A stretch of 64,000 nt of DNA from Chloroflexota bacterium. GTDB lineage: Bacteria > Chloroflexota > Anaerolineae > DUEN01. Below the pieces are notes generated by a model. It did not search any database and had not been told where the DNA came from. It worked only from the letters and a program-made list of their open reading frames with translations. This document shows, one piece after another, positions 1-64,000 of the stretch. Each line of letters opens with the position of its first letter. Within the stretch, counting starts at the first letter, position 1. Both the position numbers and the translations under genes were made by a program. The DNA is taken from assembly GCA_013152435.1 (NCBI GenBank), contig JAADGJ010000076.1:62001-126000 (forward strand), written 5' to 3'.

Positions 1-1707
1 GCCATCGCCGCGGCGCGGCACGGCGCGCAGGTCACGCTGATCCAGGATCGCCCGGTGCTGGGTGGGAACGCATCCAGCGAGGTGCGCATGCATATCGTGG
101 GGGCGGATATCAGCGGCAGGCGCCCTCACGCCCGGGAGAGCGGCATCATCGAGGCCATTCGTCTGGACGACGCAGTGCGCAATCCACATCGCAGCGCATC
201 GCTCTTCGACCTGCTGTTGTGGGAATATGTGCGTGACGAGCCCAATATCCGGCTGCTCCTCAACACCCAAGTGGACGGCGTGCGCATGGCCTCGCCCTCG
301 CGCATCGCCGAGGTGCACGCCACGCGGCCTTCCACCGAGGATGCGTTCACCATCGAGGCGGGGCTGTTCGTCGATTGCACGGGGGATGGCCGACTGGGCG
401 TCGAGGCCGGGGCGGAGTTCCGCATGGGCCGGGAGGGGCGAGACGAGTTCGGCGAGTCGTACGCGCCGGAGAGGCCGGATCGGCAGACGTTAGGGTCGTC
501 CATCCTGTTCATCGCCCGGGATTACGGGCGACCGGTGCCGTTCCGGGCGCCGTCTTGGGCCCGCAAGTTCACGGAGGAGGATCTACGCCATCGGCCGCAT
601 GGGTCTTTCGAGTATGGCTTCTGGTGGATCGAGTGGGGTGGCGATCTGAACACGATCAAGGACAATGAGCGTATCCGGGACGAGTTGTGGGCCATCGCCC
701 TGGGCGTGTGGGACCATATCAAGAACGGCGGCGATCATGGGGCCGAGAACTGGGCGCTGGAATGGGTGGGCATGATCCCGGGCAAGCGGGAGTCGCGCCG
801 CTTCATCGGCGATTATATCCTGATCCAGCAGGATCTGGAGCAGAGCACGCTCTTCCCGGACCGGGTCGCGTTCGGTGGATGGCCCATCGATTATCACCCG
901 CCGAACGGCATCGACCAGCCCGATCAGCCACCCTGCGTGCAGATCGATGTGCCGCTATATAGCATCCCGTTGCGCTCGCTCTACTCCCGCAACATCGAGA
1001 ATATGATGATGGCGGGCCGCAACATCAGCGCCAGCCATGTGGCCTTCGCGTCGACGCGGGTGATGGCCACGTGCGCGGTGATGGGGCAGGCGGTGGGCAC
1101 GGCCGCCGCCCTGTGCGTCCGTGACGGCATCACGCCTCGCGAGCTGGCGGCCGACCGCATTGAGGAGCTACAACAGCTTCTGCTGAAGGACGACGCGTAC
1201 ATCCTGGAACTGCCCGCGGATGACCCCGCCGACCTGGCGGCCGACGCGGCGGTGTCCGCATCCAGCCAGCGGCCGGGCTGCAGCGCCGAGCAGGTGCTGA
1301 GCGGGATCACCCGGCAGGTAGGGGACGTCTCGCATCAGTGGGTGTCCGATCCCGAGCAGCCCCTCCCTCAATGGCTCCGGGTGGACCTGCCGCGCCCCGC
1401 GCCCGTGGATGAGATCCACCTCACGTTCGATTCGGGGTTCATCCGCCCGTTGACGCTGACCCATGACGATGGGTTCAACGCTCGCATGATCCGAGGGCCG
1501 CAGCCGGAGACGGTGCGGGACTACACCATCGAAGCCCGGGTAGAGGGCGAGTGGCGCCGCGTGGTCGAGGTGAAGGGGAACTACCAGCGGAAGATCGTCC
1601 ATCGCATCGAGCCGGTGACGGCCGACAGCGTGCGGCTGACGGTGCACGCGACCAACGGGGATCCGTCCGCTCGCGTGTTCGAGGTGCGGCTGTACGGGCC
1701 TCGATGA
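1..1707 (+). CDS. FAD-dependent oxidoreductase with C-terminal discoidin-like domain (5' partial)
   Basis: The frame is open from base 1, so the gene begins upstream of the window and 568 residues are visible. The first visible residues (AIAAARHGAQVTLIQDRP, then LGGNASSE) fit the second strand and helix of a Rossmann FAD-binding fold, so the GxGxxG loop lies outside the window. FVDCTGDGRLG and MMMAGRNISASH, near residues 120 and 340, are typical of the FAD_oxidored family, whose members are often encoded near carbohydrate-use genes. The last 150 or so residues look like a beta-sandwich of the F5/8 type C (discoidin) kind, with QWLRVDLPRP and ARVFEVRLYG. The substrate cannot be told from sequence. 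The family call is firm; the carbohydrate link is inference. Confidence 0.85.
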   Translation, partial: AIAAARHGAQVTLIQDRPVLGGNASSEVRMHIVGADISGRRPHARESGIIEAIRLDDAVRNPHRSASLFDLLLWEYVRDEPNIRLLLNTQVDGVRMASPSRIAEVHATRPSTEDAFTIEAGLFVDCTGDGRLGVEAGAEFRMGREGRDEFGESYAPERPDRQTLGSSILFIARDYGRPVPFRAPSWARKFTEEDLRHRPHGSFEYGFWWIEWGGDLNTIKDNERIRDELWAIALGVWDHIKNGGDHGAENWALEWVGMIPGKRESRRFIGDYILIQQDLEQSTLFPDRVAFGGWPIDYHPPNGIDQPDQPPCVQIDVPLYSIPLRSLYSRNIENMMMAGRNISASHVAFASTRVMATCAVMGQAVGTAAALCVRDGITPRELAADRIEELQQLLLKDDAYILELPADDPADLAADAAVSASSQRPGCSAEQVLSGITRQVGDVSHQWVSDPEQPLPQWLRVDLPRPAPVDEIHLTFDSGFIRPLTLTHDDGFNARMIRGPQPETVRDYTIEARVEGEWRRVVEVKGNYQRKIVHRIEPVTADSVRLTVHATNGDPSARVFEVRLYGPR

Positions 1708-1720
1708 GAGGACAGACGGA

Positions 1721-2293
1721 TCACGAACCGTATCGCCGCCGGGCCTCCTCCAGGAACAGGTTCGCGGTGAGCGCGTCGATGTTGCACAGGTTGACCTCCC
1801 GAACCGGGCCGTCCGGGTGATCCGCCAGAAATTGCTCTACCGCGTCCAGGATCACCCGCACGGCTCGCTCCTTGGGAAAGCCGAAGATGCCTGAGGAGAT
1901 GGCGGGCAGGGAGACGGATCGGAGGTCGTGCTCGGCGGCCAGGGTCAGCGCCGATGTCACGGCGGAGGCGAGCAGCTCGTCCTCGTCGCCGCGGCCGCGC
2001 CAGATGGGGCCCACGGCGTGGATCACGTAGCGGGCGGGCAGGCGGCCCGCGCCGGTGATGGCCGCGGTGCCGGTGCGCACCGGGCCGTGTTCCTGCACCC
2101 AGCGATTGCTCTCCTCCTGGATCTCGTATCCTCCCCTACGAACGATGGCGCCAGCCACACCGCCCCCGTGGGCCAGGCGCTCGTTGGCGGCGTTGACGAT
2201 GGCGTCCACCGGCTCCTGAGTGAGATCCCCCTGGACGACGCGAATGATCTGCCCGGCGGGCGTTTGATGTTCGTACAGGATCTTGCGCTCCAT
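1721..2293 (-). CDS. Macro-domain protein (ADP-ribose-binding/hydrolase type)
   Basis: This is a 190-residue single macro domain. DAIVNAANERLAHGGGVAGA near residues 28-47 is the family's ADP-ribose-binding loop, and SLPAISSGIFGFP near residue 130 is the second phosphate-binding loop. Proteins of this family bind or hydrolyse ADP-ribose on proteins, nucleic acids or O-acetyl-ADP-ribose in the cytoplasm. The start at 2293 (MERKIL) is chosen because an AGGAGG sits just upstream. A longer reading to 2593 would run through a repeat tract and a promoter for the opposite strand. The gene converges on the oxidoreductase gene. Confidence 0.88.
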   Translation of the reverse strand: MERKILYEHQTPAGQIIRVVQGDLTQEPVDAIVNAANERLAHGGGVAGAIVRRGGYEIQEESNRWVQEHGPVRTGTAAITGAGRLPARYVIHAVGPIWRGRGDEDELLASAVTSALTLAAEHDLRSVSLPAISSGIFGFPKERAVRVILDAVEQFLADHPDGPVREVNLCNIDALTANLFLEEARRRYGS

Positions 2294-2363
2294 GGGCTCC
2301 TCCTCTTTTTCCCCCTCCGTTTCCGGCATGGTTGCGGAGAGATAACTCCCCTGGAACATGATG

Positions 2364-2392
2364 TTGACACGGCCTGCGCGAGCCCGTATACT
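2364..2392 (+). promoter_or_regulatory. Near-consensus sigma-70 promoter
   Basis: TTGACA at 2364-2369 and TATACT at 2387-2392 are separated by exactly 17 bases. Transcription would start near 2399 and give a leader of about 187 bases before the gene at 2586. It is the clearest housekeeping promoter in the window. Confidence 0.75.
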
Positions 2393-2403
2393 CGGATAGG
2401 GGA

Positions 2404-2472
2404 ATGTGCGATGTGTGTTGCATGTTGCGTATTGCATGTTGCGTGGTGCGTATTGCGTATTGCGTGGGGATA
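2404..2472 (+). repeat. Degenerate tandem repeat of ATTGCGT/GTTGCAT units
   Basis: Seven-base units such as GTTGCAT, GTTGCGT, ATTGCAT and ATTGCGT are repeated about nine times with small changes. The tract lies inside the predicted leader of the downstream gene. Similar short-unit tracts occur between genes in many Chloroflexota and cyanobacteria; no function is known from the sequence. Confidence 0.75.
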
Positions 2473-2585
2473 TTATAGGAGAGAGGGGTAGGCCGGTCAA
2501 CGATCGGCGCTTGCGAGAGCAGGGCTTCCGGGGGAGCCTGACAGAATGCCCGCTTCCGAAGGGCATCGATCTGAGGAGGCGAAAG

Positions 2586-2885
2586 ATGGCCATGACAATA
2601 AAGGAAGCTCTCCAGAAGCTGCGAGAGTTCGTGGAGGCCGGTGAGCGGGTGGATAGCCTGGTGGTTCGTTATGGCAATGTCTTCGTCGATCTCAGGATGG
2701 TCCAAAGGGGGCTCAGGTCCTGTCCATACTGCGGAGGGATGATGGGAATGGGCGTGATTGAAGTGCGGCACCAGGATGGGCGGTCCGTGCAATTCTCTCC
2801 GGAGCTGTACCACTATGTCGATGCCGGGCATCCGCTGCCCAAAGACGTAGTCAAGCGCTTGGTGGAGATCGTGGCCGATGCGTAG
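2586..2885 (+). CDS. Small CxxC-containing protein of unknown function
   Basis: The product has 99 residues. The start at 2586 (MAMTIKEAL) follows GAGGAGG with good spacing; an in-frame extension upstream would translate the ATTGCGT repeat and is rejected. A single CPYCGG near residue 43 could hold half a zinc or redox site. I do not recognise a family. The stop overlaps the next start by eight bases, so the two genes are probably translated together from the promoter at 2364-2392. Confidence 0.75.
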   Translation: MAMTIKEALQKLREFVEAGERVDSLVVRYGNVFVDLRMVQRGLRSCPYCGGMMGMGVIEVRHQDGRSVQFSPELYHYVDAGHPLPKDVVKRLVEIVADA

Positions 2886-3399
2886 GAGGTTGGGTGATCC
2901 GCCGGGGCCGGAGGAGTTGGAAGAGGAGGCGATTTATCTCGGGGTGTTGACGGCGAGGGGCCTGAAGCCGTTAAGCCGGCTGGAGTACGCGGTTGCCCCG
3001 GATGTCCTGGCGTTATTGCGGGCGCTTGGGTTGCGGGTGGTCTCCATCCGGCGTGTGGCCGGGGATGGAACGGAGGTGTCCCACTGGATCCTCGGGATGG
3101 ACGAGGGCCTGATGGAGGAATACAAACGGGAGTTCGATGGGACGCCGATTCGGTCGGGCGACCCCGCGGTGATCCGGGCGGAGGCCGAATACTTCGGATA
3201 TCCCGCCTGCTGTGCAGAGGCCTACATCCGGGATCCGCACGCGGCCGGTGGGCTGACGCCCGAGGAGCAGAGCCTGTTCTTTCATCGCGCCTGTCCGGGA
3301 TGTGAGGAGACGAGACGCCTGGTGCCGCTGTATCGTTCGGCGTTGGAGGAGGCCAGGCGGCTGTATCGGGAGTTGCGCGCTCATGAGGTGATCCGGTGA
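2878..3399 (+). CDS. Cys-rich protein resembling DUF483
   Basis: The product has 173 residues. FGYPACCAEAYI near residue 110 carries a Pro-x-Cys-Cys pair like that of DUF483-type proteins, and ACPGCEET near residue 140 adds a second pair, so a metal site is plausible. The reaction is unknown. The ATG at 2878 overlaps the end of the upstream gene; a TTG at 2890 is closer to an AGGAGG but with almost no spacing. A metallophosphoesterase gene follows after four bases, which suggests one transcript. Confidence 0.7.
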   Translation: MRRRLGDPPGPEELEEEAIYLGVLTARGLKPLSRLEYAVAPDVLALLRALGLRVVSIRRVAGDGTEVSHWILGMDEGLMEEYKREFDGTPIRSGDPAVIRAEAEYFGYPACCAEAYIRDPHAAGGLTPEEQSLFFHRACPGCEETRRLVPLYRSALEEARRLYRELRAHEVIR

Positions 3400-3403
3400 T
3401 GGA

Positions 3404-4129
3404 ATGCCCCTGAAGATCGTGGTGTTCACGGATGTTCACGCCAATCTCCCCGCGCTGAGGGCGGCGCTGAAGGCGGTTCGGCAGGAGGGATACGACGCCG
3501 CCTTCCATCTGGGGGATGCCATCGGCATCGGTCCCTATCCCGCTGAATGCCTGGATCTGCTGTTGCATATGCCCGAGATCCATCTCCTCATGGGGAACCA
3601 CGATGCCTGGTTCGTGGATGGACTGCCTGATCCCCGTCCTCCCTGGATGAGCGACGGCGAGGCGCGACATCATCGGTGGACGCACGCTCGCATTCCCTCA
3701 CAGTTGCGGTCGATCCTGGCCCGATGGCCCTACGTGTTGGAACATGACTTTGAGGGGGTGCGGGTCACGTTCGCGCATTACGGCCTGGCGGATTCCGGCC
3801 GGGAGTTCCTGCCCGTGATCCGGAGGCCTCGCGCGGCGGATTTGGACGAGATGTTTGCGCAATATCGCTCGGGTCTGATCTTCTTCGGCCACGACCATGT
3901 TGCGTCCGATGTCCAGGGCAAGAAGCGATACGTGAATCCAGGCTCGTTGGGTTGCCACACCGAAGCCGTGGCCAGGTACAGCGTCGTCGAGTTTCGGAAG
4001 GGGCGATTCTCCCTTGCGCATCGCGGCGTACCCTACGACGACGCGGAGCTCTTTCAGGCATTCGAGCGGCGCGAGGTGCCGGAGCGGGCGTTCCTCTTTC
4101 GGGCGTTCTTCGGCGGCCGCCACAGATGA
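3404..4129 (+). CDS. Calcineurin-like metallophosphoesterase (YfcE/MJ0936-like)
   Basis: The product has 241 residues. The full metal-binding set of the family is visible: FTDVHANLPAL near residue 8, HLGDAIGIGP near residue 38, LMGNHDAWF near residue 64 and FFGHDHVASD near residue 160, followed by YVNPGSLG. These residues bind two metal ions and hydrolyse phosphomono- or phosphodiesters in the cytoplasm; the substrate is unknown. It starts four bases after the Cys-rich gene and is the last member of that small operon. Confidence 0.88.
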   Translation: MPLKIVVFTDVHANLPALRAALKAVRQEGYDAAFHLGDAIGIGPYPAECLDLLLHMPEIHLLMGNHDAWFVDGLPDPRPPWMSDGEARHHRWTHARIPSQLRSILARWPYVLEHDFEGVRVTFAHYGLADSGREFLPVIRRPRAADLDEMFAQYRSGLIFFGHDHVASDVQGKKRYVNPGSLGCHTEAVARYSVVEFRKGRFSLAHRGVPYDDAELFQAFERREVPERAFLFRAFFGGRHR

Positions 4130-4195
4130 ACGGGGAGGCGCAGACGCTTTGCCTGTAACCAGCATGCTCGTGTGCTTTGTGGAAAGGCATATATA

Positions 4196-4738
4196 ATGAA
4201 GGAAAAGTCCCTGAAACAGGCGGAACACGGGTACAGCCCTGGACAGCGGTTGGCCGCGCTGTTGGTCGAGGCGGCCTTCTTCCTGGTCGTATTCCCGGCC
4301 GCCCTCATCATCCTGGCATCCTCGCTAGATCGGTGGTTGCATTTGCCGCGCCTTCTGCATGGTTCGCTCGGCGCTGTCTTAGGTGGGTTGCTCGTCGTGG
4401 CGGGCTTTCTGTTCGCCGTATGGTCCGTCTACGTGCAGTTCACCGTGGGACGGGGGACCCCGGCGCCGGTCATGCCCACGCAAAGGTTGGTCGTACAGGG
4501 ACCTTATGGCTACTGCCGCAACCCGATGGCGTTGGGGACCATCGTGCTCTACCTGGGCGTCGCCATCCTGAGCGGATCGCTCTCGGCAGTGGGCCTGGTC
4601 GCGCTGGGGGCCGCCGTGCTCTTGACGTATATCCGGCTCGTCGAGGAGAGGGAGATGGAGGCGCGGTTCGGGCAGGAGTATTGGGAGTACAGGCGACGAA
4701 CGCCGTTCCTGATCCCGCGCTTCCGGGAAAGGGGTTAG
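4196..4738 (+). CDS. Isoprenylcysteine carboxyl methyltransferase-like membrane protein
   Basis: The product has 180 residues and four to five hydrophobic segments. GPYGYCRNPMALGTI near residue 101 and the ending with EEREMEARFGQEYWEY and TPFLIPR are the hallmarks of the ICMT/PEMT-type membrane methyltransferases, which bind S-adenosylmethionine at the membrane face. Bacterial members act on unknown lipids or small molecules. The start at 4196 is preceded by GGAAAGG at eight bases; an upstream in-frame ATG at 4172 lacks this. The gene seems to stand alone. Confidence 0.82.
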   Translation: MKEKSLKQAEHGYSPGQRLAALLVEAAFFLVVFPAALIILASSLDRWLHLPRLLHGSLGAVLGGLLVVAGFLFAVWSVYVQFTVGRGTPAPVMPTQRLVVQGPYGYCRNPMALGTIVLYLGVAILSGSLSAVGLVALGAAVLLTYIRLVEEREMEARFGQEYWEYRRRTPFLIPRFRERG

Positions 4739-4775
4739 GGAGGCCTCCTCCACAGCGTGAGTTAGGAGGGATGTG

Positions 4776-5288
4776 ATGGACGGGAAGGCGATTGGGGAGT
4801 TGGTCCTGGCGGCCCTGTTGAGCGGCGCCGTGGCTTCCTCCGTGATGGGGGTGATCTTCCGCAGGTATCTGACGGCGGTGGAGCAGGAGGTCAGGTCGCA
4901 GCGCTCGTGGAAGGAGGAGGCGGTCGCCAACCTGCTGGGTCCGGTGAGCATGCAGCTCGATCGCACGAGGCGGGCATTTGATCGCTGGACGTCGAAGAAC
5001 CTGTATCTAGAGGCGAAGGTGATCCGAGAGGGGAACGAGACGATCCGGGATCTCTTGCTGAGGCGGGGGCATCTTATCCCCCCTGAGCTTCTGGAGGATG
5101 CCGGGAAGCTGGTCGAGCATTACGACGTGTGGCTGGAGAAATTTGAGAAGCAGCGTCTGGCGGAGGAGCCGGATCTGGAAAGCCCGTTCACGTTCGTAGG
5201 GCCGGATGGATATCCGTTCCCCCGGCAATCGGCCGAGAGGTTTCAGGAGAAGTTTCGGGAGTATTGGGTGGAGTTGTACAGTGGCTAG
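4776..5288 (+). CDS. Membrane-anchored hypothetical protein
   Basis: The product has 170 residues. One hydrophobic segment lies near residues 7-27, followed by a mainly helical, charged cytoplasmic part. No family is recognised. The ATG at 4776 is favoured over a GTG three bases upstream because AGGAGG at 4764-4769 then has six-base spacing. Nothing in the neighbours points to a role. Confidence 0.7.
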   Translation: MDGKAIGELVLAALLSGAVASSVMGVIFRRYLTAVEQEVRSQRSWKEEAVANLLGPVSMQLDRTRRAFDRWTSKNLYLEAKVIREGNETIRDLLLRRGHLIPPELLEDAGKLVEHYDVWLEKFEKQRLAEEPDLESPFTFVGPDGYPFPRQSAERFQEKFREYWVELYSG

Positions 5289-5400
5289 CGCCTCTGTGCG
5301 ATCGAATTCGCCGTGGAGGCGAAGGCCTTGAGGGGCTCGCGAGATCAATGGAGAGATGGCAGGGTTATCGTATCGGATCATAGAGAAAAGGAGGGATCTC

Positions 5401-6705
5401 ATGGGCAAGGAAGTGAGCGAGAGCATCCGTGTCGCTACGTTCACCGGCGGTCTGGTAGGGCCGAGCATCCCCATGCTGGGGCCGATAGCCGATGGCGGCA
5501 CTATCATCGCGGAGACTGCCCCCGGCTGTTGGGGGCCGATGATCACCCCGTCCTTCCGTGGCGGTCACGAGGTGACCACCCCGGTGGCTGTGGAGGGAGC
5601 CGAACCCGGGGATGCCGTCGTCATCCGCATCCAGAAGATCCGGGTGACCTCCATCGCTACCGCTTCCGGCACCATGTCCTTTGTGGAAGGACGTTACACG
5701 GGCGATCCATTTGTGGCCCGTCACTGCCCCGAATGCGGGACGGAGAATCCGCCCACCCGGGTGGAGGGGATCGGGCCGGAGGCCATTCGCTGCGCCGTAT
5801 GCGGTGCTGAGGTCAGCCCCTTCCGGGTGACCAACGGGTATACCATCCTCCTCGACGACGCCCGCCAGATAGCGGTCACCGTGAAGCCGGAGGTGGCCGA
5901 GAAGCTGGCCCGGGACGCGGCGAAGGTGATGGCGTTACCCGAGAAGTCCGCCCAGAATCCCATCGTGGCCCTGTGCCCGGCCGATATCGCTGGCGTGGCC
6001 ACCCGGATGCGCCCCTTTATCGGGAACATCGGCACCACCCCGGCCGTGGATATGCCCGACTCTCACAACGCCGGTGACTTCGGGCAGTTCCTGATCGGCG
6101 CGCCCCACGAGTATGGGATCACCCAGGAGCAGTTGGAGGAGGCTCGCACCGACGGGCATCTGGACATCGACTCCGTGCGGGAGGGAGCCATCCTGATCTG
6201 CCCCGTGAAGGTGGCGGGGGGTGGCGTGTACCTGGGGGACGTCCACGCCATGCAGGGAGATGGCGAGATCGCCGGTCATACCACCGACGTCTCTGCGGAG
6301 GTGACTTTGCAGGTGGGCTTGCTCAAAGGCCTGGAGATCGGGGGACCGATCCTCCTGCCGCCTCTCGAGGATCTGCCGTACCTGGCCCGGCCTCTCACCT
6401 CTGCCGAGAGGGAGGCCGCGAGGCAGCTGGCCGATCGGTTCGGGCAGGACGTATTGGAGGAGTCTGCCCCCATCCAGATGGTGGGCTCCGGCGCGAACCT
6501 GAATGAGGCCACCGATAACGGCGTGGCTCGCCTGGCAGAGCTGTTGGGTATGTCCCAGGAGGAGGTGATGAACCGGGTGACCCTCTCAGGGGCGGTGGAG
6601 ATCGGACGCCTGCCTGGGGTGGTCACGGTGACGATGCGGGCGCCCCTGTCCAGACTGGAGGAACTGGGCCTGGCGGATCTGGTGAGGAGTCAATACGGCC
6701 TCTAG
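5401..6705 (+). CDS. Acetamidase/formamidase family protein with zinc-ribbon insertion
   Basis: The product has 434 residues, longer than the roughly 300-residue core of the FmdA/AmdA family. The core is clear: GCWGPMITP near residue 42, then DMPDSHNAGDFG, LGDVHAMQGDGEI and TTDVSAEVTLQV further on. Family members hydrolyse short amides to acid and ammonia. Between the two halves, near residues 107-140, HCPECGT and CAVCGAE form a four-cysteine zinc ribbon. The start at 5401 follows AAAGGAGGG. A strong hairpin ends the gene. Whether the enzyme acts on formamide, acetamide or another amide is not visible. Confidence 0.82.
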   Translation: MGKEVSESIRVATFTGGLVGPSIPMLGPIADGGTIIAETAPGCWGPMITPSFRGGHEVTTPVAVEGAEPGDAVVIRIQKIRVTSIATASGTMSFVEGRYTGDPFVARHCPECGTENPPTRVEGIGPEAIRCAVCGAEVSPFRVTNGYTILLDDARQIAVTVKPEVAEKLARDAAKVMALPEKSAQNPIVALCPADIAGVATRMRPFIGNIGTTPAVDMPDSHNAGDFGQFLIGAPHEYGITQEQLEEARTDGHLDIDSVREGAILICPVKVAGGGVYLGDVHAMQGDGEIAGHTTDVSAEVTLQVGLLKGLEIGGPILLPPLEDLPYLARPLTSAEREAARQLADRFGQDVLEESAPIQMVGSGANLNEATDNGVARLAELLGMSQEEVMNRVTLSGAVEIGRLPGVVTVTMRAPLSRLEELGLADLVRSQYGL

Positions 6706-6732
6706 CGCGAGGGTGAGCCGCAGCGCTTTGGA

Positions 6733-6782
6733 AGATAAGAGCAGCCGAGGGCGTCGCCTTCGGCTGCTCGCTTATCTCTTTT
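6733..6782. terminator. Bidirectional intrinsic terminator
   Basis: AGATAAG plus GCAGCCGA-GGC pairs with GCCTTCGGCTGC plus CTTATCT around a short loop, followed by TCTTTT on the plus strand and preceded by an A-rich end for the minus strand. It sits between the convergent acetamidase gene and the membrane protein gene. Confidence 0.8.
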
Positions 6783-6811
6783 CTCGGCGTCCTCTGCGAC
6801 TCAGCGGTGGT

Positions 6812-7276
6812 TCAGGTGTGGATTCGCCTGGCTTCCTGGTAGCTCAGGTATATGTGAGACGCGCCGAATAGCCCGGCCATCGCTGCCAGAACTGCCGAGT
6901 GCAGCACCACCGACGCCGCTGCGAAGTAGATGACGGGGCTGACGGCCAACGGCACAGGTATCTTGATGAGGGCCTGGTATAGCGACGGGTGGCTCCGTCC
7001 CCTGAGGAAATACCGTGCCCATCCCACATAGTAGATGGTCAGCGCGAGCGCCATCACGCCCGCACAGATCCTCTCCAGCGGGCCGGAGATCTCCACCCGA
7101 TAGAAGAGGGGTACGACGAATACCCCCATCCGTCCGATCTGTTCCATCGTCTCCAACAATCTGGGGGACCGGGCTTCCGCTCCCCCGCCGGAATCCGGCA
7201 TTCCTCGGGGCGGGAACAGCATCCAAAGGAGATTGGGCCATAGAGCCGCCAATGTGATCATCCAACCGCCAGGCAT
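6812..7276 (-). CDS. Multi-pass membrane protein of unknown function
   Basis: The product has 154 residues with four likely membrane segments, for example near residues 6-20, 48-64, 72-90 and 105-140. The start at 7276 (MPGGWMITL) follows GAGGGA. A longer frame to 7528 would only translate the 240-bp repeat element upstream and is not believed. No family is recognised, and the gene is isolated from its neighbours by a terminator and a repeat. Confidence 0.65.
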   Translation of the reverse strand: MPGGWMITLAALWPNLLWMLFPPRGMPDSGGGAEARSPRLLETMEQIGRMGVFVVPLFYRVEISGPLERICAGVMALALTIYYVGWARYFLRGRSHPSLYQALIKIPVPLAVSPVIYFAAASVVLHSAVLAAMAGLFGASHIYLSYQEARRIHT

Positions 7277-7308
7277 CTTTCCCTCGTGCCTCGCCCCGCG
7301 TGTTTCAG

Positions 7309-7722
7309 AGCGTGTCTGAAAAATGCGATGGGAACCACTAAGGCACGAAGACCCTAAGAGTGTGTCTGAAAAATGCCGTTGCCTCTGCTGGGCGGAGCCC
7401 CTCCGGAAAAAGCCCTTCTTTTGCCCTCGACCTGCCTGGCCTCGGCCTGGGTCCTGCGGAAGGGGCCGAGAGAGGCGGGTACAGGCCAGGAAAGTGGGAT
7501 TTCCGTGGAGGGGAGGCCTCCTCCACATTTCTCCCTGTGGAGCTGGTCGTTGAGGGAGATCCCTCAGAACATCTTGCCGGTAAATTTTCAGACACGCCCA
7601 AGATAGAGAAGGCGGAAGTGCACCATGGAGGGCTTACGAGTGCAAGAAGCGGCCTCGCTATACTCCTTTTCATGCCCTTCTTGGCGTCTTCGTGGCTTCG
7701 TGGTGTGTTCTTCAGACACATT
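7309..7722. repeat. Outer inverted-repeat element holding a nested MITE copy
   Basis: The left end AGCGTGTCTGAAAAATG (7309) and the right end TTCTTCAGACACATTCGC (to about 7725) match as inverted repeats. So do the next inner parts, ACCACTAAGGCACGAAG on the left and CTTCGTGGCTTCGTGGTG on the right. A complete 240-bp copy of the MITE family lies inside at 7359-7598, so one element appears to have inserted into a related one. Confidence 0.6.
7359..7598 (+). mobile_element. 240-bp MITE-like element, copy 1
   Basis: The ends are AGTGTGTCTGAAAAATG and TAAATTTTCAGACACGCC. The interior has a GC-rich palindrome built on ACCTGCCTGGCCTCGGCC. Length and sequence match the copies at 10842-11081 (opposite orientation) and 24896-25135. 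Flanks are CTAAG and CCAAG, a possible decayed duplication. Reading frames in it are by-products of its base composition; no transposase is encoded. Confidence 0.8.
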
Positions 7723-7800
7723 CGCAGACCAGGTGGTCCTAGCTGCGGCAAAGCCGATCGCCGGTCAGGATAGGATGTACAGGGGAGCAGGCGGCCGGGT

Positions 7801-8409
7801 TCACGGCGAGGCGTCGTCTGTGCCCGGTTTCCTGAAGTTCGCCGTATAGTTCTTCCCCCGTCCGAAGCTCTCCACGAATTCGAACCCCGCTCGCTCGGCC
7901 AGCCCGCGGACGGTCGGCAGGGGGAGCGCGTCGGGGTCTCCGGGCTGTTCGGTGATAGAGAGTAACCCGCCGGGCCGAAGCACCCGATGAATGCCCCGTA
8001 GACAGGCGGCTGGATCCGGCACCTCGCCCAACACGGCGACGAGGAAGGCGACATCGAACGTCATCCCGGCGAAGGGGAGGGTGCGAGCATCCCCCTGCGT
8101 GAATCCTGCATTGCATGCACCTGCCGCCTGAAGCCTCCGGCGCGCCTTCTCCAGCATCTCTCGCTGGAGATCGATCAGCTCCAGACGTCCTTGCGGGATG
8201 CGGCGGGCGACCTCGACGCTGAAGTAGCCCGGCCCCGGCCCCACCTCGAGCACTCGTGAGGTCGCATCGAGATGAAGCCGCCCGGCCAGTTCCCCCGGCG
8301 ACAGGACCAGTCGGCGCAGCGCGGATCCCAGCACGAACGATAGCTGGTGCGGATAGGTCCCACGGCCGAAGAACCCCTTGATAGTGCTCTTCCATTCTCT
8401 CCAATTCAT
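7801..8409 (-). CDS. Class I SAM-dependent methyltransferase
   Basis: The product has 202 residues. VLEVGPGPGYFSVEVA near residue 49 is motif I, LIDLQREMLEKA is motif II, and QGDARTLPF followed by HRVLRPGGLLSITE near residue 145 are motifs III-V of Methyltransf_11-type enzymes. The substrate is not known. The gene ends a minus-strand chain with the DUF6544-like and four-helix membrane genes; only three bases separate it from the gene at 8413, so they are probably one transcript. Confidence 0.85.
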   Translation of the reverse strand: MNWREWKSTIKGFFGRGTYPHQLSFVLGSALRRLVLSPGELAGRLHLDATSRVLEVGPGPGYFSVEVARRIPQGRLELIDLQREMLEKARRRLQAAGACNAGFTQGDARTLPFAGMTFDVAFLVAVLGEVPDPAACLRGIHRVLRPGGLLSITEQPGDPDALPLPTVRGLAERAGFEFVESFGRGKNYTANFRKPGTDDASP

Positions 8410-8412
8410 CTC

Positions 8413-9237
8413 TCAGTACCCCCTCGCTCGGATATACTCGGAGACGTCCGCGTTGTAAACGACCTCCTCGATCGTCCACACGGACCAGGGCGTCTCGTCA
8501 TCCTGCCAGATCGCGGCCGCGGGTGACGGGATCATGATCCCGTGAAAGGCCCGCCAGCCCAGCGGCTCGTTGCGCCAGAGGATCTTTGCCTCGCTGGTGG
8601 GCTCCTTCCATCGCAGTGCCTCCAGCTTGAGGAGCAGCCCGGTCTGCGGGTCGAACGTGGCCGTGAAGGAGTCCTCTCCCTCACCGAAGGGCACCACCAG
8701 GCGGGCGGTGGTGTCATCGATGGCCTCCCAGCGCACGCGGGGGTCGGTGACGAGGATGGATGGCAGCCAGAGCGATTCCGCCCACAGCCCCAGGTTGGCA
8801 GCCATGTCGATCTTCGGCTCGCCCTCGATCACGCCGACGGGAAGCTCCAGGCGGGCCTTGCCGTCGAGGTACCACTCGTTGACCTTCATCACCGGGTAGC
8901 CGAAGATTGTCGCCTCGATGTAGTGCCGGTATCCCCGGCCGGCGATGTGAGTGAACCGGAAGCGAGCGGGAAAACGCAGGCCGAAGAGCCGCAGCCTGGC
9001 CCGCCCGGTGATCACCGCCGACTCGATGATCGGGACGTCCTCTCCCATGATCGTTTCGTAGAATCGGGCGACAGGCGCCGGCAGGTCCGCCGGCCTCCTG
9101 ACGGCGTTCAAGGCTGGCGTTCGCTCCGGGTAGGCGGGGAACGGCTTCGGCTCCACCTGGAGGCCCAACCATCCGATGCCCGCCAGGGCCACCAACCCGC
9201 CGACGATGCCCCCGATCGCTTTCATCGTGATGTTCAT
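8413..9237 (-). CDS. DUF6544-like membrane-anchored protein
   Basis: The product has 274 residues. An N-terminal hydrophobic anchor ([19 protein letters not shown]) is followed by a beta-rich outer domain. [17 protein letters not shown] and [20 protein letters not shown] near residues 50-110 match the general pattern of the DUF6544/DUF6920 proteins, which have no assigned reaction. SD GAGGAAAG precedes the start. It lies between two genes of a probable three-gene operon. Confidence 0.72.
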
Positions 9238-9273
9238 CCCTTGTCTTTCCTCGTTTCTGTTCGGTCGCTTGGC

Positions 9274-9660
9274 CTACTGGGGCTGTGGTAGCCAGTCCGT
9301 CCGGCCCTCGAAGAACAGGTAAGCCAGGATGGCCACGTTGATCAGCAGGCCGAATCGGGCATCCGGCCAGCCCAGGATACAGAGTACCAGGGAGAACAGC
9401 GTGACCCCAAGCGTGATGCTCCCCCACCATGGGTGCAGGGTGAAGGCGGCGACGCCGGCCACCACAAAACCGATGGCCGCCAGCAGCCAGAGCAGCCCGA
9501 CCACACGGATGCCTGTGGCGCCCACATCCAGCGCGCCGGCGAGCAGTGTGGTCTTGTAGGGCATCTCCTCCAGGGTGGCCAACCGCCAGGGCACGACGAA
9601 GCCGAGCAGATGCACCAGGCCGTGCCCGATCAGCACAATTGCCACAACGATGCGTATCAT
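9274..9660 (-). CDS. Four-helix membrane protein of unknown function
   Basis: The product has 128 residues with four hydrophobic helices: near 3-24, 38-57, 60-78 and 85-117. The first helix holds HGLVHLLGF, a histidine-containing pattern common in small integral membrane proteins from actinobacteria and Chloroflexota. AGGAG lies eight bases before the ATG. It is the promoter-proximal gene of the chain that continues with the DUF6544-like protein and the methyltransferase. Confidence 0.7.
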   Translation of the reverse strand: MIRIVVAIVLIGHGLVHLLGFVVPWRLATLEEMPYKTTLLAGALDVGATGIRVVGLLWLLAAIGFVVAGVAAFTLHPWWGSITLGVTLFSLVLCILGWPDARFGLLINVAILAYLFFEGRTDWLPQPQ

Positions 9661-9817
9661 TGGGATTCTCCTCTCTCATAGCCGCACAACCTGACCCAGG
9701 TATAACACGGAGTCTCCTCGGATGCACCAGGCATCTGGGGAGACTTGAGGCTGGTCAGATGCCTGATCTTTGCCCTGGTCAGGTGATCAGGAGCTCGATT
9801 CAACCGCTCAACATGTG

Positions 9818-10816
9818 CTACTTTGCCAGCAGGGTACACCATTCCAGTCTGGTCTCGGCCACCGGCAGAGCGTCTATGCCCGCTCCTTCCAACACGACGC
9901 CGGTGGGAGTCGGCCGTGCCTTCCCGGTGCAGGAATAGACCACCTCGACCTCCCAGCCGGCCTCGGCGAAGTGCTCCAACGCCGCGCGGCGGAAGAGGAG
10001 GTCAGCCAACCCCATCTCGTTGATCGCTTCAGCGTTTGCCTCGTCATCCTCTGGATAGAAGATCGAGAGGGCCAGGAACTCCCCGGAAACGACCCGTCGT
10101 AGCTCACGCAGCAGGTTCCCAGGCTCCCTAATGTTCGCAAGCCCCTGATACGTGGTCAATGTCTTGACCGCCCCGTCCTTGAACGGGGTGCGCCTGGCGT
10201 CGAAGGCCAGCAGGCTTACCCGGTCGTAGAGACCGAAGAACTCCAACCGCTGGCGGTCGCGCCTCAGCACGCGGGGGCTGAAGTCGGTAGCGACGATGGG
10301 ACAGGTGAGCCGGCGTGCCATTTCCTCCAGCAGATGGCCCAAGCCCGAGGCCAGATCCACGATGGGGCTGTCCGACGAGGAGAGATGTTCGATGGCGTGA
10401 TTCACCTGGCTATTGGAGCAGGCGAGGTACTCCGAGGTGTATGCCCTGGTACGAGCCAGCTCGGCGGCGACCTTCGCCGCAGCGTACTCGCCGCGTTCGT
10501 CCAGGATCAGCGCACGGAAGAACTGATCGGCCGGCGACAATGTCTCCAGCGGCACCTCCATCAACCGCCGTTCGACTTCGGGATGCTGACGCAGGTATTG
10601 GACCAGGTGGCTGTCCACCTGCTCCCATAGGTCGTCTCGTGGCAGGTCGGGTGTGAGAAACACGCCGATCCCCTCACGGACAGGGTAGGTGGCAGCGCAC
10701 GCCAAGCAGCGTACATCGGCGACCTCGATGCGATCATCATGCCCGTCGGCGATGTCCCATTGCAGTTCTCCGTGACAAGCCGGGCATGCCAGCAGATCAA
10801 CCAGGTACGTCTGCAT
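9818..10816 (-). CDS. SAM-dependent methyltransferase with N-terminal Trm112-like zinc domain
   Basis: The product has 332 residues. Residues 1-55 hold CPACHGEL and CLACAATYP, a Trm112/YcaR-like zinc fold. After a helical linker, VDLASGLGHLLEEMA near residue 153 and FDARRTPF near residue 205 form a Rossmann methyltransferase, and a final part holds VVYSCTGKARPTPTG. Such fusions are common among bacterial methyltransferases of unknown target. The start at 10816 follows GAGGAGA. A MITE copy lies directly upstream, so the native promoter may have been displaced. Confidence 0.82.
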   Translation of the reverse strand: MQTYLVDLLACPACHGELQWDIADGHDDRIEVADVRCLACAATYPVREGIGVFLTPDLPRDDLWEQVDSHLVQYLRQHPEVERRLMEVPLETLSPADQFFRALILDERGEYAAAKVAAELARTRAYTSEYLACSNSQVNHAIEHLSSSDSPIVDLASGLGHLLEEMARRLTCPIVATDFSPRVLRRDRQRLEFFGLYDRVSLLAFDARRTPFKDGAVKTLTTYQGLANIREPGNLLRELRRVVSGEFLALSIFYPEDDEANAEAINEMGLADLLFRRAALEHFAEAGWEVEVVYSCTGKARPTPTGVVLEGAGIDALPVAETRLEWCTLLAK

Positions 10817-10841
10817 TGCAATTCTCCTCAGAGATCCTTAA

Positions 10842-11081
10842 AGCGTGTCTGAAAATTTACCAGCAAGGTGTCTGAGGGGGCTCTCTCAACCACCAACTCC
10901 ACAGGGGGTGATGTGGAGGGGGGCTCCCCTCCACAGAAAACCCCGCTTTTCCGGCCTGCACCTGCCTTTCTCGGCCCTTTCCGAAGAGCCCAGGCCGAGG
11001 CCAGGCAGGTTGAAGGCAGAAGAAGGGCTTTTTCCGGAGGGGCTCCCCACGGCAGAAGCAACGGCATTTCTCAGACACACT
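10842..11081 (-). mobile_element. 240-bp MITE-like element, copy 2, with perfect 5-bp duplication
   Basis: The ends are AGCGTGTCTG and CAGACACACT, and the orientation is opposite to copy 1. CTTAA lies at 10837-10841 and again at 11082-11086, directly outside the ends, as expected of a target-site duplication. The right CTTAA contains the stop codon of the DinB gene. Confidence 0.85.
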
Positions 11082-11082
11082 C

Positions 11083-11589
11083 TTAACCAGCCGTCTTCTC
11101 TGATAATATCCTTTCAATCCGCTCCACATGCTCTTGCATGTGATCCGCCAGCATCTTGACCATCTCGCGGACGCTCATCTCCCGGATGATCTCGCCTTCG
11201 GCGTTGGCAAGTCGTACTGAGCGATCCCAGGCGTGGGAGAAGTGCCTCAGCAGTTGCGCAAGATAATGTCGGTGCGCACTGATCAGGTGGATCGCACTGC
11301 CTATCTCTCGTTTATCGAAGTCCAAAGCCTCTGCCCAGGCTTCATTGCCCGGGAACCCCTCGAACCGGACAAGGGTGCCGGGCGTCGCGATGGCTTTCTT
11401 GATGCACATGGACCACACATCGCAGTCGTCGGCGACATGATGCACGATTTGCCGAATCGTCCAGCTGCCCGATTCCCGGGACAGGTCCAGATCCGCTTCG
11501 GGCAGATTTTCCACCTGCGCCTGGAGCTTCTCCGCGCTCGAGAGGAAGAGGGATAGGACCTCCTCATCGGGCGGCGTTTGTTTCGTCAT
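11083..11589 (-). CDS. DinB/YfiT-family putative metalloenzyme
   Basis: The product has 168 residues and is a four-helix bundle of the DinB_2 type. The metal-binding histidines are visible in IRQIVHHVADDC near residue 50 and in the pair AHRHYLAQLL and DHMQEHVERI toward the end. Members bind divalent metal and act as thiol-dependent transferases or have unknown roles. The start overlaps the stop of the upstream methyltransferase (ATGA) and follows GGGAGGAG. Its TAA lies in the duplication made by the MITE insertion, so the element landed exactly at the end of the gene. Confidence 0.82.
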   Translation of the reverse strand: MTKQTPPDEEVLSLFLSSAEKLQAQVENLPEADLDLSRESGSWTIRQIVHHVADDCDVWSMCIKKAIATPGTLVRFEGFPGNEAWAEALDFDKREIGSAIHLISAHRHYLAQLLRHFSHAWDRSVRLANAEGEIIREMSVREMVKMLADHMQEHVERIERILSEKTAG

Positions 11590-12419
11590 TGACTCCTCCC
11601 TTGCGAATGTCCGGCATCAGGCCCTCTTTTCCTGGCCCAAAAGATAGCGCGTGGGGCGGCGTTTGTGTAGATGTCGCCTTCGTGGTTTCCCAGTATATGC
11701 TCGATCGTCAACCCCTGATCGACCAGCCAATCGGCCACCTCGGTCGCGCTCACCGGATGCTTTTGCTGGATATATTCACGTTCCACGATGCTCCCGTCCG
11801 GCCGGCTGATGCAGGTCTGGCGGAGGAGGCGGATCAGCCGTCGAGGTGGGTCGTACCAGATGACCTGCCATCGGCTTTCCAGACGTGTGCCATCGGCGCA
11901 TTCGCCCGTGGGGAAGACGCGTTCGCGCGTCGGCGGATCGTACCATGTGCGCTCCAGATCCCCTTCCATGTGATCGTTGTCCACGAACAGATGTCCGCCG
12001 GGCCGCAGGGCGTTCGCCGCCGAGGCGATGACCTGGGCCTGTTCTTCCGGTGTCGCCAGCTCGTAGAGGCAATTGCCTCCCAGGATCACCAGGTCGAAGT
12101 TCGCGGGCCATGCCGCCTGTAGAACATCACGGTGGAGCAACGTGATCCGCTCCTGGACCCCGGGAGGCAGCGTACCCACTTTGGCCCTCGCCCGGGACAG
12201 CATGCCCAGAGCGCGATCCATCCCCACCACGGTATGACCATCGAGCGCCAACGGGATGAGCACGCGTCCGGTGCCGCAAAACGGCTCCAGGATGCGCAGC
12301 CCTTTCCGTGGGCCGATCAGCCGTCGGATCAGGGCGATGTCCTCCGTGTCCGTGATGAGCTGGTCGTAGAGCTCCGCCACGTGGGCGTCCAGATCATACA
12401 ACATCTCTGTGCGTCTCAC
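11586..12419 (-). CDS. Class I SAM-dependent methyltransferase
   Basis: The product has 277 residues. RILEPFCGTGRVLIPLA near residue 42 is motif I, VVGMDRALGMLSRA is motif II, and FDLVILGGNCLYEL near residue 109 carries the post-II acidic region, with ALRPGGHLFVDND next. The enzyme probably methylates a small molecule; the target is unknown. Both ends overlap their neighbours by ATGA, which places it in a tightly coupled chain with the small gene upstream and the DinB gene downstream. Confidence 0.82.
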   Translation of the reverse strand: MRRTEMLYDLDAHVAELYDQLITDTEDIALIRRLIGPRKGLRILEPFCGTGRVLIPLALDGHTVVGMDRALGMLSRARAKVGTLPPGVQERITLLHRDVLQAAWPANFDLVILGGNCLYELATPEEQAQVIASAANALRPGGHLFVDNDHMEGDLERTWYDPPTRERVFPTGECADGTRLESRWQVIWYDPPRRLIRLLRQTCISRPDGSIVEREYIQQKHPVSATEVADWLVDQGLTIEHILGNHEGDIYTNAAPRAIFWARKRGPDAGHSQGRSQ

Positions 12420-12601
12420 TTTACCAGAAAGGGGTTACGCGAGGGTATTCTGACAGGCTCGCAACGCCCAAGCTTGATCTCTCGTACCAGATCGCTCACG
12501 CTCTCGATCTTACTCGTGGAGCGGGTCCCGGTCCGAAGCATCTCCCAAGCGTGAGAGGTGTTGCGAGAGAGTTCGGCGTGATTGTGAAGGTCAACGATCA
12601 T
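12416..12601 (-). CDS. 61-residue protein, possible internally deleted PHP-domain protein
   Basis: The first residues, MIVDLHNHAELSRNT, match the metal-binding start of PHP-domain phosphoesterases. The rest is far too short for a PHP fold of 200 or more residues, and DLVREIKLGRCEP resembles the last helix of such proteins. It overlaps both neighbours by ATGA, so it is probably still translated. I see it as a shrunken relic kept for coupling, or a small protein of unknown role. Confidence 0.45.
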   Translation of the reverse strand: MIVDLHNHAELSRNTSHAWEMLRTGTRSTSKIESVSDLVREIKLGRCEPVRIPSRNPFLVK

Positions 12602-13881
12602 AAGACCATCTCTTCCAACGCCGAAATCAGCGCTTGCGTGGTCTTCTTTCGGTGGACCAGGGCCTCCAGCGCGGCGGATAGCGCCTCCGGATCCCGAATG
12701 AAACTCTCGGCGTCCTGCATGGTTCTTTGGAAGTAGTCGGCCAGCTTCTCCAGATTGCCCTTCAGCCAGGGGAACTTGGCCCGAATCCGGCGAGCCTTCT
12801 CCGTCTCACCGGTGTCCTCCGCGCGGGCCATGGCTTCCAAATCAGAGACCAGATCCGCCGCCACCTCCAGCCAATCGTTGATGCTCATCCCCGACTTGCG
12901 CTGGAAATCCCGCCGGGCGTACATTCTGCGGAACACGTCTAGCTCCTCGAACTCCCGATTGACCTCCTCCAACACCCTCCGCAATTCCTCAGCGCACTGA
13001 ACCAGTGAAGCCGGTAGTATTTCGGCGGCGGCGGATGTCGTTGCGGATGGCTCTGACGGGGAGTTAGCAGCCAGTGCGCCCTGCAAAAGTCCTGTTTTGG
13101 CCAAAGGCTGGAAGGGGTCAGCGACTTGGCCGTGGTACTCACGGGCGTGGACGATGGTGTAGGCGAAGCCGGCCGCACAGTCCTCGGCCGGCATCAGCCC
13201 CTCGTAGCCGGGATTGGTGCCCATGCCGGTGAACTCCTCGTAGGACATGCCGAAGCGAGGCGCCATGGTTTGGAAAGCCTCGTTGCCGCCGGGCGTGTCC
13301 ACCATGCCGGGAGCGAAGACAAAGGCATACACCCCCGACTCCTCATCCAACTCCGCGGCCAGCGACAGCCCCAGGGAACGCAGGGCCGCCTTGGACGCAA
13401 AGTAGGGTGCGGCGTACGGCATTCCCTCCTGGGAGGTAATGGTCACGATGACGCCCTCCTTCCGCTCCAGCATCCCCGGCAGGAAGGTCCGGATGGCCAC
13501 CACCGCCCCCCGCAGGTTCACGGCGTAGACCTGGTCCCAGGTCTCGATAGGAGTCTCCAGGACCGTGCCGGTGCGGTAGATGATGGCATTGTTCACCAGA
13601 ATATCCACCCGGCCGAAGGCTGCCAACGCACTTTCCGCCATCGCTCGGATGCTCTCCTCGTCCCCGACGTCGGTCTGGACGAACAGGGCCGTGCCGCCTG
13701 CGGAGCGGATCAGCGCCTCGGTCTCAGCGCCCGTCTCAGCGATCTCGGCAATGATGACTTTGGCCCCCAGCCAGGCCAGCGCTCTCGCCAGCTCCTTGCC
13801 GATGCCCCGCCCTGCGCCGGTGACGACGGCCACCTTCCCGGCCAGGGCATTACAGGGCAAGCCCATCTTCTGGATCAACAT
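12598..13881 (-). CDS. Short-chain dehydrogenase fused to a helical C-terminal domain
   Basis: The product has 427 residues, against about 250 for a classical SDR. TGAGRGIG near residue 22 binds NAD(P), NNAIIYR holds the structural Asn, ITSQEG the catalytic Ser, and YFASK near residue 163 the Tyr-Lys pair. After residue 275 a Pro/Ser/Ala-rich linker leads to about 150 residues of charged helices with no family I recognise. ATG 13881 is preferred over GTG 13887 because AAGGAAG then has proper spacing. It leads the chain that continues with the small gene, methyltransferase and DinB. Confidence 0.8.
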   Translation of the reverse strand: MLIQKMGLPCNALAGKVAVVTGAGRGIGKELARALAWLGAKVIIAEIAETGAETEALIRSAGGTALFVQTDVGDEESIRAMAESALAAFGRVDILVNNAIIYRTGTVLETPIETWDQVYAVNLRGAVVAIRTFLPGMLERKEGVIVTITSQEGMPYAAPYFASKAALRSLGLSLAAELDEESGVYAFVFAPGMVDTPGGNEAFQTMAPRFGMSYEEFTGMGTNPGYEGLMPAEDCAAGFAYTIVHAREYHGQVADPFQPLAKTGLLQGALAANSPSEPSATTSAAAEILPASLVQCAEELRRVLEEVNREFEELDVFRRMYARRDFQRKSGMSINDWLEVAADLVSDLEAMARAEDTGETEKARRIRAKFPWLKGNLEKLADYFQRTMQDAESFIRDPEALSAALEALVHRKKTTQALISALEEMVL

Positions 13882-13883
13882 GG

Positions 13884-14010
13884 TCACCTTCCTTGTTGTC
13901 CCGAGCCAGTGAGCGAATACAGGAACTCCTTCAGCACCCTGTTGAACGCTGTAGGTTCTTCCATGTTTGCGAAATGCCCAGCTTTTGGCAGCTCCACGAG
14001 CTGGGAGCCG
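13884..14010 (-). pseudogene. 3' remnant of an alpha/beta-hydrolase gene
   Basis: About 42 codons remain, reading LVELPKAGHFANMEEP and then FNRVLKEFL before a TGA. This is the standard end of alpha/beta-hydrolase-fold enzymes, with the catalytic His in GHFANMEEP. Upstream, the frame runs into a fragment of the 240-bp repeat element, so the rest of the gene is gone. The TGA overlaps GTGACC ahead of the SDR start, so the hydrolase was once the preceding gene of that operon. Confidence 0.7.
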
Positions 14011-14030
14011 GCTTCCCCCGCAACGCCGCC

Positions 14031-14092
14031 AGCCCCCTCCACACCTCCCCCTGTGGAGCTCGTCATTGAGGGAGACCCCTCAGGCACGCTCT
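14031..14092 (+). repeat. Truncated MITE fragment (copy 3)
   Basis: CCCCCTCCACACCTCCCCC, followed by TGTGGAGCTCGTCATTGAG and GGAGACCCCTCAG, matches the last quarter of the full-length element. The terminal repeat itself has decayed to GGCACGCTC. It abuts the broken hydrolase gene. Confidence 0.7.
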
Positions 14093-14121
14093 TACGAGGG
14101 GCTTGGGATCGTTTCGGCAAA

Positions 14122-14940
14122 TCATATCCGGGCGGTGAGCTTGCTTCGTCGAAAGGTCCGAGTTCCAAACCACAACAGCAGCGCGTCCACTCCCCACAAC
14201 ACCAGGCCCAGCAGTAACACAAATCCCACGTTCAGGTACATTACTCCCATCGCTTGCCCAATCACCAGCAGCAAGATGGGCAAGACCACGGCCCCTCCCA
14301 GTTGATATGCTTCCTGGAAGCCCTGTACCCGAACGGAGACCAGCACCATCGTGCCCAGCCCCAGTCCCGCCACGGCCGGCGCCACCCAAATGACCAGCAC
14401 CAGCCACATCGTGGTGGGGAAGAAGATTCGCTCCATCACCGGCCAGGCGGCCAGGTTGGCTACCAGGCCGTAAAGCACGAATCCTCCCCATGCCACCCCT
14501 ACGGCGGGCAGCCAGGCGGAGAGTACCTTGCCCAAAAAGAGCTCCCCGTCGGTGGTGGGGGTGTACAGCAGCGCCTCCAACGTCTTGCGCTCCTTCTCCC
14601 CGGCGAAGCTGTCGGCGGCGATGACGCTGGCCACCATCAACGGGATGATCAGGTACATGGGGGCCAGGAAGTAGACCAGGGCCAGCACGACCCACCGTTG
14701 CGCCTCGTCCAGCCCGGCCAACTCGGCCTGCAGGCCTGGCGGCATGTTGGCGATGAAGCTATCCAGCCCGGCTAGCGGCGTGATCGGCAGGTCGGCGGCG
14801 GCCGGGGCCAGAGCGGCCAGCGCCGGTAGGGCGATCAGCATAATCGTCGGGACCAGGACCAGTGGCAGGATCACGCCGCGGCTCCGGGCGACGACTTTCA
14901 AGTCCTTGCGGACGATGGCTTTGATGGCGCGTTCGTTCAT
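14122..14940 (-). CDS. ABC-2 type transporter permease
   Basis: The product has 272 residues with six hydrophobic segments: near 23-45, 110-130, 160-185, 190-210, 222-245 and 246-262. The start MNERAIKAIVRKDLKVV and FAGEKERKTLEALLYTP near residue 112 are the hallmarks of ABC-2/NatB-type export permeases, with the EKE motif after the second helix. It works in the membrane with the ATPase encoded just upstream (ATGA overlap at 14937-14940). The cargo is unknown: an ion, drug or lipid is possible. Confidence 0.88.
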   Translation of the reverse strand: MNERAIKAIVRKDLKVVARSRGVILPLVLVPTIMLIALPALAALAPAAADLPITPLAGLDSFIANMPPGLQAELAGLDEAQRWVVLALVYFLAPMYLIIPLMVASVIAADSFAGEKERKTLEALLYTPTTDGELFLGKVLSAWLPAVGVAWGGFVLYGLVANLAAWPVMERIFFPTTMWLVLVIWVAPAVAGLGLGTMVLVSVRVQGFQEAYQLGGAVVLPILLLVIGQAMGVMYLNVGFVLLLGLVLWGVDALLLWFGTRTFRRSKLTARI

Positions 14941-15887
14941 GATGACTCCTCCTCGCCTCCCTGCAAGGCGAAGTAGACATCCTCCAGAGAAGGCTCAATG
15001 GGTGTCACCCGATAGATCCGTACCCCGGCGTTCACCAGGGCGGCTACCAGATCGGGTACCGCCTCGCGTTCGACTCCCTGGACGATGAGAATGCCCTCTC
15101 GCTGAGTCAGGCTCGCGACATTTGAGGCGACATGCAGGACCGTCATCGCTGTGGATATCCCATCCGATGCCACCTCGATCTCCAATCGCAGGCTGGGCGC
15201 CAGCCGGTGGGCCAGCTCCATGGGTGTGCCCAGGGCCACTAGCTGCCCGTGCTGGAGCACAGCCACTCGGTCACATAGCCTTTGTGCCTCCGCCAGGTTG
15301 TGGGTGCAGAGGAAGATCGTGCGGCCCTTTTCCCGGCTGAGGTGGATGATCATCTCGTGGACGTGGCGGGTGGTGACCGGGTCCAGCCCCGCGGTGGGCT
15401 CGTCCAGGAAGAGCAGTTCCGGCTCGTGAAGTAGGGCCCGGGCCAGGGCCAGACGCTGTTTCATGCCTCTGCTGAAGCTTCCCACCTGTTCGTCCGCTCG
15501 TTCCGCCAGCCCAAAGGTGGTGAGCACTTCCTCCACGCGGCGGGGTATCCGCTCTGGGGGAATGGCGTACAGATCTGCGTAGATGCTCAGGTTCTCGCGG
15601 GCGGTCAGCCGCTCGTCCAGCGAGGGGGTCTCCGTCAGCACCCCGGTCCGGCGACGCAGCTCCGGGCCGTGGCATGTCGGGTCCAGGCCCAGCACGCGAG
15701 CGGAGCCATCGTTGGGAAGTAGCACCCCATTGAGAAGGCGCACCGTCGTCGTCTTGCCTGCTCCGTTGTGTCCCAGGAATCCGAACACCTCGCCCGCGTG
15801 AACCTCCAGGGTCAGGCCGTCCACAGCCACTCGATCACCGAAGGAACGGGTCAGGTGGTGGGTGACGATGACTGGTTCATCCTTCAT
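14937..15887 (-). CDS. ABC transporter ATP-binding protein (CcmA/NatA type)
   Basis: The product has 316 residues. Walker A is GHNGAGKTT near residue 39, the signature is FSRGMKQRLALA near residue 138, and Walker B is LLFLDEPTAGLDP near residue 158, followed by the H-loop in LCTHNLAEA. A C-terminal extension of about 100 residues is typical for ABC-2 exporter ATPases. AAGGAG precedes the start. The partner permease gene follows with a four-base overlap. Confidence 0.92.
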   Translation of the reverse strand: MKDEPVIVTHHLTRSFGDRVAVDGLTLEVHAGEVFGFLGHNGAGKTTTVRLLNGVLLPNDGSARVLGLDPTCHGPELRRRTGVLTETPSLDERLTARENLSIYADLYAIPPERIPRRVEEVLTTFGLAERADEQVGSFSRGMKQRLALARALLHEPELLFLDEPTAGLDPVTTRHVHEMIIHLSREKGRTIFLCTHNLAEAQRLCDRVAVLQHGQLVALGTPMELAHRLAPSLRLEIEVASDGISTAMTVLHVASNVASLTQREGILIVQGVEREAVPDLVAALVNAGVRIYRVTPIEPSLEDVYFALQGGEEESS

Positions 15888-15905
15888 GCGCTCATCTCCT
15901 TCCCT

Positions 15906-16769
15906 CTACGCCGTGGCGATGGGCCGTCGTCGCATCTCCCATATCCCCAGGGCCAGCCACACGACGATGCCGACGAGGCCAGTGAATCCGCCCAGCAACG
16001 GGTTTACATCCGGGAACAACAGGCGCCAGATGCCATATCCCTGGCTGTTGAACAGGCCGTGCATCCAGCCGGCCAGGATCGAGCTACGATGGCGAAGCGT
16101 CAGCTCGTTCATGTACAGGCTCAGGGCGGTCGTCATGCCCGCCATCCAGATCACCCCCAGGATCGGGTAGCCGGGGTAGTTGAACCCGACCAGGATGATC
16201 GGCGCGTGCCACAGGCCCCAGATCACCCCGGTCAGCACGTAGGCCCGGGTTCGGCCCAGCGGCATCAGTTTGGGCAGCAGGTACCCGCGCCAGCCCAGTT
16301 CCTCGCCGAAGCCGAAGGCGCTGTTGATGAACGGCGTGATGAAAATCGTTGCCAGGAAGAGACCCGGCAGGAACACCGATGCTGGCGGCATCGCGGATGT
16401 ATCCGCCCCGGCGGAGGCGAGCATCTCACGGAATTGAGCGAGTTGCCAATCCGGCCGCCCCAGGCCAAGCAGCCAGGTCAGCCCATAAGTCGCAACGAAG
16501 GCGGCCGGGATGACCAGTGCCGTCTTCAGATAGGGCCGCCACGAGCCGATGCGGAGGTTGGTGATGGCGAAGCCCTCGTGGGTGACGAACCGGATGGTCA
16601 GCACCGTCGCCAGCGCGGGCACCCACATCACGCCGGCGATGACGAACTGGCCGTAGAGGGGCGGGACCCCAGTCAGGCGGAATCCCGTCAGGATCAACAC
16701 ACCCTCTATCGTGTAGGTGAGGGCGAACGTGATGGCGAGATACGAGAATATCCCCTTGCGATCGATCAT
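15906..16769 (-). CDS. CPBP-family intramembrane glutamic protease
   Basis: The product has 287 residues with seven to eight membrane helices. The family motifs are present: FGEELGWRGYLLP near residue 152 (EExxxR), IWGLWHAPII near residue 185, and GWMHGLFNS near residue 228, giving the Glu and two His of the active site. Members are CAAX-processing-like proteases or bacteriocin-immunity proteins. It lies 18 bases upstream of the ABC ATPase on the same strand and may be part of that operon. Confidence 0.86.
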   Translation of the reverse strand: MIDRKGIFSYLAITFALTYTIEGVLILTGFRLTGVPPLYGQFVIAGVMWVPALATVLTIRFVTHEGFAITNLRIGSWRPYLKTALVIPAAFVATYGLTWLLGLGRPDWQLAQFREMLASAGADTSAMPPASVFLPGLFLATIFITPFINSAFGFGEELGWRGYLLPKLMPLGRTRAYVLTGVIWGLWHAPIILVGFNYPGYPILGVIWMAGMTTALSLYMNELTLRHRSSILAGWMHGLFNSQGYGIWRLLFPDVNPLLGGFTGLVGIVVWLALGIWEMRRRPIATA

Positions 16770-16829
16770 GACGTCAACTCCTGGAAGAAGGCCGGCCTCG
16801 TCAACGGATCAGTGGGGCCGGAGCGCGCT

Positions 16830-18029
16830 TCATCCCTCGTCCCATTTCGAGATCGCCTCGATCGCTGCGGGCGCGCCGCCGTAGGCGCGTATTCGCTCCC
16901 CCAGGATCGCCGCCCGCGACGCGCATTCCGCCTGTCGCGTGAACGAGGAGCGCAGCCATGCGACCGTGAACTCGTTCACCTCGCCCATGAAGCCCGCTCC
17001 GGCCTCCTCGACCTTCCTGGCGTTGTACCGACGCTCGAATATGGGCCCTGGGAAGATGAGCAGGGGCACGCCGTGAAGCAACGAGTGGATGATCGTGTTC
17101 TGCCCCCCATGGCAGATGGTCCAATCGCACCGGGGGAGCACCTCCCCGGCCGGGACGTAAGGGCGAAACTCCACCGCCCCCAGGCGGTAGGGGCGGTCGA
17201 TGCTCTGGGCGCCCACCAGGCAGATCCGGCTGCCGTTGGATGGGAAGACTTGAGGCAGGACCTCTCGCAGCCTGTTCAGAGAGAGGGAGCCGGTGCCCAC
17301 GTACACGAACACGTAGCGTCGTCCCGGATCGGGCTGGAAATCCACGGCGGAGGCCGGTTGGATGGGGCCGATCAGATGGCCGACATAGCGGACGTCAGGA
17401 CGATCGGGGTCGGTGTCATCCAGTTCGGGGATGGAGGGGATGATCTTGAGCACCGAGTCGCCGAAGAATAGCTGTTCAGGTGGGTGGGTTGGGAGCCCGT
17501 AGGCCCGCAGGACGGAGGCGGTGGCCCGCCGCATCAGCCTCCAGGGCAGGGTGCCATGGCCGCGAGTGATGATATGGGCATAGGCCGAGGCGATGGGCAG
17601 GCCGGTCACCGCGGCGGTGAGGAAGGCGCCGGGATCGAGATCTGTGAAGAGTCGGTCCGCCCGGAATGCCTGGACGGCCTTGATCTCCTCCTCGACGAGA
17701 CGACGCAGGTAACCCGCCCGCGCCAGGCCGGAGATGAACAGCACCATCCAGATGCTCCCGATCGATTTGCCTGGCTTGACGGGCAGGGAGAGCTGCTGTG
17801 ATCGGCGTTCGAGGAGGCGCGACAGGGCGGTGGGCAGGCCGAGCATCGTCGTCGGCGGCATGGCGTAGACCCGGTATCCGTGGCGTCGCAGCGCGTCCTC
17901 CAGATATCCGGAAGCGCAGAAGGCCACCTCGTGTCCGGCGCTCTTCGCAGCCTCGGCCATGGCCACGACTCGGGTGAGCCCTCCCCAGGTGCCGGTGGCC
18001 GGGGAGAAAAGGGCGATCAGGAGTCTCAT
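16830..18029 (-). CDS. MGT-like glycosyltransferase (GT-B, UGT superfamily)
   Basis: The product has 399 residues. LFSPATGTWGGLTRVVAMAE near residues 7-26 is the N-terminal loop of GT-B enzymes that handle hydrophobic acceptors, and CHGGQNTIIHSLLHGVP near residue 310 is the donor-binding signature of the UGT superfamily. VFVYVGTGSL in the middle is also typical. It probably transfers a sugar from a nucleotide donor to a lipid or small molecule. The start at 18029 follows AGGAGG by about ten bases; upstream in-frame codons look non-coding. Confidence 0.83.
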   Translation of the reverse strand: MRLLIALFSPATGTWGGLTRVVAMAEAAKSAGHEVAFCASGYLEDALRRHGYRVYAMPPTTMLGLPTALSRLLERRSQQLSLPVKPGKSIGSIWMVLFISGLARAGYLRRLVEEEIKAVQAFRADRLFTDLDPGAFLTAAVTGLPIASAYAHIITRGHGTLPWRLMRRATASVLRAYGLPTHPPEQLFFGDSVLKIIPSIPELDDTDPDRPDVRYVGHLIGPIQPASAVDFQPDPGRRYVFVYVGTGSLSLNRLREVLPQVFPSNGSRICLVGAQSIDRPYRLGAVEFRPYVPAGEVLPRCDWTICHGGQNTIIHSLLHGVPLLIFPGPIFERRYNARKVEEAGAGFMGEVNEFTVAWLRSSFTRQAECASRAAILGERIRAYGGAPAAIEAISKWDEG

Positions 18030-18200
18030 GTTCGGAATATCCTCCTTCCTGTCTCGGCCTGGCTTCGGCGGACAAGGCTGGGCGCGTCTGATGGAAGGCT
18101 GAAACAGGGGGGGGTTGAAGGGGCGCAACCTCTCAAAGCCTCCCCGCGGTAGCGCTCTCATTATCCCTCTTTTTCAGGGGCCTGTCGAACGACTTGCCTG

Positions 18201-18947
18201 TCACAAACCCGACAGTTTGGCGAACAGTTTGCCGACGGCTTCCGGGAAGCGGCGGGCCAGGAACAAGTACACCGCCGTGCGGAGGTCGGGAGTGATGACG
18301 GGCCGGGCGGAGAGAATACGCCTCGCCAGCTTATGCCCCACGTCGGCCGGGTCGGCCATAGCCTGGGATGGTATCCCCAGCGGCGCGGCTGATCGGGTAT
18401 CCGTCAACGGCGGGTGCATCAGGGTGACCCGGATGCCATAGGGGGCCAGCTCCAGTGCCAGCGTCCGGGCCAGAGCCTCGATGGCGCCCTTGGTGGAGGC
18501 GTAGCCGGAGAGTCCTGGAAAGCCGGTGATGCCCACACCGGAGCTCATATTGTGGATGATCCCGCCCCCTTGCGCCTTCATGTAGGGCACGACGGCGGCG
18601 ATCATGCGCACATATCCGAAGTAATTCACCTCGAACTCCCGCCGGATCTGTCCCAGGTTCTCCTCCTCGAAGGGCTTGAAGGTGGCCAGGCAGGCGTTGT
18701 TGACCAGCACATCGATGCGGCCCCACCGCTCGATGACGCTCCCTACCGCTGTCCTTACCTGAACATCGTCGGTGACATCGCAATGGCGGAAGATCAATCG
18801 ATCCGGATAGGCGTTCTGAAGAGGGATCAGGTTCTCGCCCGACAGATCCAGGGCCGCCACCCGGTATCCTTCCTTCAGTAGCGATGTCGTCAGGTGGTAT
18901 CCGATGCCGTTGTTGGCACCGGTGATGATAATGACGGGATCTTCCAT
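18201..18947 (-). CDS. Short-chain dehydrogenase/reductase
   Basis: The product has 248 residues, the usual classical SDR length. TGANNGIGYHL near residue 9 binds the cofactor, NNACLATF holds the structural Asn, MSSGVG the catalytic Ser, and GYASTKGAIEALA near residue 150 the Tyr-Lys pair. The substrate is unknown. GGGAG precedes the start. It lies upstream of the glycosyltransferase gene but is separated from it by about 170 bases, so co-transcription is uncertain. Confidence 0.87.
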   Translation of the reverse strand: MEDPVIIITGANNGIGYHLTTSLLKEGYRVAALDLSGENLIPLQNAYPDRLIFRHCDVTDDVQVRTAVGSVIERWGRIDVLVNNACLATFKPFEEENLGQIRREFEVNYFGYVRMIAAVVPYMKAQGGGIIHNMSSGVGITGFPGLSGYASTKGAIEALARTLALELAPYGIRVTLMHPPLTDTRSAAPLGIPSQAMADPADVGHKLARRILSARPVITPDLRTAVYLFLARRFPEAVGKLFAKLSGL

Positions 18948-19052
18948 TTAGCAACTCCCTCTGGAGGAGAGGCCAGGGTGAACGGAGCTGCGCTGAGGAC
19001 AGGGCCAGCCAACCCATCCAATCTCCCAAACGATCCCTCTCCCTCTGATCCG

Positions 19053-19238
19053 TCAGGTCAGTATCCAGATAGCGACGATGATGCCCATCAGGCCGAGGAT
19101 GGCCCATGTCCATTGGGCCGACAGCCGCTGGCGATCGCCCTCCGCTCGCCGGGCCAGCCGCTCTCGCTCCGCCTCACGCACGTCCTCCTCGATGCGTCTC
19201 CGGGCTAGCTGTTGAGCCAGAAAGGGATTGAATAGCAT
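19053..19238 (-). CDS. Small tail-anchored membrane protein
   Basis: The product has 61 residues: a highly charged amphipathic helix (residues 8-40) followed by one C-terminal membrane segment (AILGLMGIIVAIWILT). The ATG is preceded by GGAGG at eight bases, which supports it as a real gene. No family is known to me. It lies downstream of the receiver gene at 19299 on the same strand. Confidence 0.55.
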   Translation of the reverse strand: MLFNPFLAQQLARRRIEEDVREAERERLARRAEGDRQRLSAQWTWAILGLMGIIVAIWILT

Positions 19239-19263
19239 CTCGATTCCTCCATTAGCGAAGTGA

Positions 19264-19292
19264 TGGCGGACGACAGACGACAGGCGACGGAT
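19264..19292 (+). repeat. GACGAC-type degenerate repeat, copy A
   Basis: TGGCGGACGACAGACGACAG followed by GCGACGGATG matches the tracts at 21494-21563 and 22019-22072. It sits just after the stop of the receiver gene. Confidence 0.6.
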
Positions 19293-19298
19293 GCGATC

Positions 19299-19802
19299 TC
19301 AGAGTGGGCTATCGTGCGCCGCCTGCCGTCCATGACCTGTTGCCTCCCCGAGCACCACCGCCAGCAGGCGTTCGGGTGGGTCCCCTTTGCTGACGAAGGC
19401 ATCGGCTCCGGCCGCCAAAGCGGCTTTGCGCGCCTCCGGCCGCCCGCTGAGAGCGATGATCCACAGGCGAGGGTGGCAGGAACGCAAGATCGATAGCAAC
19501 TCGGCGGCGGGCGCTCCGGGGAGCTCCCAATCCAGCAGGATCAGATCGGGGTGGATGGCTTCCACCATGGCCTGTAGCTCTCCGGCATTGGCCGCCTCGC
19601 CTACCACGCTCAACCCGGATTGCAGTTCCAGCAACAGCCTCAGCGCCGAGCGCACCTTCGCCTGGTCATCGGCGATCAAAACGCGAATTCCCTCTGCCCG
19701 ATCTGTGGTGATCTCCGTCCTCCTGGGCCGGGGTATTCCCGCCGTACCGGGCGGGTTTCGCTTTCTAGTGTAAGGGGGAAATGGCTCGGAGGCGCCGGGC
19801 AT
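19299..19802 (-). CDS. Stand-alone response-regulator receiver protein
   Basis: The receiver domain is clear: RVLIADDQAKVRS with the acidic pair, LILLDWELPG with the phosphorylated Asp, ALSGRPEARKAAL with a Ser at the switch position, and FVSKGDPPE with the conserved Lys. No output domain follows, so it may act on a partner protein. The true start is unclear: the first ATG (19802) adds about 39 unlikely residues, and the only AGGAGG (19719-19724) precedes an ATC codon at 19712. No kinase gene is adjacent. Confidence 0.72.
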   Translation of the reverse strand: MPGASEPFPPYTRKRNPPGTAGIPRPRRTEITTDRAEGIRVLIADDQAKVRSALRLLLELQSGLSVVGEAANAGELQAMVEAIHPDLILLDWELPGAPAAELLSILRSCHPRLWIIALSGRPEARKAALAAGADAFVSKGDPPERLLAVVLGEATGHGRQAAHDSPL

Positions 19803-19892
19803 TCAGATGGTTCCGCATCTGGACGGATGTCCGGCCCTCACCCTGGTCAGGTGGCTAGGTGGGAAGATGCGGATTGTCGCGGGACCGTTCCG

Positions 19893-20789
19893 TCATCCGT
19901 CGGTGGGGCGTGAGGGTGGGAGAGGGCGGTGAGGATAGATCGGTAGCTCGACCACCAGTAGGGCCGTCAGGATCAGCCCGCGGCCGGTCACTCCCCAGCT
20001 CGTCAGCCGCTCGCCCAGGAAGAGGAAGGCGGTGAGGGTGGCGAAGACGGGCTCCATCGTCAGTAGAAGGGCCGCCTGCTGGGGCGGTGTGCGCTGCTGC
20101 GCGATCACCTGGAGCGGGAGGGCTAGCGCCGTGGCCGGCAGGGCGGTGAACAGGATGGCTCGCCAGATCGTGGTGGAAGTGGGGTTGGGAAACGGCTCAG
20201 TCGACAGGGCGATCAGTCCGCTGAGCAGCGCCATCGCTCCAATCTGGGCCGTGCCCAAGGCTAGGGGATCGTGATGGCGGACGTGACGATCTACCAGGAG
20301 GATATGAACGGCCACCGTCAGCGCGCAGAGCAACATCAACCCATCGCCTGGGGTCCAGGAGCCGCCCATAGGTCGCGAGAGCAAAGCCAGCCCGAGTACG
20401 GCCAGGAGCGCGGCGATCCAGATACGGGGAGAGAGCGGTCGACGCAGGATCAGCGCCGAGAGCAGTGGGACCAGGACGACGAACAAGCTGGTGAGGAAGC
20501 CCGCCCGGGTGGCCGTGGTCGTGCGCAGGCCAACGGTCTGCAGGCCGTAGGCTGCGAAGAGGACGGCCCCCAGAGCGCTGCCTGCTTGCCACAGGGCGCG
20601 GCCTCCCCGCCGCAGACGAGCGTGAAGGGGCAGGGCCAACACGGCGAAGGCCAGCGAGAAGCGCATGGCCAGGAAGGAAAAGGGCCCGCTCTCCTTCAGA
20701 GCGGTTTTGACGAAGACAAAGGTGGCTCCCCAGACGAGGGCCACCGTCAACAACATCAGGCTGGGGATCAGGGTATGGCGGCGGAACAT
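19893..20789 (-). CDS. EamA/DMT-family transporter
   Basis: The product has 298 residues with ten hydrophobic segments arranged as two EamA repeats. LTVALVWGATFVFVKTAL near residue 12 and PVFATLTAFLFLGERLTSWG near residue 250 are the family's typical helix 1 and late-repeat motifs. Members export amino acids, nucleosides or other metabolites with proton exchange; the substrate cannot be told. The start at 20789 (MFRRHTL) is picked because earlier codons overlap the upstream response regulator. No clear SD is visible. Confidence 0.85.
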   Translation of the reverse strand: MFRRHTLIPSLMLLTVALVWGATFVFVKTALKESGPFSFLAMRFSLAFAVLALPLHARLRRGGRALWQAGSALGAVLFAAYGLQTVGLRTTTATRAGFLTSLFVVLVPLLSALILRRPLSPRIWIAALLAVLGLALLSRPMGGSWTPGDGLMLLCALTVAVHILLVDRHVRHHDPLALGTAQIGAMALLSGLIALSTEPFPNPTSTTIWRAILFTALPATALALPLQVIAQQRTPPQQAALLLTMEPVFATLTAFLFLGERLTSWGVTGRGLILTALLVVELPIYPHRPLPPSRPTDG

Positions 20790-20856
20790 GGCGATCGTCG
20801 GGTGGCCGGCCGGGCGGGTTGCCCTAGTCCGCTGTGTCCGTATCGACGAGGCGGTG

Positions 20857-21480
20857 TTAAACGGCCAGGGCGACCGCCTCCGTGCGGCTCTCGACACCCA
20901 GCTTGGACAGGATGTTGCTGACGTGGAACTTCACCGTGGATCGGCTGACCGTCAGCCGTTGCGCGATCTGAGGATTGCTCAGCCCCTCGACCATCAAGGC
21001 CAGCACCTCCCGCTCCCGAGGGGTCAGGTCGAACCCCGGGGTGGGCGGCTGAGTGGCCACATGGATCAGGGCCTGCGCGGCCTCGGGCGCCAGGGTCGGG
21101 CGTCCGGCGTAGGCCGAGCGGATGGCCTGGGCCAACTCGTCGGCCGAGACGTTTTTCAGCAGGTAGCCGATGGCCCCCGCCCGGAGCGCCCCCTGCACCA
21201 GCTCCTCCTCTCGGAAGCTGGTCAGGGCGATGATCCGCACGTTCGGGTAGCGCTCTCGGATAGCCTGGATGGCCGCCACGCCGTCCATCCCCGGCATCAC
21301 CAGGTCCATCAGCACCACGTCGGGCCGGACCTGTCCGCACAAGACCAGGGCCTTCTCCCCGCTGTCGGCCTCGCCGACCATCTCCAGGTCGTCGAAGGCC
21401 ATCAGGAAGGCCGCCAATCCGCTGCGCACGACGGCATGATCGTCTACGAGCATCACGCGAATGGGGGTAGGTTGGGTCAT
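20857..21480 (-). CDS. NarL/LuxR-type response regulator
   Basis: The product has 207 residues. The receiver domain shows [12 protein letters not shown], the phosphorylated Asp in [12 protein letters not shown] near residue 57, ALTSFREEE and [10 protein letters not shown]. The LuxR helix-turn-helix covers about residues 145-205, with [20 protein letters not shown] and [14 protein letters not shown]. The start at 21480 follows AAGGAG; further upstream lies repeat DNA. It is the natural partner of the HisKA_3 kinase encoded 557 bases upstream on the same strand, with the four-helix-bundle gene between them. Confidence 0.9.
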
Positions 21481-21493
21481 GGTGGCTCCTTGG

Positions 21494-21563
21494 CGACGAA
21501 TAATAGGCGATGGATGATAGACGACTGACGATGGACGGTAGACGACTGGCGATGGTCGTCCGC
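21494..21563 (+). repeat. GACGAC-type degenerate repeat, copy B
   Basis: Units such as GATGATAGACGACTGACGAT and GGACGGTAGACGACTGGCG repeat over about 70 bases between the four-helix-bundle gene and the LuxR regulator gene. Copy C lies on the other side of the bundle gene in the opposite orientation. Confidence 0.7.
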
Positions 21564-21586
21564 CTGCCCTGTTCGTAGATGATGCC

Positions 21587-21991
21587 TTATTCCGCTTCGT
21601 ATGCCGCGGTTTCCTCACGTAGCCATGGCTTGTGAGGTGCGATCGAGTTCCGCAGCGCCTGCAGTTTCACCGCCAGCGTCTCGGCGTGACGGTAAGCTTC
21701 ACGTAGAAGTGTTTGTTCCTGGAAATACTGGCGGCGGTGAATGATGTGCTGGCAGGCCACCGTCTCCAGTGAGGAACGAATGGCTAGGCCCAGGAAACGG
21801 GCTTGTTCCGCGTTGGTCTGTCCTGTGGACCCCTCGGCTATGTTGAGTGCTACAGATGTTGCCGCCCGGATCATCTGTGTCTTGAGGTTGTATTCTTCGA
21901 CCCGCGGCAGTTGGCCGGCGATCTCGTAGATCAGATCGATATAGTCCAGAGACAGTCGCCATACTTCGAGTTTCTCGAATTTGAAGGCCAT
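21587..21991 (-). CDS. Four-helix bundle protein (23S rRNA intervening-sequence protein family)
   Basis: The product has 134 residues. [20 protein letters not shown] at the start, [13 protein letters not shown] near residue 44 and the ExxxxL-rich third helix are the features of the S23/bIVP family, related to the Avd accessory protein of diversity-generating retroelements. The family forms pentameric barrels that can bind nucleic acid; its cellular role is unknown. The gene splits a kinase-regulator pair and is flanked by inverted copies of the GACGAC repeat, so it appears to be a mobile passenger. No reverse transcriptase is visible. Confidence 0.85.
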
Positions 21992-22018
21992 CCTGGTTCT
22001 CTCTCTCTTCTTCCTCGG

Positions 22019-22072
22019 ACGCCAGGCGATAGACGATCAATCATCTGTGATCCGTCGTCTGTCGTCTCTCTC
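22019..22072 (-). repeat. GACGAC-type degenerate repeat, copy C
   Basis: On the minus strand it reads AGACGACAGACGACGGATCA followed by CAGATGATTGATCGTCTATC. It is inverted relative to copy B, and its 5' part supplies the last codons and stop of the histidine kinase gene. Confidence 0.68.
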
Positions 22073-24682
22073 CCATACGACCGCCACTTCTGTGCCGCGC
22101 CCGATCTTGCTCTTCACCTCCAGCCTGGCCCCGATCGCCTCTGCCCGCTCGCGCATGATGCTCAGCCCCAGATGGTCCGGGGCGGTTTCTCCCACGTGGA
22201 AGCCCCGGCCGTCATCTCGGACGCTCAGCTTCACCTGCCCCGGTGAGCAGCGCAGGGCCACCTCCGCCCGGCTGGCGTCGGCGTGCTTCGCCACGTTGTT
22301 CAGCGCCTCCTGGGCGATGCGATACAGGGCGACCTGCACATCGGGTGGCAGGGTGCATGCCCCGTCGATCGCCACGGAGACCGGCACCCGTGCCCGGCCG
22401 GTGGTGGCCTCCGCGAGCTGGCGTAGCAGATCTCCCAGGTTCGCCTCGATCACGGCCGCCGGGCGTAGCTCCAACAACAGCGTGCGCATTTCGGCCAGCG
22501 CGCCGCGAGTCAGCTGGCGCAGCTCTTCCAGTCGCCGTCGCCCCTCTTCCGGATCTCGCTGCCACAGACGGGGCAGCACCTCGGCGATCAGGCCGGCGGA
22601 GAAGAGGGTCTGGGTGACGGCGTCGTGCAGCTCCCTGGCCAGGCGATTGCGTTCGGCGGCCGCGGCGGCCCGCTCCGTCTGCTCGTAAAGCCGGGCGTTT
22701 TCCACGGCGACCCCAAGTTGATCGGCGATGGATTCGAAGAGGGCCAGTTGCCTCTCGTTGAACGTGCTGCCCTTTGGGCCGATGATCGCCAGCACTCCCA
22801 GGGCTTGTCCGCGGGCGCGAAGCGGCAGCAGCGCGCCGGGCTCGGCATAGCCCAGCTCCGCATTCGGCGGCACGTAGAGTGGCTTCCCCTCGGCGATGAC
22901 CCTCTGACACGCCTGGATCACCTCTGCCATGTCCTCCGGCGCGATGGGCCGGTCCGGCCGGAGCATTCGCGGCTCCAGCTCGCCCGATTCTCGATCGAGC
23001 AGCACCACGCCGGCCCGCGAGGCTCCGACCAGGGCCACCAGGCGATCCAGCGTGTTGCTCAGCATCTCATCCAGCTCCAACGAACTGCTGGCCGCCGCAG
23101 CCACATCAAGCAACATCTGGAGCTCGCGCTGTCGCTCCTGCTCCGTTTGATAGAGGCGCGCGTTCTCGATGGCAACGGCGACCTGGTTGGCAAACGTCAG
23201 AACCAGTTCTGCGTGTTGGGGGGTGAAGACGCCCGGCCTCTCGTGGTCGAGGGTCAACATGCCGATGACCCGTTCCTTCACGATCAGGGGGACGCCCAAC
23301 CAGGAGCGGATGTAGCCAAAGGTGGTCTTCAGGCGTCCGCCGGCCGTCGCCCGAAGGGCCCGGGCCAGGGGCGTGTCCCCCCAGATGTCGTCGATCAGCA
23401 CTGGCTCCTCGCGAAGGACAACCTCACGATTCGCCCGCGCTTCGTCAAGGGGGAAGGAGATCTGCAACGCCTCCTCCTGGGAGAGAGGGCCCCGATACGC
23501 AATGACTTTTAAAGTATCGCCGTCCAGAGTCATGATGGAGGCCCCGCTGTACTCCACCACGGCCCTGAGTTGATCAAGCACCAGGCCCAGTAGAGGCTCC
23601 AGCTCGAGGGTGGAGGCCATGTCGCGGGAGATCTGCAGGAGTGTGGACAGCTCCCGGGTTCGCTCCGCTACCCGCTGTTCCAGAAGCTGCTGGCTCTCCT
23701 GCAGCGCTGCGATCGTTTGTTGTAGCTCCTGGTTGGCCAACACCCGTTCCGTGGCATCGGTGGTCACATCCACGAAGCCGATCACCGCCCCGTCCTCGAT
23801 CAGGGGAGTGAAGACCACGTCCCAGTAGGAGACGATTCCCCCGCTCTCAAGGCGTAGGGCGTCCAGGCGCACCGTCTCGCCAGCCAGGACCCGCTGGAAG
23901 ATGGGCATGGCGGCGTCTTCGGTGCCGGGGGCCAGGTCGAAGAAATGCGTGCCCGGCACCACGTGGCTGGCCCTCGACGGGGTATAGCGATCGATGAATC
24001 CGACCCAGGTGGGATTGCAGCGGCGCAGCCGCAGGTCTCGGTCGAAGATGGCGATGCCCATGGGCATACGGTCGAAGAGGATCTCCAGCAGATTGAGCTG
24101 GCGGTCCAGTATCGGGTCTGGGGCCAGGGTGACGGCGGGGGTGTCACCGGCGGCCTCAGCGGATAGCAACTCGAAGACGCAGACGTCCGCCCCCTGAGCC
24201 TGGCAGGCGTGCTCCACGCAGACCACATCCTGGCGCCCGGCGATCACGTTGACGAACCCGACCAGGACGCCGGCCGAGTAGGCACAGACGGGAGACTCGC
24301 TCTTCCCTCCGTGTCGGCGCACCATCCAGGCCTCGAAGGTGTCCTGGGCACGGATGACAACGCGCCCGATGGGCCACTTGAGGACCTCCACCTCGAAGCG
24401 GCCAAAGCCAGCGGCCTGATACGCGGCTATACAATCACGCAACGCCCGTCGTCCGTCTTCTCCCGCCCGTCGCCCAATAAAGGAGCGGGCGAAGGAGGCT
24501 CCACCGTGCGCTCCGGCCTGCTGCAGCACGGCGTCGGTCAGCCGCCGGCCGACCAGCGACTCCATCTGACGGCGCAGCCCCCAGAAGCCGGCCTCGATAT
24601 CCAGCAGGGCCATGCGGGCGCCGCCGAAGTAGAGCATGCCGCGGTGGCGTTCATCGGCTGTGAGGAGATCACGGTATGTCAT
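22037..24682 (-). CDS. V4R-PAS-GAF-GAF sensor histidine kinase (NarX/HisKA_3 type)
   Basis: The product has 881 residues and no membrane segment, so it is cytoplasmic. Residues 100-190 look like a V4R domain (CAYSAGVLVGFVNVIAG, then EHACQAQGADVCVFEL). A PAS domain follows near 205-315 (GIAIFDRDLRLRRCNP), then a coiled coil and two GAF domains near 345-500 and 520-665. HisKA_3 has the phospho-His in ARELHDAVTQTLF near residue 680, and the ATPase has EALNNVAKHA and DDGRGF. It should phosphorylate the LuxR regulator at 20857-21480. The last residues after VVWER are read from a repeat. Confidence 0.92.
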   Translation of the reverse strand: MTYRDLLTADERHRGMLYFGGARMALLDIEAGFWGLRRQMESLVGRRLTDAVLQQAGAHGGASFARSFIGRRAGEDGRRALRDCIAAYQAAGFGRFEVEVLKWPIGRVVIRAQDTFEAWMVRRHGGKSESPVCAYSAGVLVGFVNVIAGRQDVVCVEHACQAQGADVCVFELLSAEAAGDTPAVTLAPDPILDRQLNLLEILFDRMPMGIAIFDRDLRLRRCNPTWVGFIDRYTPSRASHVVPGTHFFDLAPGTEDAAMPIFQRVLAGETVRLDALRLESGGIVSYWDVVFTPLIEDGAVIGFVDVTTDATERVLANQELQQTIAALQESQQLLEQRVAERTRELSTLLQISRDMASTLELEPLLGLVLDQLRAVVEYSGASIMTLDGDTLKVIAYRGPLSQEEALQISFPLDEARANREVVLREEPVLIDDIWGDTPLARALRATAGGRLKTTFGYIRSWLGVPLIVKERVIGMLTLDHERPGVFTPQHAELVLTFANQVAVAIENARLYQTEQERQRELQMLLDVAAAASSSLELDEMLSNTLDRLVALVGASRAGVVLLDRESGELEPRMLRPDRPIAPEDMAEVIQACQRVIAEGKPLYVPPNAELGYAEPGALLPLRARGQALGVLAIIGPKGSTFNERQLALFESIADQLGVAVENARLYEQTERAAAAAERNRLARELHDAVTQTLFSAGLIAEVLPRLWQRDPEEGRRRLEELRQLTRGALAEMRTLLLELRPAAVIEANLGDLLRQLAEATTGRARVPVSVAIDGACTLPPDVQVALYRIAQEALNNVAKHADASRAEVALRCSPGQVKLSVRDDGRGFHVGETAPDHLGLSIMRERAEAIGARLEVKSKIGRGTEVAVVWERDDRRRITDD

Positions 24683-24726
24683 GGAAAGGTCTTCCCTCTT
24701 GCCCGCGATGGGCGGCCAGTGCCCGC

Positions 24727-24755
24727 ATTATACATCATCCTCTGTGGTGGCAAAG
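24727..24755 (-). promoter_or_regulatory. Probable promoter of the V4R histidine kinase
   Basis: On the minus strand TGTATAAT gives an extended -10 at 24727-24732. TTGCCA lies 15 bases upstream as a short-spaced -35. The gene starts about 45 bases downstream. Confidence 0.5.
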
Positions 24756-24895
24756 GCCGGTGTCGATGAGGATGGGATATCCCACTCCGGGAGGGCCATC
24801 TTCGGGCGGCCCTCGTCTTTCGCTTCCCTTCTCCCGGGCCTGGGAGGCGGAGATGCGCCATCGCGATCGCTCGTTTCCCGATCCGGAAGCCTCAG

Positions 24896-25135
24896 AGCGT
24901 GTCTGAGAAATGCTGTTGCCTCTGCTGGGGGGAGCCCCTCCGGAAAAAGCCCTTCTTTTGCCCTCGATCTGCCTGGCCTCGGCCTGGGTTCCGCGAAAAG
25001 GGCCGAGAGAGGCAGGTACAGGCCGAAAAAGTGGGATTTCCGTGGAGGGGAGGCCCCCTCCACACCTCCCCCTGTGGAGCTGGTCGTTGAGGGAGACTCC
25101 GCAGAACATCTTGCCGGTAAATTTTCAGACGCGCT
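24896..25135 (+). mobile_element. 240-bp MITE-like element, copy 4
   Basis: The ends are AGCGTGTCTG and CAGACGCGCT, in the same orientation and at the same 240-bp length as copy 1. The flanks CTCAG (24891-24895) and CTCAA (25136-25140) differ at one base and look like a target duplication. It separates the kinase promoter from the flagellar locus. Confidence 0.82.
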
Positions 25136-25295
25136 CTCAAGTTCGTGAATAGCCCCGAAGGCTCAGGGGAATGTTGCATCCTTTGCGGGATGTTTACAAG
25201 TCTCTTACTCACCGTTTACTCTGTGAAAGGTGCCCTCGCGATATAGTGTGACCGGCGTACGAACGTGGACCCAATCGGGTTCTGCGAGGGCATCT

Positions 25296-26555
25296 ATGAG
25301 CGCTTCCAACGTCTCCTCTGTCACTCCAGAGATCCCAACACAACCTTCCGATCATCACGCGGGTCAGGAACCGGCGCGTGCTCAGGGCGCGGGCACATCC
25401 TTCGCCGATGTGCTCCAGCGGGTCGGCGGGACGAAGCCGGGCTTCAGGAATGCGTCAGGGCACGTCAGCCGCTGGCAGAGCCTGCGCTACCTGGTCTCCG
25501 GGACCCGGCTGGCGCTCCCCTCGTTCCTGCTGGGGCTGGCCTACGCGCAGCACAAGCTCGCCTCTTCCGCACAGAAGCAGACGAGAGAGGCGCACGCTGT
25601 GCAGACGTTCGCCCGGCCTGTGGCGGCGCCACAGCAGGTGAAGCGGACGGCTCCCGTTTCCGCCCCGCCGGTGAGCCTGAATCGCCCGCTGGATCTATCG
25701 GAGTATCCGCAGCCGCCCGACAACAACGGGCGTGGCATTCACTGGATCCCGACGACCAGCTCCCCGCCGGAGGTGGTCGATCGCTTTGTGGCCGAAGCCA
25801 GGCGCATGGGCATCCGGTGGGTCACGTTCCTGAATGAGGGGACGCAGATCGGTGCCAACGACTACCTGGTGAAGCGCCTGGTTGAGTCCGGCATCATGCC
25901 TGTGATGCGGATCTACACCGACGGCGGCTCGCCCATTCAGGGGGACTTGGCCGCTCTGGTGCGTCACTATCGAGATCTGGGCGTGTACTACTTCCAGCTT
26001 TACAACGAGCCGAACCTGCGTGTGGAGAACCAGGGGAGGATGCCGGACGTTGGCCGCTATCTCGATTTGTGGCTGCCCGCCGCACGTATCGTGGCGGCCA
26101 ACGGCGGATACCCGGGGTTCGGCGCGCTGAGCCCTCAAGGCGATGTGGACGATCTGACGTTCCTGCGTGAGGCGCTACGTCAGATCAAGGCGAGAGGGGC
26201 GGTGGATGTGCTCAACCGGGCCTGGCTGAGCGTCCACAACTACGGCCCGGACTTCCTGCGGGTGCGCCAGTACGACGAGATCCTGCGGGAGGAGCTGGGA
26301 CGGAGCCTGCCGCAGATCGGCACGGAAGCGGGGGTCTATGCAGGCCCCAACCTCAGCGAGCAGGAGCAGGTTCGCATCCTGTCGGAGGCTTATCGCTATA
26401 TGGAACGGCGGGAGCCGTATTACATGGCCTACACCTATTGGGTGATCGCGAACATGGCCGGCGGCGGGCATGATCCGGCATGGGAGTATCAGGCGTTGTT
26501 CCGGGCGGATGGGACGGTAAACCCGTTGGTGAAGATCCTGCGGTCTGAGGTCTGA
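25296..26555 (+). CDS. Membrane-anchored clan GH-A-like glycosidase
   Basis: The product has 419 residues. A hydrophobic stretch near residues 75-90 (LALPSFLLGLAYAQ) could anchor or export the protein. From residue 134 a TIM-barrel module begins with LSEYPQPPDNNGRGIHW. YNEPN near residue 237 has the Asn-Glu of a clan GH-A acid/base, and IGTEAGVY near residue 342 supplies the likely nucleophile Glu. It is a close relative of both modules in the protein at 41883-46253. The substrate is unknown. It ends 43 bases before flgC and may share its transcript. The start at 25296 follows GCGAGGG. Confidence 0.75.
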   Translation: MSASNVSSVTPEIPTQPSDHHAGQEPARAQGAGTSFADVLQRVGGTKPGFRNASGHVSRWQSLRYLVSGTRLALPSFLLGLAYAQHKLASSAQKQTREAHAVQTFARPVAAPQQVKRTAPVSAPPVSLNRPLDLSEYPQPPDNNGRGIHWIPTTSSPPEVVDRFVAEARRMGIRWVTFLNEGTQIGANDYLVKRLVESGIMPVMRIYTDGGSPIQGDLAALVRHYRDLGVYYFQLYNEPNLRVENQGRMPDVGRYLDLWLPAARIVAANGGYPGFGALSPQGDVDDLTFLREALRQIKARGAVDVLNRAWLSVHNYGPDFLRVRQYDEILREELGRSLPQIGTEAGVYAGPNLSEQEQVRILSEAYRYMERREPYYMAYTYWVIANMAGGGHDPAWEYQALFRADGTVNPLVKILRSEV

Positions 26556-26598
26556 ACTGAGGGAAGAGGAGTCAAACAGGGATAGCGGAGGAGGGTAT

Positions 26599-27039
26599 AT
26601 GGGGGCCTTCACAGCGTTACGAATCAGCTCGTCGGCCCTGACGGCCGAGCGGCTGCGCATGGACGTGATCGCGAACAACATCGCGAACCAGCAGACCACC
26701 CGCACGCCAGAGGGAGGGCCATACCGCCGGCGGGTGGTGGTCTTTACCCCTTTGGAAGCCCGGAAGCCATTCGGGCGGGCTAAGGAGGTGAACCGGGGGC
26801 TTCCCTCCCGCCTGGGCGTCCGGGTGGCGGCGATCCTGGAGGATCCCCGGCCGGGTGTCAAGGTGTACGATCCCGATCATCCCGACGCGGACCCGGACGG
26901 TTACGTCACCTATCCTAACGTCGACATCGTGTCCGAGATGGTGGACATGATGGCGGCCGCGCGGGCCTATGAGGCCAATGTGATCGCCGCGCAGACCGCC
27001 AAGAGCATGGCGCTGAAGGCCCTGGAGATCGGTCGTTAA
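26599..27039 (+). CDS. flgC: Flagellar proximal rod protein FlgC
   Basis: The product has 146 residues, the usual FlgC length. The N-terminal rod signature is MDVIANNIANQQTT with an SSALTAERLR lead-in, and the C-terminal rod helix is SEMVDMMAAARAYEANV. FlgC builds the proximal rod that joins the MS ring to the distal rod. GGAGGAGGG precedes the start. Unusually its normal neighbour flgB is not directly upstream but lies about 6.7 kb downstream. Confidence 0.93.
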   Translation: MGAFTALRISSSALTAERLRMDVIANNIANQQTTRTPEGGPYRRRVVVFTPLEARKPFGRAKEVNRGLPSRLGVRVAAILEDPRPGVKVYDPDHPDADPDGYVTYPNVDIVSEMVDMMAAARAYEANVIAAQTAKSMALKALEIGR

Positions 27040-27052
27040 GGAGGAGTGAGCG

Positions 27053-27373
27053 ATGGCGATCGATCCGACGATGCGAGTGGGGACGGCCTTTCCTCTATCC
27101 ATTGAGCGCCTGCCGGGGCGGACGGGTCAGAACGAGGGCGCGTCCGCGAGGAACGCCTCCTTCGGTGAGCTGGTGCAGGACGCGCTGGAGCAGCTCAACC
27201 GGCTGCAGCAGGAGGCGGACGACGCGGCCACTCGGCTGGCCATCGGCGAGCCGGTGGACCTGCACGACGTCATGATCGCCGTGCAGAAGGCGGATCTGGG
27301 ATTTCAGCTCGCCTTACAGGTGCGCAACAAGCTGATTGAGGCCTATCAAGAGATCATGCGGATGCAGGTCTAG
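27053..27373 (+). CDS. fliE: Flagellar hook-basal body complex protein FliE
   Basis: The product has 106 residues. FGELVQDALEQLNRLQQEAD near residue 36 and VDLHDVMIAVQKADLGFQLA near residue 70 are the conserved FliE helices, ending with RNKLIEAYQEIMRM. FliE connects the MS ring with the rod. It starts 13 bases after flgC behind TAAGGAGGAG, and fliF follows 14 bases later. Confidence 0.93.
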   Translation: MAIDPTMRVGTAFPLSIERLPGRTGQNEGASARNASFGELVQDALEQLNRLQQEADDAATRLAIGEPVDLHDVMIAVQKADLGFQLALQVRNKLIEAYQEIMRMQV

Positions 27374-27387
27374 CGAGGTTCGGCTCC

Positions 27388-29085
27388 ATGGACTCGATAC
27401 GGCAGCAGGCTCTGGAATGGTGGCAGAATCTGGCACGCTGGCAGCAGATCACGGCCATTGGGATCGGGGTCGTGGGCCTGGCCCTGGCCCTCTATCTCCT
27501 GGCCGTGGCTCAGGCGCCGGAGTATGCCGTCGCGTTTAGCGGGCTGACGGAGCAGGACGCTGCGGAGATCGTAGACGTGCTGAAGAAGATGAACGTGCCC
27601 TACCGGCTGGCGGGGGATGGCACCGTGATCCAGGTCCCCGCACGCCAGGTGCGTGAGATCCGGTTGGAGCTGGCCCGCCAGGGATTGCCCAAGGGGGGAA
27701 CGGTCGGATTCGAGATCTTTGACACCGGCGAGTTGGGCAATCTGGGGATGACGGATTTCGTGCAGAAGGTGAACTACCAGCGTGCCCTGGAAGGCGAGCT
27801 GGCCCGAACCATCGAGAGCCTGGAGCCGTTGCAGGCTGCCCGGGTTCACATCGTCATCCCGGAGCCGAGCCTGTTCCTGGAGGAGGAGACGAAGCCCAGC
27901 GCCTCCGTGTTGGTCCAGCTGAAGCCGGGACGGCGGCTGGAGCCGGGACAGATCGAGGCGATCACCCATCTGGTGGCCAGCAGCGTGGAGGATCTGGACC
28001 CGGAGCGCGTCACGGTCGTGGACGTGGAGGGCAACGTCCTGCATCGCGAGACGACGGAGTCCGGCGCGCCCGATACGGCGCAGCTCAACGCGATGCGGAT
28101 CGAGCTGCAGCGCAAGTACGAGATGGAAACCCAGGATCGGCTGCAGAGCCTGCTGGATAGGACGCTGGGCCCGGGGCGATCGGCCGTTCAGGTCAGCGTG
28201 GCGATGGATTGGGATCGGTTGGAGACCAGCAGTGAGACGTACAGCCCGGGGAGTGCAGAGGCGGGCGTGCTCAGAAGCTCCCGTATCGTCGAAGAGTACC
28301 AGCCCTCGCCGGAGGAGGGGGTGGGCGGCGTGCCCGGCATCGACAGCAACCAATTGGAGGTCCCGACCTACCAGGGCGTGGTGACCAGCACCACCGAGGG
28401 TGGATACGTGCGCCGGGAGGCCGTGTACAACTACGAGGTCTCCAAGACCGTCCAGAACCTGATCCGGGAGCCGGGGCGAATCAAGCGGCTGTCGGTGGCC
28501 GTGCTCCTTGATGAGAGCATACCGGAAGATGAGCGTAAGGACATCGAGCAGTTGGTGGCGGCCGCCGTTGGGCTGGATCCCTCTCGGGGGGATACGCTGG
28601 CCGTCACCGCCGTGGCGTTCAACCAGGATTATTACGACCAGCAGCAGGAGGCCCTGTTGGCCGCTCAGCGGCACGAGCTGTACATCACCGTCGCCAAGGT
28701 GTTGTCCTCGATCATTGGGCTCATCCTGTTGCTGTTCTTCGTGCGCAGCCTGTTCCGTGACCTGGCGTACCGGCGCCTGTATCCGCAGATGGAATTGATC
28801 CCGCCCACTGGCCCGGTCCCGGTCGCGGCGTTGGAGGCGGCGACCGGCCAGTTGCCCGTCGAGCAGTCGACGTCCGCTCTGGAGGCGGGAGGGACGCTGG
28901 CATCCGATCAGGAGGAACAGGAGGAAGCGGCGCCTGGTGACGAGATAAAGGACGAGGTGGACATCGCCGCCCTGTCCCCGCCCACGAACAAGGAACTGCG
29001 TTATCTGCGGCACCTCACCGCGATGGCCAGGGATAACCCCGACGTCGTGGCGGATGTCATTCGGACATGGTTGAGGGAGGGATAG
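27388..29085 (+). CDS. fliF: Flagellar MS-ring protein FliF
   Basis: The product has 565 residues, a standard length. There are two membrane segments, near 21-43 and near 432-454, with ring-building modules between them. YAVAFSGLTEQDAAEIV near residue 48 and LARQGLPKGGTVGFEIFD near residue 93 are family motifs, and VSKTVQN lies near residue 350. The last residues (MARDNPDVVADVIRTWL) form the FliG-binding tail. FliF forms the ring in the cytoplasmic membrane on which motor and export gate assemble. One base separates it from fliG. Confidence 0.94.
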   Translation: MDSIRQQALEWWQNLARWQQITAIGIGVVGLALALYLLAVAQAPEYAVAFSGLTEQDAAEIVDVLKKMNVPYRLAGDGTVIQVPARQVREIRLELARQGLPKGGTVGFEIFDTGELGNLGMTDFVQKVNYQRALEGELARTIESLEPLQAARVHIVIPEPSLFLEEETKPSASVLVQLKPGRRLEPGQIEAITHLVASSVEDLDPERVTVVDVEGNVLHRETTESGAPDTAQLNAMRIELQRKYEMETQDRLQSLLDRTLGPGRSAVQVSVAMDWDRLETSSETYSPGSAEAGVLRSSRIVEEYQPSPEEGVGGVPGIDSNQLEVPTYQGVVTSTTEGGYVRREAVYNYEVSKTVQNLIREPGRIKRLSVAVLLDESIPEDERKDIEQLVAAAVGLDPSRGDTLAVTAVAFNQDYYDQQQEALLAAQRHELYITVAKVLSSIIGLILLLFFVRSLFRDLAYRRLYPQMELIPPTGPVPVAALEAATGQLPVEQSTSALEAGGTLASDQEEQEEAAPGDEIKDEVDIAALSPPTNKELRYLRHLTAMARDNPDVVADVIRTWLREG

Positions 29086-29086
29086 C

Positions 29087-30115
29087 ATGGCAGCGAGGGA
29101 TGCATCCGCAGCCCGTCTGGATGGGGTGACCAAGGCGGCGGTTTTGCTGATCAGCCTGGGGACGGACCTCTCCGCGGCGGTGCTCCGCCGGCTCGGCGAA
29201 TCCGATGTCGAGCGGTTGACCATGACGATCATGGAGCTCCGGAACGTGGATCCGGACGTCCGATCGAAGGTGCTGGAGGAGGCCTACGAGGACGTTCAGA
29301 CCGCTCAGCTTCCGGACTCCGGCGGCATCAGCTATGTGAAAGCTCTGCTGGAGCGCGCGCTGGGGCCTCAGAAGGCGGAGGAGGTGATCCAGCGGCTGGC
29401 CGCCGAACAGCGGGAGAGGCCCTTCAGCTTCCTGGTGGACGCTGACCCGGTGCAGGTGGCGAACTTCCTGAAGGATGAGCATCCACAGGTGGTCGCCGTG
29501 GTGTTGGCGCATCTGCGCCCGGCGCAATCCGCCAAGATCCTGGCCAACCTGGAGCCCACGCTCCAGACGGATGTGTGTGCCCGCATCGCGGTGATGGACC
29601 GTGCGTCGCCACATGTGCTGCGCGAGGTGGAGCAGCAGCTTCGGAAGAAGCTGGCCACCGTCCTCCTGCGTACCGATGGGGCGTCCGCGGTGGGCGGCGT
29701 GGAGTTCCTGGCGAACGTGTTGAACCAGGTGGACCGGAGCACGGAGAAGCAGATCATGCAGGCGCTGGCGGAGTACGATCCGCAGCTGCACGAGTTGGTC
29801 CAGTCCAAGATGTTCGTGTTCGAAGATCTGCGCCTGCTGGACGACCGCTCGCTGCAGCGTGTGCTGCAGGAGGTGGATCGGCAGGACCTGCTTCTGGCGC
29901 TCCGGGGGGCCAGCGAGGAGATTCGGGAGCTGGTGTACCGCAACCTCTCCAAGCGCGCTGCTCAGCTGTTGAAGGAGGACCTGGCGACCATGGGGCCTGT
30001 CCGCCTGCGCAACGTGGAGGAGGCCCAGCAGCGGATCGTGAACATCGTCCGGCAGCTGGAGGCGGCCGAGGAGATCGTCGTTGCCCGGGGTGGCGAGGAG
30101 GATGTCCTTGTCTAG
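29087..30115 (+). CDS. fliG: Flagellar motor switch protein FliG
   Basis: The product has 342 residues. KAAVLLISLGTDLSAAVLRR near residue 10 is the FliF-binding domain, KDEHPQVVAVVLAHLRP near residue 128 contains the EHPQ motif, and the charged torque helix DDRSLQRVLQEVDRQDLLLA is near residue 255. FliG sits on the MS ring, transmits stator torque and sets rotation sense with FliM and FliN, which are not in this window. GGGAGGG precedes the start. FliH overlaps its end. Confidence 0.95.
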   Translation: MAARDASAARLDGVTKAAVLLISLGTDLSAAVLRRLGESDVERLTMTIMELRNVDPDVRSKVLEEAYEDVQTAQLPDSGGISYVKALLERALGPQKAEEVIQRLAAEQRERPFSFLVDADPVQVANFLKDEHPQVVAVVLAHLRPAQSAKILANLEPTLQTDVCARIAVMDRASPHVLREVEQQLRKKLATVLLRTDGASAVGGVEFLANVLNQVDRSTEKQIMQALAEYDPQLHELVQSKMFVFEDLRLLDDRSLQRVLQEVDRQDLLLALRGASEEIRELVYRNLSKRAAQLLKEDLATMGPVRLRNVEEAQQRIVNIVRQLEAAEEIVVARGGEEDVLV

Positions 30116-30926
30116 CGATCGTGATCGCCGTGCGGGTGATCGCCAGCCGATCTATCCCTTCCCCTTCCATGATGTGGTGGGGCGTGCCATGGAGTTCCGC
30201 CCTCTGTTCCCTGCCTCCGAGCCCGCGCCGGAATCGGAGAGGGCCCCGGAGGAGGCGCCTCAGGAGGAGCCGGAGCCTCAGGTGGATGTGCAGCCCCTGA
30301 TCGAGGAGTGGAAGGCCAAGCTGGCCGAGGTGGATCGCGTGTTGCAACAGGCGCGTCAGCGGGCGGAGGTGCTGGCGAAGGAGGCGGAGGAGCGAGGCTA
30401 CCGGGAGGGGTACGAACGGGGATACGAGGAAGGACAGGCGCTGGGGATGGAAACCGCCCAGCGTTCCCTCGACGATGAGGTGGCGAAGGTACGAGGGATC
30501 GCCCGGGCGATCTCCCAGGCTCGCCAGGAACTGCTGGCCAGCCTGGAGCCGGAGATCGTCTCGTTGGCGCTGGCGATCGCCAAGAAGGTCGTGGGAGACG
30601 AGGCGCTGCGCGACGAGACCGTGATCGCCCACATGGTGCAGAAGGCCGTACGCCAGTTGGGGCGGCGGGGGCCCTATCGCATCCGGCTGAACCCCCGGGA
30701 CGCGCAGCGCCTGATGGATCGTTGGCGGGTGAAGGATGAGCTCGACGGCGCGGAGTGGGAATTGATCCCGGACGAGCGTATCTCGATCGGAGGGTGCGTC
30801 CTGGAAAGCGGCGTCGCCTCCGTGGATGCGCGTCTGGAGACGCAGTTTGACCTGATCCAGCACGCGTTGCTGGAGGGGCAAAACGAGGCGTCGGACCAGG
30901 AGCTGTCGGATGGAGGTCTCGATTAA
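30102..30926 (+). CDS. fliH: Flagellar export ATPase regulator FliH
   Basis: The product has 274 residues. An acidic, Pro-rich N-terminus (residues 35-65) leads to a coiled coil with GYREGYERGYEEGQALGME near residue 100, the Gly-repeat segment typical of FliH. The C-terminal domain has IVSLALAIAKKVVGDEAL and YRIRLNPRDAQRL. It binds the FliI ATPase and regulates export. ATG 30102 overlaps the end of fliG and is favoured over 30081, though an SD is squeezed against it. The end overlaps fliI. Confidence 0.88.
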   Translation: MSLSSDRDRRAGDRQPIYPFPFHDVVGRAMEFRPLFPASEPAPESERAPEEAPQEEPEPQVDVQPLIEEWKAKLAEVDRVLQQARQRAEVLAKEAEERGYREGYERGYEEGQALGMETAQRSLDDEVAKVRGIARAISQARQELLASLEPEIVSLALAIAKKVVGDEALRDETVIAHMVQKAVRQLGRRGPYRIRLNPRDAQRLMDRWRVKDELDGAEWELIPDERISIGGCVLESGVASVDARLETQFDLIQHALLEGQNEASDQELSDGGLD

Positions 30927-32247
30927 CCTGCGCAAGTATCACGAGATCCTTTCCGGGCTGACGCTGCTGCGCTGCCGGGGCCAGGTGGTCCAGGTCATCG
31001 GGCTGGCCATTGAGGCGGAAGGGCTGGCATCGCAGGTCGGCGAGCTGTGCTACGTGTATCCGGCCGGCCGGGATCGCCCCATCGCGGCCGAGGTCGTCGG
31101 GTTCAAATCCGATCGCACCCTGCTGATGCCTCTGGGCGAGATGGAGGGCATCCAGCCCGGCAGCCCGGTGATCGCCACGGGCGGCCCGTTCACCATACCG
31201 GTCGGGCCGGAGCTACTGGGCCGGGTTGTGGACGGGTTGGGACGCCCGCTCGATGGCAAGGGGCCCCTGGTGGGAGCGCAGAAGTCGCCGCTGGATAGCA
31301 CGGCGCCCCATCCGCTCCGCCGCCGGGTGATCTCCGAACCCCTGTCCACGGGGATTCGGGCGATCGATGGGCTGCTGACCTGCGGCAAGGGGCAGCGTAT
31401 CGGGATCTTCGCCGGGAGCGGCGTGGGCAAGAGCACTCTGATGGGCATGATCGCCCGACACGCGGCCTCGGATGTGAATGTGATCGCGCTGATCGGGGAG
31501 CGTGGACGTGAGGTCCGAGAGTTCATCGAGATGAATCTGGGGCCGGAGGGGCTGGCCCGCTCCGTGGTCGTCGTCTCCACCTCGGATCATCCGCCGCTGA
31601 TCCGCATCAAGGGGGCGTGGACGGCGACCGCCATCGCCGAGTATTTCCGGGATCAGGGGATGGACGTGGTGTTCATGATGGACTCCGTCACCCGGTTCGC
31701 CATGGCCCAGCGAGAGGTGGGGCTGGCCATTGGCGAGCCGCCGGCCATGAAGGCGTACCCGCCCTCCGTCTTCGCGCTCCTGCCCAAGCTGATGGAGCGC
31801 ACGGGGGCCAGCGAGACGGGGACTATCACCGGGTTCTACACCGTCCTGGTGGAGTCGGATGACCTGACGGAGCCCATCACGGATACGGTGCGCAGCATCC
31901 TGGACGGACATATCGTGTTGAGCCGTGCGCTGGCCGCCGAGAACCATTACCCGGCCATCGACATCCTCCAGAGCGTGAGCCGGTTGATGCCCAACATCAC
32001 GACGCGAGAGCACCAGCGGGCGGCCGGCCGGCTGCGGGAGGCGCTGGCCACCTACGAGCGGGCGCGTGATCTTATCAACATCGGGGCCTACGTTTCCGGG
32101 AGCAATCCTCAGATCGATTATGCGCTGGAGAAGCTGCCCGACATCCAGGGCTTCCTGCGCCAGGAGGATGATGAGGTCACTCCGCTGGAGGAGTCCATCG
32201 CCCGTCTGCTGGAGATGTTCCCGCCGACGCAGGCGGAGGCCGCATAG
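30910..32247 (+). CDS. fliI: Flagellum-specific ATP synthase FliI
   Basis: The product has 445 residues. Walker A is FAGSGVGKSTLMGM near residue 167, Walker B is VVFMMDSVTRFAMAQREVGL near residue 253, and PPSVFALLPKLMERTG follows, all as in FliI. It powers or gates export of rod, hook and filament subunits with FliH and FliJ. The start overlaps the fliH stop region with AGGAG ahead of it, which indicates translational coupling. Confidence 0.95.
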   Translation: MEVSINLRKYHEILSGLTLLRCRGQVVQVIGLAIEAEGLASQVGELCYVYPAGRDRPIAAEVVGFKSDRTLLMPLGEMEGIQPGSPVIATGGPFTIPVGPELLGRVVDGLGRPLDGKGPLVGAQKSPLDSTAPHPLRRRVISEPLSTGIRAIDGLLTCGKGQRIGIFAGSGVGKSTLMGMIARHAASDVNVIALIGERGREVREFIEMNLGPEGLARSVVVVSTSDHPPLIRIKGAWTATAIAEYFRDQGMDVVFMMDSVTRFAMAQREVGLAIGEPPAMKAYPPSVFALLPKLMERTGASETGTITGFYTVLVESDDLTEPITDTVRSILDGHIVLSRALAAENHYPAIDILQSVSRLMPNITTREHQRAAGRLREALATYERARDLINIGAYVSGSNPQIDYALEKLPDIQGFLRQEDDEVTPLEESIARLLEMFPPTQAEAA

Positions 32248-32289
32248 ATGAGACTCGGGCGCGTCAGATCGAGCCTGTGAGGTGCGAGG

Positions 32290-32739
32290 ATGAGGAAGCG
32301 ATTTCGCCTGGAGTCCGTGCTGTCCTACCGTGAGTCATTGGTAGAGGCCCGCGAGATGGAGCTGGCGGAGGCCGTCAAGATGCAGGCCCACGCGGAGGCG
32401 ATCTTGAGGGCGTTGCAGGAGAGGCGCGTGCGCACCTTGCGGGAGATCCGGGAGATGCGCAGCGATGCTCGATTGGACCAGATGGGCCTGTTGACGGCCG
32501 AATCCTATCTGGCGCGCCTGGAGGCGGACCTGGAACAGCAGGCGGCGGTCGTTCGAGAGCTGGCGCAGCGGACGGAGGCCTGCCGTGAGGCGCTCACCGA
32601 GGCTCTGCAGGAGAAGAAGAAGATCGAGCGCTTGAAGGAGCGCGAGGAGCAGCGCCTGGCCCAGGAGGAAGCCCGGGCGGAGCAGGTCTTTGTGGACGAC
32701 TTGAACATCACCCGGCATAACCGAAGAGAGGTGTTGTGA
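32290..32739 (+). CDS. fliJ: Flagellar export chaperone FliJ
   Basis: The product has 149 residues and is almost wholly coiled coil. The beginning (MRKRFRLESVLSYRESL) and the end (EEARAEQVFVDDLNITRHNR) are typical of FliJ. Position directly after fliI supports the call. It acts as the central stalk of the export ATPase and in recycling chaperones. Sequence identity in this family is low, so the call rests partly on gene order. Confidence 0.85.
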   Translation: MRKRFRLESVLSYRESLVEAREMELAEAVKMQAHAEAILRALQERRVRTLREIREMRSDARLDQMGLLTAESYLARLEADLEQQAAVVRELAQRTEACREALTEALQEKKKIERLKEREEQRLAQEEARAEQVFVDDLNITRHNRREVL

Positions 32740-32743
32740 GCTG

Positions 32744-33280
32744 ATGGAAGGCATCATCGGGGGCATTGGGGCACACTTCACGTTGGCGAGGATTCAGACG
32801 GCGATCTTGCAGCAGTTCGCCGAGCGGCTGGCCCGCTCCGATCAGGCGCGTCGCACCCCGTCCGGTGCAAGGGCGCGCTCCGGGATGGGGCCAGTCCCCT
32901 TCGAGGAATTGATCGAGGCGGCGGCGAAGCGGCACGATCTGCCCGCGCAGCTGATCAAGGCGGTGATCTGGGCCGAGTCGAACTTTGACCCGAAGGCGGT
33001 CTCCTCGGCCGGCGCCAAAGGGCTCATGCAGCTCATGGATGCTACCGCGAAGGCGTTGGGGGTCGAGGATAGCTTCGATCCCGCGCAGAACATTGAGGGT
33101 GGAGTGACCTACCTGCGGCGACTGTTGGACCGCTATGGCGACGTCTCCCTGGCGCTGGCGGCCTACAACGCGGGGCCGGGTGCCGTGGATCGCTATGGCG
33201 GCATCCCTCCCTACGCGGAGACGCAAACCTACGTGCGGCGGGTGTTGGAAGCCGCCGGCGTGGGGGAGTGGATGGCATAG
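32744..33280 (+). CDS. Lytic transglycosylase of the flagellar operon
   Basis: The product has 178 residues. An SLT domain covers about residues 50-175, with the catalytic Glu in VIWAESNFDPKAVSS, then GAKGLMQLM and ALAAYNAGPGAVDRYGG. It cleaves peptidoglycan glycan strands, and here probably opens the wall for the rod, the job of FlgJ in other bacteria. No signal peptide is visible, so it may use the flagellar export route or another path. It lies four bases after fliJ and ten bases before flgB. Confidence 0.88.
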   Translation: MEGIIGGIGAHFTLARIQTAILQQFAERLARSDQARRTPSGARARSGMGPVPFEELIEAAAKRHDLPAQLIKAVIWAESNFDPKAVSSAGAKGLMQLMDATAKALGVEDSFDPAQNIEGGVTYLRRLLDRYGDVSLALAAYNAGPGAVDRYGGIPPYAETQTYVRRVLEAAGVGEWMA

Positions 33281-33290
33281 GAGGAAGGGG

Positions 33291-33713
33291 ATGAAGGTCT
33301 TCTGGAACGATGCGACCAGCGTTCTGCTGCAAGAGGCCCTGACGGGGCTCTCGCTTCGGCAACAGGTGATCAGCAACAACCTGGCGAACATCAGCACACC
33401 GGGGTTTAAGGCATCCGAGGTGATCTTCGAGTCCGAGCTACAGCGGGCGCTGGAGGCTCAGCGGGGAGAGGTCGTCGCGCTCCGCGTGACCCATCCGGCC
33501 CACATCTCCCTCACTCCGCAGTCGGCGTTGGACGTACGCCCCATCGTGCGGGAGCGCTCGGGCACCACCCTGCGGGCGGATAGGAACAACGTGGACCTGG
33601 AGAAGGAGATGGCCACCCTGGCCGAGACGGCGATCCGCTACCAGGCCTCAGCGCTGGTGCTGTCTCGCAAGCTGGCTTTGTTGCGATCCATCATCGCCGG
33701 AGGGCGAAGGTAA
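33291..33713 (+). CDS. flgB: Flagellar basal-body rod protein FlgB
   Basis: The product has 140 residues. QQVISNNLANISTPGFKASE near residue 24 is the rod-family N-terminal signature, and VDLEKEMATLAETAIRYQAS near residue 103 is the C-terminal rod helix characteristic of FlgB. It forms the innermost rod with FlgC. GAGGAAGGGG precedes ATG 33291. Its place after the transglycosylase gene, apart from flgC, is unusual. Confidence 0.93.
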   Translation: MKVFWNDATSVLLQEALTGLSLRQQVISNNLANISTPGFKASEVIFESELQRALEAQRGEVVALRVTHPAHISLTPQSALDVRPIVRERSGTTLRADRNNVDLEKEMATLAETAIRYQASALVLSRKLALLRSIIAGGRR

Positions 33714-33725
33714 GATCGGGGTGAG

Positions 33726-36700
33726 ATGAGAGGACGGAAGCATCTCCTTTGGGGTTGGGTGCGTGCGAGGTCGGCCGTGATCGGGTGGCTGATCCTTGCC
33801 TTGCTCCCTATCGGCATGCCGATGAGGGCCCCGGCCCAGGAGGTGCCGGTCCGCACCCTGACGATCCAGACGGCCGGGCCGTCCCGGGTCCAGGTGGCGG
33901 ACACTTACATCACGGCGGCCGATCCCGACCGATCTCATGATGCCGAGCCGATCCTGTCCCTGTCCGGCCGGTCGGTCGCCCTGCTGCGGTTTGACCTGAG
34001 CGAGCTGCCCGCGGACGCGGAGGTGGCGAGCGCGAGCCTGGTGTTGTGGGTGGACGGCCGCAGCGCCCCGCTGCCCCTGGATGTGGCGGCTTATCCGCTG
34101 GCCCGGCCGTGGGAGGCGGGGGCGACCTGGCGCGAGGCTGCGCCTGGACGTCCGTGGGGGCGGCCTGGCGCGGTCGGTGAGGCCGATCGCGGCGACGCCG
34201 TGGCGCACCAGAGACTGGACGGGGTTGGCCGATGGTACACGTGGGACGTGACCGCCGCCGTACGCCAACAGGCGGGGCGGCCGGATCGAGATCTGCACCT
34301 GGCGTTGGCCGCGGATTTCGGCGGGACGGTGGAGTATTACCTCGCCAGCTCGGAGTGGAACGACGTGGGGCATCGCCCCCGGTTGACGATCCGATACCGC
34401 GAGCCGGTCGAGCTTCAGGTGGCCTCGGTTCGTACGGATCTGGTTTACGGGAAGGAGTACTTCCCTGCCATGCCCTATGTCATGTATGACTGGCGCAATC
34501 GCAACTGGCAGGCCGAGGCTCCCCAGCGAGGCCCCATCGGGAGTCACATCGAGTTCACATGGGAGGATATCAACCCTGCCCCAGGACAGTTCGATTGGTC
34601 CAAGTTCGATGAGTATCTGCGCGTCGCTCGGACCCAACGGGTGACGCTTCCGGACGGCTCTTCCATATATAAGCCGGTGATGTTTACCTTGATGCTGGCC
34701 GCCAGCGGTGAGGAGGGGCGCTTCCGGGATTTCACACCGACCTGGGTCTACGACGCGATGGATGGGCGTCCGGAGCTGGACGGGCGTCCGGTGGGATATG
34801 TGGTCCAGCCGGAGGGGTGCGCTCCAGCGGCCGTGCCCCTCTATGACGATCTGGCGTGGCAATCGGCCCTGGCCTCTGCCATCGCTGCCTTCGGCGCCCG
34901 CTACGATCAGAACCCACTGGTGGCGGGGATCTGGATCGGCGCCGGCCTGGATGATGAGACGCAGCCGGCCAAGCGGGTGGGATCGTGTGATTACCCGACG
35001 GAGCTGGCCCGATACCTGGATTGTGAAGCCTATATGCGGTTTCTGGATCGGCTGATGGGATGGTACGCGGATGCCTTCCCACATAAGCCGCTGTGGATTC
35101 AAGCGGCCCCAAGCGCCTGCGTGGGCCGCTCCGGTCCCTGGTCCAGGAGGCGCATCATGTTGAGGGCGGCCAAATTGGGGATCGGGTACAAGGCGAACGC
35201 CCTTCAGCCCGACATGGTGACGGCCGTCGGGTATCTGAACAGCACCGGATGGCAGAAGATGGACACGGCAGATCGCTTCGCGGGGCAGGTGCCCATCGCT
35301 TTTGAGCCCGCCTTTAGCAATCCTGTCGGCGGGGAAGACCCCGTTGAGTACGCGTATTGGATGGTACACAACGCGCTGGCTCATCACGCGACGTTCATCG
35401 ACTTGCAGGATGATTGGCTGGGCGACCTGGATCAGGTGCCGGAGGTATGGAGAACCATGCAGGAAAGTTTGAATCGAACGGCTGCGGATGCGCCGGCGGT
35501 GTGGATCGTGCTGCGCGATGCGGAATGCGCGCCGGTGATGTGGAAGAACAGCGGGAACGGGTGCGATCCGGGGGATTGGAGCTTTTACCTGTATCGCTCG
35601 GACGATCTGCCGGGCAATCGCACCGTGCATTTGCGAGAGGAGGATCTGCCGCGGACGGCCGCGGATCAGCCGTTCGGTCGGCATGCGCGGCGCACGGACG
35701 AGGCGAGCGGCAATCCGTGGATCTCCCTGGATGTGGATGATGCCTGGCAATTCGCCGGGCAGCTCCCTGTGGCCTATGGCGGGCAGGTTCAGTACGAGGT
35801 GAGCGTGTGGTACCTGGATCAGGGTACCGACGTGTGGCTCCTGGAGTATGCCGACCCGGAGGGCACGCTTCGCCAGGTTCGCGTGGAGAAGACCGATTCG
35901 GGGAGATGGCGTGAGGCGGTATGGGTCCTGGACGATCTCTTCCTGGCGGACATGCTGCCCGGCGGCATGGACCTCCGGCTGAACTCCGCCGGGGACGGCG
36001 ATGATATCTTCCATAAGATCACGATTCGCGGGATTCGTGTGCCCAAGGAGCCGGTTGCTGCGACGCCCACACCTGGCGTGGGCTCGACGCCGTCGCCTTC
36101 GCCTACGCTGGCGGTCGGCGGGACCGTGACGCCCACACCGACGCCGACACCGGAGAGGGTGTCGACTCCTACGCCTACTCCCACGTCGGCGGTGCAGGTG
36201 ATCGTCGTGCCACCCAGCCCAACGCCTACGCCGACGGTGGAGGTGATTGGTGTGCTGCCCAGCTCGACGCCCACGCCAACGCCGCAAAAGGAGATCATCG
36301 TGTTCTCCGAGCCGCTGGCCCTGACGCCCACACCCACGGCTGCTGCGCCGATGTATGGGCGGGCGGGGGATGCCTCTCCGCCGTCCCGGGTGATGGCCAA
36401 GGTGGAGGCGCTGTGGCCCTCCGCTCCAGGGCACATCAACGCGACGGTGTATCTGTTCGCCGATCGATCGCTGGATCCGCCACCGTGCGACTGGGAGCCC
36501 ACGGTGCTCCTCTGGGGGGCTGTTGGCGATGACCCGGCCCGGATGCTGGCGGTAGGGCGCAAGCGGATGGCTCAGGAGCGAGGGCGCACGTTCCCCGCCT
36601 GGGACTTCACCGGCGTGAACATCGACTCGTTGCAGCGGTCCGGGGAGCCGATGCACTTCTTCGCCTCGGTGGAGGGCGTGGACACGGTGTGGAACGTGGT

Positions 36701-37190
36701 GTCCATGGGCCAGGATGCGCGCACGCTGGGGGTCGCCGAGCCGGTGCCGGCGGGCCTGCTGACGTCGCCGCCGGCGGAGGTGGACGCGAAGATCTTCATC
36801 CTCTGGCCGCACGGCGGCGCGCCCGTCTCCGAGGCGAAGCGGGCCAACCTGACGGCGATCCTCCTTGAGACGGGAACGCAGCGGGCGTTTCCGGCGAAGG
36901 CTCCCTGGCTCCCGACGGTCCGACTTCATTGGTCCATCAACCACGGGGTGGACCTGACCGGGGGGAAGGGGATGATCGGTGTGCCGAGGGAGGTGAGCCG
37001 CGGTGGCATGCGCTATGTCGTCTGGGATTTCAACAACGTCGACGTGCGGGCGGCGCGCAATCCCAATAATCGGATGTACTTCTGGCTGAGCGTAGATGGC
37101 ATCCGGACGAATACATCCGTCTGGGTGCACAGCGCGGATGGGCGCCCGATCCTTCAGACGGCGGATCTGCCGGCCAGAAGTTGTCGATAG
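33726..37190 (+). CDS. Large exported multi-domain protein with DNRLRE-like and glycosidase-like domains
   Basis: The product has 1154 residues. A signal peptide covers about 1-38 (GWLILALLPIGMPMRAPAQ). Residues 57-225 resemble a DNRLRE beta-sandwich (LLRFDLSELPADAEVASASL). Residues 238-590 look like a TIM-barrel glycosidase (EFTWEDINPAPGQFDWSKF); catalytic residues are not certain. A beta-rich domain follows, then a Thr-Pro linker near 777-875 and two similar C-terminal domains (VEALWPSAP and IFILWPHGG starts). It lies between flgB and fliK, 12 bases after flgB. It is probably a surface or extracellular glycan-acting protein; its role in motility is unknown. Confidence 0.72.
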   Translation: MRGRKHLLWGWVRARSAVIGWLILALLPIGMPMRAPAQEVPVRTLTIQTAGPSRVQVADTYITAADPDRSHDAEPILSLSGRSVALLRFDLSELPADAEVASASLVLWVDGRSAPLPLDVAAYPLARPWEAGATWREAAPGRPWGRPGAVGEADRGDAVAHQRLDGVGRWYTWDVTAAVRQQAGRPDRDLHLALAADFGGTVEYYLASSEWNDVGHRPRLTIRYREPVELQVASVRTDLVYGKEYFPAMPYVMYDWRNRNWQAEAPQRGPIGSHIEFTWEDINPAPGQFDWSKFDEYLRVARTQRVTLPDGSSIYKPVMFTLMLAASGEEGRFRDFTPTWVYDAMDGRPELDGRPVGYVVQPEGCAPAAVPLYDDLAWQSALASAIAAFGARYDQNPLVAGIWIGAGLDDETQPAKRVGSCDYPTELARYLDCEAYMRFLDRLMGWYADAFPHKPLWIQAAPSACVGRSGPWSRRRIMLRAAKLGIGYKANALQPDMVTAVGYLNSTGWQKMDTADRFAGQVPIAFEPAFSNPVGGEDPVEYAYWMVHNALAHHATFIDLQDDWLGDLDQVPEVWRTMQESLNRTAADAPAVWIVLRDAECAPVMWKNSGNGCDPGDWSFYLYRSDDLPGNRTVHLREEDLPRTAADQPFGRHARRTDEASGNPWISLDVDDAWQFAGQLPVAYGGQVQYEVSVWYLDQGTDVWLLEYADPEGTLRQVRVEKTDSGRWREAVWVLDDLFLADMLPGGMDLRLNSAGDGDDIFHKITIRGIRVPKEPVAATPTPGVGSTPSPSPTLAVGGTVTPTPTPTPERVSTPTPTPTSAVQVIVVPPSPTPTPTVEVIGVLPSSTPTPTPQKEIIVFSEPLALTPTPTAAAPMYGRAGDASPPSRVMAKVEALWPSAPGHINATVYLFADRSLDPPPCDWEPTVLLWGAVGDDPARMLAVGRKRMAQERGRTFPAWDFTGVNIDSLQRSGEPMHFFASVEGVDTVWNVVSMGQDARTLGVAEPVPAGLLTSPPAEVDAKIFILWPHGGAPVSEAKRANLTAILLETGTQRAFPAKAPWLPTVRLHWSINHGVDLTGGKGMIGVPREVSRGGMRYVVWDFNNVDVRAARNPNNRMYFWLSVDGIRTNTSVWVHSADGRPILQTADLPARSCR

Positions 37191-37292
37191 AGGAAGTGAT
37201 CCGCGTTCGGGAGGTGACCGCTTGTCGGAGGAAGCGCGTGCAGGGAAGAGGCTGGCGACCTCATATTCTCCTGGCAGAAAGGAGGTGATTGG

Positions 37293-39362
37293 GTGCAAGT
37301 CAGTGATCTGAACATCTTTTCCCTGATCCAGCCGGCCATGGGAGAGGCCCTCATTGGCGCCGAGGCCTCCATGACGGCCGCGTCGGCCACCGTGGGCGAT
37401 TTCCGCCCCATGCTGTGGGCTTTGTTCGCGGCCGCCGGGGATGGCCCGGGCCAGGGCGACGATGCGGCCGCCATGGCGCCGGGGGAGGACATGGCGCAGG
37501 ACGCCCGTCCTGAACGATCGATCGGGCGGAAGGAGGTGGTGCCTGCAGGCGATCTGGCGCTGTCCTGCGTGGGGGTCAGTGTGTTCCCCCCAAGTGTCCA
37601 ACCGGAGCTGGTGAGCGGTGGGCCCGTCGCGTCGGCCTTCCATGCGTCGGAGGCTGGGGTGGAGGGCGTGGAGGCGCTGGCGGATGTCCTCCAGGCGGGG
37701 GGACGTGGCCCGCATCCGGGGGCGGGCAAGGTCGCACCCCGGGCGTGGCCTGACGGCCTATCCGCCCAGACCGTGTCCCCTCCGGAGGGGGAGACGACCT
37801 GGATGGGAGCGCCGTTCGTGGCGTCCACTCCGAGTATGTCGCCCGTAGGCGTGGAGGGAAAGCCGGAGGAAGCCTCCCAGGCCCTACCGCAAGGGCAGCT
37901 GGGTGGACAGGAGGGCATCCGAGAGGGTGTCGTCCAGCCCTCTGTCGCCCCATCGATGACGCTCGCGGCCGAGCCGAGCTCCGCTCTGGAGGCGCCGATG
38001 TCGGAGATGCCGAAGGGGGCGCAGCTGCCCGAGGGATCTCAGGGCGTCATCTCTGGCGGCTCCGATGGCTCACCGGGGACAGGCCGGAAGTCTGGTGCCT
38101 CGAAGCCGGTGGGGCGGCCATCCATCTGGGCGGATCCTGTCGTGTCATCGCCGGGACGTACGGAGGGCTCGGCTGCCCAGTCCTCGGGTGAGGAGCCATC
38201 GATGGGAGTGGAGTCGGGACGCCTCCCAAGTGTGAGGGACGCGATCGGGATGCGGGTGCCCCGATGGAGAAGGACGCTCCTGGCGGGGCGGAACATCCCA
38301 CCCGTCGGGAGGCCCGAGATGGAGTCCGGCCCCGCTCGTGTGGACGTCCCCGACGCGGGGAAGCCGATGCGAGAAGAAAAGCCGTCTGGAGTGGAGGCCG
38401 TTGGGCTTCCCCGGACGGAGGCGGCGCGGCCCTCTGGGGCAAGCGTTCCGCCGGTGGTCGGTGATGGGACGGGGGAGCCGGCGCGGCCGGTCTCTTCCGG
38501 ACGTGTGACAGCGCCTGTTCGGGGGGAGACCCCAGTGGTCCCGGACGCGGCGAAGACGTCCCCTCCGGTGGGCGTCGGGGGGCGAGATCCCAGGGATGTG
38601 CCATCACCCGCTGCGCGGGCGGATGTCGGGCTCGACTCCATGGGAGATCGGGGGATAGCGGCCCAACGCGGGCACGTGAACAGCACCCTGATGAATCCTC
38701 GCCCGGCTGAGATCCCGGCGGCTGTCGAGGCCGGACGTGATCCGGGGATGGCTTACTCCCGTCCCGGAGGTGAGCGTCGCGAGCCGGGAGCCCGGCAGGC
38801 CCCAGGCCCCGCATCCGTCTCGTGGGCGGAGGCGGCGCCCATTCCGGGGGCGAAGAACCCGGTTGCCAGATCCGCTGAGGTCGGGGCCGGGCTCGTGAGC
38901 TCCGATGGGCGAGAGTTCAACATCGCGGACACGCTGGAGGAACTGGTGGGCCAGATCCGGGTGGCCTGGCGGCGTGGCGAGTCGGAGTGCCGGCTGCAGC
39001 TTCATCCGGAGCAGCTGGGCCGCCTGGAGGTGCGTCTGGTGTCTGGTCGCAATGGGATGACCCTGCTCATGCGGACGGAGACGGCCGAGGCGCAGGCGGT
39101 CATCCAGTCGAACCTGGATCGTCTGCGCACAGGGCTGGAGGGGCACGGCATCCACCTGGAGCGGTGTGAGGTCGTGGCCGGCCAGATGGACGCCGGGGGC
39201 GCGAGCTGGCAGAACGGCGGCGGGCAGGGGCCCTTGTGGGACCAGCCTGAGCTGCCGGGGTATGTCCCAGCGGCGTACACACGCCCCACCACCGAACGCA
39301 TCACCGGGGCGCGTCGGCCGGCATATCGGCGTCCTGATGCGCTGATCGATCTGGAGGTCTAG
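37293..39362 (+). CDS. fliK: Flagellar hook-length control protein FliK
   Basis: The product has 689 residues, longer than the usual 350-500. The first 540 residues are a low-complexity Pro/Gly/Ala/Val-rich ruler. The conserved Flg_hook domain lies near 545-640, with CRLQLHPEQLGRLEVRL and LDRLRTGLEGHGIHL. FliK measures the hook and switches export to filament subunits. The start is GTG at 37293 behind AAAGGAGGTGATT, a nearly perfect anti-SD match. FlgD follows after 11 bases. Confidence 0.86.
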   Translation: MQVSDLNIFSLIQPAMGEALIGAEASMTAASATVGDFRPMLWALFAAAGDGPGQGDDAAAMAPGEDMAQDARPERSIGRKEVVPAGDLALSCVGVSVFPPSVQPELVSGGPVASAFHASEAGVEGVEALADVLQAGGRGPHPGAGKVAPRAWPDGLSAQTVSPPEGETTWMGAPFVASTPSMSPVGVEGKPEEASQALPQGQLGGQEGIREGVVQPSVAPSMTLAAEPSSALEAPMSEMPKGAQLPEGSQGVISGGSDGSPGTGRKSGASKPVGRPSIWADPVVSSPGRTEGSAAQSSGEEPSMGVESGRLPSVRDAIGMRVPRWRRTLLAGRNIPPVGRPEMESGPARVDVPDAGKPMREEKPSGVEAVGLPRTEAARPSGASVPPVVGDGTGEPARPVSSGRVTAPVRGETPVVPDAAKTSPPVGVGGRDPRDVPSPAARADVGLDSMGDRGIAAQRGHVNSTLMNPRPAEIPAAVEAGRDPGMAYSRPGGERREPGARQAPGPASVSWAEAAPIPGAKNPVARSAEVGAGLVSSDGREFNIADTLEELVGQIRVAWRRGESECRLQLHPEQLGRLEVRLVSGRNGMTLLMRTETAEAQAVIQSNLDRLRTGLEGHGIHLERCEVVAGQMDAGGASWQNGGGQGPLWDQPELPGYVPAAYTRPTTERITGARRPAYRRPDALIDLEV

Positions 39363-39373
39363 GAGGTAGGCGT

Positions 39374-39808
39374 ATGGATGAAACCCCTTGGGCAGTTGCA
39401 GCGGCCGGTCTCATGGCGGCTGCCCCTCAGGCGCAGGAGAGCCGTCCGGAGAGCGACGAGCGCTCCTTGCTGGGGATCGACCATGAGGCCTTTCTCAAGC
39501 TTCTGATCGCCCAGATCCGTCACCAAGATCCGTTGTCCCCCATGGACAGCGGGGAGTTCCTGTCGCAGCTGGCCGAGCTCACGACGCTGGAGCAGATGTG
39601 GCGCATGAACGAGAGCTTGCAGGCCTTCATGTCGCAACAGCAGCTCCTGCAGGCCAGCGCTATGATCGGGCGCACGGTGCAGGGGACGGATGACACCGAC
39701 CAGCCCTTCCAGGGCGTGGTGCAGGGTGCCCTGGTCCGTGATGGCACGGTGACCCTGGATCTGGGAGATCGACAGGTGCCGCTGAAGTGGGTCACTTCGG
39801 TGCGTTGA
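39374..39808 (+). CDS. flgD: Flagellar hook-capping protein FlgD
   Basis: The product has 144 residues, a short form that lacks the larger FlgD outer domains. DHEAFLKLLIAQIRHQDPLS near residue 36 and EFLSQLAELTTLEQM near residue 61 are the FlgD N-terminal motifs, and SAMIGRTVQG near residue 94 starts the remaining beta part. It caps the growing hook. TAGGAGGTAGG precedes the start. Confidence 0.93.
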   Translation: MDETPWAVAAAGLMAAAPQAQESRPESDERSLLGIDHEAFLKLLIAQIRHQDPLSPMDSGEFLSQLAELTTLEQMWRMNESLQAFMSQQQLLQASAMIGRTVQGTDDTDQPFQGVVQGALVRDGTVTLDLGDRQVPLKWVTSVR

Positions 39809-39828
39809 GGTATGGAGTGAGCGTGCAT

Positions 39829-40221
39829 ATGGTTGAGAAGATCACACTGCCCATCGCGTCGGAGTCCGTGCGGGGAGCGACGTCTGCCCGGCGCGAGAGC
39901 GCCTCACGGCCGCCGGACTCGGGGCGACCCGACTTCGCCGCCGTCCTGCGTCAGGAGATGGAGGAGGAGGGGCTTCGCTTCTCCCGTCATGCGACCTCTC
40001 GTCTCCAGGCGCGCGGGATTGAGTTGGATGCGGCGCAGCGGGATCGCATCGAGAGGGCTGTGGAGGCGGCTCGCCAGAAGGGGGCGAAGGAGTCGCTGAT
40101 CCTGCTGGACGATCTGGCGTTCGTGGTGAGCGTCCGCAATCGCACCGTGATCACGGCCATTGATGCCGCTCATCGCAGATCGAACGTGTTCACGCACATC
40201 GACAGTGCGGTGCTCGCCTGA
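39829..40221 (+). CDS. Flagellar operon protein, TIGR02530 family
   Basis: The product has 130 residues. RFSRHATSRLQARGIEL near residue 46 and SLILLDDLAFVVSVRNRTVI near residue 87, then NVFTHIDSAV at the end, match the short flagellar operon protein found between flgD and flgE in Firmicutes and other monoderm-type loci. The role is not established; gene position suggests hook assembly. ATG 39829 is chosen with GGAGTGA upstream; a GTG at 39823 is also possible. Confidence 0.83.
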   Translation: MVEKITLPIASESVRGATSARRESASRPPDSGRPDFAAVLRQEMEEEGLRFSRHATSRLQARGIELDAAQRDRIERAVEAARQKGAKESLILLDDLAFVVSVRNRTVITAIDAAHRRSNVFTHIDSAVLA

Positions 40222-40228
40222 TCGGATC

Positions 40229-40248
40229 GCTCGGGCCGGTGCCCGAGC
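40229..40248 (+). terminator. Hairpin after the TIGR02530-type gene
   Basis: GCTCGGGC pairs with GCCCGAGC around CGGT. Only a short TTT follows, so it may weaken rather than end transcription before flgE. Confidence 0.4.
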
Positions 40249-40353
40249 TTTGGAGGAAGACGGAATCCGTTGCGTACGGCCGGACCTCTTGCAGGGGGCC
40301 GACGCAACAACATGACATAACGAATCACAAAACCCCTTCAGGAGGTAGTCACG

Positions 40354-41589
40354 ATGTTGCGCTCTATGATTTCTGCTTCGTCTGCTCTGCGGTTCCACCA
40401 GACGTTCATGGACGTGGTGGCGAACAACATCGCCAACGTGAACACGGTTGGGTTCAAGAGCAGCCGGATCACGTTCCAGGAGATGATGAACCAGGTCATC
40501 AGCAGCGGTGTCGGGCCCGATCCGGCGGCCAATCGCGGCGGGATCAACCCGATACAGATCGGCCTGGGCATGATGCTGGGAGGCGTGCAGACGCAGTTCC
40601 TCCAGGGTGGGCTGCAGGCCACCGGGCGGAACAGCGACCTGGCCATTCAGGGAGAGGGGTTCTTCATCTACCAGGGCCCCAATCAGCAGTATTACTCACG
40701 AGACGGCACGCTGGATATCTCCACCGACGGGAAGCTGGTGAATCCGAACACGGGGATGTACATCCTCGGATGGCAGGCCGTGAACGGTAGCGTCGATCCC
40801 TCAGGGCCGCTGACCCCGATCACCATCGCGTTGGGCAGCGGGGTCACCGCCCAGCAGACGGAGAACGTCACCTTCGGCGGGAATCTGAATTCCTCCGCCG
40901 ATACCGGTGAGGCGACCTCCGTCACCTTTGAGGTCTACGACTCTATGGGGACGTCTCACTACATCACGCTGACCTTTGAGAAGCAGGCCGCCAATACGTG
41001 GAGCGTCACGGCCAGCACCAATGATCCCGATGTCACCATCACGAACCCCACCCTTACCGACATCGAGTTCGATGCGCAGGGGCAGGTGACCGCTGGTGGC
41101 ACGCAGACGATGCAGATCCAGCTGGCCAATGGGGCGGACACCCCGCAGGACATCAACCTGAACCTGAGCGGCCTGACCCAGCTGGCCGACCTGAGCGAGG
41201 TGCGGGCCATCTCGCAGGACGGCAACGCGGCGGGCGCCCTCATCGGCTTCGATGTCGCGGCCAGCGGCATGGTGATGGGGGTGTACTCCAACGGGCTGCG
41301 CCAGGCCGTGGGGCAGATCGCCCTGGCGACGTTCCGCAACCCGGCCGGCCTCATCAAGATCGGGCAGAACCTCTTCGCCGAATCGGCCAACACGGGCGAT
41401 CGCGTGGTGGGTGTGGCCGGAACCGGGGAGCGTGGGCAGATCAACGCGGGCTATCTGGAGATGTCCAACGTGGACCTGGCCACGCAGTTCACGGACATGA
41501 TCCGGGCCCAGCGTGGGTTCCAGGCCAACTCCCGGGTGATCACCGCCTCCGATCAGATGCTGACGGAGCTGGTGAACATCGTCCGGTAG
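40354..41589 (+). CDS. flgE: Flagellar hook protein FlgE
   Basis: The product has 411 residues. VVANNIANVNTVGFKSSRIT near residue 22 is the rod/hook N-terminal motif, NSDLAIQGEGFFIY near residue 93 is the FlgE/F/G signature, and the C-terminus has YLEMSNVDLATQFTDMIRAQ and GFQANSRVI. The long middle domain fits the hook subunit rather than the FlgF or FlgG rod. It polymerises into the universal joint. CAGGAGG precedes the start. It is the last flagellar gene before the large glycosidase-like gene. Confidence 0.92.
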   Translation: MLRSMISASSALRFHQTFMDVVANNIANVNTVGFKSSRITFQEMMNQVISSGVGPDPAANRGGINPIQIGLGMMLGGVQTQFLQGGLQATGRNSDLAIQGEGFFIYQGPNQQYYSRDGTLDISTDGKLVNPNTGMYILGWQAVNGSVDPSGPLTPITIALGSGVTAQQTENVTFGGNLNSSADTGEATSVTFEVYDSMGTSHYITLTFEKQAANTWSVTASTNDPDVTITNPTLTDIEFDAQGQVTAGGTQTMQIQLANGADTPQDINLNLSGLTQLADLSEVRAISQDGNAAGALIGFDVAASGMVMGVYSNGLRQAVGQIALATFRNPAGLIKIGQNLFAESANTGDRVVGVAGTGERGQINAGYLEMSNVDLATQFTDMIRAQRGFQANSRVITASDQMLTELVNIVR

Positions 41590-41597
41590 TGGATATA

Positions 41598-41620
41598 GGG
41601 GCGATCCGCCGGATCGCCCC
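41598..41620. repeat. REP-like palindrome after flgE
   Basis: GGGGCGATCC pairs perfectly with GGATCGCCCC around a three-base loop. No T-run follows. It could act as a rho-independent barrier or be one of the widespread GGGGCGA-type palindromes. Confidence 0.6.
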
Positions 41621-41662
41621 ATAAGCACTTGCTCAAACGATGCGAAGGCGTGAGCTTGCGTT

Positions 41663-41693
41663 GTAGGGGGCACGGCGCCGCTGTGCCCCCTAC
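41663..41693. repeat. Second REP-like palindrome
   Basis: GTAGGGGGCAC and GTGCCCCCTAC are perfect inverted arms around a nine-base loop. A related AGGGGCACAACC stretch follows near 41740. Confidence 0.6.
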
Positions 41694-41882
41694 AGTACGA
41701 AGGGCGGGAAAGCGGCATCTTCATGGCTGCCGGTTTATGTCCAGGGGCACAACCTTGTGTTGGGTGACGCGTGCGTTGCCCCCGATGGAAGGGGGCGACC
41801 GGCCGGTTTTGGGGGATAGGTAGCCCTTGCCTGAGCTTTGAAAATCCCTGGGGTATCCTCGATGAGGGAGGGGAGTGTCGTG

Positions 41883-44800
41883 ATGAAAGTGAAGACGATG
41901 CGCATTCGTCCCGTGATGGAGTGGGTCATGCGATTGATCGCGCTGGCTTTGTTGGCGAGCGGGGGGATCGCGTGGTCGGTGGATGCGCAGGATGCGGCCC
42001 CACTTCCTCTTAGCGAGTACCCTAGGCCGCCGCAGGATAACGGGCTGGGGATCCACTGGACGACTAACGTCTACGGCCAGTCCCCTGAGGTGGTGGATTA
42101 CTTCATCGCCGAGATGGAGGCCATGGGGATCAAGTGGGTAAAGTTCCTGAACGATGGCACGGATGGGCGCCACAACGAATATCTGATCCAACAGTTGGTG
42201 GCCCACGGGATGATGCCCATCATGAGGATCTACCAGCCGTGCAACAAGCCGTTGGACCTCGGCTCGCTGCGTCGGCTGGTCCGACACTATCGCCCCATGG
42301 GAGTGTACTACTACGAGCTGTTCAACGAGCCCGACCTGGAGGGCGAGGCGGGCGGCTGGTGTGGCGGTGGGCATCCGGACCCGGAGCGCCTGTTCCGCAT
42401 GTGGCTGCCGGCCGCTCGTGTGATCCAGGAGGAGGGCGGGTTCCCCTCGCTTCCGGCCATGTTCCCGCCGTCGATCAAGGACCCCAACTGGCAGAACAGC
42501 TTCTTCATCCGCTTCTTGCGGCTCATCAAGGAGACGGGGAACACCGACGTCCTGTATCGCTCCTGGGGGGCTGTGCACAACTACTTCCTGAACCATCCCG
42601 TTCGCTACCCTTACGACGAGGTCAATCTGAAAGGCACGCCGCTCTCCCAGGAAGAGATCGAGCGGTATGGCCTCTCTCCGGCCGAGGTGCAGGCGATCAA
42701 CCACGCCCGTCAGATCGCTCGCCGGCCGCGATCGGAGGGGGGCTACTACGTGGGGGACACCATCGATGAGGACAATAACGGCTTTCTCCAGTTCATAGCC
42801 TATCGGAATCGCTTCTATGAGATCTTCGGATTTGAGATCCCGCTCATCAGCACCGAGGGGGGAGCCACCGTTGGATCCAGTGAGGACCCTCGGTATCCCA
42901 AGGTGACCCCGGCCTTGCAGGCGGAGATGACCATTGAGGCGTTCGAGTACATGCTCGACGAGGCGCCTCCCTACTACTTCGCGTTCACGAGCTGGCTGAT
43001 CGGCGAGCGGGCTCTGGACAATCCCAACCCCACCTGGGAGTCCTGGGCCTGGTACCAGAATCGAGAGGGGCGTCACCTCCCCGTGGTGGATATGCTCAAA
43101 TCCCATCCACGGCGTGGCGAGACGCGGCGCAACGCGCCGGTGGCGACGAGGCCGCTCTGGACGCCACGTGTCGCGTCGGATCCGGCCCCAACGCCGACGC
43201 CGACCCCCGTGCAGGAGGAGGTGGCGGAGGCTGCCGCCCTGCCCAGGCCATTGAACCCGCCTCCTGCCGCGGGAGCGCTGCCGCTGAGCGCGTACCCGCG
43301 CCCTCCGCGAGATAACGGATGGGGGATTCACTGGACCCCCACGCTGTTCAGCCAACCGCCGGAAGTGGTGGATCGCCTGGTGGGGGAGATCGAGGACATG
43401 GGGCTGCGATGGGTCAAGCTGATGCAGCCCGATGAGCCCAAGCTGGAGCATACCTACCTGATCGAGCAGCTCACGCAGCGGGGGATCATGCCCGTCTTGC
43501 GGATCTATCGCCCCTTCAATGATCCCTACGAGCATCTGGACGTGATCGTGCGAGAGGGGATCGCCCGCGGGGTGTATTACTACGAGCTATACAACGAGCC
43601 GAACATCGCGGGGGAGGCCGGGGGATGGCGCCCGGGTGAGGAGATCAGCGTTGCCCGGATCGCGGACCTGTGGATCCCCGCGGCGCGACAGATCGCCGCC
43701 CTGGGCGGATATCCGGGGCTGCCGACGCTGGCCCCTGGCGGCTCCTACGACGACATGAAGTTCCTGGCCGAGTTCCTGGATTTGCTCAAACAGCGCGACG
43801 CCCTGGATACGCTGGACCGCGCTTGGGTGCCTTTGCACAACTATTTCTTCAACCACCCGCTCAACTATCCGGAGGATCCGGTCAATCTATGGAGCGTGCT
43901 GCTGACGCCCGCCGAGATCAGCGAACGAGGGCTCAGCGCGGCCGACGTGGAGGCCATCAATCACGCCCGTCAGATCTCTCGTTTGCCTCGCGAGCAGGGT
44001 GGTTATTACGTGGGGGACACCATCGACAAGGACTCCAACGGCTTTCGGAAGTTCGAGGCGTATCGGAACATCCTCTACACCCGGATCGGCCGGGAGATCC
44101 CGATCATCACCACGGAGGGTGGCGCGATCGTGGGAGCGCGTGAGGACCCTCGTTATCCTCCCGTGACCGAGGCGGACGTCGTACAGCGGACCCAGGCGGC
44201 CTTCCAGTACATGCTAGACGAGGCCCCGCCGTACTATTTCGCCTTCATGCCGTGGCTGTTGAGCAATCTGGACAGCGGCGGGAGCAATCCGGCGTGGGAG
44301 GGAGCTGCCTGGTATCAGGCCGGGGGCGGGCCACGTCCTGTGGTGCTGGCCATCAAGCGGCTCGCGGCCCAGGGGAGGACCCGACGGCATGTCCCTGTGG
44401 ACAACGGGTACGTGCTGGCCACGCCCACGCCTACCGTCGCCCCGACCCCCGCGCCGGCCACGGGAGCTCCGGCGGGGGCATCCACGGCGCCTTTGCCGGC
44501 TGTGCTGCCCAGCGTCAGCCAGTCCTATCTGCTGATCCCGACCTATCCGTACGACCAGGCGTTGGTCCCCACATCGCCGGACGACCCGATCTATCCCTAT
44601 CCCCGGCTGGATTTCGACCGGCTGGGCCCACCCACGCCGCGTACCTACCAGGCGGTGATCCTGGAGAACGCTTACACGCGGCTGGTGATCCTGCCCGAGT
44701 TGGGGGGGCGGATCTATCAGTGGATCGACAAGGCCACCGGCCGCTCCCTGGTGTACCAGAACCCGGTCATCAAGCCGACTCGATGGGGGTATCGCGGCTG

Positions 44801-46253
44801 GTGGATCGGAGCGGGAGGGTTCGAGTGGGCGTTCCCGGTGGACGAGCACGGGTTCAATGAGTACCCCGCGTGGACGTATCAGACCTATGCGGATCGTCAG
44901 CAGGCCGGCGTGACCCTGACGCGCACGGATGAGCGGACGGGGTTGCGGGCGGAGATCACGATCTCGCTAGACGCGAGCCACTCGTATTTCACCCTGTCCA
45001 TGAAGCTGAGCAACCCGACGGCCACACCGCAGCGGTATCAGTTCTGGGTGAACGCCATGCTGGCCCCCGGGGGCAATCAGGTCTCCCCCGGGACCCGGTT
45101 CGTGTGGCCGTCGGACACCCTGGTCGTTCACTCCAGCGCGGACGAGAAGACGTTCCCGGCCGGACGTCGCATGGATTGGCCCATGGCCGGGGGACGGGAT
45201 CTGCGCTCGTATGATGCCTGGCCCGCCTACCTGGGGTTCTTCGGCGTGGCGCAGCGAGATTTCATGGGGGTCTACGATCCTCAGGTCGGCGTGGGAGTGG
45301 TCCGGATCTTCCCCGCCGATGCCGCCCCGGGGGTGAAGATCTTCGCCGCGCCGGGATTGGATCCCAGCCTGTGGACGGACGACGGCAGTCGTTATCTGGA
45401 GCTGTGGGGTGGGGTGACCCCCGATTTCGCCACCTATGCAGAGCTGGCCCCGGGCCAGAGCGTGGCGTGGACTGAGCGATGGTATCCCACGGGGCGGATC
45501 GGGCCGGCGGTCTGGGCCTCTGAGGATCTGGCGTTGGGGCTGGACTGGAGCGGGAACGAAGTCGTGCTGGGGGTCACCGCCGCCGGCGGGGCGAGTGGAC
45601 AGCTCCAGCTATGGCGGGACGGCGTCCTGGTGAACCAGTGGACGGCCGATCTAGCCCCGGGTGAGAGCCTGACCGCACGCTGGCGGGCGGATAATCCCGC
45701 CGCCCATCGCTGGAAGGTCCAGTGGGTGGACCGGCAGGGCAGGGTGGTGGCCGGTGCAGAGGTGGACGGCGGCCGGGTGAACCCTGCGCCCGGGCCGGAG
45801 GTCAGAGCCCCCGCGGGGCCGACGTCTCCTGCGGAGCCGGGACCGGTGGCCTCCCCGCCTCAGAACCCGGGCCTGGTGTGGGATCCCCGGCTGGATCAGC
45901 TTGGAGTGCGCGTGGAACGGGCGTCCTCTGCTCCCGGCCAGCCCGTCTGGAGGCTGATCGAGGCGCGCTGGGAGAGCCCAGAGGAGGCCCAGGGATTGCA
46001 TCACGTCTTCATCCGTGTGTTGGACGAGAATGGGCGGCCGGTGGTAGGACAGCCCGTGGAACTGTCGTGGTCCGATGGATCGGCGACCACCTCTACGGAG
46101 GAGGAGAAGGGGGCGAATTTCCCGCTATACGGCCCGCTGGGGGCGTATACCGTCCAGGTCGTCGGGACCAGCGACCGGGTGGTGGGGTTGGGTCTTCCCA
46201 GCAAGCATCACGTCAACTATCGGCTGACCTTCCAGCGGATGACCGGCCCCTGA
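41883..46253 (+). CDS. Secreted protein with two clan GH-A-like modules and a DUF5107 domain
   Basis: The product has 1456 residues. A signal peptide covers about 1-37 (LIALALLASGGIAWSVDAQ). Module 1 (about 39-409) has FNEPD near 146 and STEGGA near 322; module 2 (about 462-829) has YNEPN near 569 and TTEGGA near 743. Each shows the acid/base and nucleophile Glu of clan GH-A. Thr-Pro linkers separate the parts. A DUF5107/mutarotase-like beta-sandwich spans about 915-1140 (LPELGGRIYQWIDKATGRS), then more beta-rich sequence. It probably degrades or binds extracellular glycans. ATG 41883 follows GGGAGGGGAG. Confidence 0.8.
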   Translation: MKVKTMRIRPVMEWVMRLIALALLASGGIAWSVDAQDAAPLPLSEYPRPPQDNGLGIHWTTNVYGQSPEVVDYFIAEMEAMGIKWVKFLNDGTDGRHNEYLIQQLVAHGMMPIMRIYQPCNKPLDLGSLRRLVRHYRPMGVYYYELFNEPDLEGEAGGWCGGGHPDPERLFRMWLPAARVIQEEGGFPSLPAMFPPSIKDPNWQNSFFIRFLRLIKETGNTDVLYRSWGAVHNYFLNHPVRYPYDEVNLKGTPLSQEEIERYGLSPAEVQAINHARQIARRPRSEGGYYVGDTIDEDNNGFLQFIAYRNRFYEIFGFEIPLISTEGGATVGSSEDPRYPKVTPALQAEMTIEAFEYMLDEAPPYYFAFTSWLIGERALDNPNPTWESWAWYQNREGRHLPVVDMLKSHPRRGETRRNAPVATRPLWTPRVASDPAPTPTPTPVQEEVAEAAALPRPLNPPPAAGALPLSAYPRPPRDNGWGIHWTPTLFSQPPEVVDRLVGEIEDMGLRWVKLMQPDEPKLEHTYLIEQLTQRGIMPVLRIYRPFNDPYEHLDVIVREGIARGVYYYELYNEPNIAGEAGGWRPGEEISVARIADLWIPAARQIAALGGYPGLPTLAPGGSYDDMKFLAEFLDLLKQRDALDTLDRAWVPLHNYFFNHPLNYPEDPVNLWSVLLTPAEISERGLSAADVEAINHARQISRLPREQGGYYVGDTIDKDSNGFRKFEAYRNILYTRIGREIPIITTEGGAIVGAREDPRYPPVTEADVVQRTQAAFQYMLDEAPPYYFAFMPWLLSNLDSGGSNPAWEGAAWYQAGGGPRPVVLAIKRLAAQGRTRRHVPVDNGYVLATPTPTVAPTPAPATGAPAGASTAPLPAVLPSVSQSYLLIPTYPYDQALVPTSPDDPIYPYPRLDFDRLGPPTPRTYQAVILENAYTRLVILPELGGRIYQWIDKATGRSLVYQNPVIKPTRWGYRGWWIGAGGFEWAFPVDEHGFNEYPAWTYQTYADRQQAGVTLTRTDERTGLRAEITISLDASHSYFTLSMKLSNPTATPQRYQFWVNAMLAPGGNQVSPGTRFVWPSDTLVVHSSADEKTFPAGRRMDWPMAGGRDLRSYDAWPAYLGFFGVAQRDFMGVYDPQVGVGVVRIFPADAAPGVKIFAAPGLDPSLWTDDGSRYLELWGGVTPDFATYAELAPGQSVAWTERWYPTGRIGPAVWASEDLALGLDWSGNEVVLGVTAAGGASGQLQLWRDGVLVNQWTADLAPGESLTARWRADNPAAHRWKVQWVDRQGRVVAGAEVDGGRVNPAPGPEVRAPAGPTSPAEPGPVASPPQNPGLVWDPRLDQLGVRVERASSAPGQPVWRLIEARWESPEEAQGLHHVFIRVLDENGRPVVGQPVELSWSDGSATTSTEEEKGANFPLYGPLGAYTVQVVGTSDRVVGLGLPSKHHVNYRLTFQRMTGP

Positions 46254-46315
46254 CGCGTCTTCGTCGCCGGATCTCAACGCGGGTAGGGGAACGCGATCCC
46301 TCCATCGCTGGGAGG

Positions 46316-48469
46316 CTATTCGTCGGCTGGCTCGTCCGGGGGGATCGGCTCGTCCGCGGGGGAGGGCAGGGGTAATGTGAAGTGGAATGTGCTTCCTTTG
46401 CCCGGCGTGCTCTCCACCCAGATCCGCCCGCCGTGCCCTTCCACGATGGCTTTGCAGATGGAAAGGCCGAGGCCGACGCCTCCCCCGCCGGCCTGTGAGG
46501 GGCTGATCTGGTAGAAGCGGTCGAAGATCTTCTTCTGATGCTCGGGATCGATTCCCGGTCCCTCGTCCCGGACGCTGATCCGGGCATAGCGCTTCCCGTC
46601 CTCCTCTTCCAGCGTCAGCGAGACCTCGATAGGGGTTCCCTCTGGCGTGTATTTGATCGCGTTGTTGAGAAGGTTCATCAGGACCTGGCGCACGCGGACC
46701 GGATCGACGTGTGCATGAACGGGCCTGGCCTTCAGGTTCACGCGAATGGGGTGACCCTTCGTGTGCCCCTCGTATGTCCTGACCGTCTCCAGGATCACCT
46801 CCGCGAGATCGCACCACTCCAACGTCAGCCGCAGGCGCCCGGCCTCGATGCGGGAGAAGTCCAGCAGGTCGTCCACAAGCCGGGCCAGAAGCTGCGACTC
46901 CTCATCGATAGCTGAGGCGTAGTAGAGCAACTCCTCGTCGTGCCGGAGCGCTCGCTCCAGGATCTGGCTGTAGCCGCTGATGATCGTCAGAGGGGATCGT
47001 AGCTCGTGAGAGACGCTGGCGATGAACTCCGACTTGAGCCGCTCCAGGTTCTTGAACTCGGTAACGTCCCGGATTGTGCACAAAAAAGAAGGCCTTCCCT
47101 CCAGGTCTTCGAGTTGGGCGCAGGCCACTTCCGCCCAGACGTGTTGTCCGTCCTGCCGATGGAAGATGACCGTGCGAGGCTGGCCGTTCTCGGACTCGGT
47201 CGTGGCGCGCAATGGGCAGCCCTCCGAGTCGCACAAAAGCAGGTTACGCTCGTCGTGACAGCGGAAGATCTCCGTGCAGGGTACGTCCAGGGCGCGCTCT
47301 TGTTCCCATCCGGTGATCGCCTCGGCGGCGGGATTCATCATCACGACCCGGTAGGTATCATCCAGGACCACGATCCCATCGCTCACGTGGTCCAGGATGG
47401 CCTTGATCTGCTCCTGCTCGGCGAGCAGTTTTTCATAGCGGATCGCGTTCTCGACGGCGACGGCCGCGTGTTGGGACAGCAGTTGCAGGGCCAGGCTCTC
47501 CTTCGTGGCGTCTTCGACGTCCTGCTCATAGATCAGCTTGAGAAGGGCCGTGGGACGTCCCTCGCGTACCAGCGGTATCTCCAGGATTCTCTGGCTCACG
47601 GGAGGGCGCGTAGAGCCTTGTCGGCCGTCAACGCCTGCGGCATCGTCGTGGGGTGTCCCATTTCTGGCCGCCCCATTTCGTGACTGAGGATCGCGTCGCT
47701 GCACAGCAACTACACGCCACGCGGCGTCATCTCCGTTGGGAAGCAGCACTTCGGCCTGAGCGGCGCTGGTGACGGCCAGGGCCATGCGCGCGATGGCTCT
47801 GGCGATGTGCTCGGGGCCCATCAGCAGGTCGGGATCGCTGACGGCTGATCGCGCCAGGATAAAGTCTTGCACCCGGTAATGGGCCTGACGCTTGAGCTTC
47901 TCCGCTTCCTGCTCCGCCAGTTTCAGGCGCCGCGCGGTGGAGGCCCCAAGCTCCACGCTGAGGCCGATCAGCGGCAGGAAGAGCAAGATCGCGTATAGCG
48001 AGTGATCATTGGGGGATATCTTGGCCAGCGCGGCTCCCCCGCCTCTCTCCAGCATCGCCATCCCACCGATGGCCAGCACGGATAGCCCCGCCGGCATGTA
48101 GCGAGCGGGGCTGGGCAGGGAGCAGGCACTGGCCGTCAGATAGGGTAAGTAAAGAGCCAGGAAGGGGGTGTGTGGCCCGCCGAGGAAGTAGATTCCCGTC
48201 CCCAGAGCTGCCTGGTCCAGAAGAAGTTGTCCCGCTTGGAGGGAGAGCTGGATCCTCGGATCGAGGCGCCTATGGAAGGGTTTGGATCTGAGTCGATGGA
48301 TGAGGAGATCGAAGAGGATCGCTGCTAGGCCGAGCCCCCAGACCATCCATATAATGGGAAATTCGCCTCTCCTCAGTTGGAACCAAATGGTGGCGAACAT
48401 TGCCACCAGAATCACGGTCCACCGGGCTGCGCGCGAACAGGGATCTAACTGGAGCGTAGAAGTTCTCAT
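46316..48469 (-). CDS. Membrane-bound PAS sensor histidine kinase
   Basis: The product has 717 residues. Five to six membrane segments occupy about residues 15-190. A GAF-like part follows near 215-345, then a PAS domain near 360-475 (DGIVVLDDTYRVVMMNPAAE) with a Cys cluster (CTEIFRCHDE, LLCDSEGCPL) that could hold a metal or redox site. HisKA has SHELRSPLTIISG near residue 486, and the ATPase has NLLNNAIKYTPEG, DEGPGI and GGVGLGLSI. It converges with the glycosidase gene. No response regulator lies beside it; the partner may be the OmpR-type protein at 61839. Confidence 0.92.
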   Translation of the reverse strand: MRTSTLQLDPCSRAARWTVILVAMFATIWFQLRRGEFPIIWMVWGLGLAAILFDLLIHRLRSKPFHRRLDPRIQLSLQAGQLLLDQAALGTGIYFLGGPHTPFLALYLPYLTASACSLPSPARYMPAGLSVLAIGGMAMLERGGGAALAKISPNDHSLYAILLFLPLIGLSVELGASTARRLKLAEQEAEKLKRQAHYRVQDFILARSAVSDPDLLMGPEHIARAIARMALAVTSAAQAEVLLPNGDDAAWRVVAVQRRDPQSRNGAARNGTPHDDAAGVDGRQGSTRPPVSQRILEIPLVREGRPTALLKLIYEQDVEDATKESLALQLLSQHAAVAVENAIRYEKLLAEQEQIKAILDHVSDGIVVLDDTYRVVMMNPAAEAITGWEQERALDVPCTEIFRCHDERNLLLCDSEGCPLRATTESENGQPRTVIFHRQDGQHVWAEVACAQLEDLEGRPSFLCTIRDVTEFKNLERLKSEFIASVSHELRSPLTIISGYSQILERALRHDEELLYYASAIDEESQLLARLVDDLLDFSRIEAGRLRLTLEWCDLAEVILETVRTYEGHTKGHPIRVNLKARPVHAHVDPVRVRQVLMNLLNNAIKYTPEGTPIEVSLTLEEEDGKRYARISVRDEGPGIDPEHQKKIFDRFYQISPSQAGGGGVGLGLSICKAIVEGHGGRIWVESTPGKGSTFHFTLPLPSPADEPIPPDEPADE

Positions 48470-48522
48470 GTCGTTTTTTGATTCTGTCGAACACTGGCCG
48501 TGTACAGGAGTTCTTGTTTTCT

Positions 48523-48528
48523 ATTATA
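48523..48528 (-). promoter_or_regulatory. -10 element of the PAS histidine kinase
   Basis: On the minus strand GTGTATAATAG contains a perfect TATAAT with an extended TG about 54 bases before the start codon. The -35 is weak. Confidence 0.5.
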
Positions 48529-48576
48529 CACGATTCCGGGGAAAAGTGCGTAGGCCGAGGGTAGTGTATGGTGGCT

Positions 48577-48661
48577 AGCGTATCTGAAAATTTACCGGCA
48601 AGGTGTCTGAGGGGGGCTCCCTCAACTATCGGATCCACGCGGTGTGTTTTTCAGACACGTT
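48577..48661 (-). mobile_element. 85-bp MITE deletion derivative (copy 5)
   Basis: It starts AGCGTATCTGAAAATTTACC and ends TTTTTCAGACACGTT, in the orientation of copy 2. The inner 150 or so bases of the full element are missing, while both ends are kept. Flanks show no clear duplication. Confidence 0.72.
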
Positions 48662-49584
48662 CTCATCCCCACGGGCTGATTGGGGAGGGGACGACAGCGG
48701 GCAAGCCTCGTCCCGGCAGACGTTGCATATGCCAATGTGAGCGTTGGTCTTTGGAAAGGCCCTGGCGATACCCCCCAGAGGTACTATGAACGAGTCCACT
48801 CGCGAGGCCGATAGGATAGACGATCATAGATCTCACGATAAGGAGGTGTGGAGTCTCGCGTATCTGAGTCGGAGTCTTGAACGGACAATGGATCCCACGA
48901 GGAAGTGGATCAGCTCGTCGAAAGAGCTGGACGGCATTCGTTTTCTCCTGTTTTTTCCTCAGATGCCGGTTTCATCACGGACCACGAATGGTCGCTTATG
49001 GCCAAATCTGAGCGGTGTATTTCTCCAAGGTTGGATTCCTCGCTCATAGGTTGGCAACGGCAGTGTTGCAGCCTTTTCCCCATCGTTCAAAGGCGTTAGA
49101 TCGTTAAGACAATCGAATGATCGATTGGGCTGCCATGCATGGGTTGGCGGCCCCCTGGGACGTTCTCAGGGGCTTCGGCTTCCCGCCCTGGCAGCCGGGA
49201 GCAGGGCGCTCATCGATTAGGACAGCCTACACGCGGGTGTGTGAAGCTGCGTAACCATGTGCGCGGCTCTACGCCGGAAGTCCTCGCGCGTGCGGATTCC
49301 GTACGCCCAACGGGTGAGGGCTATCTTCTTCCGTCGGGGGCATCACCCTCAAGCGCGGGGGAAGAGAGGACACGCCCGCCAGGAGTCGGAGAGTAAAGGG
49401 CCGTTCCCTGCCTGATCATGAGCAAGCATTTGTTGCGAACTGTTTGAGTCTGTACCAGGTCGCAGGGTGTGCGCCATCTCTTATCCGGGTTTCACCGAGG
49501 GGCTGACAATCTGAGTGACGAAAGAATGCGTCGGTGTTCTCACACCGCAATATTGATGAGGGAATGAGAAAGGAGAGGATGATC

Positions 49585-51714
49585 ATGAGATTTAACCTGC
49601 GTAACAAGTTGTTGGCTGCCTTTGGGGTAGTGCTTGCCCTTCTTGTCGTCGTCGGGTGGGTAGGCCTTGGCCAAGCGGCTGCTATCGATGCGCGCGTTGA
49701 GGACATGTACAGCCAGGAAGTGCTCAGCTTGGAAAATCTCGATGATTTGAAGTCGGCCGCCTACCGCATCCGTGGTGATCTGTTGGAGTACATCCTGGCC
49801 GACACGGAAGAGGGGCGTGCACGCCTGAAGGAGGAGATTGAGGAGCAACAGAAGCGTATTGAGGAGAAGATCAAGCTCTATCGCCAGACGCGTTTGAGCG
49901 ATGAGGAGGAAGCCCTATTGGCGGCGTTTGAGGAGCCGTGGAAGCGTTACTCGGACCAGATCGAGCAGGTGTTTGCGTGGGTGGAAGCGGGCGATTTGGA
50001 TGCCGCGGAGACCCTGGCTCGGAAGGAGATGGTGGATGAGTTCCGGACCGCGCGAGAGGCTGTGAACAAGCTGATGGACTATAGCGTGGAGCGTGCAGCG
50101 CTGCGCCGTGAGAACGCTCGCCACGCGTACGCCTCACAGCGGGCTTTGATCATCGGCCTGATAGTGGGGGCTGTGCTGATAGGCTTGGCGATCAGCATTT
50201 TCATGGCTCGCTCCATTGCCAACGCGGCCAAGCGGATGGCGCAGGCGGTCCAACAGGTCGCTCAGGTGGATCTGACGAATCTCGCGGCGGCCACTGCCGC
50301 GATGGCCGACGGCGACCTCACCCATTCCGTCTCCATTCAGACGCAAAATATCGAGGTGAAATCCAGTGATGAGATCGGCGACCTGGGTCAAGCATTCAAT
50401 CTCATGATCGATCGCCTCCGGGAGACTGGCAACGCCTTCAATAAGACGATGGCGAATCTGCGCCGTCAGATCGGACAAGTGCAGGAGAACGCTTCCCTGG
50501 TGGCCTCGGCCAGCCAGCAAATCACCGCCGCCTCGGAGCAGTCGGCGGAGGCGGTGCAGCAGGTGGCCATGACGATCCAGCAGGTAGCCGATGGCGTATC
50601 CCAGCAGGCCCAGTCGGCCGCCGACATCACCGCCCAGGTGGACCAGATGAGCAGCGCCGTGGGCGGAGTGGCCGAGGGGGCTCAAGATCAGGCGCGCTCT
50701 GTGGAGAGCATCTCCCGCAGCATCGCCGAGATGACCACCGTCGCAGACCGGGTGGCGGAGAGCGCTCAGTCCATCGCCGCGGATGCCGGCCGGGTGACCG
50801 ATACGGCGGAAGCCAGCGCTCAGACGGTCATGCAGACGGTAGAGGCCATCCAGCTGATCAGGGAAACCGTGGCTGAGGTGAGCGATAAGGTCCAGCAGAT
50901 GCAGGAATACTCCACCCAGATCGGCGTCATCGTGGAGACCATCGATGACATCGCCGAGCAGACCAACCTCCTGGCTTTGAACGCCGCGATCGAGGCGGCG
51001 CGGGCTGGGGAGCAGGGGCGTGGCTTCGCGGTGGTGGCCGACGAGGTGCGGAAGCTGGCGGAGCGTTCTGGGCAGGCGACCAAGGAGATCGCCCAGTTGA
51101 TCCAGAGCGTGCAGCAGGGGACCGGGGCCGTGACCGAGGCCATGCGGAGAACGCTGGAGCAGGTGGAGTCAGGGGTCGATCTGGCCGGAATGGCCGGGCG
51201 AGCGCTGGAGGATATCCTGGAGGCCATACGAGGGGTGACCGGGGAGATCCAGGAGGTCGCGGCGAAGTCTCAGGAGCTCACCGGCATCAATCAGGAGCTG
51301 ATGTCGGCGGCGGAGAGCGTGTCTGCCGTGGTCGAGGAGAACACGGCGGCCACGGAGGAGCTGGCGGCCAGCGCGGATGAGATCGGCCGGGCGATTGAGA
51401 GCATCGCCAGCGTCAGCGAGGAGAACAGCGCGGCCGCTGAGGAGGTCAGCGCCTCCGCCGAGGAGATGTCAGCCCAGGTGGAGGAGATGGCCGCGACGGC
51501 GCAAAGCCTGGCGGACATGGCCAAGCAACTGCAGGCGGTCGTGGCGGAGTTTACCCTCTCCACGGAAGGAGCAGCGCCATTGGATACGAGCGCTCCCACC
51601 TTTGTCAGGGAACCCGTCGTCTCCGAGCAGGATGGCACCCATGAACCGGCGGGCGCTTCCATGGAGCTGCAACGAGAGCCGTTGTATGTGTCGACCGGCA
51701 ATGGGCGACACTGA
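49585..51714 (+). CDS. Membrane methyl-accepting chemotaxis protein
   Basis: The product has 709 residues. Membrane segments near 9-33 and 190-213 bracket a helical outer ligand domain of the four-helix-bundle type ([20 protein letters not shown]). A HAMP region follows (near 215-290), then the long signalling coiled coil with the CheA/CheW-contact tip [20 protein letters not shown] and [13 protein letters not shown] near residue 470. The ligand is unknown. AAAGGAG precedes ATG 49585; an ATG six bases upstream is also possible. A long leader precedes it. Confidence 0.9.
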
Positions 51715-52155
51715 TCCCTTCCTCGATTCGTGGTTGCGGCGGCATCGCTTTCCTGCGCCGCCGCAACCACCCCAAACCAATCGAATTGATTCCAAGGTAC
51801 TATAAACGGGTTCATCCCCTGCGTCGATTAGTAAAGACGAGCGTCCGAGGCGGCGGCAGTGGCTCCTGCGGCTCCGCGTGCGTATGGAAAGGAGGGGTGC
51901 GGATTGAGACCAAACGTGTTGGGATATCGGGGCATGAGATGTGAAAGGGGGATTGGCATATGAAATAACGGATTCTGTGAGGCAGTCATGTCAATGCGAG
52001 AATACCGTACATGGTGAACGCCAATGTGGGTGTTGCCCTGATAAGCGGTTGTGATCGGTCGCCGTGCGAGTTTGGGGTCAATGGGGACGATGTGGCACGG
52101 GTGATCGGAAAGGCATCGAGATTCGCCAGGAATCACAATGAGCAGGGAGGAGACC
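51715..52155. other. Intergenic region between the two MCP genes
   Basis: A strong hairpin lies at its start (51730-51770). The rest, about 380 bases, shows no gene or known RNA. A weak purine-rich stretch precedes the next start. Confidence 0.45.
51730..51770. terminator. Strong hairpin after MCP 1
   Basis: GTGGTTGCGGCGGC pairs over 14 bases with GCCGCCGCAACCAC around a 13-base loop. No T-run follows on the plus strand, so efficient intrinsic termination is uncertain. Confidence 0.55.
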
Positions 52156-54300
52156 ATGTTGGGTATTGTGCATGGCAAGAAGCAGAGAAGCTGCGAGGAA
52201 GAATTGAAGCATCTGCAGGGTCAGATACACGATCTGGCCGCGGAGATGAGGACCCTCGTCCGAGGCATCGTCGAGGGCAGGCTGGATACGCGTGCAAACC
52301 CCGACAAATTCGACGAGGAGTTCGCGGAGATCGTGGAGGGCGTCAACGCTGCGTTGGACGCGGCGGTGAAACCCCTGGGGAGAGTGAGAGAGTGCACGGA
52401 TCTTCTGCGGAAAGGCGAGATCCCGCGGAAGATCGAGGAGGAGTGCAGGGGCGAGTGGTGTCAGGTCAGGGACAGCATCAACGATTTGATCGACGTGGTC
52501 AACGGCCTGGTTGAGGGCAGCGCGGAGATGGCGCGTGCGGCCGCCGCTGGTGACCTGGATGTGCGGGTGGACACCTCCCGGTTTGAGGGCGTCTGGAGGA
52601 CAATCCTTCAGGGACTGAACGAGACGGCCGAAGGCATGATCGTGCCGATGCGAGAGGTCGGCCACGTCCTGGAGCGGATGGCGGCGGGAGAGTTCCAGGC
52701 CCGTGTTGTGGGAGAGTATCGTGGGGATTACGACGTCCTGAAGCGCTCGGTGAACGCGTTGGGCGAGCAGTTGATGGGCGTACAGGAAGAGATTGAGAGG
52801 ATCCGGATCAAGGTGCAGGAGGGGGATCTGGGCGTTCGAGGGGAGGCCGATCGGTTCCAGGGCGATATCGCGGGTATGGTGGATGGCTTCAACGAGGTGC
52901 TGGATGCCGTTGTGGAGCCGATCAATGAGGCCCTGGATGTGATCTCGGCGATCGCTCAGGGAGACCTGACGCAGGAGGTGGTAGGCGATTACCGGGGGGA
53001 TCACGCCCGGTTGAAGGAAGGCATCAACGCCATGGTCACCAACCTGCGCGATCTGATCGTCCAGGTGCAGTCGGGGGCGGCCAGCGTGGCCTCGGCTTCC
53101 GCTCAGATCCAGGCGGCCACGGAGCAGGCCGCGGAGGCGGTGCAGCAGGTGGCGGCGACCATCCAGCAGGTGGCGGAGGGGACCGCCCAGCAGACGGAGG
53201 CTGTCACTCGCGCTGCGGCTCAGGTGGATCAGATGACGCAGGCCATTGACGGGATCGCCCAGGGCGCGCAGGAGCAGGCGCAGGCGGTGGAGCAGGCCTC
53301 TCGTGCGGTGGCCGAGATGACGGCGGCGAACGAGCAGGTGATGAGCAGCGCCCAGATGAGCGCCGAGATGAGCGAGGAGTCGGCGCAGAAGGCCGAGGCC
53401 GGCGCGGAGACGGTGCGGAAGATGATGGCCGCGATGGAGGCGGTTCGCGAGACCGTGGCAGAGGTTGGCCAGAAGGTGGAGCAGATGCAGGAGTACTCCG
53501 CCCAGGTCGGCGCCATTGTGGAGACCATCGACGACATCGCGGAGCAGACGAACCTGTTGGCGCTGAACGCGGCCATTGAGGCGGCACGCGCCGGGGAGCA
53601 AGGCCGAGGGTTCGCGGTGGTGGCTGATGAGGTGCGGAAGCTAGCGGAGCGAGCCGGACAGGCCACGAAGGAGATCGCCCAACTGATCGGGAACGTGCAG
53701 GAGGGCACGCAAGCGGTGGTGAAGGCCCTGGAGGCGAACCTGCGGCAGGTGGAGTCGGGCTCGGCGTTGGCGGCGCAGGCGGACGAGGCGCTGCAGGAGA
53801 TCTCCCAGATGGCGGAGCAGGTGAACGAGCAGGTGGAGCAGATCGAGATCGCGGCGCAGAAGATGACGGCGGCGAATCAGGAGCTGGTGAAGGTCATCGA
53901 GAGCGTCTCGGCCATCGCGGAGGAGAACACGGCGGCGACGGAGCAGGTGGCGGCGAGCAGCGGCGAGATCAACGAGGCGATGGAGACGGTGGCCAGCGTG
54001 AGCGAGGAGAACGGCGCTGCCGCGGAGGAGGTGAGCGCGGCCGCGGAGGAGATGAGCGCCCAGTCGGAGGAGATAGCGGCCTCGGCTCAGAGCCTGTCCG
54101 ACCTGGCGGAACAGTTGACGGCGTTGATCTCACAGTTCAGGCTGACGGGAGATGGATTGGGAGTCGCTCAGGAGATGGGGGAACGTGTAGTGGTCAGAGC
54201 GCATGGGGATGGATCAGAGAACGGGCATGCGAGGCCGGAAGCGGTGGCGAAATCGGTGCCGACGAAGGTGTCGGTGAGCAATGGGAATGGTCGATCGTAG
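52156..54300 (+). CDS. Soluble poly-HAMP methyl-accepting chemotaxis protein
   Basis: The product has 714 residues and no membrane segment, so it is cytoplasmic. Residues 15-300 hold repeated HAMP-like units marked by [58 protein letters not shown] and [17 protein letters not shown]. The signalling tip [20 protein letters not shown] lies near residue 466. It probably senses an internal cue or relays signals in a cytoplasmic array. GGGAGG precedes ATG 52156; ATG 52138 is an alternative. The signalling part is very similar to that of MCP 1. Confidence 0.9.
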
Positions 54301-54321
54301 GGGGATTAGAGGAGCCAGATA

Positions 54322-54356
54322 GTGGGGGGAAGCGATGAGCCATCGCTTTCCCCCAC
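54322..54356. terminator. Hairpin between MCP 2 and cheW
   Basis: GTGGGGGGAAGCGAT pairs with ATCGCTTTCCCCCAC around GAGCC. No T-run is present; it may lower expression of MCP relative to cheW or stabilise the mRNA end. Confidence 0.5.
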
Positions 54357-54403
54357 GCACAGCCACACAAGATAAAGCCATTCTGAGGAAAGGAGGAAGC
54401 GAG

Positions 54404-54901
54404 ATGGCATCGGAGGCTGTGAATGCTGAGGCGGTAGGCAGCGTGCGAGAGGAACAGCTGGTGGTGTTCCGGCTGGGCGATGAGCTGTATGGGATCGACA
54501 TCAATCGAGTGCAGGGAATCGAGCGGATGCAGCGGGTGACGAAAGTGCCGCGTGCCCCCGAGTTCGTGGAGGGGGTGATCAACCTGCGAGGGCAGATCAC
54601 CCCGGTGATCGATCTGCGGGTCCGGCTGGGCTTTGAGCGGGTGGAGGCGACCAAGGAATCCCGCATCGTGGTCGTGATGATGGGAGAGGATCGAGTGGGA
54701 TTGGTGGTGGACGGTGTGGACGGGGTGACGCGAGTGCCCGTGGACCGGATCGAGCCGCCATCGGACCTGGTGAAATCAGAGGAGGCCGCGTATCTGCGGG
54801 GGATCGCCAAGCTGGACGGGGGATTGCTGGTCCTGCTGGATCTGGACAAGGTGCTGGAGGGATATGAGGTTGGCAGGGTTGAGGTAGCCGAGGCCGCCTA
54901 A
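54404..54901 (+). CDS. cheW: Chemotaxis coupling protein CheW
   Basis: The product has 165 residues. QLVVFRLGDELYGIDINRVQ near residue 18, VEGVINLRGQITPVIDLR near residue 56 and GLVVDGVDGVTRV near residue 100 are the classic CheW features. CheW links MCP tips to CheA in the array. AAAGGAGG precedes ATG 54404. It is the first gene of the run leading to cheX. Confidence 0.94.
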   Translation: MASEAVNAEAVGSVREEQLVVFRLGDELYGIDINRVQGIERMQRVTKVPRAPEFVEGVINLRGQITPVIDLRVRLGFERVEATKESRIVVVMMGEDRVGLVVDGVDGVTRVPVDRIEPPSDLVKSEEAAYLRGIAKLDGGLLVLLDLDKVLEGYEVGRVEVAEAA

Positions 54902-54942
54902 GCGTTCGTAGGGAACATCCATGTCGGTCGGGGGTGGAACTT

Positions 54943-57024
54943 ATGGAGATGAACTTTGATCTCACGCCGGAGGAGGCGGAGGTTTTCCTCCAGGAGGCTG
55001 ATGAGCTCATCACCAGCCTGGATGAGAACTTCGTTCGGCTTGAGAGGGACGATGCGGATCCTGCGCTGTTGCAAGACATCTTTCGCAGCGCGCACACACT
55101 GAAGGGTAGCGCGGGGATGATCGGGCATCAGGCGATGGCGGCCGTGATGCACGAGATGGAAACCACCCTGGATCGGCTACGTCAGGGCCAACTTCATGTG
55201 ACCGTTGAGCTGGTGGACACCCTGTTTGCCGCACTGGATGTTGTCCGGGCGATGGTGGAGGAGGTCAGGACCTCGCAGAGCAGTGGGGTGGAGTACGATG
55301 ACGTATTGACGGCCCTGCGGGCCTTTGCAGAGGGTTCACAAGGGACAGGTGGAAGGGAAGCTGCTGATGATCACCCGGTTCCCCCTGTTCCGGAGGATGC
55401 GCTGCCTCCGGATGTGGAGCAGGCGTTCCTGGTCTTCGCGACCATCGCTCAGGACAGCGTGGCGCCCGGGGGACGCGCGCTTCAGGTCCTGCTGGCGCTC
55501 GACCAGTCCGCTCGGGTTCTGTGGAGCCAGCCCACGATCGATGACCTTGATGAGGAATGGTCTGAGCATCAAGTCCTGGCCCTGGTCACGGACGCGGATC
55601 CGGCGCAGTTGGAGCAGTTGCTGAGCACCATCTCCGAGGTGGAGTCGCGCGTGATGCCGTACTCCCCGGCGGAGACGGGCGAATCCCTCTCCGCTTCCCT
55701 CCCATCTCCTGAGTCGCAGAAGGCTCCCGAGGCGGAGGGGGCGCCTGATGCGGAGAAGGGCCCCTCACCCCAGAAGCCGTCCGGTGATGGCCGCGTCGCC
55801 TCAGGGCGGAAACCGGCCGTGGACGGGAAGACGCGCTGGGTGCGGACCAGCGTGGAGCGCCTCGATAAGTTGATGAACCTGGTGGGCGAGCTGGTGATCG
55901 ACCGAAACCGGCTCTTTCAGATCCGAGCGCGGCTGCTGGATGGGGAGAACCGGGAGGAACTGCTCATGCACCTGGGCGACGCCATCTCGCATCTCTCCTG
56001 GATCACGGACCAGCTGCAGGACGAGGTCATGCGGGCGCGAATGGTGCCCGTGTCCCAGGTTTTCAATAAGTTCCCCCGTTTGGTGCGGGGACTGGCTCGG
56101 GACCTGGGCAAGAAGGTCGAGTTGGTGATCGAGGGGCAGGATACGGAGCTGGACCGCTCGGTGATCGAGCTGATCAATGATCCCCTGGTGCATCTAATAC
56201 GCAATGCCGTCGACCATGGCATCGAGCCGCCGGAGGAGCGGGTGGCCGTCGGCAAGCCGGAGACGGGGCGAATCCTCCTGTCCGCTCGCTCGGAGGAGAA
56301 CCACATCATCATCACCGTCGAGGATGATGGGCAAGGGATCAATCCGGACAAGATCCGCCAGACGGCGGTGGCTCGTGGCGTCCTGGATGAGGAGGCCGCG
56401 CGGCATCTCTCTGACGACGAGGCACTGGATCTGATCTTCGCCCCGGGGTTCAGCACGGCCAAGAAGGTGACCGAGCTCTCGGGTCGCGGCGTGGGCATGG
56501 ACGTGGTGCGCACCAACGTGGAGCGGCTGAACGGGACCGTGCGGGTGAGCAGCCGGCCAGGGGCTGGGACGACGTTCGAGTTGCGATTGCCGCTGACCCT
56601 GGCCATCATGCCGGCCCTGATGGTCTCCGTCTCGGATCAGATCTACGCGATCCCGCTGGCGTCCGTCATGAGCACGCTGAAGGTGGAATCGGATCAGATC
56701 TCCAACGTGCTTCACCAGGGCGTGATGACCCTGCGCGATCGGGTGCTGCCCCTGCTGTGGCTCTCGGACTTCTTCGGCTGGGAGAATGGGCATCAGGCGG
56801 ACTCTTGCTACGTCGTGGCCGTGCGGTGGGGGGATGCCCAGGTGGGCATCGTGGTAGATGGTCTGCTGGGCCAGCAGGATGTGGTCGTGAAGCCACTGGG
56901 GTATCAAATCGGGGACATCCCAGGGATTGCGGGGGGCACGATCATGGGAGATGGCACCGTCGCCCTCATCGTGGATGTACCCGGGTTGGTCGAGACGACC
57001 TTGCGGGAGCGGAAGGCCGCATAA
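54943..57024 (+). CDS. cheA: Chemotaxis histidine kinase CheA
   Basis: The product has 693 residues. The Hpt domain has the phospho-His in SAHTLKGSAGM near residue 50. A less conserved P2 region follows, then P3 dimerisation (VERLDKLMNLVGELVIDRNR near residue 305), P4 ATPase (LIRNAVDHGIEPPEER, EDDGQGI, GRGVGMDVVR) and a CheW-like P5 (FELRLPLTLAIMPALMV to the end). CheA phosphorylates CheY and CheB in response to MCP state. ATG 54943 is chosen; GTG 54934 or ATG 54949 are possible. Confidence 0.95.
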   Translation: MEMNFDLTPEEAEVFLQEADELITSLDENFVRLERDDADPALLQDIFRSAHTLKGSAGMIGHQAMAAVMHEMETTLDRLRQGQLHVTVELVDTLFAALDVVRAMVEEVRTSQSSGVEYDDVLTALRAFAEGSQGTGGREAADDHPVPPVPEDALPPDVEQAFLVFATIAQDSVAPGGRALQVLLALDQSARVLWSQPTIDDLDEEWSEHQVLALVTDADPAQLEQLLSTISEVESRVMPYSPAETGESLSASLPSPESQKAPEAEGAPDAEKGPSPQKPSGDGRVASGRKPAVDGKTRWVRTSVERLDKLMNLVGELVIDRNRLFQIRARLLDGENREELLMHLGDAISHLSWITDQLQDEVMRARMVPVSQVFNKFPRLVRGLARDLGKKVELVIEGQDTELDRSVIELINDPLVHLIRNAVDHGIEPPEERVAVGKPETGRILLSARSEENHIIITVEDDGQGINPDKIRQTAVARGVLDEEAARHLSDDEALDLIFAPGFSTAKKVTELSGRGVGMDVVRTNVERLNGTVRVSSRPGAGTTFELRLPLTLAIMPALMVSVSDQIYAIPLASVMSTLKVESDQISNVLHQGVMTLRDRVLPLLWLSDFFGWENGHQADSCYVVAVRWGDAQVGIVVDGLLGQQDVVVKPLGYQIGDIPGIAGGTIMGDGTVALIVDVPGLVETTLRERKAA

Positions 57025-57043
57025 TCGATGGAGGAGGTGTCGG

Positions 57044-57664
57044 GTGAGCGGAGGGAATGGTCAGTTTGATCGCGTGATGGAGGCGATCACGAAACAGGGG
57101 CTGTCCACCACGGCGGAGGGGCTGTCCACGATGCTGGGGCGCCCCATCCAGGTGCAGGTCCCTCGTGTGAGCAGGGTCCCCATCCGTGATGTCGCGAATC
57201 GTGTGGGCGGCCCGGAGCAGCTCATCGTGGCCGTGTATCTCATGACTACGGGGGATCTTCCCGGCCATATCATGCTGATCCTACCCCATGAGAGCGCGTT
57301 GCGGCTGGTGGATATGCTGCTGGAGCAGCCCGAGGGGACCACGCAGCAGCTGACTCCGCTGGGGGAGTCGGCTCTGGGCGAGGTAGGCAACATCTCTGCA
57401 TCCATGTTGCTCAACTTCATCGCGGCGACGCTGGGACTGAGCGCTCGTCCATCGCCGCCGGCCGTCATCGTGGATATGGCAGGCGCCATTTTGGACGTGA
57501 TCCTGACCAGCGTCTGCCAGTCGGATGATGAGTTGCTGTTGTTGGAGGCGGTTTTTCAGGGACCGGATCGCAAGATGGAGGTGTACTTCTGGCTCGTCCC
57601 CGACAATGGCGCGGGCTTGGACGCTTTCGGAGGCGACGAGGATGGCGAACAGGCGATTGTCTGA
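57044..57664 (+). CDS. cheC: CheY-P phosphatase CheC
   Basis: The product has 206 residues. The phosphatase signature S-x3-E-x2-N is present in ESALGEVGNISAS near residue 106, and a Pro lies exactly 22 residues after the Asn, as in CheC. I see no second copy of the motif, so only one active site may work. CheC removes phosphate from CheY-P, boosted by CheD. The start is GTG 57044 with AGGAGG six bases ahead. Its end overlaps cheD. Confidence 0.88.
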   Translation: MSGGNGQFDRVMEAITKQGLSTTAEGLSTMLGRPIQVQVPRVSRVPIRDVANRVGGPEQLIVAVYLMTTGDLPGHIMLILPHESALRLVDMLLEQPEGTTQQLTPLGESALGEVGNISASMLLNFIAATLGLSARPSPPAVIVDMAGAILDVILTSVCQSDDELLLLEAVFQGPDRKMEVYFWLVPDNGAGLDAFGGDEDGEQAIV

Positions 57665-58193
57665 CGACAAGGGACGGAGCGAACATCTGCAGGATAAGAA
57701 CACGATCGCCGTTGGCCTTGGGGAGATGGTGGTGACCAAAGATAGGGAACACGTGCTGGTGGCTTATGGGTTGGGATCGTGTATCGGGTTGGCCGCTTAT
57801 GATCCGATGGGGCCGGTGGCTGGGATGCTCCACGCGGTGTTGCCGATGCGCCGCAATGGGGATGACAATCTGTACAAGTTTGTGGACACGGGGATACCGG
57901 CGTTAATCGACGAGATGAAGCGTATGGGGGCGAGTATGCGCCGGATCCGGTGGTATGTGGCGGGCGGAGCTCATATGTTGACCGCCCCCGGATTCAAGGG
58001 GATGTTCGACATTGGGCGTCGAAACGTGGAGATGACGCAGCGGCTTCTGACCGAATACGGGATCGAGCCGGTGGCCATGGCCGTGCGTGGAAGCAAGGGG
58101 CGTACGCTCAAGCTATATGTGGCCAGTGGCCGCGTTACGGTTCGCTTCGCTGGAGGGGAGGAGAAAGTTCTGTCTGTCGCCGGCAAGCGCTGA
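57642..58193 (+). CDS. cheD: Chemoreceptor glutamine deamidase CheD
   Basis: The product has 183 residues. GLGSCIGLAAYDP near residue 46 holds the catalytic Cys, and MLHAVLPMRR near residue 67 the catalytic His. The Thr of the triad is probably in the FVDTGIPALI stretch. CheD deamidates MCP glutamines and binds CheC. ATG 57642 overlaps the last 23 bases of cheC, a common arrangement that couples the two partners. Confidence 0.92.
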   Translation: MANRRLSDDKGRSEHLQDKNTIAVGLGEMVVTKDREHVLVAYGLGSCIGLAAYDPMGPVAGMLHAVLPMRRNGDDNLYKFVDTGIPALIDEMKRMGASMRRIRWYVAGGAHMLTAPGFKGMFDIGRRNVEMTQRLLTEYGIEPVAMAVRGSKGRTLKLYVASGRVTVRFAGGEEKVLSVAGKR

Positions 58194-58226
58194 GAGAGAT
58201 CGTTCGTGGGAACGCGGGGAGGGGAT

Positions 58227-58676
58227 ATGACTCGGATCGGCAGGGACGGCCAGCTACAACAGGTCCATTCCCATGAACGGGGGAATGGGACGGCATCTGC
58301 AGAGATGCGCCCGGCGATCCTCATCGTGGATGACGATCCGGAGCTGCGTCGATTGATCTCGCTGATCCTGGGGGATCGATATCAGGTGTTGGAGGCGAAC
58401 AACGCGGACGAAGCGATCCGGGTGTTGGATCGATCCGCCTTTGGCCCCGCGGGATCTCAGATCAAGGTTGTCCTCCTGGACATCATGATGCCGGGCATGG
58501 ACGGGATCACGCTCTGTCGACGCATCAAGAAGGAGTTCGGGGTTCCCGTCATCATGTGCACTGCCCGGGTGACGAAGGGGGACGTGCAGGCGGCTTTGCG
58601 TAACGGGGCGGACGATTACCTGGCAAAGCCCTTTGATCATCAGACGTTGATCACCCGGGTGGCCAGGTACACATAG
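58227..58676 (+). CDS. Receiver-domain response regulator in the chemotaxis operon
   Basis: The product has 149 residues. After about 28 variable residues, ILIVDDDPELRRLI, VVLLDIMMPGMDG with the phospho-Asp, MCTARVTK and YLAKPFDHQ form a complete receiver. No output domain follows. It may be an additional phosphate acceptor for CheA or act on another partner. GGGGAGGGG precedes ATG 58227. A gap of about 145 bases separates it from cheY. Confidence 0.85.
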   Translation: MTRIGRDGQLQQVHSHERGNGTASAEMRPAILIVDDDPELRRLISLILGDRYQVLEANNADEAIRVLDRSAFGPAGSQIKVVLLDIMMPGMDGITLCRRIKKEFGVPVIMCTARVTKGDVQAALRNGADDYLAKPFDHQTLITRVARYT

Positions 58677-58821
58677 ATACGTCATTGATCGAATCTGCGA
58701 TGCGATTGTGGAGAAGTGGGTAGAGGGGATAACGGATTCTGGGCCCCATTGGGGCTTGGAGTAACGACCGTCTCAGGAGTCATCATGCAAAATCCATCTG
58801 GGACTGAGGGAGGCTCGGAAG

Positions 58822-59178
58822 ATGCCAAAGGTGCTCGTCGTGGATGATGCGCAATTCATGCGTATGCGCTGCGCTCGATTGCTCACAGAAAAGGGGTTTG
58901 AGGTGGTAGAGGCGGAGAACGGGGCTGAGGCCGTCCGTGTGTATCAGGAACAACGTCCGGACGTCGTTTTGATGGACATCACGATGCCGGAGATGGATGG
59001 CCTCACCGCCTTGAAAGAGATTCGCCGCCACGATCCCAACGCTCGCGTGGCCATGTTGACCGCGTTGGGCCAGCAGGGGATCGTGATCGAGGCGATTAAA
59101 TCGGGGGCTCGGGACTTCATCGTCAAACCGTTTGATGCCGACCGCGTGTTGCAGGCGGTGAACAAGCTGCTCTCATAG
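58822..59178 (+). CDS. cheY: Chemotaxis response regulator CheY
   Basis: The product has 118 residues, standard for CheY. VLVVDDAQFMRMR, VVLMDITMPEMDGL with the phospho-Asp near residue 52, MLTALGQQ and FIVKPFDADR are present. CheY-P binds the flagellar switch and changes rotation. GGGAGG precedes the start. cheB follows after 32 bases. Confidence 0.92.
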   Translation: MPKVLVVDDAQFMRMRCARLLTEKGFEVVEAENGAEAVRVYQEQRPDVVLMDITMPEMDGLTALKEIRRHDPNARVAMLTALGQQGIVIEAIKSGARDFIVKPFDADRVLQAVNKLLS

Positions 59179-59210
59179 CGTCGTATACGCATTGGAAAGC
59201 GAGGGGAGCC

Positions 59211-60296
59211 ATGATTCGAGTACTCGTCGTGGACGATTCGGCGTTCATGCGGGCTGCGCTGACCCGGATCCTCGATCAAGACCCGGAATTGGAGGTCGTG
59301 GGGACGGCCCGGGATGGCGTGGAGGCCTTGACGAAGGTGGAATCCCTGCAGCCCCATGTCATCACCCTGGACGTAGAGATGCCCCGCATGAACGGGCTGG
59401 AGTTCCTGGCCCGTTTGATGAAAGAGCGCCCCATGCCGGTCGTCATGCTGAGCAGCCTCACGCAGGAGGGGGCTGATACGACGATCGAGGCGTTGACGCT
59501 GGGGGCGGTGGACTTCGTCCCAAAGCCCGATCGGACGATCTCCATTCATCAGGTCGCCCCCGACCTGATCACTAAGATCAAGCGGGCAGTCACGGCGAAG
59601 GTGTCCCCGGGCCCGCGTCGCCGCCCGTTGCGACGGGATGGCCATCGCAGTCGTCCGAGGATCGTAGCGACCCGTGAGGACTGGGATCGGGTGTTGGTGA
59701 TCGGCTCCTCCACGGGAGGACCTCGTGCGCTGCGGGAGGTGTTTAGCGGACTCCCAGGGGATCTGCCGGCCCCTGTGCTGGTGGTGCAGCATATGCCGCA
59801 AGGGTTCACCCGCTCCCTGGCGGAGCATTTGAACGAGTGCTCGGAGCTGGAGGTGAGGGAGGCGAGCGCAGGTGATCGCCTTGAGCGCGGCGTGGCGCTG
59901 CTGGCCCCGGGGGGATATCACATGACCGTGCGTCGCAGCGGCGTGATCCGTCTGGACCAGGGGCCGACGGTGAACGGTGTGCGGCCTGCGGTAGATGTGA
60001 CCCTGCTCTCGGCTGTGGCGGCCTTTGGCGCCCGGGTTGTGGCGGCCATCCTGACGGGCATGGGGCGTGATGGAACGGACGGAGCGCGAGCGCTGAAACA
60101 GGCGGGCGGATACGTGTTGGCGGAGCATGAGTCGACCTGCGTGGTGTATGGCATGCCCAAGAGCATCATCACGGAAGGGCTTGCGGACGAGGTGGCCGTG
60201 ATCGAGGAGATGGCCCAAGCCATCGTTCGTTATCTGGAGAAACCCATAAGGGAGCGGAAGGATGATCGAGCAAGACTATCGGCTCGTGTATCGTAA
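59211..60296 (+). CDS. cheB: Chemotaxis methylesterase CheB
   Basis: The product has 361 residues. The receiver domain (VLVVDDSAFMRAAL, ITLDVEMPRMNGLEF near residue 50) is joined by a basic linker to the esterase domain with Ser in IGSSTGGPRAL near residue 165, His in VVQHMPQGF near residue 191 and Asp in TGMGRDGTDGA near residue 286. CheB removes methyl groups from MCPs when phosphorylated. GCGAGGGGAG precedes the start; its end overlaps cheR. Confidence 0.95.
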   Translation: MIRVLVVDDSAFMRAALTRILDQDPELEVVGTARDGVEALTKVESLQPHVITLDVEMPRMNGLEFLARLMKERPMPVVMLSSLTQEGADTTIEALTLGAVDFVPKPDRTISIHQVAPDLITKIKRAVTAKVSPGPRRRPLRRDGHRSRPRIVATREDWDRVLVIGSSTGGPRALREVFSGLPGDLPAPVLVVQHMPQGFTRSLAEHLNECSELEVREASAGDRLERGVALLAPGGYHMTVRRSGVIRLDQGPTVNGVRPAVDVTLLSAVAAFGARVVAAILTGMGRDGTDGARALKQAGGYVLAEHESTCVVYGMPKSIITEGLADEVAVIEEMAQAIVRYLEKPIRERKDDRARLSARVS

Positions 60297-61068
60297 GATC
60301 AAGCGGCTGACGGGCATCGACCTATCTTACTACAAGGGACGTCAGGTACAACGTCGCCTGGAGGCGTATCTCAGGCGCAGCGGCGCGGCGAACTGGAGGG
60401 AATACCTCCATCGCCTGGAGCAGGATCCTCAGGAGGTGAAGGCTCTCCGGGACTATCTGACGATCAATGTCTCCTGTTTCTTCCGGGACCCGCACAAGTT
60501 CCAGTATCTGCGGGAGAAGATCCTGCCCGAGCTCGTGCGGCCGGGGGGAAAGTTGCACATGTGGAGCGCCGGGTGCTCCTATGGCGCCGAGGCGTACACG
60601 CTCGCCATCCTGGGCGACCTGACGCGGGCGAGGTGGTTCCAGGTATGGGCTACGGACGTCGATCGCGGGGCCCTGACCAGGGCGCGAGCCGGGGGGCCGT
60701 ATACCGATGAGGATGTGAAATATGTGGCGCCGGATCTCCTGAAGCGATACTTTGACCGACGGGATGATGGGTTCTACGTCAAGCGGACTTTGCGCCGTCA
60801 TGTGGTGTTTGAGGAGCACAACCTGCTGGAGGATCAGGTGACGCGAGAGTTCGACCTGGTCCTGTGCCGTAACGTGATCATCTACTTCTCGGATGAGGCG
60901 AAGCGAAAGGTGCTGACGCGCCTGGTGGGGGCGCTGCGACCGGATGGGGTGCTCTTTATCGGGGGGACGGAGGTGATCTCCACCGCGCTGGCGCGGGAAT
61001 TGGGCCTTCAGTCGGCAGGCATTTCCTTCTATCGAAAGATGGCTCACGTGATGGAGGGCGTGGTATGA
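60262..61068 (+). CDS. cheR: Chemotaxis protein methyltransferase CheR
   Basis: The product has 268 residues. An N-terminal helical domain (RLTGIDLSYYKGRQVQRRL) precedes the SAM-binding domain with TINVSCFFRDP near residue 70 and MWSAGCSYGAEAYTLAI near residue 98, then DLVLCRNVIIYFS near residue 199. CheR methylates MCP glutamates. The start lies inside cheB, 35 bases before its stop, and the end overlaps cheX by four bases, so the three are coupled. Confidence 0.95.
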   Translation: MIEQDYRLVYRKIKRLTGIDLSYYKGRQVQRRLEAYLRRSGAANWREYLHRLEQDPQEVKALRDYLTINVSCFFRDPHKFQYLREKILPELVRPGGKLHMWSAGCSYGAEAYTLAILGDLTRARWFQVWATDVDRGALTRARAGGPYTDEDVKYVAPDLLKRYFDRRDDGFYVKRTLRRHVVFEEHNLLEDQVTREFDLVLCRNVIIYFSDEAKRKVLTRLVGALRPDGVLFIGGTEVISTALARELGLQSAGISFYRKMAHVMEGVV

Positions 61069-61580
61069 ACGTGAAATTCATCAATCCGTTCGTGATCGCC
61101 GCGGGGGAGGTCTTGCGGTCCGAGGTGCAGGCGGATGTCCGTCGAGGTGAGGTGAAGGTTTCCAATTCCGCCCACACGCAGAACGAGGTGACGGCCCTGT
61201 TCACCCTGGTAGGCCAGGTGGAGGGCGTCGTCATGTACGGCATGAGCAAGGAGATGGCGCTGGCCTTTGTGTCCAAGATGTTGGGCCAGCCGGTGGAGGA
61301 ACTGGACGAGCTGGCGCAGAGCGGGATCGCCGAGCTGGGGAACGTGATCACGGGACATGCCAGCACGCTGTTGGCCTCGCAGGGGTATCACACTGACATC
61401 TCCGTGCCCACGCTCATCATCGGCGCCGGGGCGCAGATCTCCACGTTGGACTTCCAGCGGTTGGTGGTGCCTCTGGTTACCCAGTACGGGACTCTGGAGG
61501 TCCAGCTGGCGCTCCGGGAGAGGAGGAATGGCTCCTCATCGTCTCGGCAGGAGGTGGCGGGAGCCGCCAAGCAGGCGTGA
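61065..61580 (+). CDS. cheX: CheY-P phosphatase CheX
   Basis: The product has 171 residues. FINPFVIAAGEVLRSEV at the start and GIAELGNVITGHAST near residue 88, with the ExxN active-site motif, are typical of CheX. CheX dephosphorylates CheY-P as a dimer. With CheC, the operon has two phosphatases of one superfamily. The ATG overlaps the cheR stop by four bases. Confidence 0.9.
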   Translation: MNVKFINPFVIAAGEVLRSEVQADVRRGEVKVSNSAHTQNEVTALFTLVGQVEGVVMYGMSKEMALAFVSKMLGQPVEELDELAQSGIAELGNVITGHASTLLASQGYHTDISVPTLIIGAGAQISTLDFQRLVVPLVTQYGTLEVQLALRERRNGSSSSRQEVAGAAKQA

Positions 61581-61609
61581 TGGGGCTGGAGATCATCGGA
61601 TTGGCGGGG

Positions 61610-61638
61610 TTGTCAGGGGATTATGCTTTGTTTACAAA
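61610..61638 (+). promoter_or_regulatory. Possible promoter before the OmpR-type regulator
   Basis: TTGTCA at 61610-61615 and TACAAA at 61633-61638 are 17 bases apart in a stretch richer in A and T than its surroundings. The regulator gene starts about 200 bases downstream. The match is moderate. Confidence 0.35.
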
Positions 61639-61838
61639 GGTTGGTACTATGGCGCTATCCTCGAAAGCGGGGCGAGCACTTATATTACATGTGGCCATTA
61701 CCCCGCTTAGCCGGGAAGCACCTCAAAAAATCTTAATCTACGCTCCTAGATATTTGCCCCCATCTCCCTCACCAGAGGGATGGTCTGGCTATCATCAGGA
61801 CCTATACGAGTAGGACGGATTGAAGGAGGTTCTCGTCT

Positions 61839-62543
61839 ATGGCGAACATACTGGTCGTTGACGATGATGTCCGCGTGTGCAAAATGATCGAGGCTGTCTT
61901 GAAGGGTCAAGGGCATTTTGTGGTGACTGCGAACAACGGTACGGATGGTCTGGAGCAGGCCACGAAGCTTCTCCCGGATCTGCTGATCCTGGATGTGATG
62001 ATGCCCGACTTGAACGGCTTTGAGGTCTGTCGTCGTCTACGATCCAGTGCGCGGCTGTCAGATGTTCCAGTCATGTTCCTGACCGGGCGCGGCATGGTGG
62101 ACGACCGTATCGAGGGGTTTGAGGCGGGTGCTGATGATTATCTGGTGAAGCCCTTTGATCTGCGGGAGATGGAGCTGCGTGTGGAGGCCCTGTTGCGGCG
62201 CTCCGGGAATGGGAAGAAGAATGGCAATGGCGCCACTCCCAAGCAGCTGGAGGCGGGCGGCATGCGTTTGGATATGACGAAGTATCAGGTGGAAGTCAAC
62301 GGGCGTACGGTGCAACTGACCCCTGTCGAGTTCGAATTGCTCCATTACCTGATGAGCCGGGCTGGCGAGGTGGTCTCCGCCGAGAAGCTGTTGCAGGAGG
62401 TCTGGCGCTACTATCCGGGCACCGGGGATCCCACCGTCGTGCGCATGCAGATTATGAATCTGCGGAACAAGATCGAGCCAACACCCAAATCACCGAAATA
62501 TATCCGCACCCGGTATCGGCACGGATACTACGTGCCAGCCTGA
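61839..62543 (+). CDS. OmpR/PhoB-type response regulator
   Basis: The product has 234 residues. The receiver has ILVVDDDVRVCKM, LLILDVMMPDLNGFEV with the phospho-Asp near residue 52, FLTGRGMVDDRIEGF and YLVKPFDLRE. After a Gly/Asn/Lys linker, the winged-helix output domain has LTPVEFELLHYLMSRAGE and RMQIMNLRNKIEP, ending in YRHGYYVP. It should regulate transcription. GAAGGAGG precedes the start. Its kinase is unknown; an intrinsic terminator ends it. Confidence 0.93.
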   Translation: MANILVVDDDVRVCKMIEAVLKGQGHFVVTANNGTDGLEQATKLLPDLLILDVMMPDLNGFEVCRRLRSSARLSDVPVMFLTGRGMVDDRIEGFEAGADDYLVKPFDLREMELRVEALLRRSGNGKKNGNGATPKQLEAGGMRLDMTKYQVEVNGRTVQLTPVEFELLHYLMSRAGEVVSAEKLLQEVWRYYPGTGDPTVVRMQIMNLRNKIEPTPKSPKYIRTRYRHGYYVPA

Positions 62544-62569
62544 TCAGATTCTCGGGTGGGAACCAAGGA

Positions 62570-62609
62570 CGGAGCCGGCCGCTCTCAAGGAGGCCGGTTC
62601 TTTGTTTTT
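62570..62609 (+). terminator. Intrinsic terminator of the OmpR-type regulator
   Basis: GAGCCGGCC (62572-62580) pairs with GGCCGGTTC (62592-62600) with one G-T pair, followed by TTTGTTTTT. Confidence 0.82.
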
Positions 62610-62614
62610 CCCTG

Positions 62615-62965
62615 ATCAAAAAGTCCTTCTTCTGCCTTCGACCTGCCCGGCCTTGGCCAGCCTCCAGCGGAAAAGGCCAAGAAAGGCAGGTGTGGGCCGG
62701 AAAAGTGGGATTTCCATTGAGGGGGCTTTCCCTCCACACCTCCCCCTGTAGGGTTGGTAGCTGAGGGAGACCCTCAGAGTGTGTCTTAGAAATGCCGTGC
62801 TTCTGCTGTGGGGAGGCCCGGAGGGGCGGAGCCCCTCCGGAAAAAGCCTTTCTCCCGCCTTCGACCTGCCGCCTTCGACCTGCCCGGCCTTGGCCAGCCT
62901 CCAGCGGAAAAGGCCGAGAAAGGCAGGTGCGGGCCGGAAAAGAAGGGCTTCTGTGCAGGTCGGAA
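62615..62965 (+). repeat. Two decayed MITE copies in tandem (copy 6)
   Basis: The first (to about 62776) lacks its left end but keeps ACCTGCCCGGCCTTGGCC, the GTGGGATTTCCATTGAGG stretch and a CCCTCAG right side. The second begins AGTGTGTCTTAGAAATGCCG at 62777, contains a doubled CCTTCGACCTGCC block and stops after CCGGAAAAGAAGGGCTTC with no right end. It separates the regulator from flbD. Confidence 0.72.
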
Positions 62966-63122
62966 GGGCTGCAGGGAATGATACGAGACTTTTACGATGG
63001 CTTTACGCTCCGTTTATCCGCCCATTCTGGGGCGTATGCTAGGATGCCCTGTGGAAGGGCGGAGGGCTTCCGTCCCACCGTGCTGTCTTGGCGACGGAAG
63101 CATATACGGTGGAGGAAATCCT

Positions 63123-63335
63123 GTGATCCATGTGACCCGGTTGGACGGTAGCGATCTGGTCGTCAACGCGGAGTTGATCGAGACGATAGAGCAACGTCCT
63201 GATACGGTCATCTCCCTCACGACAGGGCGCAAATTGGTCGTGCAGCAATCGGCGGAAGAGATCGTCGAGCGTGTCATCCTGTATCAGCGACGCATCCATG
63301 GTCCGATAGAGATTATCACCCGCAGTAAGGAGTAA
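63123..63335 (+). CDS. flbD: FlbD-family flagellar protein
   Basis: The product has 70 residues. The GTG start at 63123 is preceded by GGAGG at seven bases. IHVTRLDGSDLVVNAELIET and TVISLTTGRKLVVQ, then VILYQRRI, match the small FlbD family that sits just before motA in many Gram-positive and related flagellar loci. The role is not established. An in-frame reading from 62997 would translate decayed repeat DNA and is rejected. Confidence 0.87.
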   Translation: MIHVTRLDGSDLVVNAELIETIEQRPDTVISLTTGRKLVVQQSAEEIVERVILYQRRIHGPIEIITRSKE

Positions 63336-63343
63336 GGGTTGGC

Positions 63344-64000
63344 ATGAACATCGCGACCATCTTGGGGCTGGTAATCGGCTTCGGAGCGCTGTTGGCTTCC
63401 GTGGTGATCGAGGGGGGCGAGCTGGTTGCCCTGCTGAACGTGTCCGGCGCGTTGATCGTGTTCGGCGGTACCTTCGGCGCGGCGCTGGTGAGCTTCCCCT
63501 TGGAGCGCGTGCTGGTGGTCCCCAAGCTGATCGCCCGTACGCTGGGTGGGGGAGGTCTGGAGCCCGAACGGATCGTCTTGCAACTCGTCGAGCTGGCCGA
63601 TAAGGCACGTCGACAGGGTCTCCTCTCCCTGGAGGAGGAGGAGGGCAATATCACGGACCCCTTCATGAAGAAGGGGATCATGCTGGTGGTGGACGGTGTG
63701 GACCCGGCGGAGGTCCGCCACATCCTGGAGACGGAGACGCACCTGATGGCGGAGCGTCACGCCCAGGGCTACAGCATCCTGGAGGCGATGGGCGGGTACG
63801 CGCCGACCATGGGGATCATCGGGACCGTGATGGGGTTGGTGCACGTGTTGAGCAACCTGGAGGACCCATCGGAGCTAGGTGCCGCCATCGCCGTGGCGTT
63901 CATCGCCACCCTGTACGGCGTGGCCTCCGCGAACCTGGTCTGGCTGCCTCTGGGCTCCAAACTGAAGGAGAGCAGCGCGGAAGAGGTGCTGATGCGCAAG
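63344..64000 (+). CDS. motA: Flagellar stator protein MotA (3' partial)
   Basis: The frame is open to the window end, giving 219 visible residues of the usual 250-290. MNIATILGLVIGFGALL is membrane helix 1, LLNVSGALIVFGGTFGAAL helix 2, and YAPTMGIIGTVMGLVHVL plus ASANLVWLPLGSKLK are helices 3-4 with the conserved TVMGL and P residues. With MotB, presumably just beyond the window, it forms the ion-driven stator. TAAGGAG precedes the ATG at 63344, eight bases after flbD. Confidence 0.92.
   Translation, partial: MNIATILGLVIGFGALLASVVIEGGELVALLNVSGALIVFGGTFGAALVSFPLERVLVVPKLIARTLGGGGLEPERIVLQLVELADKARRQGLLSLEEEEGNITDPFMKKGIMLVVDGVDPAEVRHILETETHLMAERHAQGYSILEAMGGYAPTMGIIGTVMGLVHVLSNLEDPSELGAAIAVAFIATLYGVASANLVWLPLGSKLKESSAEEVLMRK

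Follow-up and report, generated by a model that had tools for sequence, protein, structure and literature searches.

A gene for a four-helix-bundle protein of the bIVP type, set between two arrays of a degenerate heptamer that run in opposite directions, parts a sensor histidine kinase from its response regulator in the genome of a Chloroflexota bacterium. I propose that gene and arrays together probably make up a compact element without a transposase, a member of a bIVP-heptad family, that was inserted between the two genes, and that its protein would bind the arrays while the host does the copying. What can be seen directly is a unit that recurs with inverted ends and with an arm word particular to each locus, at sites that are empty in one genome and filled in another, along with hairpins that have the arrays and no bIVP gene, and dispersed orphan arrays, many of them bearing the words of resident genes. 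A mobile element without a transposase is a plausible reading, and the architecture points to a widespread, little-noticed kind.

The element between kinase and regulator

The features of the window (the whole stretch of 64,000 nucleotides that was analysed) are given in Table 1, together with those of a DGR elsewhere in the same genome. The three genes of interest lie on the same strand, and the kinase reading frame ends within the upstream array. A preliminary description had placed a bIVP-type gene between kinase and regulator, and profile searches agree, both in the domains of the neighbors and in the protein itself, which matches PF05635 at 84.9 bits (cut-off 33.8) and TIGR02436 at 83.2 bits (cut-off 24). 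PF05635 is its sole Pfam match in that search, which gave no match to bAvd. An overlapping reading frame at 21699-22040 matches no Pfam family, and a profile scan of these two frames, covering one strand of the unit, found no enzyme.

The AlphaFold model of the protein (mean pLDDT 91.1) resembles the S23 protein XCC0516 (2gsc), with TM scores of 0.92-0.95 by target length, and the Avd protein of a DGR (4dwl), with 0.84-0.85 by target length; chains from a DGR ribonucleoprotein match as well. Crystal entries 2gsc and 2rld contain five chains apiece, and I take these proteins and Avd to be pentamers.

The element is about 580 nt long: array, gene of 134 codons, array. Its repeats had been described as GACGAC, present on both sides in opposite orientation and in a third copy near 19264-19292. 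The repeats, their orientation and the third copy all stand, but the exact word does not; GACGAC approximates a degenerate heptamer closer to GACGAYN. Scanned at lag 7, the 64 kb has five sites with at least 21 matches in 35 positions (2425, 19262, 21503, 22029 and 38769), three of them the arrays described earlier and the last one GC-rich. The segment 19269-19293 of the orphan array, which shares the word of the bIVP flanks, is 80% complementary to 22042-22066, while the copies at 19271, 21494, 21508 and 21529 are direct copies of one another. The left and right arrays are therefore mutually inverted, and the two arms match at 28 of 39 positions. There is no long direct repeat in 19000-24500, where the longest family reported is 30 nt and 73% identical.

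Elsewhere in the window, two similar intergenic stretches, at about 14010-14100 and 25040-25110 (..STPPPVELVIEGD.. and ..STPPPVELVVEGD..), suggest from their letters another dispersed repeat, and the run of genes at 26599-30115 is by eye flagellar (FlgC, FliE, FliF, FliG).

Table 1. Positions of the element, its neighbors and related features (window coordinates unless contig C72 is named)
Feature	Position	Strand	Remarks
bIVP gene (locus L003)	21587..21991	-	134 aa ORF; four-helix-bundle protein
Upstream heptamer array, 5' of bIVP	22017..22072	-	lag-7 score 23/35
Downstream heptamer array, 3' of bIVP	21494..21562	-	lag-7 score 24/35; TRF period 7 and 21; inverted relative to upstream array
Orphan array with bIVP-flank word	19262..19303	.	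lag-7 score 21/35
Orphan array with word of L004 (resident bIVP, contig C111)	2392..2475	.	lag-7 score 28/35
Sensor histidine kinase	22037..24682	-	GAF, HisKA_3, HATPase_c; parted from partner by the element
Response regulator, partner of kinase	20857..21480	-	Response_reg and GerE
DGR reverse transcriptase	C72 7512-8564		RVT_1 57.1 bits
DGR template-like copy	C72 8861-8988		A-rich
DGR Avd	C72 9038-9469		bAvd 66.7 bits
DGR variable copies (two)	C72 4649-4776 and 9501-9628		at gene ends

The genome has five PF05635 matches. A check proposed earlier was whether the same repeats flank other bIVP genes of the genome. Inverted heptamer flanks do occur at four of the five, but each has its own word, approximately GGTTAGC (L001), GCGAGTA (L002), GACGAYN (L003) and GCGTATT (L004), and the idea of one repeat common to every bIVP is rejected in favor of locus-specific words. 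The fifth, L005, is rejected as an element: it is a weak PF05635 match and proves to be the DGR Avd, with a lag-7 stretch of 23/35 on a single side and no inverted array pair at its locus. The DGR itself (L046) occupies 4000-12709 of contig C72, where the genome's sole RVT_1 match adjoins the Avd gene, and the genes that bear its variable copies are by eye large ATPases with sulfatase-modifying-factor-like ends. The L001 element adjoins a cas1 gene (Cas_Cas1, 255.2 bits).

Inverted arrays throughout the family

The array-bIVP-array architecture is real and family-wide. Scanning named genomes yielded 80 bIVP loci that, to judge by record titles, represent over a dozen phyla and include one archaeal bin. 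Among 160 flanks of up to 400 nt, at least 24 of 35 positions match at lag 7 in 56, at lag 8 in 7 and at lag 14 in 23; the corresponding numbers for 145 distant flanks are 1, 0 and 2. For 154 distinct bIVPs, a set from which 7 duplicates and 5 ORFs that were broken or short had been removed, period 7 fits best in 122 loci and period 8 in 26. A period with a clear lead is 7 in 100 loci, 8 in 16 and 9 in 1, with none clear in 37. Of 138 controls taken 800 nt away, 1 has a clear period of 7, none of 8, and 4 have other periods. Phages gave a single bIVP match, a weak one (E 9e-5).

The arms are also alike in the orientation expected from the window. A score of at least 14 between upstream arm and reverse-complemented downstream arm is reached by 95 of 151 loci but by only 1 of the 138 controls; in direct orientation 20 of the 151 reach it. 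In an earlier set, the arm's own partner did better than all 25 mismatched partners in 66 of 112 loci, and the proper downstream arm ranks first in 57 of 129 and within the top 5% in 92. Loci with short flanks were left out of these three tests. The arm scores are ungapped and the best register was chosen, so it is the mismatched, shifted and distant controls that carry weight. ORF starts were set by script, many of the genomes are fragmentary bins, and the loci are not all independent. Polarity is fixed: on the sense strand of 85 loci, G exceeds C in the upstream arm in 69 and falls below it in 13, and C exceeds G in the downstream arm in 69 as against 11.

Empty and filled sites

The preliminary description read the layout as a small mobile unit, gene and repeats together, and called for comparison with strains in which kinase and regulator are adjacent. 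Five such relatives exist (L141, L143, L144, L145 and L149), their matched parts overlapping or lying no more than about 25 nt apart, with no bIVP between them. In another relative, L146, the kinase identity is only about 40%, and the two genes have between them a decayed relic resembling bIVP. The L002 element sits within an ORF for an Eco57I-type methylase (65.9 bits), which remains open across it: the stretch between conserved blocks is 176 residues long with the element and 9, 12, 12, 13, 33 and 38 in six relatives.

Two spacers permit comparison across whole genera. All 20 Capnocytophaga genomes searched have site L106, a spacer that parts the flavoprotein gene of succinate dehydrogenase/fumarate reductase from the iron-sulphur gene. 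It is empty in eight and holds a bIVP in another eight, of which six show it by a single unbroken match and the other two are G087 and G072. G082 also has a bIVP there, its contigs split at the site, and was left out of the alignment. Of the remaining three, G074 has two inverted arrays without a bIVP, while there is a relic in G075 and a different insert in G085. Between the filled site of G076 (523 nt from stop to start) and the empty one of G081 (15 nt), the flanks are 98.2% and 92.8% identical, the junctions too blurred to define a target-site duplication. At this one site C. felis has the word TATAGCG, two species have GGCAATA and a further one GTCGTTA; left and right arrays change together, and bIVP identity across the three word classes is 47-72%.

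In Flavobacterium, the spacer between the genes for 3-hydroxyacyl-CoA dehydrogenase and thiolase (site L105) matches by at least one flank in at least 120 of 121 genomes. Twenty regions, hand-picked among the matches listed rather than drawn at random, comprise five empty spacers, eleven heptamer hairpins without a bIVP (93-106 nt, with 3-6 units on the left and 4-5 on the right) and four other inserts: a palindrome in G469 and G502, an AT-rich palindrome in G517 and a Y1_Tnp gene in G546. The Y1_Tnp gene (L352) has its own repeats, and the palindrome of G469 (L351) and G502 (L354) is a different, G/C-rich one. The spacer looks tolerant of insertion, since Y1_Tnp gene and other palindrome land there too. 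Ten filled Flavobacterium loci were compared for word and bIVP class: the word TTGTATA goes with class MNYFKEL.. in three loci and TATTAAG with class MH[QN]FEKL.. in six, while L327, which also has TATTAAG, yielded no intact bIVP by the motif used. The patterns in both genera could in part represent old insertions decaying in place.

The adjacent genes in relatives, the insert in the methylase, and the spacers found both empty and filled are together strong evidence, at the level of sequence comparison, that array, bIVP gene and array constitute an inserted unit, and the reading as a small mobile unit is supported to that extent. Copies of an element on two plasmids of Calothrix brevissima were considered as a case of recent movement and rejected: the neighboring genes are shared as well, so the copies do not represent independent movement.

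Words, orphan arrays and protein kinship

The orphan arrays of the window's genome, 21 in the 967 kb covered, were scored at a threshold of 22, with the bIVP flanks and the L046 DGR stretch left out and the sub-threshold array at 19262 added by hand. Thirteen of the 21 match the word of a resident bIVP (p<0.05 against random foreign quartets), or 12 of 20 without the 19262 array, and eight match no resident word; in a joint test 1 of 2000 foreign quartets did as well. The 19262 array finds its best match in the resident L003 (17, as against 15 for the best of 95 foreign bIVP flanks). The array at 2392-2475 scores 30 with the flanks of L004, a value reached by 0 of 1000 random foreign quartets; its word is that of the bIVP on C111, not that of the window's bIVP.

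Complete counts over 60 genomes show a similar association. Among genomes with an L004-like bIVP (E<=1e-15), 14 of 18 contain three units of ACGCAAY, the L004 word, as do 10 of the 42 others; at 12 matches or more, a threshold chosen afterwards, the counts are 11 of 18 and 1 of 42. Three units of CGTGAAR, the word of G031's bIVP, occur by hand count in 14 of 18 and 9 of 42. Matches to CGTGAAR are most numerous (210) in G053, which lacks an L004-like bIVP at E<=1e-15, with G031 second (168). The arrays of G053 are long, perfect runs of CGTGAAA, one of about 17 units, though no L004-like bIVP was found there. Reversed-pattern controls give zero in nearly all 60 genomes, the exceptions being G049 (16) and G058 (2) in one scan and single matches in four genomes in the other.

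Periods 7 and 8 cluster on the protein tree, requiring 11 steps where shuffles average 15.3 with a minimum of 12 in 1000, and similarity of words rises with identity of proteins (rho 0.19; maximum of 300 permutations 0.057). However, the rapid change of word at one site, with bIVPs that remain homologous, sits poorly with strict recognition of a word.

How the element might spread

I propose that the bIVP protein would bind its cognate array with one subunit per 7-nt step, bringing array-bearing DNA to a step of host replication, repair or nicking, and that this host step would copy the DNA into new spacers. Arrays lacking a bIVP gene could travel in trans, much as RAYT carries REPs, and the 23S rRNA intervening sequence would be a case in which the element came to lie in rRNA. 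Binding and movement are what I infer here, no copy having been seen in motion in the genomes compared. The division of labor between a protein that binds and a host enzyme that moves the DNA is suggested by the negative tests for an RNA stem and by the lack of RVT_1 matches in genomes rich in bIVPs.

The arms might instead act in the transcript, pairing with one another around the bIVP ORF as a loop, so that RNase III excises the intervening sequence, and the arrays would persist because the stem protects the operon. Coxiella offers a precedent: the 23S intervening sequence described in part of PMC4990558 has a 28-bp stem around an S23p ORF, is excised by RNase III and carries GACAGAT heptamers before the ORF. 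The window element, too, folds somewhat better on the sense strand than chance would have it (z -2.33, 2 of 100 shuffles equally good; antisense z -1.42), and in 9 of 111 loci the arms are clearly nearer each other than their own shifted copies. But there is no excess of G-U on the sense strand, where arm mismatches at 64 loci comprise 80 G-U and 109 A-C (246 and 290 in shifted register), and the arm-arm score is not above the self-shift score overall (p 0.95, n 55); L063, whose flanks overlap at a contig edge, was left out of both tests. The arms have a word in common and generally not an exact register. Since the register is inexact, G-U is not in excess and the fold is modest, recognition of the array as DNA is favored over a selected RNA stem, which is rejected as a conserved property; action in the transcript is unlikely, though well short of negligible. 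It is decidedly improbable that bIVP is a stationary regulator, binding arrays near its own gene and elsewhere and controlling expression without movement. The fixed polarity of the arms would suit such a role, and published excerpts propose similar ones, global-regulator sites for the octamer and heptamer arrays of Geobacter metallireducens, some of them paired (PMC2700814), and translational sites for TAACTGA heptamers (PMC4679880). A regulator that stays in place does not lead one to expect the L002 insertion inside methylase coding sequence, nor a single spacer found empty, filled or occupied by a hairpin, nor words that differ between related species at the same site.

Given its likeness to Avd and to chains of DGR ribonucleoproteins, one might suppose that bIVP marks a retroelement mobilized by a reverse transcriptase in trans, and RVT_1 matches do occur in 13 of the 28 genomes searched. 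They do not occur in G001, G063, G066 and G067, which have 4, 4, 8 and 17 bIVPs (some of these being incomplete bins), nor in the filled Capnocytophaga G070, G072 and G084, and the one reverse transcriptase of the window's genome belongs to a DGR with no inverted pair of arrays at its Avd. A reverse transcriptase in the same genome is thus not supported as a requirement, with up to 17 bIVPs in a genome that gave no RVT_1 match, and I consider a retroelement very improbable indeed. There is practically nothing to be said for low-complexity sequence that happens to lie beside a common gene. Single arrays of 21-23/35 do arise at random in GC-rich DNA, as at 38769, but repeats scattered without regard to bIVP genes, the outcome that would have undone the preliminary description, are excluded by the controls: 100 of 154 loci against 1 of 138 for period 7, 95 of 151 against 1 of 138 for inverted arms, and the reversed patterns with their near-uniform zeros.

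To return to an element moved by host enzymes, the link between bIVP and heptamers names a definite candidate for a repeat-binding protein, one open to a simple binding assay. Intervening sequences need then no longer be thought of as confined to rRNA, and one must ask how DNA can spread when the unit has no transposase of its own. If the proposal is true, bIVP-heptad elements are a possible source of unexplained seven-letter repeats in bacteria. At its widest, it would make of them a phylum-spanning class of mobile elements without any known recombinase, in which bIVP recognizes and moves a fast-changing heptamer array with or without the gene, a major source of over-represented bacterial heptamer repeats with the rRNA intervening sequences as one branch. 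This tempts me, with my judgement leaning slightly against it.

Comparison with known systems

Small cyanobacterial repeats have reportedly been studied by Elhai and co-workers, and PMC4692102 cites Mrazek on over-represented heptamers. Published heptamer repeats include GGGAATC of Xanthomonas and GGGGAYT of Nostoc (PMC4692102), TAACTGA of Beggiatoaceae and others (PMC4679880) and the heptamer and octamer arrays of Geobacter (PMC2700814). As these sources describe them in part, they are like the arrays considered here: dispersed, 7 nt in period, partly paired and inverted, mostly intergenic and without assigned function. The portions consulted of the three papers state no tie to bIVP genes. 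An excerpt of PMC4692102 has heptamers over-represented in several bacterial groups without accepted cause and generally not associated with mobile elements, while one from the TAACTGA paper of 2015 called for a repeat-binding protein, perhaps itself the mobile element (PMC4679880). A search of the open-licence PMC literature found no paper tying bIVP genes outside rRNA to heptamer arrays. Xanthomonas XCC0516 has no close match among 369 genomes from the class of G065, the best identity being 58%.

The DGR Avd has its fold in common with bIVP, and an excerpt of PMC10053308 gives PF05635 and Avd as homologous. The window bIVP has arrays beside it in place of RT, TR or VR; the TR/VR-like copies of the genome are on C72. 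The RAYT-REP/REPIN system is alike in having a small gene within its own inverted repeats and gene-less copies of the flanking repeats dispersed in the genome, to which the orphan arrays of the window's genome correspond. It differs in its tyrosine transposase, for which the bIVP element has no counterpart, and in its ends; those of the bIVP element are arrays of a degenerate heptamer whose word changes fast. The Flavobacterium spacer of G546 holds a Y1_Tnp (IS200-like) gene instead, at 88.3 bits.

Closest in layout is the 23S rRNA intervening sequence of Coxiella and Leptospira, where, in the text available from PMC4990558, an S23p/bIVP ORF lies between complementary ends, tandem heptamers whose number varies by strain stand just upstream of it, and the role of the protein is described as unclear. 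The window element, by contrast, lies outside rRNA, between kinase and regulator genes; L003 and seven other bIVP loci match nothing in Rfam at gathering score. The bIVP elements at large are found in operon spacers or within a coding gene, with arrays on both sides and orphan arrays dispersed through the genome.

What the first reader, a model, noticed from the sequence alone, without database searches (positions are those of the whole stretch)
25296..46253. A family of exported GH-A-like modules built into a flagellar locus
Three modules in two proteins (one at 25296-26555, two at 41883-46253) share the start pattern S-x-YP-x-PP-x-NG-x-GIHW and both catalytic Glu motifs. They bracket the flagellar genes, and a third large glycosidase-like protein lies inside. 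I know of no described flagellar role for such enzymes. Possible roles are wall or sheath remodelling for the flagellum, glycan-guided motility, or biofilm escape.
Basis: partly seen in the sequence, partly recalled or inferred. Interest (0 to 1): 0.75.

Follow-up and report, generated by a model that had tools for sequence, protein, structure and literature searches.

The report
Flagellum-exported glycosidase of Chloroflexota rod operons
In many swimming Chloroflexota bacteria a sugar-cutting enzyme of an unclassified family is encoded inside the flagellum-building operon, next to the rod genes, and appears to be exported through the flagellum's own channel, probably to cut a path through the cell wall as the flagellum grows out.

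Summary
P0001 (25296-26555) is a TIM-barrel, GH-A-clan-like enzyme directly 5' of flgC, with both catalytic Glu residues invariant in 43 homologues. It matches no curated Pfam or NCBIfam model. The two-module protein at 41883-46253 follows flgE. In the window's class, 25 of 396 sampled genomes have FlgC, and 22 of those 25 have the single-module gene immediately 5' of it (median gap 11 bp; 10 of 33 overlap by 4 bp). In other Chloroflexota it usually sits just 3' of flgB. All 39 flagellum-linked copies examined lack a Sec signal, and all carry FxxxL in an otherwise variable, disordered N-terminus (about 12 expected by shuffling). That is the FlhB gate-recognition motif of rod and hook substrates; P0001 has it at residues 36-40, as FlgD does. 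Homologues in 15 genomes without FlgC mostly carry lipoprotein signals. Some members are fused to NlpC/P60, M23 or LysM. Best explanation: an early flagellar T3SS substrate that hydrolyses a wall glycan so the rod can cross a monoderm envelope, FlgJ-like in function but unrelated in sequence. Export and substrate are inferred, not shown. The double-module protein is Sec-exported and probably has a different, extracellular role.

The parts
25296..26555 (+). P0001, 'GHsolo': 419-aa flagellum-linked GH-A-like protein, 43 bp 5' of flgC
   Evidence: no curated Pfam or NCBIfam family
25296..25650 (+). N-terminal region (about 118 aa), predicted disordered, no Sec signal or TM segment
   Evidence: pLDDT below 50 for residues 1-111; max 15-residue hydropathy 1.24
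25401..25415 (+). FADVL (residues 36-40): FxxxL, the candidate FlhB gate-recognition motif
   Evidence: FxxxL in 39 of 39 flagellum-linked copies, about 12 expected; same spacing in own FliE, FlgB, FliK, FlgD, FlgE; GRM of FlgD is residues 36-40 (PMC8983047)
25473..25493 (+). WQSLRYL: second short N-terminal motif (W-x-x-L-x-[FY]-L) seen in many but not all flagellum-linked copies
25683..26552 (+). GH domain, TIM barrel (residues 130-419)
   Evidence: pLDDT mostly 94-99; Foldseek best GH39/PslG and GH128
26007..26009 (+). E238 (NEP), predicted acid/base
   Evidence: Invariant in 43 sequences
26325..26327 (+). E344 (TEAG), predicted nucleophile
   Evidence: Invariant in 43 sequences
26599..27039 (+). 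FlgC
   Evidence: TIGR01395 E=8.7e-49
27053..32739 (+). FliE, FliF, FliG, FliH, FliI, FliJ
32744..33280 (+). Signal-less SLT lytic transglycosylase (flagellar)
   Evidence: PF01464 E=3.3e-32; best NCBIfam BB0259_flg_lyt, below cut-off; no Sec signal in relatives
33330..33713 (+). FlgB (start approximate)
   Evidence: TIGR01396 E=3.7e-28
33726..37190 (+). P0003: Sec-exported CBM96/DNRLRE protein, possible glycosidase
   Evidence: model poor
37293..41589 (+). FliK, FlgD, TIGR02530 protein, FlgE
41883..46253 (+). P0002, 'GHdouble': Sec signal, two GH modules (about 42000-43112 and 43269-44387), DUF5107 (about 44586-45491), Ig-like C-terminus
   Evidence: next to flgE in other genomes

Best explanation
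[quoted passage not shown] Its disordered N-terminus docks at FlhB through FxxxL (inferred). The protein is exported while FliE, FlgB and FlgC assemble (inferred), and its GH-A-type domain folds outside the membrane and cleaves a cell-wall glycan around the nascent rod as a retaining glycosidase with E238 and E344 (inferred from fold and invariant residues). The glycan would be peptidoglycan or, more likely, a wall polysaccharide attached to or overlying it, with the neighbouring signal-less SLT transglycosylase opening the peptidoglycan. It does the job of FlgJ's enzymatic half in a monoderm that lacks FlgJ and FlgI. The double-module protein is exported by Sec and acts on the cell surface or extracellular polysaccharide. 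Shown here: gene order, its conservation, the N-terminal dichotomy, catalytic residues, the fold prediction and the domain fusions. Not shown: export, activity, substrate.
For: Synteny: GHsolo directly 5' of flgC in 22 of 25 FlgC-positive genomes of the class, with gaps of at most 98 bp in 32 of 33 and 4-bp overlaps in 10 of 33. In other Chloroflexota families it lies 5' of flgC or 3' of flgB. Export signal: FxxxL in 39 of 39 N-termini against about 12.3 expected; control spacings are found in 8-17 of 39. Typically it lies 28-50 residues from a plausible start, as in the window's own rod and hook proteins and in Salmonella FlgD F36-L40 and FlgB F45. No flagellum-linked copy has a strongly hydrophobic segment (max 1.82), while 22 of 23 non-flagellar copies do, many with a lipobox. 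0 of 15 genomes of that non-flagellar clade have FlgC. Wall link: two flagellum-linked members are fused to NlpC/P60 on opposite sides of the GH domain; a non-flagellar relative carries M23 and another LysM; a signal-less SLT sits in the same operon; PBPs are present. FlgJ rod-binding domain and FlgI are absent from all 25. Catalytic Glu invariant.
Against: Export is inferred from a short motif and operon position. Three flagellated genomes of the class lack the gene, and most flagellated genomes sampled elsewhere in the phylum lack a close copy, so it is not universally needed. The SLT already supplies peptidoglycan cleavage, including in genomes without the GH, so peptidoglycan may not be the substrate. 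The nearest folds (GH39/PslG, GH128) act on exopolysaccharide or beta-glucan.
Confidence: 0.58

Rival explanations
1. The enzyme is exported by the flagellar T3SS but clears an outer, non-wall glycan (capsule, sheath, exopolysaccharide or S-layer glycoprotein glycans) so that hook and filament can emerge or the cell can leave a biofilm or multicellular filament.
For: Nearest structural matches include PslG, an exopolysaccharide endo-beta-glucosidase. A related Chloroflexota member (Litorilinea) has inner, outer and lattice layers over peptidoglycan that are remodelled at the pole. The SLT already covers peptidoglycan. GHdouble is an extracellular relative in the same locus.
Against: The gene adjoins proximal-rod genes flgC or flgB rather than filament genes; members are fused to peptidoglycan peptidases or LysM.
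Confidence: 0.24
2. The protein is secreted through the flagellar channel into the medium as a non-structural effector or nutritional enzyme, with no part in flagellar assembly.
For: Flagellar T3SS can export non-flagellar proteins (Campylobacter, PMC2764114, abstract). The GH family is widespread in Chloroflexota as ordinary secreted proteins.
Against: Tight coupling to flgC with 4-bp overlaps; the gene is not found with an FxxxL/signal-less N-terminus away from flagellar loci except on contigs with no flagellar gene in view (L074, L081).
Confidence: 0.1
3. It is cytoplasmic and trims or quality-controls glycans of flagellar proteins, or plays a non-catalytic scaffold role; FxxxL is incidental.
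For: No export experiment exists; the N-terminus is low in conservation.
Against: FxxxL is universal while other spacings are not; both Glu invariant; homologues outside flagellar loci have Sec or lipoprotein signals, so the active site works outside the membrane.
Confidence: 0.06
4. Chance neighbourhood: a secreted GH inserted by accident in one lineage's flagellar locus.
For: None after comparison.
Against: 22 of 25 genomes in many families, plus two distinct conserved positions.
Confidence: 0.01

Closest known systems
FlgJ (rod cap plus muramidase/glucosaminidase of beta/gamma-proteobacteria)
   Same: Encoded among rod genes, predicted early flagellar T3SS substrate, glycan hydrolase acting at the rod stage
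   Different: No FlgJ rod-binding domain (PF10135 absent); GH-A TIM barrel, not the FlgJ glucosaminidase fold; a separate SLT is also present; monoderm without FlgI
SltF / BB0259 (LTase-Bb) flagellum-specific lytic transglycosylases
   Same: Flagellum-dedicated wall enzymes separate from a rod cap
   Different: In this locus that role belongs to the SLT at 32744-33280; the GH has another fold and mechanism and no Sec signal
PslG and other GH39 enzymes
   Same: Best structural matches (5jvk, 5bx9, 9g17, 4zn2); two catalytic Glu about 106-111 residues apart (E238/E344 here; E165/E276 in PslG)
   Different: About 16% identity, modest TM-scores (about 0.5), no C-terminal carbohydrate-binding domain in GHsolo, no sequence hit below E = 0.1, flagellar operon
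GH128 endo-beta-1,3-glucanases
   Same: Compact TIM barrel, TM 0.66-0.68 normalised to target
   Different: 18-19% identity; no family-level sequence match
Flagellinolysin (enzymatic flagellin)
   Same: Enzyme carried by the flagellar export route (PMC5595980)
   Different: Metalloprotease inserted in flagellin and displayed on the filament; here a glycosidase outside flagellin, beside rod genes

Membership tests
FlgJ | N-terminal rod-binding domain PF10135 | tested here: not met
   No match in the own genome or in the 25 flagellated genomes
FlgJ | C-terminal glucosaminidase/muramidase domain | tested here: not met
   No Pfam match for P0001; fold is a GH-A-type TIM barrel
FlgJ | Exported by the flagellar T3SS | tested here: inconclusive
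   FxxxL motif, no Sec signal; no experiment
Early flagellar T3SS substrates | FxxxPhi gate-recognition motif near residues 30-50 | tested here: met
   39 of 39, P0001 F36-L40; positions
Early flagellar T3SS substrates | FlhB-dependent export | not testable with these tools
   Needs a secretion assay
Clan GH-A retaining glycosidases | TIM barrel with catalytic Glu after strands 4 and 7 | tested here: met
   Model pLDDT mostly above 94, E238 just after E232-235 and E344 in E340-346, both invariant; activity untested
GH39 (PslG) | Sequence membership in GH39 | tested here: not met
   No hit in Pfam or NCBIfam; PDB profile search best E = 0.13
GH5 | Pfam Cellulase PF00150 above cut-off | tested here: inconclusive
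   4 of 43 members match, best E = 1.9e-4; P0001 none
Flagellar lytic transglycosylase | SLT domain | tested here: not met
   The SLT is the separate gene at 32744-33280
Flagellinolysin | Flagellin N/C domains | tested here: not met
   Flagellin_N hits in the own genome lie elsewhere

The most novel reading that the evidence does not exclude
A previously undescribed class of flagellar assembly enzyme: a GH-A-fold glycosidase of a new family, re-routed from Sec/lipoprotein export to the flagellar type III channel by an FxxxL N-terminus, that opens a wall layer for the rod in monoderm Chloroflexota. It would be the dedicated flagellar wall enzyme that B. subtilis seems to lack.
Probability: 0.5. 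Interest if true: 0.8.

Novelty: new variant of a known kind. Interest (0 to 1): 0.68.

Why it matters
How a rod crosses a thick monoderm wall is open: B. [quoted passage not shown] Here is a conserved enzyme, apparently co-operonic with the proximal rod, with a predicted export signal and catalytic residues that can be mutated. It also suggests an evolutionary switch of one enzyme family between flagellar-channel export and lipoprotein export that tracks whether FlgC is present, and a GH-A family not yet in Pfam or NCBIfam.

Tried and rejected
(1) Chance or single-genome association: rejected by synteny. (2) FlgJ membership: rejected, PF10135 absent. (3) A known GH family by sequence: none convincing. 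(4) P0003 as a confirmed glycosidase: three-sequence AlphaFold model too poor. (5) Promoter and terminator scans at both GH genes: nothing, uninformative for this organism. (6) SLH-type S-layer proteins as target: none in 10 genomes, so S-layer targeting could not be examined this way. (7) A small flbD-like gene between flgE and GHdouble: no convincing ORF. (9) Flagellar linkage in Riflebacteria: four genomes have FlgC, but their GH copies lie in stretches with no flagellar genes within view and have hydrophobic N-terminal segments.

Full report
OBSERVATION. P0001 (25296-26555, 419 aa) and P0002 (41883-46253) share a GH module at about 49% identity. Pfam and NCBIfam name the genes between them FlgC, FliE, FliF, FliG, FliH, FliI, FliJ, SLT, FlgB, FliK, FlgD, TIGR02530 and FlgE. 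Neither GH protein matches a curated GH family; P0002 adds DUF5107. The window is contig C76, 62001-126000, of a 5.0-Mb draft genome. The same-genus genome G001 carries a 14,769-base contig identical in length to DUEN01000161.1, titled Caldilineae bacterium J4, so the window belongs to Chloroflexota.

CONSERVATION. Four genomes of the same family and four of other families in the class have GHsolo-flgC-fliE-fliF-fliG... and, where the contig allows, flgE-GHdouble. An unbiased draw of 396 genomes of the class found FlgC in 25. In 22 of these GHsolo is immediately 5' of flgC. The other three (G201, G371, G381) have flagellin-FliD-FlaG-FliS-FlgC there and no GH. The stop-to-start gap has a median of 11 bp over 33 loci; ten overlap by 4 bp and one gap is 254 bp. 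GHdouble, or the start of one, lies 3' of flgE in 14 of the class genomes where flgE has enough contig beyond it; four others with room (G201, G234, G371, G381) lack it (counted by hand from those maps). Outside the class, 400 genomes of the phylum were drawn. GH copies with strong scores occur in ten FlgC-positive genomes outside the class, and in eight of these on the flgC contig, either 5' of flgC or, more often, just 3' of flgB. Many flagellated genomes in the phylum lack a close copy, so the trait is clade-specific, not universal.

EXPORT ROUTE. The N-termini of flagellum-linked copies differ greatly in length and sequence and are A/P/S/T-rich. AlphaFold gives pLDDT below 50 for residues 1-111 and mostly 94-99 for the GH domain. 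None has a Sec signal or TM-like segment: the maximum 15-residue hydropathy is 1.82 at most, against 1.85-2.95 in non-flagellar copies. All 39 contain F-x-x-x-L, where composition-preserving shuffles predict 12.3; other spacings or residues occur in 3-17 of 39. These sequences are related, so 39 is not a count of independent events, but the surrounding sequence has largely diverged. In P0001 it is F36-A-D-V-L40 within a short predicted helix. The window's own FliE, FlgB, FliK, FlgD, TIGR02530 protein and FlgE have F-x-x-x-hydrophobic at residues 33-50. In Salmonella the FlhB gate-recognition motif of FlgD is residues 36-40 and FlgB needs F45 (PMC8983047; PMC9307174). By contrast the non-flagellar copies include a clade with lipoprotein signals; none of 15 genomes of that clade checked has FlgC. 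The tree nests this clade among flagellar copies with SH-aLRT of only 83-87 on the deciding forks, so the direction of the switch is not settled. GHdouble copies whose N-terminus is in view mostly have strong Sec-type segments. The SLT enzyme, like GHsolo, lacks one.

ENZYME. E238 and E344 are invariant in 43 sequences down to 40% identity. Best folds are GH39 (5jvk), PslG (5bx9, 9g17, 4zn2) and GH128 (6uav, 6uax), at 16-19% identity. TM-scores are modest (about 0.5, or 0.66-0.68 by target length), partly because the disordered N-terminus was included in the query. PslG's catalytic pair is E165/E276 (PMC7237758), and it is a retaining endo-beta-glucosidase (PMC11912335). The GH here is best called an unclassified GH-A-like family.

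SUBSTRATE. Evidence for the wall: two flagellum-linked members carry NlpC/P60 domains, one before the GH (L088) and one after it (L078); a non-flagellar relative has M23, and a Riflebacteria relative LysM. Several other relatives show M23-like sequence by eye. The genomes encode PBPs and lack FlgI and the FlgJ rod-binding domain. Tepidiforma, a flagellated Chloroflexota, has membrane, about 20 nm of peptidoglycan and an S-layer (PMC10284905); Litorilinea has further layers (PMC13319060). Because the SLT is present in genomes with and without the GH, the GH probably cuts a second glycan, either attached to or overlying peptidoglycan. That is inference.

VERDICT. It works like the enzymatic half of FlgJ but is not a FlgJ. 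I rate it a new variant of a known kind (flagellum-dedicated envelope hydrolases). In the literature searched I found no report of a glycosidase of this kind in a flagellar operon; only open-licence papers were searchable.

Noticed in passing
window 32744-33280 and relatives: The flagellar SLT transglycosylase has no Sec signal in the loci examined, and in several (for example L163, L166-L169, L088) it carries FxxxL near the N-terminus, so it may also be exported through the flagellum.
   Followed up: partly
window 33726-37190: Sec-exported CBM96/DNRLRE protein between flgB and fliK. In G028 (L047) the order of its parts is permuted, and in G003 (L040) the middle part is missing: domain shuffling inside a flagellar operon.
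   Followed up: partly
L096, L100, L105, L123: Lipoprotein-type homologues in genomes without FlgC lie downstream of a gene of similar size in each; in L105 and L123 it is an F420-ligase-family gene next to an amidohydrolase gene.
   Followed up: partly
L108, L110, L111, L112 (Riflebacteria/Ozemobacter): Homologues (36-39% identity), one with LysM, in flagellated non-Chloroflexota genomes but away from flagellar genes.
   Followed up: partly
G035, L051 (contig C4 near 18775): A GHdouble-like module lies beside cheA/cheB/cheR/MCP genes in a genome without detected FlgC.
   Followed up: no
L088 and L106 (Centralia_MAG_106, titled Proteobacteria): The record is titled Proteobacteria, but its genome is handled as same-phylum Chloroflexota (G588/G418); it has one flagellar NlpC/P60-GH copy and one membrane-anchored copy.
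   Followed up: partly

What the first reader, a model, noticed from the sequence alone, without database searches (positions are those of the whole stretch)
33726..37190. 1154-residue secreted protein inserted between flgB and fliK
It has a signal peptide, a DNRLRE-like domain, a barrel domain with EFTWEDINPAPG, a Thr-Pro linker and two similar C-terminal domains, yet sits only 12 bases after flgB. The mixture of a Sec-exported surface protein and rod/hook genes in one probable transcript is unusual.
Basis: partly seen in the sequence, partly recalled or inferred. Interest (0 to 1): 0.6.

Follow-up and report, generated by a model that had tools for sequence, protein, structure and literature searches.

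The report
Secreted glycosidase-like protein in flagellar operon
A group of little-studied Chloroflexota bacteria carries, inside the operon that builds the flagellum's rod and hook, a large secreted sugar-cutting-type protein, one of three such genes in that operon, suggesting that their flagella are made together with enzymes that act on the carbohydrate coat of the cell.

Summary
Window 33726-37190 (+) encodes 1154 aa: Sec signal peptide, CBM96/DNRLRE domain, clan-GH-A-like barrel with a conserved Glu pair (E411, E527), beta domain, Thr-Pro linker and two homologous Ig-like C-terminal domains. It starts 12 bases after flgB, before fliK.

It is not a stray insertion. All four sampled genomes of its family have it directly after flgB, with fliK directly after it where the contig continues (3 of 4). 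One ortholog lacks the barrel. Its domains also occur in many secreted proteins of other Chloroflexota without flagellar linkage.

The wider pattern is more surprising. The same operon begins with a second glycosidase (25230-26555), which has no Sec signal but has an FxxxL motif at residues 36-40 like the gate recognition motif of exported rod/hook proteins. It lies next to flgC in 22 of 25 flagellated genomes of the class. In six genomes of other Chloroflexota classes it occupies the focal gene's slot after flgB. A third, Sec-secreted glycosidase follows flgE.

Best reading: a Sec-exported modular glycosidase, co-expressed with the rod and hook, acting on extracellular glycan around the emerging flagellum. 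Genomics is firm; substrate and flagellar role are inferred.

The parts
33726..37190 (+). focal gene: 1154-aa Sec-exported modular protein between flgB and fliK
33726..33839 (+). Sec signal peptide, residues 1-38 (inferred cleavage APA|QEV)
   Evidence: hydrophobic segment residues 17-31, also in three orthologs
33891..34394 (+). CBM96 / DNRLRE carbohydrate-binding-type domain, residues 56-223
   Evidence: PF24517 E 1.7e-10, NF033679 E 5.6e-17, both over cut-off
34473..35471 (+). clan GH-A-like barrel, residues about 250-582; candidate catalytic residues E411 (34956-34958) and E527 (35304-35306)
   Evidence: AF2 mean pLDDT 83.9 over residues 226-795; Foldseek best hits GH35 beta-galactosidases, E about 1e-9, 12% identity; E527 invariant and E411 at least 90% in 15 homologs. 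Absent from the G003 ortholog
35493..36041 (+). beta-rich accessory domain after the barrel, residues about 590-772
   Evidence: AF2 model
36078..36380 (+). Thr-Pro-rich linker, residues about 785-885
36381..37187 (+). tandem Ig-like C-terminal domains (886-1012 and 1013-1154), ending PARSCR; no Pfam family
   Evidence: AF2 mean pLDDT 93.3; Foldseek Ig-type beta sandwiches; C-terminal in 34 of 42 complete proteins
25296..26555 (+). GHa: conserved flagellar-cluster glycosidase, no Sec signal, FxxxL motif at residues 36-40 counted from ATG 25296 (longest ORF starts GTG 25230), NEP and TE(A/G)G motifs
26599..33713 (+). flgC, fliE, fliF, fliG, fliH, fliI, fliJ, SLT lytic transglycosylase, flgB: co-directional, small gaps or overlaps
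37293..41589 (+). fliK, flgD, flagellar_put protein, flgE
41883..46253 (+). GHb: Sec-exported protein with two GHa-like glycosidase domains, DUF5107 and a Big_1-like domain

Best explanation
The gene encodes a Sec-exported, extracellular, modular glycosidase that is a fixed member of the rod/hook operon in one Anaerolineae family. SHOWN by sequence: domain order, signal peptide, conserved Glu pair in a barrel, C-terminal Ig-like pair, conserved position, co-directional close packing with flgB. INFERRED: it is transcribed with the basal-body genes, leaves by Sec independently of the flagellar type III route, binds surface or matrix glycan through CBM96, is held at the surface or in the matrix by its C-terminal Ig-like pair, and its barrel trims that glycan around the emerging flagellum. 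It would complement two other glycosidases of the same operon: GHa, probably exported through the flagellar channel, and GHb, exported by Sec.
For: Position directly after flgB in 4 of 4 family genomes, fliK directly downstream in the 3 whose contigs continue. Intact Glu pair E411/E527 in the expected strand-4/strand-7 places of a GH35-like barrel; the barrel is about 79-80% identical between the own genome and G001 or G002, the best-conserved region. CBM96 over the curated cut-off. GHa next to flgC in 22 of 25 flagellated class members, and directly after flgB in six genomes of other classes. GHa and flagella co-occur: 10 of 11 genomes with strong hits carry flgC against 46 of 400 overall, hypergeometric 1.6e-9, and the eleventh has flgB/flgD/flgE beside it. 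GHb near flgE in every resolvable GHa-positive genome and in none of three GHa-negative ones. FlgI is absent from 13 genomes while flagellin is present in 12, which fits a monoderm flagellum that must cross peptidoglycan and, in the one motile Chloroflexota imaged, an S-layer (PMC10284905).
Against: The G003 ortholog keeps the slot but has lost, or never had, the barrel, so catalysis is not needed at this locus in every member. Other flagellated Anaerolineae have flgB followed directly by fliK, so this gene is not needed for a flagellum. Paralogs with the same barrel and C-terminal pair lie away from flagellar genes in the same genome. No substrate, transcript or localisation data. The barrel scores below the GH42 cut-off. 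Genomes within one family are not independent for position.
Confidence: 0.5

Rival explanations
1. Surface or matrix adhesin: the CBM96 domain and the Ig-like C-terminal pair are the working parts, binding the cell to polysaccharide when it becomes motile or settles; the barrel is an optional ligand-recognition or relic module.
For: The G003 ortholog retains CBM96, linker and Ig pair but no barrel. The Ig pair is the same C-terminal module on many unrelated secreted Chloroflexota proteins.
Against: Where present, the barrel is the best-conserved part of the protein and keeps both candidate catalytic glutamates. The neighbouring GHa also keeps catalytic motifs.
Confidence: 0.25
2. Passenger: one of many Anaerolineae polysaccharide-degradation proteins that landed between flgB and fliK in the family ancestor and stayed by descent, with no flagellar function.
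For: The barrel, CBM96 and Ig pair are widespread at non-flagellar sites. The gene is missing from other flagellated class members.
Against: Position kept across three genera in four genomes. In six genomes of other classes the same slot holds another glycosidase, and two further glycosidases flank the same gene run.
Confidence: 0.2
3. Structural part of the flagellum, for example a bushing that replaces the missing P and L rings.
For: FlgI is absent from 13 genomes; the protein is Sec-exported, as ring proteins of diderms are (general knowledge).
Against: Present in one family only, while other flagellated class members lack both it and FlgI. No rod, hook or ring domain. Gram-positive flagella need no such rings (general knowledge).
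Confidence: 0.05

Closest known systems
GH35 / GH42 beta-galactosidases (clan GH-A), e.g. PDB 8faa, 7kmn, 5jaw
   Same: Barrel fold, EF-W--I-P--G-F-W entry motif, Glu pair in the strand-4/strand-7 positions
   Different: About 12% identity; below the Pfam GH42 cut-off; embedded in a CBM96 / Ig-like architecture in a flagellar operon
CBM96 / DNRLRE domain (alginate CBM family, PMC9971899; surface-protein domain, PMC2447325)
   Same: N-terminal domain over the Pfam and NCBIfam cut-offs
   Different: Ligand unknown here; the protein is not an alginate lyase by any match
FlgJ and rod-associated lytic enzymes that open the wall for the rod (PMC4752226)
   Same: A glycan-cleaving enzyme encoded with the rod genes
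   Different: The focal protein is Sec-exported, has no GH73 or SLT domain and no rod-cap domain. The operon already has a separate SLT enzyme (32744-33280). GHa is the better functional parallel
Flagellinolysin / FlaMP enzymatic flagellins (PMC5595980)
   Same: Enzyme activity tied to flagella
   Different: There a metallopeptidase is inserted in flagellin; here separate glycosidase-like proteins are encoded among rod/hook genes

Membership tests
CBM96 (PF24517) / DNRLRE (NF033679) | profile score over the curated cut-off | tested here: met
   41.4 bits against 26; 62.3 bits against 34
CBM96 (PF24517) / DNRLRE (NF033679) | binding of alginate or another polysaccharide | not testable with these tools
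   needs protein
Clan GH-A glycoside hydrolase | (beta/alpha)8 barrel | tested here: met
   AF2 model and Foldseek hits to GH35, GH39 (PslG) and GH10 enzymes
Clan GH-A glycoside hydrolase | acid/base Glu after strand 4 and nucleophile Glu at strand 7 | tested here: met
   E411 at least 90% and E527 invariant in 15 homologs; positions fit model strands 174-179 and 299-303; inferred, not assayed
GH42 (PF02449) or GH35 (NF051902) | score over the curated cut-off | tested here: not met
   11.8 bits against 21 for GH42; 13 against 500 for GH35
Flagellar axial (rod/hook) protein | Flg_bb_rod / Flg_bbr_C domains and type III export | tested here: not met
   no such domain; N-terminal Sec-type signal peptide instead
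FlgJ / SLT wall-opening enzyme | GH73 or SLT domain | tested here: not met
   no match in the focal protein; SLT is a neighbouring gene
Known C-terminal surface anchor (SLH, LPXTG and similar) | recognisable anchor domain or motif | tested here: not met
   no Pfam domain in 886-1154; C-terminus PARSCR without a hydrophobic tail
[quoted passage not shown]
   FADVL at residues 36-40 from ATG 25296; F and L invariant in 22; SFxxxL in 9 of 9 homologs not used to derive it, 0.3 expected from shuffles; criterion from PMC8983047 (FlgD GRM 36-FLTLL-40), the FxxxPhi form of the motif from general knowledge
Early flagellar type III substrate (for GHa, not the focal protein) | actual export through the flagellar channel | not testable with these tools
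   needs an export assay

The most novel reading that the evidence does not exclude
Many flagellated Chloroflexota carry a dedicated flagellar glycan-cutting set: a type III-exported TIM-barrel glycosidase (GHa) delivered through the growing rod, plus Sec-exported partners (GHb, and in this family the focal protein), which together open or trim the glycosylated S-layer or sheath so that the flagellum can pass. This would be an outer-coat counterpart of FlgJ.
Probability: 0.3. Interest if true: 0.8.

Novelty: new variant of a known kind. Interest (0 to 1): 0.6.

Why it matters
How flagella cross the coats outside peptidoglycan in monoderm bacteria with S-layers is little studied, and flagella in Chloroflexota had been seen directly only in Tepidiforma as of PMC10284905. 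A glycosidase that is part of most flagellar clusters of the sampled class, with a probable type III export motif, would add an enzyme class to the flagellar apparatus and is easy to test. The C-terminal Ig-like pair is a candidate unnamed surface-attachment module, seen almost only in Chloroflexota.

Tried and rejected
Single-sequence PDB search of the whole protein gave only weak hits. Profile search of the C-terminal pair against PDB found nothing useful; Foldseek gave generic Ig folds with low whole-length TM-scores, probably because of domain orientation, so no functional relative is claimed. GHa found no PDB relative at E 0.01 and no Pfam family over cut-off. Promoter/terminator scan of 25000-42000: no sigma-70-like promoter and three terminator-like sites, fewer than shuffles give and none in the gaps on either side of the focal gene, so uninformative. 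Rejected: assembly chimaera (synteny in four MAGs); a minus-strand gene over the locus (codon-position GC). Three paper searches for a prior report of a glycosidase in Chloroflexota flagellar clusters found none; the library holds open-licence papers only.

Full report
CHECK OF THE OBSERVATION. The ORF 33726-37190 (+) is real and as described. It begins 12 bp after flgB and ends 102 bp before fliK, in the run GHa-flgC-fliE-fliF-fliG-fliH-fliI-fliJ-SLT-flgB-FOCAL-fliK-flgD-flagellar_put-flgE-GHb, all on the plus strand. Gene names rest on Pfam and NCBIfam; fliF, fliG and fliI are named from sequence and from their conserved order.

ANATOMY. Residues 1-38 form a Sec signal. Residues 56-223 are CBM96/DNRLRE, over both curated cut-offs. 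Residues about 250-582 form a barrel: AlphaFold2 from 15 homologs gave mean pLDDT 83.9 and pTM 0.84, and Foldseek against the PDB ranks GH35 beta-galactosidases first, E about 1e-9 at 12% identity. E527 is invariant and E411 at least 90% conserved among the 15; in the model E411 follows strand 174-179 (protein residues 399-404) and E527 lies in strand 299-303 (524-528), the clan GH-A arrangement. A beta domain follows (about 590-772), then a Thr-Pro linker, then two homologous domains (27% identity, BLASTP 7e-12). The pair models with mean pLDDT 93.3 as two Ig-like sandwiches.

CONSERVATION OF POSITION. Four genomes of the family were available: the window's own, G001, G002 and G003. In all four the focal gene directly follows flgB. 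In the own genome and G003 fliK follows; in G001 the gene is split over two contigs, the second leading into fliK; in G002 the contig ends inside the gene. G003 encodes a 603-aa version with CBM96, linker and Ig pair but no barrel. Among the other flagellated class members whose flgB-fliK interval could be read, G014, G153, G340, G371 and G381 have no such gene there, and G149 has a 152-aa ORF.

DOMAIN RELATIVES ELSEWHERE. In the own genome 16 matches in total include a paralog with barrel and Ig pair, apparently split over contigs C78 and C6. Of 120 relatives, 43 match some domain. Among 44 proteins that hold the C-terminal module it ends within 10 residues of the C-terminus in 34 of the 42 that are complete at that end, often as PxxSC(R). 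All named carriers but one are Chloroflexota. A module of this pattern is a plausible surface- or matrix-attachment element; that is an inference.

THE WIDER SYSTEM. GHa is a barrel-type protein with invariant NEP and TE(A/G)G motifs and no Sec-type hydrophobic segment. FlgC is found in 25 of 396 class genomes, and GHa lies next to flgC in 22 of these; the exceptions are G201, G371 and G381. In six genomes of other Chloroflexota classes (G551, G421, G565, G530, G607, G453) the GHa relative lies directly after flgB, followed by fliK or a fliK-like ORF where resolved: the focal gene's slot. In G579 it follows SLT and a flgB match that the ORF call overlaps. In 400 phylum genomes, 11 hold strong GHa hits (E below 1e-85); 10 of them have FlgC, against 46 of 400 overall (hypergeometric 1.6e-9, a figure that ignores shared ancestry), and the eleventh has flgB, flgD and flgE beside it. 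Weaker hits in G405, G632 and G035 are in genomes without FlgC and are probably paralogs. In the otherwise variable N-terminal region of GHa, F and L of an SFxxxL motif are the invariant residues. Nine homologs outside the class, not used to derive the motif, all have SFxxxL; shuffles predict 0.3 of 9 (related sequences, so not nine independent events). Counted from ATG 25296 the motif FADVL is at residues 36-40, the place of the gate recognition motif in FlgD, which docks early substrates at FlhB (PMC8983047). GHb, with a Sec-type segment, two GHa-like domains and DUF5107, follows flgE, sometimes after one or two other genes: own, G001 and G003, and in reduced or split form G014, G149, G153, G324 and G340. 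It is absent after flgE in G371, G381 and G201, which also lack GHa. In G153 and G340 the next sizeable gene again carries the C-terminal Ig-type domain.

ENVELOPE. FlgI is absent from 13 flagellated genomes, flagellin present in 12. This fits Palmer et al. (PMC10284905), who found FlgH and FlgI missing in nearly all Dehalococcoidia and imaged peptidoglycan plus an S-layer in motile Tepidiforma.

HOW IT MOST LIKELY WORKS. Shown: architecture, position, conserved putative catalytic pair, association of glycosidase-type genes with the flagellar cluster. Inferred: co-transcription, Sec export, retention through the C-terminal module, glycan binding by CBM96, hydrolysis by the barrel around the emerging flagellum. 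The barrel-less G003 version keeps an adhesin role open, and the many non-flagellar paralogs keep a passenger role open.

LIMITS. The genomes are draft assemblies and those named are MAGs; the family sample is four genomes; contexts were assigned by tblastn with window proteins plus mechanical ORF calls, and some intervals ended at contig edges, so not every genome could be scored for the flgB-fliK slot. No expression, substrate or localisation evidence exists here.

Noticed in passing
25230-26555 (likely start 25296): GHa: glycosidase-type protein with a type III-like FxxxL motif, next to flgC in 22 of 25 flagellated class members; in six genomes of other Chloroflexota classes the relative sits directly after flgB. 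Possibly more interesting than the focal gene.
   Followed up: partly
41838-46253: GHb: Sec-type signal, two GHa-like barrels, DUF5107 and a Big_1-like domain, after flgE; co-occurs with GHa.
   Followed up: partly
36381-37187; loci L115-L153: Unnamed tandem Ig-like module, at the C-terminus of 34 of 42 complete carriers, often ending PxxSC(R), nearly Chloroflexota-restricted; N-terminal or internal in a minority (L134, L135, L136, L140, L149).
   Followed up: partly
L106:4877-8101 and L107:7572-9929: In family f38 a protein with a bacterial SH3 domain and the same C-terminal Ig-type domain lies close after GHb, so the module recurs beside flagellar genes in a second family.
   Followed up: partly
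7390-7593, 24929-25130, 62634-62915: Dispersed intergenic repeat family, also seen in other contigs of the genome (L010, L013, L014, L015).
   Followed up: no
L175:6668-8323 (G565): The GHa relative here carries an extra stretch resembling an NlpC/P60-type domain (FDCSSFTRW, seen by eye) before the glycosidase domain.
   Followed up: no
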